A stretch of DNA of 64,000 nucleotides from Sphagnum magellanicum (Eukaryota; Streptophyta; Sphagnopsida; Sphagnales; Sphagnaceae). Within the stretch, counting starts at the first letter, position 1. Each line of letters opens with the position of its first letter. Of the stretch, positions 1 to 64,000 are shown piece after piece. Where the stretch lies: contig CM038912.1 of assembly GCA_021904315.1 (NCBI GenBank), forward strand, positions 6,535,061 to 6,599,060. Direction: 5' to 3'. Under the pieces are notes generated by a model. The model searched no databases. It saw nothing but the letters and a program-made list of their open reading frames with translations, and was not told the origin of the DNA. Made by a program: the position numbers and the translations under genes.

Positions 1-1258
1 GTTCAAGGTCTATCAAAACAAAAAAAATGATCTTGTCATTGGAAATGTTTGTAAAATATGTACCACCAACGGTGAAGATTTTGATGAGGTTATGTCAATT
101 GTTCAAGTGTGTATTAGTAAACATTCATGACCTCAAAGATGTACCTATCCCAACAATAATCAACCATGGTAGATGAGCTTGCCCAAGAAGAACTAATTAG
201 GTAGAGGTGCATGTTGAATAAGAATTAGTTGTATTTCAAGAACTACTGAAAAGGATTTTGTGTTGATGTAATTAAATCAAGAAGAACAAGGAAGGAAAAC
301 ATATGCTAGTACAATGCTCCAATATTATACCATTGAACATGAAGAGGTAAACATTTTTATGGAGGCTATCATCAACAAGGGCACTTAAAAGGGTAAGAAG
401 TCAACATGAAACTTGATGTCTAACTGAATTTGGTGGACATTGATGAGAAGGAACCATTGAAAAACATACAACCATAAATGCATCTACTAAAGGACATGTT
501 GTTGAAAGAATGCCCATTAATGTTAGGATTGTTGAAATCACCAAAAGGGAACTTACCAATAGGAAAATTGAAAAAAAAAAAATTGCTAAATAGCTTGCAA
601 TTACAATTTGGGAAGAAGAGTTGATGGATGATATATTCATTGACCAAAAGGAGTCTAGGAGGCACATATCATTGAAATGGTATATTTATATGCTAAGAAG
701 GCAAAAACTTGGAGGAGTTAATTTTTTAAAAGTTAGGATCTTTCCTTATAAATGGAGAAATTATAAAAATGAAATTTTTAATGGAACATTTGCACATGAC
801 AAGCCTCGTGTTGATATAATCGAATTTGAAGCACATTGACAGTAATGGGAGAAAAATGTGGGTTTAGTCATCCACTAAAAGCTTTAAAATAGGAAAATAT
901 GGAATTAAAACGATGCATCCATAAACCATAGGAATAAATTAAGGCAACATATGAAGTAAAACATTAACTATTAAAGGCGTTGAAATTAACAAAAGAATTA
1001 ACAAACACAAAGGAAAAAGTAATCATGAAGTTAACTATTCCATTGGAGACAATAGAGAGGAAAAACAATGAATGGTTTGCAAAAAGGGAGAAGTACAAAT
1101 TAAAAAGACTCAAGATGAGCAACTTACAACTCTAATTAAAGCAAAAATAATATTGGATCCAAATTAAATACATTCATTGGAGAAAGTAAAAACAAAATTA
1201 GATGCAAAAGTTGTGACATTAGAGAAAGTAAAGACAACATTGCATGCAACAATACAAA
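1..1258. other. Decayed coding-like DNA, unidentified
   Basis: AT-rich DNA with short open stretches broken by many stops. One fragment at 621-839 (plus) is 72 residues and basic; I do not recognise it. At the right end (1,179-1,268, plus) two 42-bp tandem units encode heptad-like peptide (LEKVKTKLDAKVVT, then LEKVKTTLHATIQT), which would form a short coiled coil. The stop follows exactly where module B begins. This is most simply the decayed end of a transposon or gene CDS; no function can be assigned. Confidence 0.35.
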
Positions 1259-2765
1259 CATTAGAAATATAAAAGGTTGTATTTTTTAAACATTGTTACA
1301 ATTCATGGTTTTTTAAACTAGGTTTTATAATAAAAAAATACCCAAAATGACAAGCATAAAAAAATCACCTTGTCAATTTCGACCTTATAATTTTGGCTAG
1401 TAGATAATGGACCATTGACTAGGTCAAATTTATGCCTAAATTTAAATTATTTATTGGATTATCATTTTAAAATTAATATATAAGTAAATAAAAATACGTA
1501 AATAAAAAATAGGTCTGAATATGTTAAAAAAACACTTAGGTGGGTAAGTGATAACCTAGCCTAATCTAACCCAACTTAACATAACCTCACTTCACCTCAC
1601 TGGACTACCTTAATTTAGCCTACTTACTTTAGTTCTTTAAACATGCACATAGGTTTTCATATATAAAGAACTAAACCCCAAACTTTTAAAATGATAAACC
1701 AAGGCTTTATTAACAAACTACATCATGAAAGATGTTCAACTTTCATCAAGTTTTTATTTCACACATTTATTTCACATCATTAAACATAATGACTTAACTT
1801 AGGCAACACTTGATGGCTAAAATTAGGTTAAACCTAATGGTTAAATCAAGTGGCTAACTTAACATGGCTTAATCTAGTGACTAAACATAATGATTAAACC
1901 TTGTATAAACATTAGCTAAACCTAGTGCCTAAACATAATGATTAAACCTTGTATAAACATTAGCTAAACCTAGTGCCTAAACATAATGGTTAAACCTAGG
2001 TTAAAACTATTGGATAAATTTAGTGATTAAACTTAAGCTATACCTAATGGCTCAACTTAGGTTAAACCTAATGGCCAGATCTACTAATTAAACTTAATTT
2101 AAATCTAATGGTTAAAATTTGGCTAAAATTTGGGTAAAAATTTAATGATTAAACCCAATGGTTACACCTAGTCGCTAATTTAAGTAGGTAAGTGGGTGGG
2201 TTGGTATGTAGTATGTACGTAAGTAGGTAAATAAATGAACAAGTTGTACAATGTGACAAAATATTGATAGGTAGGTAGGTGGATGGGTAATAGGTAGGTC
2301 AATAAATAATTAAGTAAATAGGTGGATGAATTAAATAGGAGATAAATACATAAGGTAACAAACCATGTCACATTTGATTAAAAAACATTGGTCATCTTGA
2401 CTAAATGTTCCACTTGACTAAATACCGGTTGTACAACTTGACTAAATGTATCTAGTCAAATAAACCAATATAGTAAAATTGATTAGTTAAAAATACACAT
2501 GTCATTTAGACCTTTGACCTTTAATCAAAATGTACATGTTCATTAATAAAAAATGACAAATTGATCAACTTGAACCTTTTTAAAAACCATGATTTATAAT
2601 AGTGAAAGTAAGATACTTCAATGATGTTAAATTAGGCTAGGTTGGGTTAAGCCAAAATAATGCCTACTTGCCTAAGGGCCTTTTTCAACCTACTTACCTA
2701 TTAATTATTATTTTTTAAATCCAAAAAATATTTTAATTTAGGTATAAATTTGATTCAATTAAATG
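1259..2765 (+). repeat. Module B copy 1 (5' half only)
   Basis: Collinear with 19,799-21,240 and, from about 1,740 on, with 37,580-38,450. It starts at the same TTAGAAAxATAAAAGGTT sequence as the copy at 19,799 and shows only scattered substitutions. It contains iterated GGTTAAACCTAATGG-like motifs (1,790-2,170) and GTAGG/AAGT-rich low-complexity DNA (2,180-2,350). It stops abruptly at about 2,765, where module A begins; in the 19,799 copy the sequence instead continues into a Gypsy protease relic. No coding potential. Confidence 0.8.
1882..1977 (+). repeat. 48-bp perfect tandem duplication
   Basis: Two consecutive identical 48-bp units (1,882-1,929 and 1,930-1,977). The homologous place in the module B copy near 20,412-20,462 has one unit, so the duplication is private to this copy. 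Confidence 0.85.
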
Positions 2766-3061
2766 GTTGAGTGGAACCTTCGTTGGCATGAGCCCTTTCT
2801 TACAACAGATGAAATGTCTATTTACAGCATCATTTATTTTCACCCGGTTGGACATTTATTTTAGTAAACCAACAAGTCATCCATATCACAAATGGAACAT
2901 TCATGAAGAAGAACCAACCTATGAACAAATGAAACAGACGATGGGCATATTATGGATTTGAAAATTGGCTGCCTATTGCCCATTCTGCCTGGCCAGCCCT
3001 CATCACACACAGTAACTCAGGAGGCTGGATAGGGTTTCCTTGAATTTTATTATGTAAGTAA

Positions 3062-3645
3062 CTAGTTGGTAAACCCATTTTGCAAGCAAAATGATCAGGG
3101 GAAAAGTTTTATCAGGAGGTAGAAAGAAAACAAACGAAAGAAAAAAGGAAAACCCTAAACCCGGACACACCCAAGAGGATACCCATTACACTGAGTGATA
3201 CCCTGACACAGAGGGATACCCATTACACTGAGTGATACCCATTGCGGACACACCAAGAGGATACCCATTACACTTAGTGACACCCTGACACTAAGTGATA
3301 CCCATTACACTGAGTGATACCCATTGTGGACACACCAAGAGGATACCCATTACACTTAGTGACACCCTGACACTAAGTGATACCCATTACACTGAGTGAT
3401 ACCCATACCGTGAGTGACTTTTCCTCTCACCGAAAGTTCTCTCAACCCACCCAAGAGTTTACCCATTGCACTGAGGGACCCTGTTTTCCTCACAAACAAA
3501 CCAGACACTGAGTGATACCCATCACACTGAGTGATACCCATTACCCTGAGTTTTCCAGCCAATAGGATATCGGACTGAGTTCCAGCCAATAGGATATCGG
3601 ACGGACGGACGGACGGACACACACCGATTCTTTTATATATAGAGA
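3062..3645 (-). mobile_element. Non-autonomous Helitron inserted in module A
   Basis: On the minus strand the element begins TCTCTATATATAAAAG and ends CTAG. Ten bases inside the CTAG end is a perfect 8-bp stem with a 2-base loop (3,076-3,093, CATTTTGC-AA-GCAAAATG), the canonical Helitron 3' hairpin. Insertion is between A (3,061) and T (3,646). Three related module A copies serve as controls. Those at about 35,120 (plus) and 43,735 (reverse) are uninterrupted and read AAGTAATAAG at the join, an exact A|T empty site with no target-site duplication; the more diverged copy at about 16,350 also lacks the insert. No Rep/helicase is encoded, so it would depend on a partner in trans. Most of its length is a GATACCCATTACACTGAGT-type minisatellite. 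Confidence 0.93.
3163..3410. repeat. 82-bp higher-order minisatellite
   Basis: Three units of 82-83 bp start at 3,163, 3,246 and 3,328 with GGACACACC. Each is built of 18-20-bp sub-repeats on the theme GATACCCATTACACTGAGT. Degenerate sub-repeats continue to about 3,550, followed by a duplicated CCAGCCAATAGGATATCGGAC and a GGAC tetranucleotide run (about 3,600-3,617). The whole array lies inside the Helitron. Confidence 0.85.
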
Positions 3646-4380
3646 TAAGCATTTGAAGGGTAGCTGATTATCAGCCGCTATTGATCTGAAGCTATCTGAA
3701 CCATTGATCTACCGATTGACCTTTAGGTTTTTGGGCAGGAGAGGAGGTATTTGCAGGAGGGCAGGCAGCAAGTTGCCTTCCACCAGGACCTCCCCAAAGT
3801 GGCCCCATGCCACTTTCGGAAACTCGTCAGCCAAATGCATTGGGTCAAGCAGTATGGGTAGGTACCTTTTCCATTGGTCTGTTGTGTTTGTGTAAAGAAT
3901 TAACAGCATATTTTAGTGTTTGTTGAGGCCACAGTATGCATAAAATTTCTGCCTCAACAAAAAATGGCACCTCCCCTCTAAGGTTCCTCCTCTCATCTCA
4001 AATGAGGTTCATTTCTAAGCAATACAAATAAATTGTACTGATTCTTTACAGCAGGTAAGGATCAGTGCTTCTTTTTTAAAAAATCAACATGTTTGAATTT
4101 CTTTTTAAACAGGAAAAAAATTAGTTGAATTTACACTTTAAAAAATCCAAAAATTTCCCGATTTCTTTGTCAAAAATGGCGAAATTTGGCCAGAAGAAAA
4201 AGACACTGGTAAGGATCTGGAATGGGCTTTCGTGGGAATTCAGGTCCAGTGCTTGGCTGTGCATTGCACGCGTCCCTCATTCTCACGTACCTGAGGTGGA
4301 GCCAAGGGACTCTTGCTTATTCCAAAACTCTCCTCCTCTTATGGCATTATTGAGCACGAAAACCAATACAATTCTTGTCC

Positions 4381-4425
4381 CATGATACCTAGCAAGTATC
4401 CGTCAGGTACCTGCCAGGTATCATG
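4381..4425. repeat. 45-bp near-perfect palindrome in module A
   Basis: CATGATACCT at the left edge pairs with AGGTATCATG at the right edge, and an inner CAGGTACCTG is itself palindromic. The same palindrome is kept at about 35,860-35,904, 42,946-42,991 (reverse) and, less well, 17,199-17,243. It could form a cruciform or an RNA hairpin; function unknown. Confidence 0.7.
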
Positions 4426-6060
4426 AGAAAAAACAAAAAACAACCTGAGCATTTTTGAAAATTGGAATGGGTGTGCCCATATTAAGCTTTTAAAAAATGT
4501 TAGATTTGAACTCAAAGACCCTCATTTACTCCAAGCATACAATATTTGTAACATTTAAAAATAGTCTAAATGGATTTTGGGAATTTTTACCATGGTATTG
4601 ATGTGGGTGCTGGTTTCACCCAAGGCCTCGAGCTGTAGTTAGGGGGGGCCAAGGTGAATCAGAACCTACACTGGCACCTTCACCTGGGATTGGCTCTGAG
4701 CAGTAGAGCGGAGCTATGTACCCTAGCCTGACTGATCCCAGTTCACATCTTACAAAATGTAGGCCAATATCTAAAGAGGTAGGTAGCAAGCTCCACTATG
4801 GACACTAATTTATAAGACCTTTGGTGTCCCTCACCTTGCCTTGATCAAGTAGATGGCCTTCTCCAGCCTCTACATACAGGAGCAAGGTCAATAAAACCAA
4901 GTCCTTAACACAGGTTTTGAATTAGCTTTTTGCCTACAGAACATGGGTGTCATAAGGATCACAATTTGGTCATTAGATGAAAACATGTATATTTCATCTA
5001 AACGTGTATTTATACTTTAGTATTTTACTTGGGAATATAACAATTTGATTTGAGAGCTAACTGCAGCATTAGATGAAACAATTCCATGGTCGCACAATTG
5101 TCGAGAAGGTTGCAAGGGATTTTATAGGAACAATATTCAATAGGCCTTTTTTGAAGTGTTTATTTCTTCTTGATTTTATTATGTAGCATGAGTGGTAAAC
5201 CTATCATCTAGCTTAGAGGCCCATCAATGTTTAGCTGTATTTTGTTTACTTTGTTGGAGAGGTGAAATCTGAACTATGCATGTGAAGAAGTGGTCAAGCA
5301 TTCCCAGTAAATTTACTTGCCCATCAAGGCCGCATCAAGAACAAGAAAGCCATTTTTTGGCATAAAAATGCTTCCGAAAAGCTTGAAATTTTTTAAAACA
5401 TTTGATTGATGATGATGTTCGAGCTAGCCATTTCCAGAACCAAACCCCATACACTGTCTTCTACCTAGCATGAACAGAAATCGTTAGTAAATCATTAAGA
5501 AAAGTTTCACGGATGTAATTATCCCCTCTGAACTTTATTACTTTACTTAGTGAAAGGCAAATCAGAAGTATAGTGGCCATTTGACTAAGAAGTGCAACCA
5601 AGTGGAGAGTTTTTCAAGGATGCAAGGTACTACCTATCCAAAAATTAGAAGTTTTCACTAGCAAAACTATTGGCCTCGACTGGACCCTCAAATTCATGAA
5701 GAGCCTCAAAGTTGCTCCTTACCCTATACATGTTACTTGGTAAAAGGAGTTCAAGGAAAATTAGAGGACCAAGGGGTCAAAGCCATTTACCAGCGTATGA
5801 TGAAATCCATAAATTCTAAATCTTACCCATCATTCCAAATGCATAATAACCTTGGGAGAAGGCGCTCCCCTTGTACAAAGGATGTTTCAGGTTTTGAAAT
5901 GCCCACTATACGTTTGGAGGGCCCAACCGGAAGAGATTGTTCCATGTCCTTAGATACTCAATTACTACATTGATTAATGCCCTGGCAACATGATATTACA
6001 CCATGAACCTCAGGCTCTACCCTTCCTTCACAAGGTGTAATGCCTTGCACAAAATATTTT

Positions 6061-7140
6061 CTAAATCCATTAAATGAAACATAGGTTGACCTATTACAAT
6101 CACCATCCAAATGACTAATGAAGAGCACAAAGTAGACTCAAGGCCTAAAATTCGTAATAAGTCTTCATGATGTCAAAATGTGCAAATTTTTCTTTGATTT
6201 TGTTTATGGTGTTATCAAACCAATTACCATATGATGTGTAGCCTAGCTATCAAAAAACATTTCCTAACATGAAATGTGGGGTTTGTAGAAGCTTTGTGAA
6301 CAAACAAGCTAGTTAAGCAAGCCAATTCACTTGCAAACTAAGTACCCATGATTATTTTAGTGTGGGAAAGGTGTCTTTCCAAGGACCCAATAAAGCCTGA
6401 CACAACTAAACCAAACCTAAGATAACAAGTAGTTATACTATGACAAACAAAGGCCTAAATTATTTCTCACCAAAACAAGTAATAATGCACCATACTAACA
6501 AGAAAGAAACCAAAGTCGCCTTTAAAATAGTCTACTACTACAATAACAAAAAGCATAGATTTTTTACCACATGTTGCCTAGAGATGAGAGTGAGGCAACA
6601 TTACAAGTGCAAATATAAAGATGGAAACAACAAGCTAGCATAACTATAGTAGTACAATAAGCAAATAATATGAAAACTTGAGGAAACAAACAAGAAATAA
6701 ACAAATATTAACTATTGCAATAATGGAGGAGGGCAAGGTAATAGGGTGCAAAGTACAACAACTCTAATAAGAAGGAAGGGATAGTAGTTCTGAAAACCAA
6801 ATTCAAATGCCAAATGTGTTCAGAATATACTGGTGTTTAATTCTATCTTGTGTTAAGCAATGTGAGCTGGTATTCTCTTCAAGTACTTGTAGCTCCGAGC
6901 AAACACATCTTTATATTCCTTGAATAGGTTCTCAATCGTTGTGACTACTACAAAATCAAAATTGTCAATGACTTTAAAGTACTATGGCTCTTCCTAAGTC
7001 CCCATTGTGAGCTTCCTAACCTATGCATCATGTGTCAAAGTCCATTTTACAACTTGCATTTCATATATTTTATCCCTTACAACTACTTCATCTATTATGG
7101 TAAAAGGAAACACAATCATATAGACAGGGAATGTTAGTTT
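6061..7140 (-). pseudogene. Decayed Ty3/Gypsy pol fragment (start of RT)
   Basis: Reading the minus strand between about 6,950 and 6,838 gives a peptide with EYKDVFA, SYKYLKRIP and HKIELN. This is the conserved segment just N-terminal to Gypsy reverse transcriptase (EYxDVFAWSYxDL.GI....HxI.L). A TAA stop sits before HKIELN. The region is the reverse complement of about 40,230-41,330 in the inverted-repeat spacer, and its pol part matches 23,030-23,330. Homology fades beyond about 7,095. Function lost. Confidence 0.75.
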
Positions 7141-8919
7141 TTTGTGTTACACATGAAATTTTCTTTGCAATCTTAGAGATATGTTATATGCTTCCTTGAA
7201 GGAATATATAGTTATAACAATGTTATTATAGGTAAATGTTTCAGCCTTTTCCCAATTAGTTCCCAACCTTGACGTTGCCACAAAAGATGAGGCTATAACT
7301 AAAATACATGGAGGACCACAAATGATCATGTCAAAACTTCAACATCTTAATGGAAATGCCAATCAAAAATTTCATATTCACACAAACACTACTTCAAATG
7401 GAAGCCCGACATGGAATCCTGATGAGTTGGCCAAACATATGGTTGTTCAAGATTCATCTGAGGTTTTCAAGCACCCCAAAGCATGACCGATGACATTATA
7501 TAAGGTTCATAAAGTTGGTGCAACCTTTGATAAATTATACATCAATGCTATGTGAAATCCAACTTTTGTATCGTCCATTTGAATTATTTTAATAGCAACA
7601 ATGACTGTGCCTTTGATTGGAAGTTTGATGCATGGACTATATTATTTCTCAATTCCAATTAATTATGTGTGAACTAATTATCTAGATATCTTATCTTATT
7701 TCATGAATCAGAAACTTAATAGAAAGGTAGCAAAAGCGTTGGAGGAACACAATGTCAATAGTTTGGAAACAAGTTGGGGGGGGAAGATTTGCCACACATG
7801 GGTTCAACCATTGCAACAATACTTGGGCACACCACAAGAATTTGTACATCAACTTCACCTTTCCCATTTTCCATAATCAATTTTCCAACTTAACGAGTTT
7901 ACCAAGTGTTGTTAAAGAAGGAGCTTGTGTTAGGAGGGAAAAAAACAAGGATGTATGTTTTAAAAAATATTTATTTGTTTGTTTATCATGTTTAATGTAT
8001 AGGCCTTGTGTGTATGCAACAAAGTTCCTTTTGGATAAAAGCGCAATAAGTAATTTGTTTTGCAAACTAAAAGGTTTGTTGGATAGGAGGAAGAACTCAA
8101 GCAACGATGGCTTACAAATGATGAATATGGAACTCCAAAACATGCCCCTAACACATCAATTGATGCCATTAATCATAACAAGGCTACTATGACATTTTCA
8201 AAAGACGCAACTACAAAAGCCAACCCTTCAATTCATTTGGTTGACAATCATGAAAGTGGTGGACATGCACAAAATGCAATTGTTCATACCAAAATCAATG
8301 CTAACTCAAAGAAACATAATGTTATATCTTCCATAGCCAAAACTAAACCACCAAAGAAGTGTGGCCACCAACTTTCAATGTGGTATCAACATGTGGTAAC
8401 ACATGTAAGGTGTGTACCTGCAAAAAAATCTAATGGCAAGGCATGCTATGATATTGGAACAAAAGGTTTTTTTTTTTTTTTTTTAATTTTTTAAATTGAT
8501 AAATTGCATTTGCAAGCACTTTGCAAATGCAACTAGAAAAGAATTTAATAAAACAACTATTAAATGTGCTATTATATGAAGGACATTTTAGAGTATTTGA
8601 AATGAAAAATAAATTTCAAGAATGTCATTAACTTGCAATAAATTGGTCCTTAAATGTGAAATTTTCATTTTTGTTATAAAAATATACTTGAACATTTGAG
8701 TTATTATACGTCTAAAATAATGTTTTCATGCTCTAAGAAAAGAGTTCTAAATTTGATTCATTTTCATTTAAAGATATTTGAGCAAAAGATGACTAATGTG
8801 GTATTCTTACCAAGAACCCATTAGATTTGTTTTTTAAATCCAAAAAATGTCATTGACAAGACAAGCATGCTAACAAGTCTTACTAGGTAGGTAAGACACC
8901 CTTGAATTTGTCACCTATA
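7141..8919. other. Anonymous region with decayed ORFs
   Basis: Open stretches occur on the plus strand (7,752-8,192 and 8,189-8,494, overlapping in different frames), but they lack a recognisable motif and have AT-rich composition like their surroundings. A run of at least 16 T lies at about 8,467-8,484. I see no paralogue in the window and no supportable gene. Confidence 0.3.
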
Positions 8920-9368
8920 TCTAATATATTAATTTAGCAAGTTTGTCAGTCAGTCAATCAGTGACAGGGCTATACCGAACTGACAGCTGATGGACCTGGC
9001 ACAAGTGTGAACAAGACCCAAATGATAGAGTCCAACTGTGGGCCGTTTGGGTGGTCTTCTTGTAGTGCAAACGTTTTCTTCTTGCTCTCCTCTCCCACTT
9101 ACATCTCTTCTCCCTCTCTCATACAGTGATGGGAAAGCATGCGTTCGTGCCCTATTGGGTACGATGGGAACATACTTTCTTTTCCTACGTGGCGAAACGG
9201 GCCATTCCAAGAAATAATTGACATAGTAATTTTGACGAGGAATTTCCCATAGTCATGACTTTCTGAAATGGCAGAATGTCGTTGAGCTTTAGGGTTTCAG
9301 GGGTCGTCATCAGGGGTCATTGCTACTTCAGTGTCGTGTCGTGCCTTGCAGGCACGAATTACCACTAG
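8920..9368 (+). mobile_element. Non-autonomous Helitron (copy a)
   Basis: Starts TCTAATATATTAATTTAGCA and ends CTAG, flanked by A (8,919) and T (9,369), the expected A|T insertion site. A 7-bp stem TCGTGCC/GGCACGA with loop TTGCA (about 9,339-9,357) lies 7 bases before CTAG. A TCAG-rich tract follows the 5' end. Both termini are shared with the 703-bp copy at 9,769-10,471. No protein is encoded. Confidence 0.85.
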
Positions 9369-9768
9369 TATATATATATATATATATCAATTTAATATCT
9401 AAAAATAGTTTTTCAAAAGGTTTATATGCTTAGGAAATATATGTTAGATCCTAACATTTTTTTCATTTTTATGAAGTTTAATCTACCCATATAAACAATT
9501 CCCTTTATTGAAACAAACATGGCAAAAACATGGAAGGAAAGCCTTATAGGTGGCAAGATAACAAAATGGCTACTTTAGATGTCCAAGGAACATTGATCCA
9601 AAGGGGAAAAACAAAGGCTACCACACATGTTTCATCAAAAGCAAACAAACAAAAAGTAAAGGCTAATGCAAATCCCACCCTATGAGAATCCAATCAGAAA
9701 GGCTCTAAGATTAATGTTACCCAACCCCATAAAAGAAAGCAACAAGGGTTCAAACTTGATGACACAAA

Positions 9769-10471
9769 TCTTATATATTAATTTAGCAAGTCAGTCAGTC
9801 AGTCAGTCAGTGACAGTGGGGCGGGGGGGGGGGGGGGGGGGGGGGTATGTCAGTTATTTCTTGGAATGGCTCGTTTTGCCATGTAGGAAAAAAAAGTACA
9901 TTCCCATCGTACCCAATAGGGCATGAACGCATGCTTTCCCATCACTGTGGGGCGCTTCTGTGAATGAATGAATGAATGAAAGATGCCCTCCGATTATCAT
10001 ACCGGGTATGCACCACTCACCTAGCGACTGCTTTTAAAAATTTTCAAACAATTGGTGTGGCTATATAACCACGGTTCCCAAATTTTCAAGAAAAAAAAAA
10101 GAAAGTCTAAGAACCAGTGCGTTTTTTTACCGGTTCTTTCGTAAAACCTCTGGTTCTTCTTTTGAAAGAACCGAAACCGGTGATTATTTGATTATGGGGA
10201 AAAAAATTCAAAGAACCGGAACCAACACTGGAACCAACCACCATTAGCGGGTTATTAGAAGGGTGGTTCTTACCATTCGTTCTCACGGTTCTCAAAAAAT
10301 CAATGAGCTAAAATATGGAACCGGCGGTTCTTCATATTTTTCCAATTTCCCATAGTCATGACTTTCTGAAATGGCAGAATGCCATTGAGCTTTAGGGTTT
10401 TAGGGGTCGTCATCAAGGGTCATTGCTGCTTCAGTGCTGTGTCATGCCTTGTAGGCACGGGTTACCACTAG
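9769..10471 (+). mobile_element. Non-autonomous Helitron (copy b)
   Basis: Starts TCTTATATATTAATTTAGCA, flanked by A at 9,768. Ends CTAG with T at 10,472. The pre-terminal hairpin is degraded relative to copy a (TGCC-TTGTA-GGCA core with one outer mismatch). The last ~130 bp (CCCATAGTCATGACTTTC to CTAG) match copy a directly, while a ~110-bp internal block (about 9,840-9,950) matches copy a (about 9,120-9,240) in reverse complement. A run of 23 G lies at 9,823-9,845. A private stretch (10,020-10,340) is rich in AGAACCGG-type motifs. Confidence 0.83.
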
Positions 10472-12779
10472 TATTATAATATAACCACAACACAAATCAA
10501 TTTCTACTTATAGGTTTGAGGTTGAAAGGTGGGTCATCAATTATCACTTAGTTTAAATCAAAGTTGTAATGATGTTCATCATTGCATAAACCAATTTTTG
10601 CCTTTATATGTTTAAAAATTTGGATCATAAAAATCTCACATTGCAAGAAAACTAAGTAGATTGGACATCGAGACTTCTCACTTAATTATTGAAAAACATG
10701 ATTTACATTCAATTTAACATTTGCAAACCATTTAACCTTAATTATATGCACACATTTATGTTTCCAAATGAAGCTCTTATGCTCATCATTTTGATTATTC
10801 CTTGGGTGATTGTGATTAGGTTGGCAAATAATGTCGTGGATGGAGTAGTGATTGAAATTGCCCAAGAATTGGCATCTTTTTTGGATTTGGTTGTGGAGGA
10901 TATATATTCTCATGAATTCACTTGAGCCACTAATAACAACCATACATCCTATCAATCAATTTATACTAGGTTGTCGAATGCACACATGGAGCTTGTGACA
11001 TGTTGGTAAAGAATGAAGGCTTTCTTTGTTGAAAACTTGTGGGATTCATGTTAGAGCTACATTCACAATCTAGTTAGAATAATAAGGCCAAAATAGTTTT
11101 TTGAAATTGAATTTTTTTAATTTGACAATCAATTTCAATGTTTTTGTTATAATTTGTTGAGAAATCAATATTGCATATATCTTATGAACTTTAATTCTGG
11201 CATTGTAATTCATGCATTACTTGATTTTGAAATTTTGCAACTGGAAGTGTGTGTTTGAAGTGCTTGAAATCATGAAAGCATTGGAAGAAAATTCAATTTG
11301 TTACTTATGCCTATGTACACAACAAAAAGGTCATAATATCTTTCTCATTTTTTTTCAAATTTGCTCATGTAAATTTGCTATTAATAGCTCACAAAGGTTT
11401 TGCAACCTTCTCACTATGTCTTTTTCATCTTTTGTTTGAATTTGCTTATATAAATTGTTGTTAAAAGCTCACAAGGGGATGCAAAATGGATTTTGCAAGC
11501 TCATCATGGTATATATATATTTTTTGCTTGAACTTGTTTCCATAATTGTTGTTAATAATTCACAAGGGGAGCAAAATGGTTTTACAAATCTCATCATTGT
11601 ATCTTTCTCATTTCTTGCTTGAATTATTGTTATTAATGGTTCACAAGGGGACCAAATGAATTTTTCTACAAATTTGGCATTTTATCTTTTTCATTTTTTG
11701 TTCAATTTTGCTTGTATCAATTTAAATTTTTAGTAATGGATTTGTTGTACCAAAAATGTTCATATTATTTAAAAATCTTGTTGAAATTTTGGTCTACAAA
11801 TTGCTACTACTAAAAGAACCTTTTTCACAAAACAGCCACAAGCTAATGACATTCCAACTAATTGAATATGGATGAAATTGACATGGATGATGAAAGATAC
11901 CATATGGGTGAAAGTTGATCCCCACAAATAATGATATATTGATGACATTTGAAATTTGGTAAATGGATGATGTTAATTACATGAAAGTTGTTAAAATTTT
12001 GATCACATGGGTAGATAATCACTTTCACATGTTTAATTATAATTTCATGGTGTCAATCAAAGTGATATACTCCACAAGGGGACACTCCTTAATTTTTTGA
12101 ATAAAAATACTAAGTGCTATATGTTGACAATTAAAATTATGATGTAATTACTTTTAAAATATGGTATTTGTATTCAAAAAATTAATTCATAGTTAATATA
12201 GGGTGGTTTAAATAATTGTATATTAAAAAAAACTAAAACTAAGGTGAGAAAAAAAAATTGGACAATCACCTACTACCTTGCAAAAAATACCTTGTTTGAT
12301 GCACATAGTTTAAAACTCCAACAATTAGTGTCAACCCTAGGGATATACTTCAATTAATGCCATCCACATGATAATGGTTATTTTATGTCACTAATGTCAT
12401 ATATGTTTTATCAATTTCAACCATATTCCCAAGTTCCATTCATGAGTTCCAAGTTTATGCAACTTGTTAATAACACTCCTATCACCAAATCCATCCATTT
12501 GACAAAGTTCTTCAATTTATTCCAATGCCATTTGCATGGTCGATTTCAATCATGTCATAACTTTAGACATGTAATCAATTTCACTTGAACAATGAGTTTC
12601 ATTGTGTTGATTTAACTTCATTCATATAACCATTCATATAAACTTCATTCATATAACCATGTCATTTTTTGTTGTCATCCATTTGACCAATGTGAAAACC
12701 TTTTTCCATTTCCAATCCATATGGCCCAACATCATTGATATGGTGAGTTTCATTCACATGGTTGAATTCATTCGTGTTT
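10472..12779. other. Gene-free AT-rich DNA
   Basis: No supportable gene. It holds the tandem array at 11,337-11,722 and scattered short ORFs (10,689-10,925 and 12,385-12,588, plus) without recognisable motifs. From about 12,600 there are iterated ATGGATGAAATTG / CATTCATATAACC-like motifs that resemble, on the other strand, the repeat-rich ORF at 47,168-47,548. Confidence 0.4.
11337..11722 (+). repeat. Degenerate tandem array, about 80-100-bp unit
   Basis: About five consecutive units, each starting TCTTTxTCATTTTTTG, followed by a TTTGAATTTGCTT-like stretch, TTGTTGTTAATAxxTCACAAGGGG and GCAAAATGG. Units differ by substitutions and small indels. No coding frame runs through all of them. Confidence 0.65.
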
Positions 12780-13585
12780 TAAAGCTTAGCTTTATTGCAT
12801 GATGTTTCACCCATGGGTCCAATTTCATCCATTTGAAGATTTTGTACATGACATTAGTTTTATCAAATTAAAAAAAAATCATCCAAATGTGAATTTCATC
12901 CTTATCCTTCAATATTTGATAACATCCAAATTTTAAATTAATGGAGATGCATTGTTTAATCATCCAACCTTGATATACAATCGCATATGAATTTAACATA
13001 TGTACTCTTGGCCAACTTCATAGAGCAAATTTGCTTTTCCTGTTATATGTATTTTGTGCATTTCATAATTGTTAGGGAAATTCAATACGGGATGAAGGTG
13101 TTACCACCAAACATGTGTGGGAGCCCAAAACAAACGTGGGATTTTATATGGAGGAAAAAATGAAGATTTTCAATTTATTTCTTAATCCTAACATAGTCCC
13201 CAACATAAAGTGTTAAAATTTGAAAACTTTAAAAAAATTATGGAGATGATACATCCACCTCCATTTAGCCACAATAGACATAAAAAGATCATTGAAAAAT
13301 GGCAAAGGTCGTAATTTAAGTAACATCCATTATTTATTAATGAAAAAAAAATTCACTCTAGGCCAAGCTATTTTATGGAATATGTGGGAATATATTCCTT
13401 TATTTTCCTTCATCCACAATATTCTTCTAGGAACAAGATATATGAAATCCAATTATATTATCCCTTTAGTGTTTTTTATCTACAACATTATTTTTATATA
13501 AATTTTGACCCACTTTCCAATATACTTGGGACATTGTAATGGAATTAAACCATAAGGGGATGAAGGTGTAAACAAAATTTGACAT

Positions 13586-15479
13586 TTAAAAGCCAAGTAT
13601 TGTTCTTTCACCATACAATTGTCCCAAACCTTCTTTTGGAGAATGGAGTGCTAACCATACCGGCGTGTCAGCACCTTCTTCAACTGTTTTAGTTCCATTT
13701 GGTGACATATCTGTGAGGACATAACCTGGGCAAGTGCTGAAAACATTGATTTTTTTCTCCCCCTCATGTTGAGCAACAAGAGTGTTATGTAAGGCACTCA
13801 CATAAGCAATGACTGCAATTTTGGAAACTGCATAGGTCTCCTGTGGTGTGTGCCACCCCAATTTAGTCAAATTCGGCCAATCTCCTTTGTTGTGATTCCC
13901 GTTGGCAACATCCTCCAAATACTTATTCACAAAGCTGTCAACAAAGTCTTCGGTAATGTGCTCCCTATCAGTGAGCCTTGTAACATAATCCTTGTTTGGT
14001 AGGCCCTAAAGTTTGGCACAACACATAGTAGTGAACGTGAAACACAATTAGAAAATACACATTTCCATATGCAAAGGAAGGGGAAATGATTCAACTATAT
14101 TTTTAAAATTATGAATGAAAGAATTGATTTATCATCACTTTACGACTTTTTGGAATTCACAACTTCTCTTCCTCATTGGTTTGGATTTGAATGGCACATA
14201 TGTGTGATTCCAATTAATTGTAATTCTCTCAAACTCTAGTGGTGCATGCAATCACAATGTTTCAACTATCCATGTAAATATGGCATCATCTCCAAATCCT
14301 AAAAAATGAATACCCCTTACATATGCATTCACTTGGAATAAAGTTATTTAAGATTTCATTCAAGTGTAAAAATAAATTAATTAAAGACTTGTTCCTGAGT
14401 TTGTTGTGAAACATGAACACAACCCATGCAAGTTACCTTGAGTTGGCCCAGCCTGGATGCGACAACAATAACTCGAGCACCACCAGGTGTATCATCACGC
14501 AAGAGAGGAAATAGAGTTTTTGTGACATTCTTCACGGCAAAATAATTTGTAGCCAATACAGATTTTGCAATTTTCAAGTTCACTTCATTTGGGTCATCCA
14601 AAATGCCTGCATTATTGATCTGGAATAGAAAATAAAACATTAATAATGCATTGATTAATTTATATTTTGTTGCCTACTTCAACTTACATGTGTTTCAGTT
14701 TTCACAACCAAAGTTCATTAATTTAATTATGTTGAATTTTTAAAAAAATTGAAATTAATATACACAGCAAAAGAAAAAAAAAATGTTTGAAAATTTGTTA
14801 ATGTTTAAAATTTGCTCACAAGAATGTCAATGCCCCCATAAGTTGTGTGTAACCATTCTGCAAGTGCATCGATGGACTCCTGGCTACCAACATCCAAAGT
14901 ATGGAAATTCACGTTTTCAAACCCTTGTTTTTTCAAAGATTCAATGGCCTCCGCACCCCGAGTTGCATCGCGAGCTGTAAGCACGACAGTAATACCCTCC
15001 TTGGCCAATTGGCGTACAATTTCAAAGCCTATACCTTTGTTTGCTCCTGTCACCACTGCCACCGTGTCCTTGGACCACCACCTACAACAACCATCTCATA
15101 ACTTTCAAGAGCTTACCTTCCCAAGAGAGCACAAAACAAAGAGCAACACATGCCTGTACAACTTGAGATGAGGGTCAGACCTAGATCAAGGTTGTAAGGT
15201 CCAATACAGTGAACTTGTCTAAACTCTCAGCAGAAAATGGATTAAGCCAACCAAGCACACAAAGGGAAAGCATGTTCATGAGTGTGCCTAAAGTTGAGTA
15301 ACACAACCTACAATCATGAAGAGATTAAATGCATCCATGGTTTGCTCTTCCATTTTAAGTAAAAAATGATTTTTTCTACTTCAAAGCCTATAAATTTTTT
15401 GAAGGTTTCCCCCAAACAGCTACTAATTGGATCAAATCGGCACAAATTGAATATTTGGGTATTGTCACTAATGTGAATA

Positions 15480-15510
<31 letters not shown>

Positions 15511-15601
15511 AGTCCATTTGGTTGAAGGATGATAAGAAAAAAAAGAGCAAGGAGGCAAGGGACACAACAAATGCATACTTAGCCTCAGCTTCTTGCCCCA
15601 T
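13586..15601 (-). CDS. SDR1: NADP(H)-dependent carbonyl reductase-like SDR, four exons
   Basis: Exons on the minus strand: 15,601-15,579, 15,081-14,820, 14,619-14,437 and 14,005-13,586 (stop). All introns are GT-AG, in phases 2, 0 and 0. The 295-residue prediction has TGANKGIG (about 19-26), ARD after the second strand (an Arg that usually favours NADPH), NNAG (about 97-100), catalytic Ser in VVAS (about 150), YAVSK (about 214-218) and CPG-TD. The Ser-Tyr gap of about 64 residues is the insertion typical of CBR1-type plant SDRs (salutaridine reductase, neomenthol dehydrogenase, isopiperitenone reductase). The substrate cannot be inferred. Probably a soluble cytosolic monomer: no signal peptide or membrane segment is seen. 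It differs from SDR2 at about 25 residues, and the differences do not touch catalytic positions. Intron 1 carries a run of 29 C. The ATG was chosen because it is the first in the leader and joins in frame to WWSKDT. Confidence 0.92.
15480..15508. repeat. Run of 29 C in SDR1 intron 1
   Basis: Uninterrupted C homopolymer on the plus strand (G on the sense strand of SDR1). The equivalent places in SDR2 (about 34,308-34,314) and SDR3 (about 44,544-44,550) have only seven C/G. It accounts for most of the 30-bp longer intron 1 in SDR1 (497 versus 467 bp). Confidence 0.9.
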
Positions 15602-15812
15602 GTTGTGTAGCTGAAATTTGTCTCCCCTTGTTTCGTTTCTTCAATCTGGAAAATGTCCACAAAACGAGTCTCTTGCCTGAAAATTTCACTTCTACACAGC
15701 TTCACAAACCTTTCTTCTGCAAAGGAAACAAGTTCAGAAAACAGACAGAGAAGTTGTCCAACAAAGGAGCAGACAGGCACAAGTTTTGCTGATCATACTA
15801 CAATGCAGCTTG

Positions 15813-16004
15813 TTATATATGCAATTGTCAGTGAGGTGAGTTTGTGTCCTTCACCAGAAGCTTCTTATTATGGCCAAGTGCTCTTTCAAATGCACATATA
15901 ATGGGCAAATAGCTCGACAAAGTTCCCTACGACGGATGTGGGAGAATCTGAGCCGGGTGACAATTAAGTGAGATAATGGCCTTTTGTGAGTCATGACTGA
16001 CGTC
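15813..16004 (-). promoter_or_regulatory. SDR1 promoter: TATA box and bZIP-type sites
   Basis: TATATAA on the minus strand at 15,813-15,819 lies 212 bp before the ATG. Further upstream are TGACGTC (15,998-16,004; as-1/TGA-like) and TGAGTCA (15,988-15,994; GCN4-like). All three are kept in SDR2 and SDR3. The TATA to TGACGTC distance is 179 bp here but 124 bp in the other two, owing to extra DNA at about 15,870-15,925. These assignments rest on motif and conservation only. Confidence 0.55.
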
Positions 16005-16079
16005 CGCAGTTCACCAAGGGCCATTATTTAGTAAATGTGCAGCAGACCAAGTAATAACAGTGGGAGTGTGAAACTTGGG

Positions 16080-18470
16080 TTGAACCTTCCTTGGCCTGAG
16101 CCATTTCTTACAACAGATGAAATGTCTGTTCACGGCATCATTTATTTTCACCCAGTTGTTGATTTATTTTATTAAACCAACAAGTCATCCATGTCACAAG
16201 TGGAACGTCATTCATGAAGAAGAACCAACCTATGAACAAATGAAACAGACGATGGGCATATTATGGATTTGAAAATTGGCTGCCTACTGCCCATTCTGCC
16301 GGGCCCGCCCTCATTAGACAGTAAGGCAGGAGCCTGGATAGGGTTAAGTAATATCCCTGGAAGGAAACATTTGAAGGGTAGCTGATTACCAGCCGTTATC
16401 GATCTGAAGATATCTGAACCATCGATGTTAGGTTTTTGGGCAGGAGAGGAGGTATTTGCAGGAGGGAAGGCAGCAAGTTGCCTTCCACCAGGACCTCCCC
16501 AAAGTGGCCCCATTGCCACTTTTCGAAACTCCTCCGGCAAATGCCTGAGGTCAACCAGCATGGGCACCTCTTCCATTGGCCCAACCTCTTGTATTTGTAT
16601 AAAGAATCAACAGAAATTTTTTTGGTGTATGCAAGAGGCTGCCTTATTCATAAAATTTCTGCCTCGACAAAATATGGCACTCCCCTAGAAGGTTGGTTCC
16701 TCCTCTCCTCTCAAATGAAAATCACAGAGGTTGATTTCTAAGAAAAAAATTAAAATATACTGATTCTTTATACAGATAAGGATCAATACTTCTTCTTTTT
16801 CAAATTTTAATGTCAAAATTTGGATTTCTTTTTCAAAAAAAATTTCAGAAAAGAAAAAAATTAGTCGAATTTACAATTGAAAAAACAATCCAAAATCTTC
16901 TCAATTTCTTTGTCAAAAAATGGCGAAATTTCGCCAGAAAAAATAGACACTGGTAAAGGATCTGGAATGATCTTTCATGGGAATTCAGGTCCAGTGCTCA
17001 GCTGTGCATTATTACTGCACATGGCCCTCGTTCCCAGAATAGCCCTTCACAGTTCTTATGTGTAAGATAATGCCCCAGAAGCAGGGAGTTCTGGAAGTAA
17101 GAACCCACCCGAGGTGGAGCCAAGGGACGCTTGCTTATTTCCAAAACTCCCCTCCTCTTATGGTATTATTGAGCATAAAAACCAATACAATTTTTATCCC
17201 ATGATACCTAGCAAGTATTGGACAGGTACCTGCCAGGTTTCGTGAGAAACACAACAACCTGAGCATTTCAGAAAATGGAATGTTTTTCATCCTGTGAGAT
17301 TTTACACTCTGGAATTGTACCTCCAAATACACTAAGAAAAATCTTGGAAGTTTTTACAGCACACAAAATTCACTCACAACAAATTTTTATTACATGTTTT
17401 CCCTCAAGCTGCGCCGGGGTGAACCAGCACACATGTTAGTACCTTCACCTTTTTGAGTGAGGCCTATTAGTGACCATATTAAGCTCAAAAAATGTTTGAT
17501 TTGAACTCAGAGGCCCTGACCTACTTTTTGCGAGGGATATTTGTAGTATTAAAAAATAATCAAAATGGATTTTGAGAATTTTACCATGGTACCAAGGTGG
17601 GTGCTGGTTCACCGAAGGTGTCAAGCTGTATATATGCGCAGGGGCCAGGGTGAACCAGAACCCACGCTGGGACTTTTGGACGGGTTAACACTCATCGAGT
17701 CTGTGCAGTGCAGTGCTGTACCCTAGCCTGGCTGATCCCATTGACATCTTACAATAAAGTTATCTGTAAAGTCAGGCGATTAGGGGGCGAGAACGGCCAG
17801 TTTCAGCATAATAGGCCATCAAATGCGTAACTGGGAATGAAATTTTAGAAAACTAAATAACAGGGACCCAAACTAATTTTTCCACCAATTGTGGTGGCAA
17901 ACTGAGTTTTATCCCCTCTTTTCTTTTCCCGAGCGCCTTCACTGCTGCTACATATATTTTCACTGCTCCTAACTGTACAAGTACTATAATTACTCTTGAA
18001 CTTTGTGCATTAAATGCTGAGTTTGAAATGCTCAGCATTTCATACTGAGATTTAATAAAAATTTCTTTACTTTGCAGATACCACTGAAAGAGGGGATGGG
18101 GGTGAGAAGAGGATAACTTGAATATGTAGGTCAAAATCTAAAGAGGTAGGTAGCAAGCTCCACTGTGTACAGTAATTTATAAGACCTTTGGTGTCCCTCG
18201 CCTTGCCTTGATCAAGTAGATGGCCTTCTCCAACCTGTGTCCAGGAGCAAGGTAAATAGTACCAAGTCCATAACACAGGTTTTGCTTCTTTTTGCGTATG
18301 GAACATGGGTGTAAAAAGGATAACAATTTGGTCATTAGATGAAAATATGTTTATTTCATCTAAAAATGTATTTATATTTTAGTATTTTAATTTGGAATAT
18401 AATAATTTGATTTCTGCAGCATTAGATGAAACAATTCCACAGTTGCAAATTTTTGAGAAGGTTGTGAGGG
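16080..18470 (+). repeat. Module A copy 1 (diverged)
   Basis: Upstream flank of SDR1, homologous to 34,830-36,640 but with more substitutions and indels. A 122-codon minus frame (16,208-16,576) is the longest open stretch. Its homologues in other copies are shorter or frameshifted, so I treat it as non-coding. Here the motif at 16,922-16,935 is a perfect palindrome, GGCGAAATTTCGCC; other copies have a G for C change. A second diverged copy of that local sequence is at about 18,655-18,755. Confidence 0.7.
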
Positions 18471-19798
18471 GATTTACAGGAGCAAGAATCAATAGGCCTT
18501 TATTTTTCAGTTGGGTGCAGTTTTTTAAAATTAAAATAAAAATAAATATATCTAATAATATAATTAATTTAATTTTTTATTATTATTTAATATTAAATTT
18601 AAAGATAATTAAAATATATATTAAAAAATTCGCAAAATTCAACCCAAAGAAAAGAAAAGAAAAAAGTCAAATTTACACTAGAAGAACAAATTATAAAATT
18701 CTCCCAATTTCTGTGTCAAAAGATAGTGAAATTTCGCCAGGAAAAAAAAACACAGGTTGGGTGCAGTACTTTTTGTTTTCTCAATTTTATTATTTAGCAT
18801 GAGTGGTGATCATCCATAAGATGATTTACTCAAATTTGCATATGAAATTTTTTTTAAGTAAAATAATTTAATCATCTTTCTATATTGTCTGCTACCTACT
18901 GGTCTGGAACCAGGTGTAGAATCTGCCTTTATATAGATAGGGTAGTACCTTGGCCATTTCAATACATGTCCACCGAATATTTAATTAATTTTGAAACATT
19001 CATTGAAAATATGGAATATTCTTAAATATTCACTATTTTCCTTCACATATTTTTTGATTTGGAAGAAATAATTTTTGAAATTTTCAACATTTCTGAAAAT
19101 AATATACTTAGTGTCAAACTGGCCAAGGTACTAAGGTATAAACTTACTTTCTGAAATTTAGCCAAACTTTCTACTGGATGAACCATTTGCAACCCAGGGT
19201 CCAATATCCTGGGTTCGAGTCTTTTCTTTTTCCAAAATATTTTTGTTCAAAAATCTCAGTTCTGATTCCATACATAAATGGAACTCGAAACCCAGTTCTG
19301 GGTCTGGTTTGTAAAAGGTTACACCAAATTGAGCACCCACCCAACACTGGTATATATATCGTACTATCTTTTCAGGTTTGACAGTAATTAAATTATTTTT
19401 AGAAATGTCGAAAAAAAAGTTTAATTAGCTATTTGAAATGTTGAAACTTAAGGAAATTACAAATGAGAGAAAATTTTCTAAAAATTGGTCTCATTATGTT
19501 AGAGGTTTTAAACCCACAGAACCTACCAAAGAAGCTGCCTATGTTTATTGTCAAATTTCAATATTTTATTTGCTATCAAAGCGGATTTTGAAAAATAAAA
19601 TAGTTATTTGGCACCCAAGATGCTTATGAAGCGTTTATTGTAATTGAAGGGGTAATTTCACAAATTGGCTCTGAAAACAATTCCAACAATCCAGTCCAGT
19701 ACATTGTTTAGCTTACTCTGTGGAAATTACTTGTACTGGGATTGATCTACATGAATCTCTTTGTCAATTGTAAGATTAGCAACAATTGATTCCTAGAA
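18471..19798. other. Unique AT-rich DNA, no gene
   Basis: An A/T-only-like block (about 18,525-18,620) and ordinary intergenic DNA. An open stretch at 19,438-19,629 (plus, 63 residues) has no recognisable motif and no paralogue in the window. Confidence 0.35.
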
Positions 19799-22700
19799 CA
19801 TTAGAAAAATAAAAGGTTATATTTTTTAAACACTGTTACAATTCATGGATTTTTAAACTAGGTTTTATAATTTAAAAATACCCAAAATGACAAGCATAAA
19901 AAAAACCACCTTGTCAATTTGGACCTTATAATTTTGACTAGTAGATAATGGACCATTTGACTAGGTCAAATTTATGCCTAAATTAAAATTATTTATTAGA
20001 TTATCATTTTTAAATTAATATATAAGTAAATTAAAAAATACGTAGATAGAAAATAGGTCTGAATAGGTAAAAAAGACACTTAGGTGGGTAAGTGATAACC
20101 TAGCCTAATCTAACCTAACTTAACATAACCTCACTTCACCTTACTAAACTACCTTAATTTAGCCTACTTACTTTAGTTCTTTAAACATGCACATAGGTTT
20201 TCATATATAAAGAACTAAACCCCAAACTTTTAAAATGATAAATCAAGGTTTTACTAACAAATTACATCATGAAAGATGTTCAACTTTCATCAAGTTTTTA
20301 TTTCACACATTTATTTGACATCATTAAACATAATAACTTAACTTAGGCAACACTTGATGGCTAAAATTAGGTTAAATCAAGTGGCTAACTTAACATGGCT
20401 TAATCTAGTGACTAAACATAATGATTAAACCTTGTATAAACATTAGTTAAACCTAATGCCTAAACATAATGGTTAAACCTAGATTAAACCTATTCGATAA
20501 ATCTAGTGGTTAGTCTTAAGCTATACCTAGTGGCTCAACTTAGGTTAAACCTAATGGCCAAATCTACTAATTAAACTTAAGTCAAATCTAATAGTTAAAA
20601 TTTGGCTAAAATTTGGCTAAAAATTTAATGATTAAACCCAATGGTTACACGTAGTCGCTAATTTAAGTAGGTAAGTGGGTGGGTTGGTATGTAGTATGTA
20701 CGTAAGTAGGTAAGTAAATGAATGGGTTGTACGAATGTGACAAAATATTGATAGGTAGGTAAATAAATAATTAGGTAAATAGGTGGATGAATAAATAGGA
20801 GATAAATACATAAGGTAACAAACCATGTCACATTTGATTAAAAAACACTGGTCATTTTGACTAAATGTTCCATTTGACTAAATACCAGTTGTACAACTTG
20901 ACTAAATGTATCTAGTCAAATAAACCAATATAGTAAAATTGATTAGTAAAAAATATACATGTCATTTAAAGCTTTGGCCTTTAATCAAAATTTACATGTT
21001 CATTAATAAAAAATGACAAATTGATCAACTTGTTTAAAAACCATGATTTCTAATAGTGAGCATAAGGTACTTTAATTATGTTAAATTAGGTTAGGTTAGG
21101 TTAAGCCAAAATAATGCCTACTTGCCTAAGGTCTTTTTCAACCTACTTACCTATTAATTTTTAAAAAATCCAAAAAATGATTTTGATTTAAGTGTAAATT
21201 TGATGCAATCAAATGGTCCATTGTCTATTAGTCAAATAGTTAATCAAATAAGTGCACAAATGGGAGGACCAATTTGGATGTCATGTAAACCAATTTTGCT
21301 TTATGGTTGCCATTGCAATGCCCATGTTGCTTTATAGAATTTGAAATTTATTAAAATGAACTTGGTTTAAATATCTTAATTTGATTATCTGCATGATGCA
21401 CAAAATCATTTTACAAATTTTAAAAAATCATAAAAACCATGGATTTTTTAACTCAAAATTCATGGACTGTATTTCTAACTACAAATTTTTTATGGATTAT
21501 AATACGGTCCATTGATTGATGGGGTGTATGTTCGAAACTTGAAACTAATAAAAGATTAAAATAAGGAAGTTAAGGGTTGAATTTTTTTTGGATATAACTA
21601 TAAGATTATGGACTTTTGAATGGGCTAATTAAGAACATTTTTTTATAAGTCCATATCATATTGGAGGAAGAGGTGTTTTATGATTTTTTGCTTACATGAT
21701 TAAAGAAAGAAAAACTTTAGATGAAACCTTAATGACATGGAAAAGATATGGAGAAAATCAATGTAAACTAGTTGTAATTTCCAAAATTTGATCAAGGTTT
21801 TGAGTAAATAGGGACTTTGGATTTGTAACAAATTGGTCCACCCATTTGTGCACCTTCCTAGTCACATTATTAGTGAAAAGAACATGTTCCAAATTGATTG
21901 CTTAATCATGTTAACAAGTCCAAATCAACTTGTCTAAATTGACAAGGTGATCTTTTTAACAACTATCATTTAAGGCATTTTTTATTAGAAAACCAATTAA
22001 GAAACCCATGAATTGTAATAATGAATGACACATTCCATTGACTCACTTGATTGTGATTTCACCTCTAAACAATGTGAATAAACAAACATTATTTGTGATT
22101 AAATAATGCACATGACATTCATGTTTAAACCATATTAATAAATGTATGACATCCATAGGGTGTATATTAATGGATTTTTAAAAATATACACCCTAACATA
22201 ATAATATTGAGAGAAATTTTTAAAAAATTAATGTTTTTGAAAGACATTAAAAAGATTCTAAGATTTTTTAAAATAAAAAACAACAAAAAGTAGTGGTTTA
22301 AGGGGGTGGGTGTGGTTCCTTATAACGTGGTTGGACCCATGTTTAAATAATATGAACCGATAGAAGAAAAAAAATTCACAATTATTATTGCCAAATTGTG
22401 GCTCAAAAAGTTTGTGATGTAATGCTTAATTTTCATAAAAAAATAGAATTATTTATGGTAGCAATCATGGTGTTGTGGCACACCAAGACCAAACTTTGGT
22501 TGTACTACAAGACGTCTCAAAAGAAATTTTTATACACTACATGTTATTCATCACATCACATACCTATTGAAGTACCTTTGCCCAAGGCATGGGAGTCTTA
22601 CTTTATGATGGTCGATCACACTATGATTAAACTAGTGAGATTGATCAAAAACTTAAAATGTTTTATCCATGGCATGTCATATATTGTGACATTTATTGTG

Positions 22701-23400
22701 TTATATAACAACCTATTAAACTTTACTTATCCTTTCTTATTAAGTAGGCCATGATTCATGGATGTTAATATCTCCCATGATTAAAGTATTAATGTCATCA
22801 CCATTGAAGGCAATGGTGTTATAAGGGCCATTATAAGCAACTTGATGGCAACATGAAGTGGCCATATGTTATGTTATGTTATGATCTATAAAGGGAGTAA
22901 CAATGAGGAAGAAGACACTTTGCTACATGCAAAACTAGATTTGCTTTCGGTTGGAACCATTACATTACCTGAAGTATCCTACTCAACTACAATACCCATA
23001 TCGATTTTACAATTATACTAAGGACAACATCCTAATAAATGAGGTACTTGTAAAGGATAAAATACATGAAATGCAAGTTGTAAAACGGACTTTGACACAT
23101 GATGCATAGGTTAGGAAGCTCACAATGAGAACTTAGGAAGAGCCATAATACCTTAAAGACATTGACAATTTGGATTTTGTAATAGTCACAACAATTGAGA
23201 ACCTACTCAAGGAATATAAAGATGTGTTTGCGTGGAGCTACAAGGACTTGAAGAGAATACCGGCTCACATTGCCTAACATAAGATAGAATTAAACACTAG
23301 TATATTCTTAACACATTTGGCATTTGAATTTGGTTTTCAGAGCTACTATCACTTCATTCCTATTGGAATTGTTGCACTTTGCACCCTATTATTAGCAATT
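19799..23400 (+). repeat. Module B copy 2 (most complete)
   Basis: Collinear with 37,580-40,620 from about 20,290 on and, over its first half, with 1,259-2,765. The first ~1.4 kb is non-coding with iterated TTAAACCTAATGG-like motifs and GTAGGTAA-rich DNA. The rest is a decayed Gypsy gag-pol segment described separately. Only 21,240-21,800 has a reverse counterpart in the right arm of the inverted repeat (about 56,930-57,485). Confidence 0.8.
22398..23310 (+). pseudogene. Decayed Ty3/Gypsy protease-RT fragment
   Basis: The open stretch at 22,398-22,754 encodes a peptide ending LLSRPW, followed in frame by DVNISHD after one Phe-Met pair. It fits the C-terminal part of Gypsy retropepsin and its linker (LLGRPWLRDAKVSHDW type). 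Further on, 23,197-23,300 reads EYKDVFAWSYKDLKRIP, then a TAA stop, then HKIELN, the lead-in to reverse transcriptase. Frames are broken between these landmarks, so no product is expected. A matching relic lies at 39,596-40,515. Confidence 0.8.
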
Positions 23401-23700
23401 GAGTTTCACTTGGCATTTTATGGCTATTTGGTTCGCTTTCTTGGTATAAAGGGTAATATCTACCATACTTACTAGTGAATCAGATCCACAACCAAGTGCA
23501 AGTCATGATTATAACCACTTTGGTAATTGGTTTTATGTTGATCATCCACATTTACTATCTACATTAAGGATGGTTTTTTTATCTTCAACCCCAACATGTA
23601 ATTACACCACGAGAACATAACATAAACAAAACTCTCACCATTGTTTAGGGTAGATGTAAACTATGGTGATTTAAAAGCAACAAAAGTCCCAATCCCAAAA

Positions 23701-25795
23701 CATTAGAAGAAAATTGTCATTTTTCAAATGTCGTATGCAACTATTTTACAGTTACATGTGACATATGCAACTACTAAACCCCATGGTTACATAGGACAAG
23801 TTGCACATGATTAACAATTGCATATGACAACATGTATGCAAATAATATATATGGTATGAATTTGTACTTTATACATTTACATTATTCTACAAGGGTTGCC
23901 CATGGTGACATGCATTCACTTGTGAAGTTCAATTATATGATGACACTTGACATTTAAGCATTATTTCAATATTCATCATTATTAATAAATTAATAATATC
24001 TTGGCCATCCAATAAAATGTGAATCGGATTTTGACACATGTCCATTTGTGAAGGTGAATTATGTGGTGAGACATGGCAATTTAAAAAACCCATTGATTAT
24101 TATTTTTTAATTAATTAAGTAGGTAAGTCATAGGTAGGTAGGTAGGTTTAAGATAATCCAATTTTGTTTTTGGGTTTAACTTATTTCATTGGCTCATCTG
24201 AAATGGCATTTGGTACTTGGTTTGTGAATAAATCAAATGCACTTATTTATATAACGTGCACATTTGGAATCCACGGCAAAAAATATGGGATAAAAATTCA
24301 ATTGCAAGTGCAACCAATGTAGTTGCAACTTACATGCAAATAACCATATTAACATAGTTTACCTACTAAATAAATATATTATTTTATAAGTATTAATAGG
24401 TTAAAATATATAATATAATATAATGATAATATTATTAATTGGTTAATATTCATTAATATTAATATTTTTTATTATGATAATACTTTAATAGTTATGATTA
24501 CTTACAATAATAATGATCAATAATATTATATTATTATTACTTAATTTAGATTCATAAATAAATAAAGTTAGTAATTAACCTAGGCTAAGGTACTTGTAGG
24601 CAAATTAATGTAACCCATTAGCCATACATATATCACCATAATTAATAATATAATTATAATTATAATCACTGAATATTATTATTATTATTATGAAAAATTA
24701 AGACTAAAAATAATTTAAAAATTTCGTAACTATATTAATTTAAATAAATACTAATAATAATTCAATAAGTAGTCATATGTTAATTATTGTAACGGACTAA
24801 CCACAAATGTAATAGCATAATTTAAAATATTATAATAAAAATTAAATAATATCTATCAAATATGGAAATATTATTATTATTATTATATAATCAATATTAA
24901 AATTATTTCTACTATTTATAAATAATTAATACTACTATAATATTATTACATAGCCAACGCTAATAATTTGTAAACTAACATGTGTAACCTGTTAAACATA
25001 AATATAATATCATAATTTATAATAAGATAATATAATAATATTATTGAAGAATAAAATGATATTATTATTTAAATTAATAATAATAATAATAAATATTCAA
25101 TAATAATAAATTCATTAGTGTGTAAGAATATTAATAATTATAAGTATTATTATAATTTCTAAAAATCATTATATGTGATCAACTATAATGATAATAACAT
25201 AATAAAAAAATTTGGGATAATGTTTTTTGGATTAAATTAACCACATGGCTAAAATAATTTTGGTTAAACTAATTACAATGCTAAATTAATGATGGATAAA
25301 CTAATTTTTTTCTAAAATAATTTAGAAGTTGAATTTAAAATAATATTTTAATTTTGGGTCAACTAACCATAGTTAAACTAACTACAAGGCTAAATTTACT
25401 AATTCATTTAGTCATGCTAGTTTAACTATTATCAGTTTAATTTAACCTTTTAGCTTGTTTGGTTTTTTATTTAGTTTAGCCATGGTTAATTTAACCAACA
25501 TTAGTTTAGCCAAAGTTAATTTACCCAATATGGTTAGTTTAACCATATTTAATTTAGCTTCAAAATTAGTTTTGTTATGGTTAATTTAACCAAAGTTAGT
25601 TTATCCTCATATTTATTTTTTCCATAATTAGTTTAGCCAAAGTTAGTTTAAACTCATAGTTAAACTGGCCATGGTTAGTTTAGCCAAAGTTAATTTAACC
25701 TTGATTAATGTGAGTTCAGCCTAGGTTTAGCTAATGTTTTGCCTTGGGTAACATTATTTAATATGAATTTAACCTTAGTACTAAAGCTATAAAAC
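23701..25795 (-). mobile_element. CACTA-type element, truncated copy (left arm)
   Basis: Reverse complement of most of the element at 54,251-56,313. It starts CATTAGAAGAAAA (a CACTA terminus with one change), followed by subterminal ATGCAACTA repeats (23,725-23,850). It then has AT-rich DNA (24,350-25,210) and iterated GGTTAGTTTAACCATGG-like motifs (25,230-25,740). The far terminus is missing: at about 25,795 the sequence jumps to DNA that in the right arm lies 2.6 kb further on. No transposase is encoded. Confidence 0.65.
24350..25210. repeat. AT-only low-complexity tract
   Basis: Dense TAAT/ATTATT trinucleotide-like DNA with almost no G or C. It is mirrored at about 55,140-55,640 in the right arm, which is shorter. 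It is internal to the CACTA-type element. Confidence 0.8.
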
Positions 25796-28211
25796 TACCG
25801 TCCATAACATCATTACAGTTAGGGTCAAGTATCTCAAGTTTTGTAGTGATATGCATATCAAGCATGCCTCATTAATATGAAACACGCAAAATCAACTATG
25901 ACTATGGATGTCTTGAGTTACAAAAAAAATCAAAAGAGATATGTTTGCATTCAATGTGGTGTTAACTAAACCTTCAATATATGTGTCCATTGATTTCAAG
26001 CGATGCATTCTAACATATCATCATGCAAGTTGATACAAATTCCACACTTGTACGCAACCCTTTTTATGCATGATACGTGAAGCACTAAATAAGTTTAATC
26101 AAGGAATTTTAATCCTTTCAATAATTGATCATAACAAGTAAAGTCATGAAACCACAAATTGCAATGATGGGTGTTGCACTGAGAACAAAAATTGAAGAAT
26201 GAAAAGGATGTGACCAACTCTGAAACAACCCTTAAAAGTAATTTTGCGAATCACCAAACCCAAAATGACTTGGTAGGGTTATGATTTTTTAACTTAAGTC
26301 ATGCAAATGCTTATAGGTGCATTTTTGGCTATTTGAAACAAGGTTCATGCATATTTTGATTCAAAAAAATTCCCAAGATAAAAATATTGAGCCTTTCAAT
26401 CTAAATATGCATTGTTGACCCAACCAAACAAGAAGAGCCTCGATTAGATTCTACACCTATATTTGTTACCTAAACCTTTCTTCCTCTTAAATGAAGCAAG
26501 CAACACAAGTAATGCAAAGTGAACTACTATTCTACACTGTCATGTGCACATTAAAGAAACTAAATAATGTGTTAATCTCCCTTTGTCACATTGAGGGTGA
26601 TTCCCCAAGTTAAGTAGATCTAATCAAGTCATCCAAATCCTTCTATGGCAATTGTGAAATCTATTTGGCTTATCAATCATGGTTCTGAAATATAGTCATA
26701 GTGGTTATATGTCCATTCTTCATGACCTACCACATCAACCGCCAAAAAATAAACAGTTTATGACTAAGTCATAAGGATAAAATAACATTGCTACTAAATA
26801 TTTCTTGAATACAAAAATCTTCAAACACCATTTCATATATTAAATATAATTTCCAATCGTCGTCCCAATGCATTTATAATGTGTTCAAAGGCTTAAGAAT
26901 CTTCAATTATGTCAACAACCACAATGGCCAATTGAACATTCTTTGCACAACCTAATTATGGGGGAATACAAAAACACGTTAAAAAAATAGGTGGACACCT
27001 CCAAGGCAATATTGTGATAGTCGTGTGCAAATGTTGGACCAAAAAACTTGATGATAGAACTTTGAGCTTGTATAGTAGCATGGCCTCCATCACCTAATAT
27101 TTCTTGTAAACCCACAAAGAAAATAGTTGTCACTGAACTCTCACTACATTAATTCAACAACTTTAGTAGATACCCAAGTCAACTTGGGTGATTAGTTGTG
27201 AGTATTACTTATGGGAAACATGAAATACAATGAAGAACCTTTATAAAGCCAACATGAAATGTAATTTATGACTCCAAAACATAGCCACCCATCAATGTGC
27301 ACTTGGAATTCGTAAACTTGGCTAAACTAAGCTATTTAAATTAAACTTGGTTAAACTTGACTAAATTAACATAATGACATTAAATTTGGTTAATCTTGGC
27401 TATTTTGGTTAAATTTGGTTAAATATAATTAAATTAAATTAAACTTCACTATACTAAGTTTTTTTTCTTAAACTTGGTTAAACTAGGCCACTTTGGTTCA
27501 ATTTGGCTAAACTAAAATAACATAGAGTAAAATCAAATAAATGAAATTAGATTATGTTATTTAAGCCAAGTTGGGTAGGTTCAATTAACTTAAATTAGGT
27601 TAAATTAATTTTAAAAATAAATTTGGCTAAAATTAAATAAATAAACCTAAATAAAGGCATTATAATTTTAGCCAAAAAAATTCAAGTGACCAAATTTAAG
27701 TTGATTTAACCTTCTTATTTTAGTTTAACATTGTTTAGCCAAATTTAGTTAAGTTATTAGTTACCTACTTATTATTGCACATCACTTATATCATGACTAA
27801 AATTAGTCACACTATAGTAAACACTAACACCATGCTAGTATGAACATACTACGTCATTTATACCATGATTAAAACTAATCACAAATTAATAGGAGCTAAT
27901 GCCATGTTAGCATGGTCAAATACATGTGTCACTAGGATTGTCTAATATGACTATAATTGTTGGTCTATTTAGTCGTAATAGACACCACTACTTTTGGCAA
28001 GGAGGCAAAATGGATAAAAAGTACCCATTTTAGTCATTTTGAAGTAGTATAAACTTCAGCTTAGTCATCGTAATCACCAAAGGGGGGGTGAAAAAAACAT
28101 GGTTCTATTGTAATGAATCTTTTGTTAAATTCACACCTTTTCAATTATATACCATGTAGAAGGAAAACAAGGTATTTCCACTCAAGCAAATAATAATCAA
28201 CTTGATCTTGT
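25796..28211. other. Non-coding arm DNA with TTAAAC-type iterations
   Basis: Matches 49,270-51,891 in reverse. The minus frame 26,912-27,133 (73 residues, with FFGPTFAHDYHNIALEVSTY) is conserved in the right arm, where the frame has a stop near its start. I do not recognise it and treat it as a relic. About 27,310-27,760 is an iteration of TTGGTTAAACTTGGCTAAA-like units. About 27,145-28,120 may be a CACTA-like element (see 49,361-50,547). Confidence 0.4.
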
Positions 28212-29557
28212 TGTAGAAGGTTGATTACATGTAAATACCATGACCAGTAATGTGAAATATCCCCTCTCCCCAACCAATCAATACATGTGACATCTTGTTA
28301 TCTTATTATGCAAAAAGGTGTTATAGTTACAATTCAAGAAAAAAGGAAATGTGCATCAACGAGTGCTCTTAACAAGGCTTGTGCGCCACTTTTGCCACAG
28401 GTCAAGCACCACATGTACGAAACCCATGCATGAACAAAACTATTTCAGGTCTCCACTAAAAGAGAAAAAAAAATCTTCAAAAGAAAACATGAAATAAAGA
28501 AAGACAAAATAAATTTCACCTACATATCCACACTTTCGTCACCACTTACTTTTCACTTTCACTATTTCCATAAACCATCGCCATCATTGCACTAGTTGTT
28601 GCAATGAGACTAGAGGAACTTAAAAGAAGAAAAAGCCACCATTGTCATTGTCAGTTAAACCCTAAAATAAAACTAGTTAAAAATGTTGATAGTGTAAACA
28701 CTCCCAACAAAAATTGTTGTAAAAGATTTGTTCAAGTGTAAAACTAAATAACTTAAAATAAGTTTCTGAAATTTCCCTGATGCGATAGTCCATGTCTTTT
28801 GGTGGGGGCAAGGCCCAACATACTAGAGAGGTTGTGATTTTTCTAGCGTTGAAAGTTGATGGATGTCTATGAACTCTTGGCATAATCATCCAAACTTCAA
28901 AAAATGATAAGTAGGCTATAACACCCATTGTAAAGATGTCAGAAAAGTGTGACATGGTAAAGATCCTTGATATGGATCTTAAATTCATTCTCAAACCATT
29001 GTTTTTCTCCAAATGTTGAATCTACATTAAATGAACAAATCTTTTGAAAAAGTGAAGATCGAATATTAAAACAACAAAATTAGACTTATCCATAAATTCA
29101 CCCTATCTTTGGGCATGCTTCCCCCCATCCCCTCGTTTAGTGGTATCTACAAAATAAGAAAAAAATATTAAATCTCAATATGAAAGTTTTAGCATTTAAT
29201 GCAAATAATTCAAGAGTAAATATACATGTAAGAGTAATGAAAATATATGTAGCAACAATGGAAAGGCTCAAGAAAAAGGAAAGACATGATGAAACTTAGT
29301 TTCCAACTAAAATTGGTGGAAAAACTAAGTTGGGTCCCAATTATTTCCTTTTAAAATTTTTCATCCCCAATTAGGAATTTGATGCCCTATTATGCCAAAA
29401 CTAGTTGTTCTCATCCCCTAATCGCATGACTTTACCAATAACTTTATTAGTTGCACATGATTTGAAGAAAGTTATTTTCAATTACAATAATATTGAATGT
29501 ATAGGGAAAGGGTTTAGGTTTAGACCTTTCTAGATTTGAAATTCCTCGAAAAAAAAT
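28212..29557. other. Left-arm-only 1.35-kb segment
   Basis: Absent from the right arm, where sequence equivalent to 28,205 joins directly to sequence equivalent to about 29,558 (near 49,245). It contains a 111-residue minus frame (28,677-29,012) without recognisable motifs. Its right edge falls inside the hairpin at 29,501-29,589. Confidence 0.6.
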
Positions 29558-29589
29558 CTAGAAATATCTAAACCTAAACCGTTCCCTAT
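29501..29589. repeat. 89-bp fold-back hairpin, about 36-bp stem
   Basis: ATAGGGAAAGGGTTTAGG... on the left pairs with ...CCTAAACCGTTCCCTAT on the right, with one bulge, a few mismatches and a loop of about 15 bases. The arms contain TTTAGGG-like telomere-type motifs. Only the right half exists in the opposite arm (near 49,238). Confidence 0.7.
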
Positions 29590-32427
29590 CATAAAACACA
29601 CAATTTTTTTGTAATTTAATTATTTTTTCTTAAATGACAACAGAATAGGTAGTTTCCAAATTGTTGAAGTTTCCCTAACAATTTGAAGAGTAACCTCCAC
29701 ATGTTAAAAGTTTCCCCTCTAGGTTGTTCATGAAACATGTACAAGTGAGGGACCAAAAATATGAAGAAAAAATGTTGCAATGTTTTTTTTTCCAATGAAT
29801 GCACCTTTGGCACATTTAAAACTCATGATAAAACTACTTTTATCACTAATAGGAGCTATAAAAATAACTTAACACCCATTATAAACCACCATCCATTTTC
29901 TAAAGGTTTAAGGTTTAAGGTTCATCTTGAGGCAACCTTGGGAAGGCTACTTGCTAAACAAGTTATGTATGTCATGCAACCTAGGTCTTTGAGCTGTCAT
30001 ACATTATTAAGGTTCAATTTAGGATTGTTCAACTAAAATTGAACATTATAGTTGTTAAAAGGTTGATTAAAGTCCACAACAAGAGGACAAAGGGTCAAGA
30101 TTTCACAACCAACTTGAAGTATGTTGAAATTTGAATTACTTGTGTGTTGAATTTTTTTTTTAGATAAGACAAGTTCTTAACCATCGAATGTCCATAAATG
30201 GTGTGCAGAAAAAGCTATGTATTTTGTGTTATGGGCCACATTGTGCTATTAACACCCATCCTTTTTTATTTTGTGAATTCAAACACTTTGATGGTCTAAC
30301 TATGACAATTGTCCAAAATGGTGTGCTTGTTAGCATTACAAGCAAATGGAAACAAGATTGTGTTTATTGAAATGGTCCTTTATTCTATAATGCAACTTAC
30401 ATAAGGAAATTTTGGAATGGTGCTTACAAGTCTTGGCATATATGTTAATGCGAAAAGGTTAAAAACCGCTTGTGAAGCATAAATTTTTTTTGGATTGCAA
30501 AGAGATTGTTGATCTTTTTGAGGTTTGAAAACATTTATTTGCATGAGAATCAAGCGTACTACAAATCACAACCCCTTTGAAGATTTTTGTGACCTAATTC
30601 ATTGACAATTTGGTTATTTGATGTGCTTATTTAATGTTCATGCGAGTCTCCTACCATAGTAGGCAACATCATGTAAGTCTTTGGTGTCATGTGGATTATC
30701 CAATGGAATATGGAAAGTTCCAATATGACAAAAGTAGCTAAACTCCCTACTATACTGTCATCATTTCAGTGTTTGTTCATTCCATATCAAACATTCCATT
30801 TTTGGTAGCCTAGAAGACACTGACACATATGATACCTAAGGATTCATGTACATTCTAGCTTGATTGTAGGTCCTTGTACATTGTGGTACATTGTGGTAGA
30901 ATTTTTCAAAGTGAACTAAACTCCTTCATGATCATGGGAATAATGCATGTATATGGGAGGTGCTAAGTGAAAGAGTTCATTCAAGTTCATGTTTGAATGC
31001 TTGATTTGAGTTGAAGGATAAAGTTTGATATAAAAAATGGTAGTTTCTAACTTTGATTGCAAATTGTGCAGATATATTGATTATCTTTTTTTGGGAGATT
31101 ATGTGGATCAAAGACAACACAATCTTGAAACCATGAGTTTATTCCTTGCACCCTTTTAAGGTAGGGCTTGAGAAATCTAATAGCAAGACCAACTTTTGTC
31201 TTATCATGACAAAAAGTAGAATTTAAAGTTATGCCTAAAATTCCAACTCTAAACTCCAATAATTTAGGTCGTGCCCCTTGCACAACATTCACCATAACTT
31301 GTGCAACTTTATTTAGTGTTGCTTTCGTCATAGGATTTCTTAATGCTAAAGTTAGCATATTCTATCAACATGTTGAATATCTAATGAATGTGCATTTGAT
31401 CCATGGCAACCATGAAGCTATTAACATCAACACACTTTTTGGGTTCCAAATTGAGTGCATTAAATGTTTAGTTTGTGCTTTCCTCTTTACAAGGCTTTTC
31501 TTTATGTGTCATGTTTACAATTTTCAAAATTCACGTCTTTGTATAATAAAACTTACCTTTATTGCATGATGTTTGACCTTTGGGTTTCATTTCATACATG
31601 TTCAATCTTTTTAATGCTACATGAATTTCATCCATTTGAAGATTTTGATACATGTGAATAGTTTTATTAAATTTAATATTTTCATCCAAATGTGAATTTC
31701 ATTTTTATTTTTCAATATTTGATATCATCAAAATTTCAAATTAATGGAGATGCCTTGTTTAATCATCCAACCTTGATATACAATCCCATATGAATTTAAA
31801 ATATGTAGCCTTGGCCAATCTCATCGAGTAGTTTTTTTTTCCCATTGCATGTATTCCAAACATTTTCATAATTCTTGGGGAAATACAATATGGGATAAAG
31901 GTGCTACCCCCAAACACGCATGGGAGCCCAAAATAAACATGGGATCTTATATGCTGGAAAAAAATGAAGTTTATTGGTTTGTTTCCCAATCTTAATATTG
32001 TTTCCAACATAAGGTGTCAAATTTTCCAATCTTCAAAAAAAATTATGGAGATTATACATCCACTTTCATTTAGCCACAATAGACATAAAAAAATGATTCA
32101 AAAATGACAAATATAGCAATTTTTAAAAATCCATTATTTATTGATGAAAACATAATTAAAATTCACTTTAGAACAAAGCTACATATATGGAATATGTGGG
32201 AATATACTCCCTTTATTTTCTTTCATTCACAATATTCTTCTGGGGATAAGATATATGAAATCCAATTATATTACCCTTTTAGTGTCCTTTATCTACAACA
32301 TTATTTCTATATAAAATTTGACCCACTTTCCAATATACTTGGCAACTTCTAAATGGGGTTGTAGTGGAAATTACAAGGGGATGAGAACATGGTTTTAAAC
32401 AAAACATTCTAGAACAAAAGGTGCAAT
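29590..32427. other. SDR2 3' flank with two relic frames
   Basis: Mirrors 46,431-49,215. Two frames are shared with the other arm: 30,188-30,370 (plus, with GPHCAINTHPFLFCEFKHFDG) and 31,047-31,358 (minus, with RFLKPYLKRVQGINSWFQDC). The second is open here but broken by stops in the right arm. The first is open in both arms, 60 and 74 residues. Neither is recognised; conservation between two recent duplicates is not evidence of selection. Confidence 0.4.
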
Positions 32428-34410
32428 TTAAAAGTCAAGTATTGTTCTTTCACCGTACAATTGTCCCAAACCTTCTTTGGGAGAATGGAGTGCTAACCAT
32501 ACTGGCGTGTCAGCACCTTCTTCAACTGTTTTAATTCCATTTGGTGCCAAATCTGTGTGGACATAACCTGGGCAACTGCTGAAGACATTGATTTTTTTCC
32601 CCCCCTCATGTCGAGCAACAAGAGTGTTATGTAAGGCACTCACATAAGCAATGACTGCAATTTTGGAAACTGCATAGCTCTCCATTGGTGTCTCCCACCC
32701 CGACTTAGTCAAATTTGGCCAATCTCCTTTGTTGTGATTCCCATTGGCAACATCCTCCAAATACTTATTCACAAAACCTTCAACAAAGTCTTCGGTAATG
32801 TGCTCCCTATCAGTGAGAGTTGTAACATAATCCTTGTTTGGTAGGCCCTAAAGTTTCGCACAACACATAGTAGTAAAGGTGAAACACAATTAGAAAATGC
32901 ACATTGCCATATGCAAAGGAAGGGGAAAGGATTCAACTATATATTTAAAATTATGATTCAAAGAATTGATGTATCATCACTTTACGACTTTTTGGAATTC
33001 ACAACTTTTCTTCTTCATGGGTTTGGATTTGAAAGGCACATATGCGTGAATCCAATTAATTGTAATTCTTTCAAACTCTAGTGGTGCATGCAATCACAAT
33101 GTTTCAACTATCCATGTAAATATGGCATCATTTCCAAATCGTAAAAAATGAATACTCCTTAGATATACATTCACTTTGAATGAAGTTATTAAAAAATTTA
33201 TTCAAGTGCAAAAATAAATAAATTAAAGACATGTTCCTGAGTTTGTTGTGAAACATGGACACAACCCATGCAAGTTACCTTGAGTTGGCCCAGCCTGGAT
33301 GCCACAACAATAACTCGAGCACCCCCAGGCGTATCATCACGTAAGAGAGGAAATAGAGCTTTTGTGACATTCTTCACGGCAAAATAATTTGTAGCCAATA
33401 TGGATTTTGCAATTTCCAAGTTCGCTTCATTGGAGTAATCCACAATGCCTGCATTATTGATCTGGAGTAACAAATAAAACATCAATAATGCATCTATTAA
33501 TTTATATTTAGTTGGCTACTTCAACTTACATGTTTTTTAGTTTTCACAACCAAAGTTCATTAATTTAATTTTGTTGAATTTCAAAATTGTTTAATTTAAT
33601 ATAGCTGGGGAAAAAAAAAATGTTCGAAAATTTGTGAATGTTTTAAAAATGTGCTCACAAGAATGTCAATGCCCCCATAAGTCGTGTGCAACCATTCTGC
33701 AAGTGCATCGATGGACTCCTGGCTACCAACATCCAAAGTATGGAAATTCACGTTTTGAAACCCTTGTTTTCTCAAAGATTCAATGGCCTCCGCACCACGA
33801 GTTGCATCACGAGCTGTAAGCACGACAGTAATACCCTCCTTGGCCAATTGGCGTACAATTTCAAAGCCTATACCTTTGTTTGCTCCTGTCACCACTGCCA
33901 CCGTGTCCTTGGACCACCACCTACAACAACCATCTCACAACTTTCAAGAGCTTACCTTCCCAAGAGAGCACAAAACAAACAGTAACACATGCATGTATAA
34001 CTTAAGATGAGCGTCAGACCTAGATCAAGGTTGTAAGGTCCAATACAGTGAACTTGTCTAAACTCTCAGCAGAAAATGGATTAAGCCAACCATGCACACA
34101 AAGCGAAAGCATGTTCATGAGTGTGCTTAAAGTGGAGTAACACAACCTACGATCATGAAGAAATTAGATGCATCCATGGTTTGCTCTTCCATTTGAAGTA
34201 AAAAATGATTTTTTCTACTTCAAAGCTTATAAATTTCCCCAACCAGCTACTAATTGGATCAAATTGGCACAAATTGAATTTTTGGGTATTGTCACTAATG
34301 TGAATACCCCCCCTAGAAAAGTCCATCTGGTTGAAGGATGATAAGAAAAAAAAGAGCAAGGAGGCAAGGGACACAACAAATGCATACTTAGCCTCAGCTT
34401 GTTGCCCCAT
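32428..34410 (-). CDS. SDR2: NADP(H)-dependent carbonyl reductase-like SDR, four exons
   Basis: Exons on the minus strand: 34,410-34,388, 33,920-33,659, 33,461-33,279 and 32,847-32,428 (stop). Exon lengths (23, 262, 183, 420) equal those of SDR1 and SDR3; introns are 467, 197 and 431 bp, all GT-AG. The 295-residue product has every SDR landmark: TGANKGIG, TARD, NNAG, VVAS, YAVSK and CPGYVHTD, with the long Ser-Tyr insertion of the CBR1-like class. That class reduces aldehydes, ketones or enones with NADPH, often in defence or terpenoid/alkaloid metabolism; the substrate here is unknown. It faces away from SDR3, about 10 kb apart, in the inverted repeat. By my count about 12 residues differ from SDR3, including D/N and S/W changes just before YAVSK, a region that often lines the substrate pocket. 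Confidence 0.93.
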
Positions 34411-34622
34411 GTTGTGTAGCTGAAATTGGTCTCCCCTTGTTTCGTTTCTTCAATCTGGAAAATGTCCACAAAATGAATCTCTTGCCTGAAAATTTCACTT
34501 CTACACAGCTTCACAAACCTTTCTTTTGCAAAGGAAACAAGTTCAGAAAACAGATAGAGAAGTTGTCCGACAAAGGAGCAGACAGGCACAAGTTTTTGCT
34601 GATCATGCTACAATGCAGCTTG

Positions 34623-34759
34623 TTATATATGCAATTGTCAGTGGGGTGAGTTTCTGTCCTTCACCAGAAGCTTCCCATTCCCTACGACTGGTGTGGCAGA
34701 ATCTGAGCCGGGTGACAATTACGTGAGATAATGGCCTTTGGTGAGTCATGACTGACGTC
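34623..34759 (-). promoter_or_regulatory. SDR2 promoter: TATA box and bZIP-type sites
   Basis: TATATAA (minus) at 34,623-34,629, 213 bp before the ATG. TGAGTCA at 34,742-34,748 and TGACGTC at 34,753-34,759 follow upstream. No ATG lies between the expected transcription start (about 30 bp past TATA) and the chosen start codon, giving a clean leader of about 185 nt. Regulation by bZIP factors is an inference from motif and conservation. Confidence 0.58.
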
Positions 34760-34829
34760 CGCCCAGCCCAAAGGCCCAATATTTAGTAAATTTGCAGCAG
34801 ACAAGGCAATAACAGTGGGAGTGTGAAAC

Positions 34830-37579
34830 TTGGGTTGAACCTTCCTTGGCGGGAGCCATTTGTTACAGCAGATGAAATGTCTGTTTACGGCATCATTTAT
34901 TTTCACCCGGTTGTTCATTTATTTTATTAAACCAACAAGTCATCCATGTCACAAATGGAACATCATTCATGAAGAAGAACGAACCTGTGAACAAATGAAA
35001 CAGATGGGCATATTATAGATTTGAAAATTGGCTTCCTACTGCCCATTCTGCCGGGGCAACCCTCATCACACACAGTAACGCAGGAGGCTGGATAGGGTTT
35101 CCTTGAATTTTATTATGCAAGTAATAAGGATTTGAAGGGTAGCTGATTATCAGCCGTTATGGATCTGAAGCTATCTGAACCATTGATCTACTGATTAACC
35201 TTTTGGTTTTTGGGCAGGAGAGGAGGTATTTGCAGGAGGGCAGGCAGCAAGTTGCCTTCCACCAGGACCTCCCCAAAGTGGCCCCATGCCACTTTCGGAA
35301 ACTTGTCAGCCAAATGCATTGGGTCAAGCAGTATGGGTAGGTACCTTTTCCATTGGTCTGTTGTGTTTGTGTAAAGAATTAACAGCATATTTTAGTGTTT
35401 GTTGAGGCCACATTATGCATAAAATTTCTGCCTCAACAAAAAATGGCACCTCTGGTGTAAGGTTCCTCCTCTCATCTCAAATGAGGTTCATTTCTAAGCA
35501 ATACAAATAAATTGTACTGATTCTTTACAGCAGGTAAGGATCAGTGCTTCTTTTTTAAAAAATCAACATGTTTGAATTTCTTTTTAAACAGGAAAAAAAT
35601 TAGTTGAATTTACACTTTAAAAAATCCAAAATTTTCCCAATTTCTTTGTCAAAAATGGCGAAATTTGGCCAGAAGAAAAAGACACTGGTAAGGATCTGGA
35701 ATGGGCTTTCGTGGGAATTCAGGTCCAGTGCTTGGCTGTGCGTTGCACGCGTCCCTCATTCTCACGTACCTGAGGTGGAGCCAAGGGACTCTTGCTTATT
35801 CCAAAACTCTCCTCCTCTTATGGCATTATTGAGCACGAAAACCAATACAATTCTTGTCCCATGATACCTAGCAAGTATCCGTCAGGTACCTGCCAGGTAT
35901 CATGAGAAAAAACAAAAAACAACCTGAGCATTTTTGAAAATTGGAATGGGTGTGCCCATATTAAGCTTTTAAAAAATGTTAGATTTGAACTCAAAGACCC
36001 TCATTTACTTCAAGCATACAATATTTGTAACATTTAAAAATAATCTAAATGGATTTTGGGAATTTTTACCATGGTATTGACATGGGTGCTGGTTTTCACC
36101 CAAGGCCTCGAGCTGTAGTTAGGGGGCACCAAGGTGAACCAGAACCTACAATGGCACCTTCACCTGGGATTGGCTCTGAGCAGTAGAGTGGAGCTATGTA
36201 CCCTAGCCTGACTGATCCCAGTTCACATCTTACAAAATGTAGGCCAATATGTAAAGACGTAGGTAGCAAGCTCCACTATGCAAACTAATTTATAAGACCA
36301 TTGGTGTCCCTCACCTTGCCTTGATCAAGTAGATGGCCTTCTCCAGTCTCTACATACAGGAGCAAGGTGAATAATACCAAGTCCATAACACAGGTTTTGA
36401 ATTAGCTTTTTGCCTATAGAACATGGGTGTCATAAGGAGCACAATTTGGTCATTAGATGAAAATATGTATATTTCATCTAAACATGTATGTATACTTTAG
36501 TGTTTTACTTGGGAAGATAACAATTTGATTTCAGAGCTAACTGCAGCATTAGATGAAACAATTCCATGGTTGCACAATTGTCGAGAAGGTTGCAAGGGAT
36601 TTTATAGGAACAATATTCAATAGGCCTTTTTTGAAGTGTTTATTTCTTCTCAATTTTGTTATGTAGCATGAGTGGTAAACCTATCATCTAGCTTAGAGGC
36701 CCATCAATGTTTAGCTGGATTTTGTTTGCTTTGTTGGAGAGGTGAAATCTGAACTATGCGTGTGGAGAAGAAGTCAAGCATTCCCTGTAAATTTACTTGC
36801 CCATCAAGGCCGCATCAAGAACAAGAAAGCCATTTTTTTGCATAAAAATGCTTACGAAAAGCTTGAAATTTTTTTAAACATTTTATTGATGATGATGTTC
36901 GAGCTAGCCATTTCCAGAAGCAAACCCCACACACTGTCTTCTACCTAGCATGAACAGAAACCGTTAGTAAATCATTAAGAAAAGTTTCACGGATGTAATT
37001 ATTCCCCCCGAACTTTATTACTTTACTTAGTGAAAGGCAAATTAGAACTATAGTGGCCATTTGACTAAGAAGTGCAATGAACTGCAGAGTTTTTCAATGA
37101 TGCAAGGTACTACCTATCCAAAAATTAGAAGTTTTCACTAGCAAAACTATTGGCCTCAACTGGACCCTCAAATTCATGAAGAGCCTCAAAGTTGTTCCTT
37201 ACCCTATACATGTTTACTTGGTAAAAGGAGTTGAGGGAAAATCACAGGACCCAAGGGCCAAAGCCAATTTACCAGCGTATGATGAAATCCATAAATTCTA
37301 AATCTTACCCATCATTCCAAATGCATAATAACTTTGGGGGAAGGCGCTCCCCTTGTACAAAGGATGTTTCAGGTTTTGAAATGCCCACTATAGAATTGGA
37401 GCACCCAGCTTGAAGAGGTTGTTTCACGTCCTTAAATACTCAATTACTACGTTGATTAATGCCCTGGCAACATGACATTACACCATGAACCTCATGCTCT
37501 ACCCTTCCTTCACAAGGTGTAATGCCTTGTACAAAATGTTTTCTAAATCCATTAAATGGAACATAACATTGAGGTCGAG
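34830..37579 (+). repeat. Module A copy 2
   Basis: Very similar to 2,766-6,060 (without its Helitron) and to 41,263-44,010 in reverse. It begins about 220 bp upstream of the SDR2 TATA box. At 37,579 it is cut off by module B; in the other two full copies it continues about 0.7 kb further into the Gypsy pol relic. Recurrent frames (35,188-35,388 minus, 35,604-35,864 plus) are the same non-recognised frames as in copy 0. Confidence 0.85.
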
Positions 37580-40500
37580 GTAGGTCAAGTTTTTTATTTC
37601 ATATCACTAAACATAGTGACTAAACCTAAGCAACACTTGATGACTAAAATTAAGTTAAACCTAATGGTCAAATCAAGTGGTTAAATTTAACATGGTTTAA
37701 TATAGTGATTAAACATAACCTAAACCTAATGATCAAATCTAATGGTTAAAGTTTGGATAAACTTAATGATTAAATTAAATGGTTGAACCTAGTGGTTACA
37801 CCTCGTGATTAAATTTAGGTAGGTAAGTGGGTGGGACGTTGGTATGTAGTATGTACATAGGTGGGTTGTACAAATGTGACAAAATATAAATAGGTAGGTA
37901 GGTAATTAATAGGTAGGTGGATAGATAATATGTTTGTAAGTAGATAACTAGGTAAATAGGTGGATGAGTGGGTAGGAGGTAAATACATAAGGTAGGAAAC
38001 CATGTCACATTTAAAAGACATCGGTCATCATGATCAAATGTTCCACTTCATTAAATATTGTTGTCATTTTGATTAAGGTTGTACAACTTGACTAAATGTA
38101 TCTAATCAAATAAACCAATATAATAGAGTTTATTAGTCAAAAAATACATGTGTCATTTAAGCCTTTGGCCTTTAGTCAAAATGTACATGTTCATTAATGA
38201 AAAATGACAAATTAATCAACTTGAACCTCTTAAAAAACCATGATTTGTAATAGGGGGACTAAAATAGTTTGGTGATGTTAAATTATGTTAGGTTATGTTA
38301 AGCTAAGCTAACACCTACTTGCTTAAAGGCCTTTTTCAACATGCTTAAACCTCTTTTTTGCCTACCTACTATTAATTTAAAAAATAATAATCCAAAAAAT
38401 GATTTAAATTTACATATAAATTTGATTCAATCAAATGGTCCATTGTTTATCAATCAAATAGTCAATTGGGTAAGTGCACAAATGGGTGGACCAATTTGGA
38501 TGTCACAAAAGCCAATTTTGCCTTGTGGTTGCCATTACAACACACATGTTGCTTTACAGATTTTGAAATTTATTAAAATAAACTTGGTTTAAAGATCTTA
38601 ATTTGAATATTTACATGATGCACAAAATTATTTTACAATTTTTTTTGAAATGATAAAAGCTATGGACTTTTGAACTCAAAATTCATGGATTATATTTTTG
38701 ATTACCATATTTTTTATGGACTATAATACAATCCATTAATTGATGTGGTGTGTGTTAAGGACTTGAAATTAATAAAATATTATAATATGGAAGTTAAGGG
38801 TCAAAAAAAAAATTAATGTAATTCTAGGATTATATTTATGGACTTTTGAATGGGCTAATTTTTAAAAAAATTATAAATCCATATCATATTGGAAGAAGAG
38901 GTGTTTTATGATTTTTTGCTTACATGATTAAAAAAAGAAAAACTTGAGATGAAACATTAATGACATGGGAAAAAAATGGAAAAAATCAATGTAAACTAGT
39001 TATAATCTCCAAAATCTGATCAAGATTTTGAGTAAATAGGGACTTTGGATTCGTAGCAAATTGATCCACCCACTTGTAGCACCTTCTTACTCACACTATT
39101 AGTCAAAACAACATGGTCCAAATTGACTACTTAATCATGTTAGCACATCCAAATCAACTTGTTTAAATTGACAAGGGGTTATTTTCAACATTTGTCATTT
39201 TGGGCATTTTTTATTAGAAAACCAATTTAAAAACCCATGAATTGTAGTAATGAATCATACATTCCATTGACTCATTTGATTGTGATTTTGCCCTTAAACA
39301 ATATGAATACACATACATTACTTGTGATTAAATAATGCACACAACATTCATGTCTAAACCATATTAATAAATGTATGACATATGTGGGGTGTATATTAAT
39401 GGATATTTTTTAATATACACCTTAACATAATAATACCAATATTTTTTTAAAATTTTTTTTAAGGACATATTGAAGAGATTCTAAGATTTTATTTCTTTAA
39501 AACAACGAAAAAACATTGGTTTAAGGAGGTGGGTATGGTTCCTTATAGCATGGTTGGACCCATGTTTAAATAATATGAACTGATAGAAGAAAAAATTGCA
39601 CAATTATTATTGCCAAATTGTGGTTCAAAAAGTTTGTGATGTAATGTTTAAATTTTCATCAAAAAATAGAATTTTTTATTGTAACAATCAAGGTGTTGTG
39701 GCACACCAAGACCGAACTTTGGTTGCACTACAAGACATGTCAAAAGAAAGTTTTATATACTACATGTTACTTATCACATCACACACCTACTGAAGTACCT
39801 TTGCCTAAGGCATGGGAGTCTTACTTTATGATGGTTGATCACACTATGATTAAAATAGTGAGGTTGATAAAAAAGTTAACTTTTTATTCATGGCATTTCA
39901 TATATTGTGACATTTATTCTCTTATAGAACAACCTATTAGACTTTAGTTATCCTCTCTTATTGAATAGGCCATGATTCATGGATGTTAATATGTCCCATG
40001 ATTAAAGTATTAATGTCATCACCATTGAAGGCGATGGTGTTATAAGGGCCATTATAAGCAACTTGATGGTAACATGAAGTGGCCATATGTTATGATCTAC
40101 AAAGGGAGTAACTATGAGAAGGAAGACACTTTGCTACATGCAAAATTAAATTTGCTTTTGGTTGGAACCATTACATTACCTGAAATATCCTACTCAACTA
40201 CAATACCCATATCAATTTTACAATTATATTGAGGACAACATCCTAATGGATGAGGTACTTGTAAAGGATAAAACATATGACATGCAATTTGTAAAATGGA
40301 CTTTGACACATGATGCATAGGTTAGGAAATTCACAATGGGAACTTAGGAAGAGCCATAGTACCTTAAAGACATTGACAATTTGGATTTTGTAATAGTCAC
40401 AACAATTGAGAACCTGCTCAAGGAATATAAAAATGTGTTTGCTTGGAGTTAAAAGGACTTGAAAAGAATACTAGCTCTCATTGCTGAACATAAGATAGAG

Positions 40501-40620
40501 TTAAACACCAGTATATTTTTAACATATTTGGCATTTGAATTTGGTTTTTAGAACTACTATCCCCTTCCTTCTTATTGGAGTTGTACTTTGCACCCTATTA
40601 CCTTGCCCTCCTCCATTATT
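37580..40620 (+). repeat. Module B copy 3 in inverted-repeat spacer
   Basis: Same-strand match to about 20,290-23,400. It includes the decayed Gypsy protease-RT stretch (39,596-40,515). At the place of the TAA shared by the other relics (before HKIELN) this copy has GAA, but it carries a different stop inside the AWS-KDL stretch. It fuses at about 40,620 to the reverse-complement tail of module A. Confidence 0.8.
39596..40515 (+). pseudogene. Decayed Ty3/Gypsy protease-RT fragment
   Basis: Frames at 39,596-39,793 and 39,693-39,947 are two halves of the same protease-linker region, shifted relative to each other. A later stretch reads ENLLKEYKNVFAWS, stop, KDLKRI and then HKIELN. Equivalent to 22,398-23,310. 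Non-functional. Confidence 0.75.
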
Positions 40621-41262
40621 GCAATAGTTAATATTTGTTTATTTCTTCTTTGTTTCCTCAAGTTTTCATATTATTTGCTTGTTGTACTTCTATAGTTATG
40701 ATAGTGTTTTGTTGTTTCCACCTCTATATTTGCACTTGTAATGTTGCGTCACTTTCATCTCTAAGCAGCATGTGGTAAAAAATCTATGTTTTTTGTTATT
40801 GTATTAGTAGACTATTTTAGAGGCGACTTTGGTTTCTTTCTTGTTAGTACAGTGCATTATTACTCCTTTGGGTGAGAAATAATTTAGGCCTTTGTTTGTC
40901 CTAGTTGAACTACTTGTTATCTTAAGTTTGGGTTCGTTGCGTGAGGCTTTATTGGGTCCTAGAAGGACACCTTTTCCACACTAAAATAAATGTGGGTACT
41001 TAGTTTGCAAGTGAATTGGCTTGCTTAAGTGGCTTGTTTATTCACAAAGCTTCTACATACCTGACCTTTCCTCTTAGGAAATGTTTTTTGATAACTATGT
41101 TATACATCATGTGGTGCTTGGTTTGATAACACCATAAACAAAATCAAAGAAAAATTTGCATCTTTTAATGTACATTTTGACATCATGAAGACCTATTACA
41201 AATTTTAGACCTTGAGTCTACTTTGTGCTTTTCATTAGTCATTTGGATGGTGATTGTAATAG
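40621..41262 (-). repeat. Module A tail (reverse), spacer part
   Basis: Reverse complement of about 6,070-6,730, including the TATTGCAATAATGGAGGAGGGC block. It continues without a break into module A copy 3. It is therefore part of the right-hand unit that lost its mirror partner when module B replaced the tail at 37,580. Confidence 0.75.
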
Positions 41263-44010
41263 CTCGACCTCAATGTTATGTTCCATTTAATGGATTTAGA
41301 AAACATTTTGTACAAGGCATTACACCTTGTGAAGGAAGGGTAGAGCATGAGGTTCATGGTGTAATGTCATGTTGCCAGGGCATTAATCAACGTAGTAATT
41401 GAGTATTTAAGGACATGAAACAACCTCTTCAAGCTGGGTGCTCCAATTCTATAGTGGGCATTTCAAAACCTGAAACATCCTTTGTACAAGGGGAGCGCCT
41501 TCTCCCAAAGTTATTATGCATTTGGAATGATGGGTAAGATTTAGAATTTATGGATTTCATCATACGCTGGTAAATTGGCTTTGGCCCTTGGGTCCTGTGA
41601 TTTTCCCTCAGCTCCTTTTACCAAGTAAACATGTATAGGGTAAGGAACAACTTTGAGGTTCTTCATGAATTTGAGGGTCCAGTCAAGGCCAATAGTTTTG
41701 CTAGTGAAAACTTCTAATTTTTGGATAGGTAGTACCTTGCATCTTTGAAAAACTCTGCAGTTCATTGCACTTCTTAGTCAAATGGCCACTATAGTTCTAA
41801 TTTGCCTTTCACTAAGTAAAGTAATAAAGTTCGGGGGGAATAATTACATCCGTGAAACTTTTCTTAATGATTTACTAACGGTTTCTGTTCATGCTAGGTA
41901 GAAGACAGTGTGTGGGGTTTGCTTCTGGAAATGGCTAGCTCGAACATCATCATCAATAAAATGTTTTAAAAAATTTCAAGCTTTTCGTAAGCATTTTTAC
42001 GCCAAAAAATGGCCTTCTTGTTCTTGATGCGGCCTTGATGGGCAAGTAAATTTACAGGGAATGCTTGACCTCTTCTCCACACGCATAGTTCAGATTTCAC
42101 CTCTCCAACAAAGCAAACAAAATTCAGCTAAACATTGATGGGCCTCTAAGCTAGATGATAGGTTTACCACTCATGCTACATAACAAAATTGAGAAGAAAT
42201 AAACACTTCAAAAAAGGCCTATTGAATATTGTTCCTATAAAATCCCTTGCAACCTTCTCGACAATTGTGCAACCATGGAATTGTTTCATCTAATGCTGCA
42301 GTTAGCTCTGAAATCAAATTGTTATCTTCCCAAGTAAAATACTAAAGTATACATACACGTTTAGATGAAATATACATATTTTCATCTAATGACCAAATTG
42401 TGCTCCTTATTACACCCATGTTCTATAGGCAAAAAGCTAATCCAAAACCTGTGTCATGGACTTGGTATTATTCACCTTGCTACTGTATGTTGAGGCTGGA
42501 GAAGGCCATCTACTTGATCAAGGCAAGGTGAGGGACACCAAAGGTCTTATAGATTAGTGCGCATAGTGGAGCTTGCTACGTACCTCTTTACATATTGGCC
42601 TACATTTTGTAAGATGTCAAGGGGATCAGTCAGGCTAGGGTACATAGCTGCTGCACTCTACTGCTCAGAGCCAATGAATGTTATCCCAGGTGAAGGTGCC
42701 AGTGTAGGTTCTGGTTCACCTTGGCCACCTCTACTACAGCTCGAGGCCTTGGGTGAAACCAGCACCCACGTCAATACCATGGTAAAAATTCCCAAAATCC
42801 ATTTAGATTATTTTTTACTATTACAAATATCCCATGTTTGCACTAAATCAGGGTCTTTAAGTTTAAATGTAACATCTTTTTAAAGCTTAATATGGGAGCA
42901 CCCATTTCATTTTTCGAAAATGCTCAGGTTATTTTGCTTTTTTTTCTCATGATACCTGGCAGGTACCTGACAGATACTTGCTAGGTATCATGGGATAAGA
43001 TTGTATTGGTTTTTATGCTCAATAATGCCATAGGAGGAGGGGAGTTTTGGAAATAAGCAAGCGTCCCTTGGCTCCACCTCAGGTACGTGAGAATGAGGGC
43101 CGCGTGCAACGCACAGCCAAGCACTGGACCTGAATTCCCATGAAAGCCCATTCCAGATCCTTACCAGTGTCTTTTTTTCTGGCCAAATTTCGCCATTTTT
43201 GAGAAAGAAATTGTGAAAATTTTGGATTTTTTAAATTGTAAATTTGACTAATTTTTTTCCTGTTTTAAAAGAAATTCAAACATGTCGATTTTTTAAAAAG
43301 AAAAAAAAGAAGCACTGATCATGACCTGCTGTAAAGAATCAGTACAATTTATTTGTATTGTTTAGAAATGAACCTCATTTGAGAGGAGAGGAGGAACCTT
43401 ACACCAGAGGTGCCATTTTTTGTTGAGGCAGAAATTTGATGCATAATGCGGCCTCAACAAACACTAAACTATTTTGTTAATTCTTTACACAAACACAACA
43501 GACCACTGGAAAAGGTACCTACCCATACAGCTTGACCCAATGCATTTGGCTGACGAGTTTCCAAAAGTGGCACGGGGCGACTTTTGGGAGGTCCTGGTGG
43601 AAGGTGACTTGCTGCCTTCCCGCGTGCAAATACCTCCTCTCGTGCCCAAAAACCTAAAGGTCAATCGTAAGATCAATGGTTCAGATATCTTCAGATCGAT
43701 AACGGCTGATAATCAGCTACCCTTCAAATGCTTATTACTTACATAATAAAATTAAAGGAAACCCTACCTAGGCTCCTGCCTTACTGTCTGATGAGGGCTC
43801 GCCCGGCAGAATGGGCAGTAGGAAGCCAATTTTCAAATCCATAATATGCCCATCTGTTTCATTTGTTCATAGGTTGGTTCTTCTTCATGAATGATGTTCC
43901 ATTTGTGACATGGATGACTTGTTGGTTTAATAAAATAAATGAACAACCGGGTGAAAATAAATGATGCCGTAAACAGACTTTTCATCTGTTGTAACAAATG
44001 GCTACCGCCA
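41263..44010 (-). repeat. Module A copy 3
   Basis: Reverse complement of 34,830-37,579. It shows the Helitron-free site at about 43,735 (CTTATTACTTAC, the reverse of AAGTAATAAG). The frame at 43,474-43,746 (plus, 90 residues) corresponds to the minus frame 16,208-16,576 of copy 1 with many changes; not recognised. Confidence 0.85.
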
Positions 44011-44097
44011 AGGAAGGTTCAACCCAAGTTTCACACTCCCACTGTTATTGCCTTGTCTGCTGCAAATTTACTAAATATTGGCCCTTTGGGCTGGGCG

Positions 44098-44234
44098 GAC
44101 GTCAGTCATGACTCACCAGAGGCCATTATCTCACGTAATTGTCACCCGGCTCAGATTCTGCCACACCCGTCGTAGGGAATAGGAAGCTTCTGGTGAAGGA
44201 CAGAAACTCACCCCACTGACAATTGCATATATAA
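44098..44234 (+). promoter_or_regulatory. SDR3 promoter: TATA box and bZIP-type sites
   Basis: GACGTCA at 44,098-44,104 and TGACTCA at 44,109-44,115 lie upstream of TATATAA at 44,228-44,234. Spacing (124 bp from GACGTCA to TATA) equals SDR2 exactly. The ATG is 213 bp past the TATA box. Confidence 0.58.
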
Positions 44235-44446
44235 CAAGCTGCATTGAAGCATGATCAGCAAAAACTTGTGCCTGACTGCTCCTTTGTTGGACAACTTCTC
44301 TATCTGTTTTCTGAACTTGTTTCCTTTGCAAAAGAAAGGTTTGTGAAGCTGTGTAGAAGTGAAATTTTCAGGCAAGAGATTCATTTTGTGGACATTTTCC
44401 AGATTGAAGAAACGAAACAAGGGGAGACCAATTTCAGCTACACAAC

Positions 44447-46430
44447 ATGGGGCAACAAGCTGAGGCTAAGTATGCATTTGTTGTGTCCCTTGCCTCCTTG
44501 CTCTTTTTTTTCTTATCATCCTTCAACCAGATGGACTTTTCTAGGGGGGGTATTCACATTAGTGACAATACCCAAAAATTCAATTTGTGCCAATTTGATC
44601 CAATTAGTAGCTGTTTGGAGAAATTTATAAACTTTGAAGTAGAAAAAATCATTTTTTACTTCAAATGGAAGAGCAAACCATGGATGCATCTAATTTCTTC
44701 ATGATCGTAGGTTGTGTTACTCCACTTTAAGCACACTCATGAACATGCTTTCGCTTTGTGTGCATGGTTGGCTTAATCCATTTTTTGCTGAGAGTTTAGA
44801 CAAGTTCATTGTATTGGACCTTACAACCTTGATCTAGGTTTGACAATCATCTCAAGTTGTACATGCATGTGTTACTCTTTGTTTTGTGCTCTCTTGGGAA
44901 GGTAAGCTCTTGAAAGTTGTGAGATGGTTGTTGTAGGTGGTGGTCCAAGGACACAGTGGCAGTGGTGACAGGAGCAAACAAAGGTATAGGCTACGAAATT
45001 GTACGCCAATTGGCCAAGGAGGGTATCACGGTCGTGCTTACAGCTCGTGATGCAACCCGTGGTGGGGAGGCCATTGAATCTTTGAGAAAACAAGGGTTTC
45101 AAAACGTGAATTTCCATACTTTGGATGTTGGTAGCCAGGAGTCCATCAATGCACTTGCAGAATGGTTGCATACGACATATGGGGGCATTGACATTCTTGT
45201 GAGCACATTTTAAAAACATTAACAAATTTTCAAACATTTCTTTTTCTTTTTCCATGTATATTAAATTTAACATTTTTGAAATTTAACAAAAGTAAATTAA
45301 TGAACTTTGGTTGTAATAATTAAAAAACATATAAGTTGAAGTAGGCAACTACATAAATTAATTGATGCATTATTGATGTTTTATTTGCTATTCCAGATCA
45401 ATAATGCAGGCATTGTGGATTACTCCAATGAAGTGAACTTGGAAATTGCAAAATCCGTATTGGCTACAAATTATTTTGGTGTGAAGAATGTCACAAAAGC
45501 TCTATTTCCTCTCTTGCGTGATGATACACCTGGTGGTGCTCGAGTTATTGTTGTGGCATCCAGGCTGGGCCAACTCAAGGTAACTTGCATGGGTTGTGTT
45601 CATGTTTCACAACAAACTCAAGAACGGGTCTTTAATTTATTTATTTTTGCACTTGAATGAAATTTTAAATAACTTTACTCAAAGTGAATGCATATGTAAA
45701 GAATATTCATTTTTTACGATTTGGAAATGATGCCATATTTACATGGATAGTTGAAACATTGTGATTGCATGCACCATTAGAGTTTGAAAGAATTACAATT
45801 AATTGGAATCACACATATGTGTTATTCAAATCCAAACCCATGAAAAAGAAAAGTTGTGAATTCCAAAAAGTCGTAAAGTGATGATACATCAATTCTTTGA
45901 TTCATAATTTAAAAAATATAGTTGAATCCTTTCCCCCTCCTTTGCATTTGGCAATGTGCATTTTTTAATTGTGTTTCACATTTACTACTATGTGTTGTGC
46001 GAAACTTTAGGGCCTACCAAACAAGGATTATGTTACAACTCTCACTGATAGGGAGCACATTACCGAAGACTTTGTTGACAGCTTTGTGAATAAGTATTTG
46101 GAGGATGTTGCCAATGGGAATCACAACAAAGGAAATTGGCCGAATTTGACTAAATGGGGGTGGCAGACACCAATGGAAAGCTATGCAGTTTCCAAAATTG
46201 CAGTCATTGCTTATGTGAGTGCCTTACATAACACTCTTGTTGCTCGACATGAGGGGGGGAAAAAAATCAATGTCTTCAGCAGTTGCCCAGGTTATGTCCA
46301 CACAGATTTGGCACCAAATGGAATTAAAACAGTTGAAGAAGGTGCTGACACGCCAGTATGGTTAGCACTCCATTCTCCAAAAGAAGGTTTGGGAAAATTG
46401 TACGGTGAAAGAACAATACTTGACTTTTAA
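44447..46430 (+). CDS. SDR3: NADP(H)-dependent carbonyl reductase-like SDR, four exons
   Basis: Exons: 44,447-44,469, 44,937-45,198, 45,397-45,579 and 46,011-46,430 (stop). Introns are GT-AG of 467, 198 and 431 bp. Intron 1 splits a Lys codon (phase 2); the others fall between codons. The 295-residue product shows TGANKGIG at 19-26, NNAG at 97-100, Ser150, YAVSK at 214-218 and CPGYVHTD at 248-255. The 64-residue gap between Ser150 and Tyr214 is far above the 12-14 of classical SDRs and places it in the monomeric CBR1-like class. Arg after the second strand (TARD) suggests NADPH use. It is the mirror image of SDR2, and both frames are free of stops, so both could be expressed. The exact ketone or enone substrate cannot be read from sequence. 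Confidence 0.93.
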
Positions 46431-49360
46431 ATGTCACTTTTTTTTCTAGAATGTTTTGTTTAAAACCATGTTCATCCCCTTGTAATTCCCACTACAACCC
46501 CATTAAAAAGTTGCCAAGTATATTGGAAAGTGTTTCAAATTTTATATAGAAATAATGTTGTAGATAAAGGACACTAAAAAGGTAATATAATTGGATTTCA
46601 TGTATCTTGTTCTTAGAAGAATATTGTGAATGAAAGAAAATAAAGGGAATATATTCCCACATATTCCATATATGCAACTTGTTTAAAAGTGAATTTTAAT
46701 TATATTTTCATTAAAAAATAATGGATGTTTCTTCAATTATGATATTTGTCATTTTTGAATGATCTTTTGATGTTTATTGTGGTTAAACAGTGGTGGATGT
46801 ATAATCTCCATAATTTTTTTGAAGATTGCAAAATTTAACATCTTATGTTGGAAACAATATTAAGATTGGGAAATAAACCAATAAACTTCATCTTTTTCCA
46901 CCATGTATAAAATCCCATGTTTGTCTTGGGCTCCCATGCGTGTTTGGTGGTAACACCTTTGTCCCATATTGTATTTCCTCAACAATTAGGAAAATGCATG
47001 AAATACATACAATGGGGAAAAAAAATTACCCTATGAGGTTGGCCAAGGCTACATATGTTAAATTCATTTGGGATTGTATATCAAGGTTGGATGATTAAAC
47101 AAAGAATCTCCATTAATTTGAAATTTGGATGATATCAAATATTGAAAAATAAAAATGACATTCACATTTGGATGAAAATCTTAAATTTGATAAAACTATT
47201 AAAATGTATCAAAATCTTAAAATGGATGAAATTCATGTAGCATTAGAAAGATTGAACATGGATGAAATTGGACCCAAAGGTGAAACATCATGCAATAAAA
47301 GTAAGTTTTATTGTACAAAGACGTCAATTTGGAAAACGGTAAACATAACACATAAAGAAAAGCCTTGTAAAGAGGAAAGCACAAACCAAACATTCAATGC
47401 ACTCAATTTAGAACCCAAAAAGTGTGTTGATGTCAATAGCTTCATGGTTGCCATGGATCAAATGCACATTCATTGGATATTCAATATCTTGATAGAATAC
47501 GTTAACTTTAGCATTAAGAAATCTTATGATGAAGGCAACACTAAATGAAGTTGCATAAGTTATGGTGAATGTTGTGCAAGGGGCATGCCCTAAACTATTG
47601 GAGTTTAGAGTTGGAATTTAAGGCATAACTTTAAATTCTACTTTTTGTCATGATAAGATAAAAGTTGGCCTTGTTATTAGATTTGTCAAGCCCTACCTTA
47701 AAAGGGTGCAAGGAATAAACTGATGGTTTGAAGATTGTGTTGTCTTTGATCCAGTTAATCTCCCAACAAAAGATAATCAATATATCTACACAATTCACAA
47801 TCGAAGTTAGAAACTACCATTTTTTATATCAAATTTTATCCTTCAAATCAAATTAGGCATTCAAACATGAACTTGAATGAACTCTTTCATTTAGCACCCC
47901 CCATATACATGCATCACTCCCATGATCATGAAGGAGTTTAGTTCACTTTGAAAAACTCTACCATAATGTACAAGGACCTACAATTAAGCTAGAATGTACA
48001 TGAATCCCTATGTATCATATGTGTTAGTGTCTTCTAGGCTACCAAAAATGGGATGCTTGATATGGAACAAATAAACACTGAAATGGTGATAATATAGTAG
48101 GGAGTTTATTTACTTTTGGCATATTCGAGCATTCCATATTCCATTGGATAATCCACATGACAATAAAAACTTACATGTTGTTGCCTACTATGGAAGGAGA
48201 CTCGCATGAACATCAAATAAACACATTAAATCACCAAATTGTTAATGAATTAAGTCACCAAAATCTTGATAGGGGTTGTGATTTGTAGTACACTTGATTT
48301 TCGTGCAAATAAATGTTTTCAAGCCTCAAAAAGATCAACAATCTCTTTGCAATCCAAAAAACAATTACGCTTCATAGGTGGTTTTTAACATTTTGGCATT
48401 AACATATATGACAAGACTTGTAAGCACCATTCCAAAATTTCCTTATGTAAGTTGCATTATAAAATAAAGGACCATTTCAATAAACACCATCTTGTTTCCA
48501 TTTGCTTGTAATGCTAACAAGCACAACAATTTGGACAATTGTCATAGTTAAACCATCAAAGTGTTTGAATTCACAAAATAAAAAAGGATGGGTGTTAATA
48601 GCACAATGTGGCCCATAACACAAAATACACACCTTTTTTTGCACACCATTTATGGACATTTTATGGCTAGGAAGTTGTCTTGTTTGAAAACAATTCAACA
48701 CACAAGTAATTCAAATTTCAACATACCTCAAAGTTGGTTGTGAAATCTTGACCCTTTGTCCTCTTGTTTTTTTACTTTAGTCAACCTTTTAACAACTATA
48801 ATGTTCAAGTTAAGTGGAACAATCTTGAATTGAACCTTAATAATGTTTGAAAGCTCAAAGACCTAAGTTGCATGACATACATAACCTGCTTAGCAAGTAG
48901 CCTTCCCAAGGTTGCTTCAAGGTGAACCCTAAACCTTAAACCTTCATAAAATGGATGGTGGTTTATAATGGGTGTTAGTTATTTTTTATTGCCCCTACTA
49001 GTGGTAAAAGTAGTTTTATCATGAGTTTTAAATGTGCCAAAGGTGCTTTCATTGGAAAAAAAAACATTGCAACTTTTTTTCTTCATATTTTTGGTCCCTC
49101 ACTTGTACATGTTTCATGGACAACCTAGAGGGGAAACTTCTAACAGGGGGAGGTTACTCTTCAAATTGTTAAGGAAACTTCAACAATGTGGAAACTACCC
49201 ATCATGTTGTCATTTGAAAAAAAATATTTGTGATGATCGGGAAGGGTTTAGGTTAGACATTTATAAAGATCAAATTTATTATTATTTGCTTGGGATGGAA
49301 ATACCTTGTTTTCCTTCTGCATGGTATACAACTGAAAAGGTGTGAATTTAACAAAAGATT
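46431..49360. other. SDR3 3' flank, mirror of SDR2 flank
   Basis: Mirrors about 28,120-32,427 less the left-only segment. Contains the frames at 47,168-47,548 (plus), 48,477-48,701 (minus) and 49,034-49,345 (plus; mirror of 29,616-29,813). None has a recognised domain. Confidence 0.45.
47168..47548 (+). pseudogene. Unrecognised frame, open only in the right arm
   Basis: An open stretch of 126 codons starting at TTG; the first ATG is about 12 codons in. It is hydrophilic, with repeated MDEI motifs and several Cys. The mirror sequence in the left arm (about 31,340-31,690, minus) has an in-frame TGA after the KT pair and a TAG in place of the Trp of HIHW. No known domain seen. The motifs resemble the ATGGATGAAAT iterations near 11,870-11,890 and 12,700-12,900. 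Most likely a relic, possibly of repeat origin. Confidence 0.35.
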
Positions 49361-50547
49361 CACTACAATAGAACCATGTTTTTTTCACCCCCCCTTTGGT
49401 GATTACAATGACTAAGTTGAAGTTTATACTATTTCAAAGTGACTAAAATGGGTACTTTTTGACCATTTTGCCCCCTTGCCAAAAGTAGTAGTGTCTAGTA
49501 TGACTAAGTAGACCAACAATTATAGGCATATTAGACAATGCTAATGACACATGTATTTGACCATCCTAATGTGGCATTAGTTCCTATTAATTTGTGACTA
49601 GTTTTAATCATGGTATAAATGACGTAATATGTTCATACTAGCATGGTGTTAGTGTTTACTATAATGTGATTAATTTCAATCATGATATAAAAGATGTGGA
49701 ATAATAAGTAGATAAGTAATAACTTAACTAAATTTGGCTAAACTTGGTAATGATGATACTTGATTTAACTTAACTAAATTTGGTTAAACAATGTTAAATT
49801 AAAGTATGAAGGTTAAATAAACTTAAATTCAGTCACTTGAAAAAACTTTGGCTAAAATTATAATGCTTTTCTTTAGGATAATTTAACTAAGTTTAACCAG
49901 ATTTAGTTTAATTTAATTTAGCCTAATTTAAGTTAATTTAACCCACCCAACTTAGACTAAATAACATAATCTAGTTTCATTTATTTTATTTTACTCTATG
50001 TTATTTTAGTTTAACCAAATTGAACCAAAGTAGCCTAGTTTAACAAAATTTAACCAAGTTTAACCAAAATAATTTAGTTTAGCCAAGTTTAGTGTTGTTT
50101 AACCAAATGTAACCTAATTTAAGTTAATTTAATCAAGTTTAACCAAGTTTAACTTAAATAACCAAATTTAATCAACTTTACTATAACTTAACCAAGTTTA
50201 ACCAAAATAGCCAAGTCTAGCCAAGTTCAGTATAATTTCTATTGATTTAGTCAAATTTGATCAAGTTTAGCCAAAATAGCCAAGTTTAATGTAGTTTAAC
50301 CAAATTTATTGTCATTATGTTAATTTAGTCAAGTTTAACCAAGTTTAGCTTAAATAACCTAATTTAGCCAAATTTACGAATTCCAAGTGCACATTGATGG
50401 GTGGCTATGTTTTGGGGTCATAAATTACATTGCATGTTGGTTTTATAGAGGTTTTTCATTGTATTTCATGTTTCCCATAAGTAATACTCACAACTGATCA
50501 CCCAAGTTGACTTGGGTATCTACTAAAGTTGTTGAATCAATGTAGTG
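49361..50547 (+). mobile_element. Possible CACTA-like non-autonomous element
   Basis: Starts CACTACAATAGAAC and could end at GTAGTG (50,542-50,547). The interior (49,690-50,380) is an iteration of TTTAACCAAGTTTAGCCAAA-like units, similar in style to the other CACTA element. Against it: the inner terminal sequences match poorly and the flanking triplets (ATT / AGA) are not a duplication. Mirror copy at about 27,145-28,115, where the terminus reads CATTACAATAGAAC. Confidence 0.3.
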
Positions 50548-51891
50548 AGAGTTTGGTGACAACTATTTTCTTTGTGGGTTTTACATGAATACTAGGTGAT
50601 AGAGGCCATGCTACTATACAAACTCAAAGTTCTATCATCAACTTTTTTGGTCCAACATTTGCACACAACTATCACAACATTGCCTTGGAGGTGTCCACCT
50701 ATTTCTTTAAAGTGTTTTTGTATTCCCCCATAATTAGGTTGTGCAAAGAATGCTCAATTGGTCATTGTGGTTGTTAACATAATTGAATATTCCTAGGCCT
50801 TTGAACACATTATAAATGCATTGGGATGATGATTGGAAATCATATTCAATATATGAAGTGGTGTTTGAAGATTTTTGTATTCAAGAAATATTTAGTAGCA
50901 ATGTCATTTTAACTTTATGATTTAATCCTAAATTGCTTTTTTTTGGGTGTTGATGTGGTAGGTCATGAAAATGGACATATAGCCATTGTGACTATATTTC
51001 AGAGCCATGATTGATAAGCCAAATAGATTTCACAATTGCCATAGAAGGATTTGGATGACTTGATTAGATCTACCTAGCTTGGGGAGTCACCCTCAATGTG
51101 ACATAGGTAGATTAACACAATATTTAGTTTTTTCTAATGTGTACATGAGAGTGTACAATAGTAGTTCATTTTGCATTACTTGTGTTGCTTGCTTCACTTA
51201 AGAAGAAGAAAGGTTTAAGTAACAAATATAGATGTAGAATCTAATCGAAGCTCTTCTTGTTTGGTTGGGTCAGCAATGTATATTCAAATTGAAAGGCTCA
51301 ATATTTTTATCTTGGGAATTCTTTTGAATAAAAATATGCATGAACCTTGTTTCAAATAGCCAAAAATGCACCTATAATTATCTGAATTACTTAAGTCAAC
51401 AAATCAAAACCCTACCAAGCCATTTTGGGTTTGGTGATTCGCAAAATTACTTTTAAGGGTTGTTTAAGAGTTGGTCACATCCTTTTCATTCTTCAGTTTT
51501 TGTTCTAAATGCAACACCCATGAGCACAATTTGTGGTTTCATGACTTTACTTGTTATGATCAATTCTTGGGAGGATTAAAATGCCTTGATTAAATTTATT
51601 TAATACTTCACCTATCATGCATAAAAAGGGTTGCATACAAGTGTGGAATTTGTATCAACTTGCATGATGATATGTTAGAATGCATCACTTGAAATCAATG
51701 GACACATATACTAACGGTTTAGTTAGCACCAGATTGAATGCAAGCATATCTCATCTAAATTTTTTGTAACTCAAGACATCCATAATCATAGCTGATTTTC
51801 CATGTTTCATATTAGTGTGGTATGCTTGATATGCATATCACTACAAAACTTGAGATACTTGACCCTAAATGTAATGATGTTATGGAGTTCT
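50548..51891. other. Right-arm non-coding DNA
   Basis: Mirrors 25,796-27,140. The relic frame at about 50,560-50,780 (plus) corresponds to 26,912-27,133 and contains a stop near its start. No gene supported. Confidence 0.4.
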
Positions 51892-54250
51892 TATGATCTT
51901 TGTGTGGCATTAGATGCAAAATGGGGTTGGAGATGTATAATGATGGTTGTTTGGTTTCGGATAAAGTATCCCACACATTGCAATAGGGGCTATGGCCGCT
52001 TCACAACATGAATACAAAGTTCCACATGTGTAGGTATGGTATTAAGTTGGACTCACAAGTTGCTACTTCTTTGTATCTTGATATAAATTGTGTTCAAGCA
52101 GTAGCTCGTTGCCAAGGAAAACTTACATCTAGTTTGTTGAGGTGTTTGCTAGAGATTTGCAAGTTTCTTCAAAGTTAGAGGATTGGTTATCTTTAACCTA
52201 TTCATACCTTGCAATGGTTGATTACCCATTTGCATTTGCCTTCTTGATGCCACTTCTTGCATATCTTATTCAAGAGGTAAGATTTTGATTACATAGTGTG
52301 AGGGTGGTGGTTCAAAAGGTTGCAAGTAACAACACGGTAGTTAAGCTTTTCACCTTATCATTTGCATGAATGAACTACAATTTCTTTGAATAAACTTTAT
52401 CTTGAAAAGTATTTGGTGGGATTGGTTGTAGGTGTGTCGGGCGATTGATGGCTTCACTACTCGATTCGATGTTTTGTTTCATATATTTGCAAGTGCAAAT
52501 GTTTATTGTAACTACACTAAAAATGTTGATTGTTTCTAGGCCAAATGACTCAAGAAATGTTCATACATGGACAAGTGGGTGGGAATGGTAGGTTATGCCA
52601 CAGAACTTCCCATTAAAGTCATGACAATATGGTGTTATCTATAAAACTTTACTCAATTAAGGGGAATTATATTATTCCAACACAGTTGTGGGTTGTTTGG
52701 CATGCATGCATAAAGATGGTGATGCTAGTGAACAACAACATGTTTTAACCATACTCTTGGGATTTGAAGTCTTATGAGCAGTTTTGCTTAGAGAAATATG
52801 GAGTGAAGCCATGGCCATATTGGATAGCCGCATAATATGGTGGCAAAATAGGTTTAATTTGTAAGGTTTCTGCAATGTCAAATATCTGCATGTGGGTTTT
52901 GAATTTGTAATGGTTTTCAAATAATACATTTTAGTCTATTATAGCTACCTTTTAGTGGGTTGATTATATAGTTTTCATACATATGATTTTAACGCATATT
53001 GTGGTTTATTTGACTCTTTTCAATTTGTATTTTTTGTGGGGTGGGACGATGAATGTTGCCTAGCTAAATTGCAGTAGTCTAACAAGTCCTTGTATGGGAA
53101 AATGTGTAATGTCCTTGAAGACATCGCTAGCAACATTGTAACCTTAGTTGTTATAGAAGGTATGTTCCAGGAATTTTTTTAAAATTTTACTTACGTCATC
53201 ACTACTTGGATAGTTGGGTACATTTATGTCAAATGCCACTTTCTTAAGTGGAGTTGAAGTTTAGTTGCACTTAAGTAACATTTTTATCATGTCCACATTT
53301 TTTGCCTTATAAACACTCAATATGCTTTGTTGACAAGCTATTTTCCATGTTCATCACCATGTCTTATGTGGAAGTTGATTAGGATTTGTGATGGAAAGTG
53401 GATTTTGTGGTACGATCTTTTGTGGTGATCCAAAACTTTTTAAATTATGGTTTTTGTGTGTCTACCTCATTTTCTACACAACTTCTAATATTGCTAAGTG
53501 TTTTACATGTTATTTGTTGGCAGCAAACCAAACAAAGATATGAAAAAGATCTCATTGCCATTTAATGAGCAAATGCAACAGGAGCTAAGAAGGTTGTTAT
53601 AATTACTATTGATGCAAAAACAAAAGTAGCACAAGTAGGAGCAAAGAGAGGAGACAAGTTATAGTGGTTCACTTTTTGCATCCTTATGAACTTTTTGCAA
53701 AGTGTATCCTATTCAAATGCCACAAACACATTGTAAAATCATCAATTTCACAAAATATTTATGGGTTAAGATTTCCAACTAAAATAAGAAACATTTATTA
53801 AGGGGTGAAATTCAATAGACATATACCAATCATATAATAATGAACTTTAAAAATGGACATATGGACTATAATTTGGGTTCTACATTAGCATTCAAATCCA
53901 TTTTTTTAATGATTTCATATCATTATTTTTTATAAGGACTCAATATATGATACATGATGGGAAAAAAAAAAATGGATTGAAAAAAATTACAATAAACACT
54001 TTAACCAACAAATAACTATGGACTTTTGAATGACCACATTTGGGCCTTATTTTTAAAAGTCCCAATCTTGGTCATTTTTGTTGGATTGATATTTTTCCCC
54101 CCCCTAACATGTATAATAAAGATGTTTTCTAGATGGGCAACCTTTCATATGGACTTTATTAATTGATTAATCACCACATAAGGCCCATTCAACATTGGTT
54201 TTTAACATTTTTCCCATTTTAGTGTTATTTTTTCCATTTATATGGACTTT
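51892..54250. other. Right-arm-only segment, unidentified relic
   Basis: No counterpart in the left arm. On the plus strand (52,545-52,910) broken frames read MTQEMFIHGQVGGNGRL and later EKYGVKPWPYW, suggesting a decayed gene or transposon CDS, but I cannot name it. About 53,860-54,060 contains a GGACTTTTGAATG motif also present in module B (21,610, 38,840). Confidence 0.35.
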
Positions 54251-56313
54251 CACTAGTAGAAATCCTATTGTTTGCAACTAGTCACTATGCAACTTACATG
54301 CAACTAGGTGTCATTTATAACTCATTGGTTGTGTGTGCAACTACAAAATTGATACAATATAATTTTGGGCCATACGGTTGTGTGTGTAATTAACATGCAA
54401 TTAATAGTGTACAAAATGGACATGTGTCATAAAAATCATGACCTAAGCTAATACATATTTACATTAATATACTAAATACATCTATTTAAGCTATGTATAG
54501 TAGTTTTATACCTTTAATAGTAAGGTTAAACTCATATTAACTAATGTTACCCAAGGATAAACATTGGCTAAACCTAGGCTAAATTCACATTATTAAAGGT
54601 TAAACTAACTTTGGCTACACTAACCATGGCAAAACTAACTACTAAATTATACTAACTTTGGTTAAGCAAACCATGGCTAAACTAACTTTAGCTAAACTAA
54701 CCACAGCTAAACTAACTTTGGCTACATTAATTATGGCAAAAATAACTATGAGGATAAACTAACTTTGGTTAAATTAACCATAATAAAACTAATTATGAAG
54801 CTAAATAAAATTTGGTTAAACTAACCATATTGGGTAAATTAACTTTGGCCAAACTAATGTTGGTTAAAGTAACTTTGGTTAAATTAACCATGGCTAAACT
54901 AAATAAAAAACCAAATTAGCTTGGAGGCTAAATTAAACTAATAATGATTAAACTAGCATGACTAAATTAATTAGTAACATAACCTTATAGTTAATTTATT
55001 TATGGTTAGTTGACCCATAATTAAAATATTATTTTAAATTTAACTTCTGAATTATTTTCGGGAAAAAAAAAAGTTTATCCATCATTAATTTAACTTTGTA
55101 ATTAAATTTAACCATGGTTAATTTAGGTAAAATTATTTAGCCCAATTTTTTATTATATTATTATCATTATAGTTAATCACATATATTCATTTTTAGAAAT
55201 TAAATTTATATTTATTATACTTATTATTAGAGATAATAATATCATTTTATTATTCAAAAATGATTATTTTAGTATTATTATAATATTATTATTATCCTTA
55301 TTTTTCATAATAATTATATTATTATTCAATAATTATAATTATATTATTATTTATGGTAATATATTTATGGTTGATAGGTTACATTAATTTGCCTACAAGT
55401 ACCCTGGCCTAGGTTAATTAATATATTTATTTATTTATGAATTTGAATTAATTAATAATAACAAAATATTACTAATCATTAATTATTGTAAGTAATCATA
55501 ACTATTAAAATATTATTATAACTATAAATATTAATATTAATGAAGATGAACCAATTAATAATATTATCATTATATTATATGAATTTTACCTATTAAGTTT
55601 TAATACTTATAAAATAATATATTTATTTAATAGGTAAACTAGGTTAATATGGTTATTTGCATGTAGGTTGCAACTACATTGGTTACACTTGCAACTGAAT
55701 TCTTTATCTCATATTTTTTGCCATGGATTCCAAATGTGCACATTATATAAGTGCACTTGATTTGTTCACAAACCAAGTACCAAATGTCATTTGGGATGAG
55801 CCAATGAAGGAGGCTAAACACAAAATCAAAATTGGATTATTTTTAACCTACCTACCTACCTACCTACCTACCTACCTACCTATGACTTACCTACTTAATT
55901 AATTAATAAATAAATAATCAATGGGTTTTTTTAATTGCCACGTATCACCACATAATTGGCCTTCACAAATGGACACGTGTCAAAAATTGATTCACATTTT
56001 ATTGGATGGTCAAGATATTATTAATTTATTAATAATGATGAATATTGAAATAATGTTTAAGTGTCACGTGTCATCATATAATTGAACTTCACAAATGAAC
56101 ATATGTCACCATGGGCAACCCTTGGAAAATAATGTAGATGTATAAAGTATAAACTCATATCATATATATTATTTGCATACATATTATTGTATGCAATCGT
56201 TAATCATGCGCAACTTGTTGTATGCAACCATGGGGTATAGTAGTTGCATATGTTGCATGTAATTGAAAATTAGTTGCATATCATAGTTGCAAAACGACAC
56301 TTTTCTTCTAATA
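54251..56313 (+). mobile_element. Non-autonomous CACTA-type DNA transposon
   Basis: 5' end CACTAGTAGAAATCC followed by subterminal GCAACTA repeats (54,275-54,350). 3' end is the reverse complement of TATTAGAAGAAAAGTG, with subterminal TAGTTGCATA repeats (56,200-56,290). The terminal inverted repeats match over TAG-AGAAA and TTTGCAACTA. A TTT triplet flanks both ends, consistent with the 3-bp duplication of CACTA (En/Spm) elements but weak in AT-rich DNA. The interior is AT-rich, with iterated TAAACTAACCATGGC-like motifs and nine ACCT units at about 55,846-55,882. No transposase is encoded. Confidence 0.65.
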
Positions 56314-57485
56314 TTTTGGGATTCGGGCTTTTGTTGTTTTTGAACCACCATAACTTACATCTACCCTAAGCAGTGGTGAAAGTTTTTGTTTATGTTATGT
56401 TCTCATGGTGTAATTACATGTTGGGGTTGAAGATAAGAAAAACATCCTTAATGTAAATAGTAAACATGGATGATCAACATAAAACCAATTACCAAAGTGG
56501 TTATAATCATGACTTGCACATGGTTGTGGTCCGATTCACTAGTAAGTATGGTAGATATTACCCTTTATACCAAGAAAGGGAACCAAATAGCCATAAAATG
56601 CCAAGTGAAACTCAATTGCTAGACCATATGCCATTTTTCATATTGTTGTTAAGCACAACCCTAACAATTGTGTGGCTTGGCTGAGTGGACATATGATGAA
56701 AAGACATGTAGAATTACTTACATGCATTTATGCTTGATTACTTTATAGGTAAATTTGATCTAAAATACTTATTGTCCACTTTTTAAGCACCATTATTTCA
56801 TTCATTTATTGTAAAGGGATTCTATGTGTCTTATTTGGGTACTAGAAATTGCTTTAGGAATCGATGCATGGTTAGGTTGTCCAATTTGCCATAAAACCAA
56901 CGTCCTGATTTTTTTTTTAAATGGTAAAATTTTGGAAATTATAACTAGTTTACACTAGTTTACATTGATTTCCTCCATATTTTTTCCATGTCATTAATGG
57001 CACATTTAAAATTTATATTTTCTTAAAACATCTAAGCAAAAAAATCACAACATATTTATTCCTCCAATATGATATGGACTTAAGAAAATAGAGGTTCCTA
57101 ATTAGCCTAGTCAAAAGTCCATAAGTATAGTTTTAAAATTCAACTCATTATTTATTTTGTTCCGACACTTCTTTGATATGATATTTTACTAATTCCCAGT
57201 CCCTAACACACAACCCATCAGTGAATGGACCATAGCATAGTCCATATAGAAATGGAAGTTAGAGGTGCAGTCCATGAGTTTTAACTTCCAAAGTCCATGA
57301 CTTTTATGATTTTAAAAAAATTGTAAAATGATTTTGTGCATCATGTAGATATTCAAAATTAATATATTTAAACCAAGTCCATTTTAATAAAATTTTAAAC
57401 CTATAAAGTGACATGGGCATCGTAATGGCAACCACTAAGCAAAATTGGGTGGCATGACACCCAAATTGGTCCACCCAACCATGCA
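56314..57485. other. Right-arm outer flank
   Basis: Mirrors 23,400-23,700 and about 21,240-21,800. The Gypsy protease-RT stretch found between these on the left is replaced here by about 300 bp of unrelated DNA (56,640-56,930). Short frames (56,466-56,684, 57,304-57,486) are relics of the same decayed element. No gene. Confidence 0.5.
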
Positions 57486-60091
57486 TTGACCCTTAGGATG
57501 TGGATTGTAGGACCTCCAAAACAAAGTTAAAATGTGCATAAATACTAAGATATTTGAGTTGATATATGTGCTTAGATGTTTAAGTGGCAAGCAACATCAT
57601 GCACGAATATCTTCCAATGGCTTTGGAACTATGACAGAAACTTAAGACACATATTTCTTTACTATTATATGCCATAATTTAAAACCGGATTATAATATTC
57701 TCAATTACACCCAAAGTTGGTGGGGAGCAATGGTATTAAGTCATTATAAGTCGATGGTCCAATACTTTGTGAATGACACTCAAAAGGTAAAGTAGAACCA
57801 TTATTTTTTTCCCCCTTTTCTTGCTAGAACATTTATTTAAAGCTATAGGCTTTTATGGAGTTTCTATCTGCAATCACATTGATTTTTAGATACTCCTATA
57901 TTGCAACAATTTATTTGACATTGTTATATGTGTAGACTTTTTGACTAGGAAGAAGTTGCAACTTCCTTCTATGGGGTATGACTTGACAGAAAAAGGCAGT
58001 ATGCAAGCAATGCACCTTGAATGTGAGGGTGAAAACATGGTAAAGTATATTTAAAAAATAGTTAAATCTTCAAGGTAGTGCTTTCTTTTTGACACAAGCA
58101 CAAGAAAGGAGATTGAAAGTAATTGAAAGTAACATAATAAAACCATGGTGCTTTTATTTGAGTTTATAATGAGGATTATAATCAAAAAGTTTGGAACAAG
58201 TAAAAGAAGATAACAAATATGTTTGAAAATGAGTAATCAAATTAAATTTAAACCTACTTTTTCATTACAAGTTTGATGTATTCTACTATAATATTTAAAT
58301 GTTGAAAACTTACAAGTACATTTTAGAGCTACATCATGTTATAATTGGAGAATACTCAATAATTCATTTACTTTCACCTACTTGTACAAGATTGAAAAAC
58401 TAAAAAAGTAAAAAAACGTTATAGTTATCTTTAAAAAATCTACTTGAATGCATATTATATATGTGATTAATCAACATCATTGTGATGAAATTAAAGATTA
58501 TCTTAAATTTGATCATCAAATAAAAAAACACTTATACTTTCAATATATTAAAACTTGGTTACATGGTTATTTGTTTTTATTGGTGACAAGGCTCAAAAAT
58601 TGTCTATGTTACCATGTTTTCATTCATGACGTTTTACTTCATGCACATGTATACAACAATGAAAATAACAAATTATTGAATCTTGTTCATTTGAATATAT
58701 CAAACACCTTTTTATGGTCAGATTATACATGTTTGTAAATTTGTAAAAGAAGGGATTATTTGTACAAAAACGAAAGTTTTCTTTTTGGGTTTTTTTCGTT
58801 TGCAATCTTCAATATGATCATTTCAAATGCTTCTTAAGTGGGGAGGTCTTCTTAGCCCACTTTCTCCTCTTTTGAACACCATAGGTCTTTGCTTTGTCAT
58901 ATGTGATTATATAATAATGTGTGGTCTTTGACTATCATTTGATTTGTGTGGCAAATGAGCACATTAGTGGCATGCATTGATTCAACACATGAAGGGGAGG
59001 TGAAATTATCAGTTATAAGAAGTGTATTCATGCCTTGATAGTTTGAAAAAGTCTTTTGGAAACTTGGCTATATAGGTTAATGAATAATAACCAATTAATA
59101 GTTCTCTACCACCTAATAGTCTTTTGATTATGTAAGTTTTTAGCTCCATATTTATTTTGAATATTTATGGGTTGGTTATTCTTGTTACTTTGTCATATAT
59201 ATCCAATTTGGTTATTGTCTTTAAGTTGCCTATCGTCTTGGTTCCTAATTTGGTTGGATCTTTTCTAAAAATTCAGTTTCAAAATTGTATAATTGGAGGG
59301 CCTTTTTGTGTTTGTCTCTTGTCAATCTTAAATCTCTTCACTCATGATCTCACTTTTCATTCTCTAAACAAATAGGTTGAAAAGACATTACTGATCATTG
59401 ACCCATTTAGGAAAATTGATGAACATTTGTATGTACTTTAAATAGTTGATTATGTGTCAAATGTAACCCCTACCCCCTATTTCTCTATATGGATCCATGC
59501 AACCATTTAATGCATTTTTAATTAGTTGTAATTTGTTGTTAGGTCTAAGACTAGGTTACTACTAATTTAAAATATTTTAAAGTTTAATAGAAGGATAAGT
59601 GGCAAGGAACCCTAAAAATTGTACCTTAAAGTGAATTGAAATCTAAACTTTAATCCACTATGGATTTAAATGTAGTTGTGAGCTTATATAAATGTAGACC
59701 TTAATCCATTTTAGCCCTATATTTAATACAAACCTATCCTAAATGAAAACCCTAATCTTGTACACCTTAGTATACCTATCATGAAAGTGATGAATTATCA
59801 TGGGTTGTTATATAATGTTATTTGGTACTATTCCTTAAACATTTTCTTCTAGCATTTTGTCTTGTCTTGTTTATAGTCTGCAAGTTTTGTGACATTTGAA
59901 GCATTTTATTTGAGCCATGTTTGTAGTTTGTTTTTCATGTGTTCACTTGTATGAAGTTTATTTTATGAGTTGTTGAAGTCCTCTTAAAGGTTTTTGTTTG
60001 TACTTCAACACGCCATAAATCTATAAGTGTTCCATAACCACATTGGGTTTTAATTTCATAAAGATTTTACTTTTTAGTTTCTTGTATATAT
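57486..60091. other. Gene-free AT-rich DNA
   Basis: No paralogue in the window, no recognisable domain. Open stretches such as 58,448-58,738 (plus, 96 residues) and 59,157-59,375 (plus, 72 residues, hydrophobic) look like chance frames in AT-rich DNA. Confidence 0.4.
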
Positions 60092-60165
60092 CACTAGTAG
60101 AAATTAACCAAAATGTAACCACTCCATTTACGACTACATGCGACTTGTAGTCATTTGAGACTAGA
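60092..60165 (+). mobile_element. CACTA-type terminus
   Basis: CACTAGTAGAAATTAACC is nearly the same start as the element at 54,251. It is followed by subterminal-like repeats (ACGACTACATGCGACTTGTAGTC). The matching far end is not seen before the Gypsy LTR begins about 220 bp later, so it is either truncated or interrupted by the retrotransposon. Confidence 0.45.
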
Positions 60166-60309
60166 TTCGGGAATATTTATGATTAAAAGGCCAAATTTCA
60201 ATTATTTTAATCATTTTCACAATTATGATGCAACCATTAGAAATTTCATGCTATTGGTTGGATCAATTTTACATTTATTTTCATCCGTTAATAAGTTGAT
60301 ATGTCCCAT

Positions 60310-61160
60310 TGTCACACCAAAGTGGGTTTCCACACAATGTGAACACCCGAACATTGAAGGTGTGCTTTGGTATAATTAAGCCATCCTGATTTTGGCAGTG
60401 GATGTTTTTCTCCATGATGGTTGCATGGCTGTCCATGGGATGTTTATGTGAATGGGTGTGCAGGAGTGAAGGCGGCGCGAATGATGAAGAGGAATGGAGC
60501 TGCATTGATGCGCCGAAAGGTGGAAAAGGAGGAAAAGCTTGATGGGGAAGCTTGGTGTAGAATAGAACGGCAGGACGTTTGGATGTGACGGAGTTTTTTT
60601 TTGGGGAGAAAAGAAGAAACTCGGTGAAAACTAGGGAGGCAGATTTTTTTGGGTGATTAGAGAGAGCACTGAGAGCACAAAAGAGAATTGGAGGAGGAGG
60701 AGCAATCCTTGTGAAAAGGTAGAGAAAGCTTAGTGAGACGATAGCTTGGTTGAAGGGTAGAAACTTCCGCTGCGCCTGACAATCAGTCAAGTTACTGCAG
60801 GAGAATCAGAAAGAGAGAGAGAACTCAGAGAGTGCTAGGAATCTGATGTTTTTGTGAACATCTCAGACAGGAAGCAAGCTTGTGCTTTCGGGGAATGTAC
60901 AGAGTTTGTAATGAAACAAGAGAGTTTCCTTTGCCGGCATCTGTGGGAACGTGTAAGGCAGGAGATAGATCCATTGAAATCCTGTTCTGCTGATGTGTAG
61001 GAAGAAAATGCTTGCAGGTCTATGATTTTGTGATGCTCGTTTGAAAGAGTCAGTAGGTAGGTTGTGTGCTATGTTTTTGGAGGTCTGAGTTGTATGCCAG
61101 TGACTCAAGAGAACGGGGACGCTTGGGTTCGTTGAAGGCAGTTAGTGCGTTGTGTTTCCA
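60310..61160 (+). mobile_element. Probable 5' LTR of a Ty3/Gypsy retrotransposon
   Basis: GC content rises sharply relative to the preceding DNA. A TGTCACACC start is typical of plant Gypsy LTRs; a CA end at 61,160 lies 14 bp before the primer-binding site. The 3' LTR is outside the window, so boundaries are inferred, not proven. The 169-codon minus frame across the LTR (60,281-60,790) is taken as chance. Confidence 0.6.
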
Positions 61161-61174
61161 GGACCCTCTCTTTT

Positions 61175-61192
61175 TGGTATCAGAGCATGGTT
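61175..61192 (+). other. Primer-binding site (initiator tRNA-Met)
   Basis: TGGTATCAGAGC at 61,175-61,186, continued by ATGGTT, matches the complement of the 3' end of plant initiator tRNA-Met, the usual minus-strand primer of plant LTR retrotransposons. It fixes the plus orientation of the element. Confidence 0.85.
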
Positions 61193-61242
61193 CCGTGTTT
61201 CCAACCTTGGTAGAACCTATAGATGTTTAGATAGAATGATAG

Positions 61243-61581
61243 TTGAGAATAATGTCTTTGTCTAGTGACGAGGGGATTCCTGTCGAGCAGGTGACTCAGG
61301 AAATCCGTGAGCAACAGCTTGTTGGTAGAATTGATTTCCTTACTGTTCAGAATGGACCACAGAGAGGAGCTGTGATTTTGCGCTTTCTAGGTTTTGGAGT
61401 GGTGAGGCTTGTAGGGATAAACCCTGACGAAGCTCGTGTAGGAGACATCGCTGTAGAAGTAGTTCATAGTGGTTTCTACACTCGTGCACGAGTTTGGTTA
61501 AAGGTCATCAATGGAGCAAGGGGGTGGGCATCAACCTCAGACTTGCAAGCCAACTTTTACTTCACCTCTTACCTTGCGTAG
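61243..61581 (+). CDS. Leader ORF of Gypsy element, unrecognised
   Basis: A 112-codon frame between the PBS and gag; the second ATG at 61,252 gives MSLSSDEG. The predicted protein (EIREQQLVGRIDFLTVQNG, later VWLKVINGARGW) is soluble-looking and has no domain I can name. It overlaps another plus-strand frame (61,511-61,711) in a different phase, which carries PAYAEKQRAVPRLGDIW, so a frameshift between two parts of one longer ancestral ORF is possible. Neither is in the gag frame. Such pre-gag ORFs are uncommon in Gypsy elements, which makes it worth comparing with intact relatives. Confidence 0.4.
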   Translation: MRIMSLSSDEGIPVEQVTQEIREQQLVGRIDFLTVQNGPQRGAVILRFLGFGVVRLVGINPDEARVGDIAVEVVHSGFYTRARVWLKVINGARGWASTSDLQANFYFTSYLA

Positions 61582-62050
61582 GGTTGCTCCTGCATATGCT
61601 GAGAAACAGCGTGCAGTACCGAGACTAGGGGATATTTGGATTCCTAAGTCGGCAGTGTCACCTAACCATTTTGTGAGATTGTACATTCCCGGTGTCGAGG
61701 ATTTGTTTTAGGAAGGAGATCGTTTGCTTCGAGTGGAGCATGGCAGATCGCGATCCCGCCTCATTAACTGGAGATTGTGGTGAAGCAATGAAGGAGAATT
61801 GAGATTCCAACAAGAGTCTACGGATGAGTAGAACTTCACCACTGTTCCATCCAACATTGCGCCTCTGGAACCGATAGCCGAGGGTGTTCAGTCCAAGTTC
61901 GATGAATGATTCGAACAACATTTACTTTTCAAGAATTAGAACTGTGTGGCAACAGCTGAGTTTTTGAGCAATTTTGTTTGCATCTGTTTTGAATTGGGCT
62001 GAGTGTAGAGGAGTGCTGCATTTTTGTTGTGTTGTTGAACTTCTGTAGAG

Positions 62051-62947
62051 ATGACGAGCCCGCAGGGAATGGATGAATTATTTTGGGGTCGAAATCAGGA
62101 GGATGTGAACAATTGGGCGGAGCCGCTCACCATGGCTGCCGAAGTGCGCGATCTCATTGCTGATAAGCTATTCAAGATCGCCAAACTAAATTTGCGGGGT
62201 CTAGCCAAGGAGTGGTATAGGAGGCTCCAGCCGGTGCCGACCAACTGGGCTGAATTACGGACGCTGATGGTTCAGAAGTACGGAAACATAAATGCTGATG
62301 GCATCCGAATGAGGATGGACACCATCAAGCAAGAGCCCAAAGAAAAGGTTCAGAAATATTTTGAACGCCTGGACAAGTTATTTCGGAAGGGCAAGATACA
62401 GGACGTAGAACAAAGGAGGAGGTTTTTGGCCAGACTAAGGCCAGAGATCCGAAGGCTTTACATGGTGAGGACGTTCACAGACATCGAAGAACTGGTCGGA
62501 GCTGCAACAGAGGTAGAGAGAGTTCTGGGTGAACTTGGGGAAACACCATATGAGTCTCTTCCAGAGGAACAGGAAAAAGAGGCGCCGGAGAGCAATGTAG
62601 AGAAGCAGGTTGCTGTGTTGAACAACACAATCATCCATTTATTCAAGGGGAATTCGCATGATCCAAAATCGTCATCCTCTTCCGCTATCTTTGGAGCATG
62701 TTAGCTCTGTCAAGGTGGGGACCATATGGCCACTGCCTGTCCGAAGCTAAATGAAGCACGGCCGAAATGTGCAAAGTGCCATATGCCGCATAAGACAGAG
62801 AACTGTGGAATCAAATGTACCTTCTATGCGGGACTGGGGCACTCTGAAGACAAATGTTGGAAGAAGCCCAAAGATGGGAAATCGCCAGCTGGAGCTGCGA
62901 ATTTCTTAGAAGTGTTGCTTGACGATGGAGCGGCGATCGAGCAGTAG
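62051..62947 (+). pseudogene. Ty3/Gypsy gag with zinc knuckles, two TAG stops
   Basis: The 217-codon first part fits the retrotransposon gag (capsid-like) domain: NNWAEPLTMAAEVRDLIADK, KEWYRRLQP, QKYFERLDKLF and RRRFLARLRPEIR follow the family pattern. The reading frame then meets TAG at 62,702-62,704, exactly inside a CX2CX4HX4C zinc knuckle (second residue after the first Cys). In the same frame a second knuckle-like stretch (CAKCHMPHKTENC) and a third (CTFYAGLGHSEDKC, with Tyr in place of the second Cys) follow. Another TAG ends this stretch at 62,945. Gag would bind and package the element's RNA in virus-like particles; this copy would make only a truncated protein without knuckles. Confidence 0.85.
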
Positions 62948-63590
62948 CTCAATGAGTTGTGTGGAAATAAAAATTTATTTTCTTACACCCGCGTGCCGAG
63001 GAGAAGAACTCCGATTAATGTAGCACCAGGAGGAGTTGCACCAATCCCTGAAGCTGAAAGAGAGGGAGTTGGTGCGAATAGGGACGCTTCTGTGAGGTCC
63101 AAAATTTTGTCACATTTCATAAAGGGAAAGATTCCCCTATCTCCCATGGAAACCATTCTCATGATTCCTGGAGAGCTAGAGCACCTTGAAAGCTTGGTAA
63201 AGCTGGCAAGGAGAAGAAGGGATTCGGAGACCACCGAGAATCAAGTGTCAGTGGTCTCTACATTCCTGTCACTAAGGAAGATCTGCGTCAACAAGACGCA
63301 TCGGAGCAAAACTCTACATCTGCCTGTGGAGATTAACAACTGCATTATTGAAGGATTAGTAGACACAGGAGCATCCATGTCTGTACTGGCTGCTGCTGTA
63401 GTAAGAGAATTGGGGATAATGCATCTTGTGACAGGAAATGAGAGTTACAAGACTGCATCAGGAGTGATCATTCGGGCATTGGGCCAAGTTGATGAGATCC
63501 AAGTGAGAATTGGGGGCATATAGTGTGCCATGACCTTCATGGTAGTAGACACGAACGGGTACGACGTGCTACTAGGTCTGGACTTTTTTT
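62948..63590 (+). pseudogene. Ty3/Gypsy aspartic protease, with stop and frameshift
   Basis: Same frame as gag. The region 63,290-63,520 has the retropepsin active-site motif LVDTGAS, followed by an ALGQVDEIQVRIGG strand. TAG at 63,521-63,523 interrupts the domain; the frame continues with VVDTNGYDVLLGLDFF, the conserved C-terminal part. At a run of seven T (63,584-63,590) the frame is lost by one base and resumes in another phase at 63,591. Protease would process the Gag-Pol polyprotein; inactive here. Confidence 0.85.
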
Positions 63591-64000
63591 ATGAAGATTG
63601 GAACGGTGGTTGATGTGGAACGAAGTCTGATCCAGGTAAGACATGGGCCTGGGACCAATGTGGAAGTATTGCCACTGACTATGGTGAACTTACTGCAGAG
63701 AATGAGTGCGGGTACAATGGTGCGAGAAACGTCGACCACTTGGAAGGACGCACTTGCCCAACAAGATGGTTACGCAATACCTGATCAGGACCAAAAGACG
63801 ATCAATGAGGAGGACAATGCATCCACCTCAGATTCTGATGATGACAGCGATACCAGTGAGTACTATGATTCAGAATCTCATCAAATAGAACAGATCGACT
63901 CAGAGGATGAATTTGTGGATGCGGAATTCGAGGAGTTAGTCAACTCAGAAGGGCCACAGGAAATGTTACGACTGATGTTATAGGAGCAGGCTGATGGGAT
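63591..64000 (+). pseudogene. Gypsy pol linker before reverse transcriptase, cut by window end
   Basis: Continues the protease region after a one-base frameshift: MKIGTVVDVERSLIQVRHGP, then NVEVLPLTMVNLLQ, then a long acidic serine/aspartate-rich linker (residues about 65-115, DSDDDSDTSEYYDSE). The open stretch ends at TAG 63,981-63,983, but the same frame stays open to the window edge (EQADG). Reverse transcriptase, RNase H and integrase should lie beyond 64,000. Confidence 0.8.

Follow-up and report, generated by a model that had tools for sequence, protein, structure and literature searches.

The Salix purpurea W chromosome carries the palindrome W.P1, whose arms of about 20 kb enclose a spacer given as 2.6 kb in the text and 3,586 bp in a table of the source, and the arms are described as sex-linked, on average >99% identical, and subject to conversion that is local rather than complete (PMC7023750). 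In soybean, an inverted cluster of metabolic genes at the I locus (GmIRCHS) lies among neighbouring paralogues, has been shaped by recombination between duplicates, and is reported to yield CHS siRNAs (PMC6710647, PMC3804491, PMC13051633). For the moss Physcomitrella, one report describes highly similar tandem gene copies and proposes gene conversion (PMC3045890).

The locus described here lies in a 64,000-nucleotide stretch of Sphagnum magellanicum DNA (the window), positions 6,535,061-6,599,060 of C6. Like W.P1, it is a plant inverted repeat with a short spacer and local arm-to-arm conversion, but its arms range, segment by segment, from about 90 to 98% identity and sit in a tandem gene array on C6. 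It resembles GmIRCHS in its inverted metabolic genes, in its neighbouring paralogues and in bearing the marks of recombination among duplicates, although the moss SDR pair is divergently oriented. With the Physcomitrella copies it shares moss tandem duplicates with proposed conversion; in Sphagnum, however, the tracts are mapped, a direction is proposed and most coding sequence lies outside the tracts. Searches of the literature on Sphagnum SDR duplication and on moss inverted repeats, conversion, and tandem and segmental duplication returned no title on this locus. Overall, the locus is largely explained and clearly illustrates a type of genome rearrangement that is already known.

Structure of the inverted repeat

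Self-comparison of the window gave a single collinear inverted chain (Table 1), that is, one continuous antidiagonal with indels instead of isolated repeats, as expected from a sequence-only reading that had called a large imperfect inverted repeat. The arms measure 14.2 kb (left) and 15.4 kb (right), shorter than the roughly 16 kb of that reading, with outer ends at 23,393 and 56,621. The spacer of 3,677 bp is far shorter than either arm and lies within a few bases of its predicted position (37,580-41,262). When 20 left arms randomised by first-order Markov resampling were compared with the right arm, the top score was 39 bits.

Table 1 Features of the window and its inverted repeat (window coordinates)
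Feature	Position	Strand or orientation	Details	Source
SDR1	13,586-15,601	-	other subgroup; open frame; exons 94.8% identical to SDR2	
SDR2	32,428-34,410	-	four exons (34,410-34,388; 33,920-33,659; 33,461-33,279; 32,847-32,428); 295 aa; open frame; GT-AG introns	
SDR3	44,447-46,430	+	four exons (44,447-44,469; 44,937-45,198; 45,397-45,579; 46,011-46,430); 295 aa; open frame	
Left arm (unit 2)	23,393-37,582	-	outer segment with CACTA remnant, SDR2, upstream module M2	self-comparison
Spacer	37,583-41,259	.	R' overlapping segment E3	self-comparison
Right arm (unit 3)	41,260-56,621	+	M3, SDR3, outer segment with CACTA element	self-comparison
Chain piece	23,393-24,722/56,621-55,277	inverted	88%	
Chain piece	24,983-25,806/55,383-54,492	inverted	75%	
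Chain piece	25,801-27,559/51,886-50,110	inverted	89%	
Chain piece	27,315-28,209/50,227-49,266	inverted	82%	
Chain piece	29,618-37,582/49,229-41,260	inverted	93.7% over 7,996 columns; 12,100 bits	
Inner tract of left arm	36,350-37,582	.	partner 41,260-42,500; 1.8% divergence; outer limit approximate	
Second low-divergence tract	33,921-34,680	.	SDR2 5' region, exon 1, intron 1; partner 44,177-44,936; 2.0%	
M0+E0	2,767-7,097	+	shortened copy resembling inner end of unit 2; lies between units 0 and 1 of the tandem array	self-comparison
Repeat R	19,797-23,391	+	upstream segment of a unit; end abuts outer end of left arm (breakpoint J1)	
CACTA-type element	54,251-56,313	+	right arm; TSD TTT; site empty in unit 4	
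633-bp insertion	56,860-57,492	.	transposon-like; imperfect TIRs; TSD TTAGGA	absent from unit 4

The left arm lacks 2.6 kb present in the right arm (51,886-54,496) and the right arm lacks 1.37 kb present in the left (28,210-29,558). Both gaps look like deletions because unit 4, a further copy downstream, retains most of both segments. A false head-to-head join or a collapse of copies deserves hardly any credence: arrays of similar units are difficult to assemble, yet the arms are 2-10% different, each with private deletions, transposon insertions distinguish units 3 and 4, and no N occurs in the 264 kb of sequence read at the locus, so the earlier judgement that collapse is unlikely stands.

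CACTA transposons are recognised by a CACTA terminus and a 3-bp target duplication. The right-arm element opens with CACTAGTAGAAA after TTT at 54,251 and closes at 56,313, before TTT, with the degenerate end TTCTAATA. It is about 2.1 kb long and has dispersed relatives in the genome; its left-arm counterpart (23,701 to about 25,802) has lost the CACTA terminus. The terminus, the TTT flanks and the absence from unit 4 confirm the CACTA element that had been suspected in the arms, and its presence in both arms but not in unit 4 implies that the common ancestor of the arms is later than unit 4. Unclassified and CACTA repeats are reported to be the most abundant types in Sphagnum divinum (PMC9946827, PMC13120521).

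The mirror order of landmarks holds along the chain but fails for the outermost pair (21,240/57,485). The match there (21,261-21,842/57,477-56,875) is 75% identical and its right member lies in the 633-bp insertion, for which unit 4 has the uninterrupted site near 91.7 kb. As a separate insertion flanked by target duplications, it disqualifies the outer landmarks as part of the inverted repeat. Nothing was seen to support its label as a Gypsy relic edge, and its ends form imperfect terminal inverted repeats. For two arm frames (28,680-29,021 and 47,159-47,545) Pfam gave nothing above cut-off, and scans of the window yielded neither an Rfam match at gathering score nor an ARAGORN tRNA.

SDR genes and the surrounding array

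The SDR pair announced for the arms is real, intact and mirror-image, and the 5' ends of the two divergent genes face the axis; exon 1 of SDR3 was inferred from splice sites. Classical SDR motifs are TGxxxGxG, NNAG and YxxxK, and SDR3 has TGANKGIG, INNAG and YAVSK. The Pfam family adh_short matches its exon 2 above and exon 4 below cut-off. Its sequence resembles those of CBR1 (1wma; residues 7-272 of 287), salutaridine reductase (3o26) and menthone and isopiperitenone reductases (5l51, 5lcx), with a glycine-rich motif, NNAG and YxxxK in common. SDR2 and SDR3 are thus predicted to encode carbonyl-reductase-like short-chain dehydrogenases. Both genes likely remain under purifying selection (dS 0.084, dN 0.018, dN/dS 0.21 between them); their products differ at 12 residues.

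The mirror-image pair is nevertheless not isolated. Reading 200 kb around the window revealed five SDR units on C6 between -9,463 and 82,975 (window coordinates; about 92 kb) in the orientation (-)(-)(-)/(+)(+), with the inverted repeat at the point where orientation changes, which rules out a standalone palindrome. Units 3 and 4 are direct repeats (41.5-60.1 and 77.2-94.3 kb). M0 is 95.9% identical to M2 over 3,645-6,083, and segment E3 (40,244-41,259) recurs next to M0 at about 6,084-7,097. In the spacer, R' (37,593-40,600) is a direct repeat of R (20,306-23,391); the two differ by 5.3-10.1% over the last 1 kb and by 12-31% farther from the break. Had R and R' been duplicated together with the arms, as the inversion model preferred below would have it, they should equal the arms in age, and only the last 1 kb does. 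Their greater age away from the break suggests that the duplication boundary lies inside R, or that R recombined.

In an unrooted FastTree gene tree, SDR2 and SDR3 group together (0.979) and are joined with SDR4 (1.000). SDR0 is not paired with SDR1 but falls outside a group of SDR1 and five dispersed copies (0.958), a placement that would not be expected had unit 1 simply been duplicated late, as in the preferred model. The genome has ten close SDR copies, the dispersed ones being on C1 (two), C5, C11 and C17. These raised the idea of a mobile element with fixed ends carrying the SDR unit, but no fixed ends emerged from the four borders seen, which differ: homology stops on one side at the equivalent of -14,782 (C11) and -14,993 (C1a), and on the other near -3,512 (C17) and at about +4,256 (C11). 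The other end stretches (right end of C1a; both ends of C1b, C5 and C17) hold unrelated repeats or nothing in place of a unit match.

Signs of gene conversion between the arms

Divergence between the arms is heterogeneous (chi2 214, df 48, p 8e-23; 49 windows of 250 compared sites each). By segment it ranges from 1.8 to 10.2%, with 1.8% in the inner 1.24 kb, 2.0% in SDR exon 1 and intron 1, and 5-10% elsewhere; near-identity throughout (>99%, in the manner of sex-chromosome palindromes) was not found.

M0 can serve as a witness to the history of the inner tract. Among three-way sites, those where the left arm agrees with the right arm and those where it agrees with M0 stand at 60:10 in 41,260-42,500 and at 11:62 in 42,750-43,733, a contrast with a Fisher p of 2e-18 that is post hoc, the tract limit having been set after viewing the windows, and that excludes the 237 sites of 42,501-42,749 (4:8). 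There are thus tracts in which the arms match each other better than their nearest relatives. Differences between the left arm and M0 number 72/1,232 inside the inner tract and 19/974 outside, whereas those between the right arm and unit 4 are alike (73/985 vs 59/973, p 0.24); the raised value for the left arm together with the unchanged one for the right fits copying from right to left. Against this reading stand the counts for the right arm and M0, 72/1,232 within the tract and 75/974 beyond it (p 0.086). On balance we infer that the inner tract of the left arm was copied from the right arm.

Run-length permutation, which is independent of the chosen tract limit and whose P values are uncorrected for the number of pairs, supported left-right runs in the M part (0.0003 and 0.0005; 6 pairs, 10,000 permutations) and in the gene part (0.0007; 15 pairs, 3,000 permutations). 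Among other pairs, the left arm gave 0.0002 with M0, 0.008 with u0 and 0.022 with C11, and the right arm gave 0.05-0.06 with unit 4. The M0 signal fits the origin of M0, and the remaining ones may reflect additional exchange or chance. Outside the tracts, in the stretch 46,617-46,863, the left arm is nearer to unit 4 (5.7%) than to the right arm (11.4%), and such stretches indicate a history more reticulate than a simple tree.

Signs of the arm-to-arm conversion that had been foreseen for SDR2 and SDR3 lie in the inner 1.24 kb and in the region of exon 1 and intron 1. They do not extend to the main coding exons: conversion over their body is rejected, the dS of 0.084 being close to the divergence of unconverted arms.

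Origin of the inverted pair

The locus is probably a secondary inverted pair within the five-unit array, produced by inversion of a tandem unit followed by duplication and conversion. An in-silico flip of 23,393-37,582 (plus strand, pieces of at least 150 bp listed) turned the sequence that begins at 20,310 and runs on across the flipped arm into a direct collinear chain against 37,593-56,621, interrupted only by the known indels and by about 650 bp (E2) absent at the breakpoint. Because this flip yields one head-to-tail chain, inversion of one tandem unit is the best model. The starting point would have been a unit ordered R, E, M, SDR and outer segment, with CACTA already inserted, that was present twice, head to tail, as units 2 and 3. 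Unit 2 would then have been flipped in place by end-joining of breaks at 23,391/23,393 and 37,582/37,593, creating the inverted repeat. Afterwards, units 1 and 2 were presumably duplicated in tandem, giving unit 0 and the truncated M0, and next right-arm sequence would have overwritten the 1.24 kb of the left arm that lies nearest the axis. A second conversion tract would have made the SDR 5' ends alike. Speculatively, a single break-repair event may account for both the missing E2 and the inner conversion.

Alternatively, a fold-back or template switch could have copied the right arm inverted in one step, with R already beside the position of the left arm. This direct palindromic duplication is a serious contender, if an unlikely one. 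It needs no earlier tandem stage of units 2 and 3, agrees with R and R' being for the most part older than the arms, and suits, as the inversion also does, the lack of extended homology at either breakpoint. It would, however, require that R happen to lie exactly where the new copy ends and that it match the R' in front of the right arm in both orientation and end point (about 40,600); a simple flip, moreover, restores collinearity.

A silencing locus, in which transcription across the spacer gives hairpin RNA and then small RNAs against the SDR family by analogy with the soybean I locus, is improbable. Gene sequence does occur in the inverted arms, the inner stem (1.24 kb at 98.2% identity, its longest exact run 222 bp, with a 3.7-kb loop) would be suitable, the ten close copies offer targets, and the inverted CHS cluster provides a precedent (PMC3804491). 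Read-through from SDR2 and SDR3, which the sequence-only reading had named as a small-RNA source, is disfavoured because transcription of both genes leaves the axis, and both frames are still open at the low dN/dS given above. A hairpin transcript would need to start in the spacer or upstream in antisense, and most of its sequence would come from the upstream module. Still a shade less credible is the idea that right-to-left conversion renews the inner stem and that hairpin RNA from the promoter-side module controls the ten-copy family transcriptionally.

Because both the outgroup unit 4 and the fossil copy M0 are present, inversion, tandem duplication and directional conversion appear partly separable at one plant locus. 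Local arm-to-arm conversion, as in sex-chromosome palindromes, is here seen in a tandem gene array of a peat moss, and most coding sequence can escape it.

An inverted repeat within an array of five SDR units

Self-comparison of the window yields a single inverted chain, interrupted by indels, that pairs 23,393-37,582 (left arm, unit 2 with SDR2) with 41,260-56,621 (right arm, unit 3 with SDR3) across a spacer of 3,677 bp. The best segment of this chain (29,618-37,582 with 49,229-41,260) is 93.7% identical and scores 12,100 bits, versus at most 39 bits for randomised left arms against the right arm (n = 20, first-order Markov), and the giant imperfect inverted repeat claimed by the sequence-only reading is thus recovered. 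Of the outermost landmarks it had counted as part of the repeat, the right one (56,860-57,492) is instead a separate insertion bounded by terminal inverted repeats that match imperfectly, and its site is uninterrupted in the sister unit near 91.7 kb. Relatives of this insertion within two direct repeats, R (20,306-23,391) and R' (37,593-40,600), account for matches of 75-76%.

When the window was joined to 90 kb leftward and 110 kb rightward, five SDR units were found. Units 0 and 1 form a direct repeat (92-96%), as do units 3 and 4 (84-92%, reaching 60,098/94,340); given the orientations of the five units, the inverted repeat is therefore the sole orientation switch among them. Downstream of unit 3, direct repeats of approximately 870 bp that are 94.0% identical (60,307-61,175 and 67,402-68,270, the second past the window end) enclose reading frames for gag and an aspartic protease (62,039-63,520). 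To judge by these repeats and frames, 60,307-68,270 is probably a Gypsy-type LTR retrotransposon insertion.

Positions of features and divergence between the arms (window coordinates unless a contig is named; negative values lie left of the window)
Feature	Position	Strand	Detail
Window	G000:C6:6,535,061-6,599,060
Unit 0 gene	-8,697 to -6,698	minus
Unit 1 gene	13,586-15,601	minus
Unit 2 gene	32,428-34,410	minus
Unit 3 gene	44,447-46,430	plus
Unit 4 gene	80,180-82,179	plus
M0	2,767-7,097		95.9% to left-arm module
CACTA-type, left arm	23,701-25,802
CACTA-type, right arm	54,251-56,313		TTT duplicated
Insertion	56,860-57,492		TTAGGA target duplication
Left-right divergence	41,260-42,500		22/1,241
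Left-right divergence	42,501-44,176		103/1,654
Left-right divergence	44,177-44,936		15/760
Left-right divergence	44,937-46,430		76/1,491
Left-right divergence	46,431-49,229		233/2,794
Left-right divergence	49,266-51,886		205/2,403
Left-right divergence	54,492-56,621		206/2,017
Dispersed SDR unit copies	C1:8,567,754; C1:14,513,358; C5:10,490,244; C11:8,934,884; C17:3,003,881
Distant SDR relatives	C6:2.23, 3.43-3.66, 4.22 Mb; C1, C3, C5, C9-C11, C13, C14, C19

Origin of the inverted arrangement

The left arm sits between R and R'. Once 23,393-37,582 is flipped in silico, the sequence reads as a head-to-tail repeat, collinear through R, (segment E), upstream module M, SDR gene and outer segment; its only breaks are the known arm indels and approximately 650 bp missing at one break. 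Extended homology is absent at either breakpoint, and the inner one holds about six bases matching neither side. As the CACTA element is common to both arms and has no counterpart in unit 4, units 2 and 3 split later than unit 4. The unrooted gene tree is consistent with this order, joining SDR2 and SDR3 (support 0.979) and then SDR4 (1.000). The inverted repeat probably arose by the in-place flip of one tandem unit, with later duplication and conversion. Its main rival, a direct inverted duplication, appears unlikely overall but gains from R and R' being as old as the arms only in their last 1 kb (5.3-10.1%, versus 12-31% further out), a mismatch attributed either to a boundary of the duplication lying within R or to recombination there.

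M0, a truncated copy resembling the inner end of unit 2, lies between units 0 and 1, adjoining both, and continues into sequence of segment E now absent from the left arm. On the simplest reading, a joint duplication of units 1 and 2 would have followed the inversion, with the second unit 2 then largely lost by deletion. The simple form of such a late duplication does not fit the gene tree (unrooted), which places SDR0 outside a group of SDR1 and five dispersed copies (support 0.958); this position slightly lowers the weight of the in-place flip and slightly raises that of inverted duplication. The C11 copy (about 18 kb, about 95-96% identical to unit 0) also contains the R''/M0 junction, and its exons are closer to SDR0 (99.1%) than to SDR1 (98.2%) while its introns are closer to SDR1 (96.9%) than to SDR0 (95.8%).

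The CACTA-type family (2.1 kb) has relatives across many contigs, mostly about 70-85% identical, with matches usually beginning near 23,700 and stopping near 25,800 (40 scored of 1,075 candidates). A MITE-like stretch of about 370 bp (29,079-29,449) has at least 34 dispersed relatives at 75-79% (40 scored of 2,114 candidates) and is missing from the right arm, where it falls inside a 1.37-kb deletion.

Probable gene conversion and hairpin potential

The proposed conversion between the arms is supported in part, namely for the inner end (41,260-42,500) and for the SDR 5' end together with exon 1 and intron 1. Constraint does not account for the inner drop in divergence, because the right arm differs equally from unit 4 inside (73/985) and outside the tract (59/973; p 0.24). 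Over 42,750-43,733 the left arm stays close to M0 (19/974 differences); within the inner tract it is right-arm-like, and both arms differ from M0 at 72/1,232 sites. Sites where the left arm matches the right arm or M0 shift from 11:62 outside to 60:10 inside (Fisher p 2e-18, with tract limits set post hoc from divergence in sub-windows and 237 intervening sites, 4:8, excluded). This pattern indicates copying from right to left; the opposite direction is disfavoured because M0 would then stay close to both arms. The second tract contains a run at 44,302-44,601 (P 0.0007, one of 15 pairs tested). Speculatively, a single event could account for the inner tract as well as for the segment E sequence lost from the left arm: the left arm would have broken at its inner end, repair synthesis would have proceeded on the right arm, and end joining at 37,582/37,593 would have followed.

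By gene orientation SDR2 and SDR3 are transcribed away from each other, so the read-through hairpin suggested earlier is not expected. Double-stranded RNA would be physically possible, provided that the axis is transcribed, since the arms match exactly over as much as 222 bp and share 98.2% identity across the inner 1.24 kb.

The SDR family and comparable systems

SDR3 has four exons (23, 262, 183 and 420 bp, the first predicted from splice signals and frame) encoding 295 aa, of which SDR2 differs at 12 (dS 0.084, dN 0.018). Pfam assigns the protein to adh_short, and the top PDB chains include 5o98 (named alcohol dehydrogenase 1), carbonyl reductase 1, carbonyl reductase/20beta-hydroxysteroid dehydrogenase, salutaridine reductase, carbonyl reductase 3 and menthone/isopiperitenone reductases. 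Ten close copies, 87-98% identical across the last exon, occur in the genome (C6 five, C1 two, C5, C11 and C17 one each; 136 scored of 146 candidates). All ten keep GT-AG at aligned introns and eight keep an open frame, unit 4 and one C1 copy being frameshifted. The borders seen of the dispersed copies are not alike from copy to copy. Between the two subgroups (45,140-47,233 versus units 0, 1 and C11), introns diverge by approximately 7-8% and the 3' flank by 11-20%, which hints at a possible older homogenisation of the gene body. More distant relatives, at per-exon identities from about 83% downwards, are numerous and several lie close together; they form a large expanded SDR family.

Willow W palindromes are reported to show incomplete, local conversion between inverted arms of comparable size (PMC7023750), inverted clusters of a metabolic gene at the soybean I locus are reported to produce siRNAs (PMC6710647, PMC3804491), and concerted evolution was proposed earlier for moss gene copies (PMC3045890). 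The peat-moss repeat resembles the willow palindromes, as described there, in arm size and in its probable local, incomplete conversion. The SDR locus is an additional case alongside these examples, and one whose history is fairly readable.
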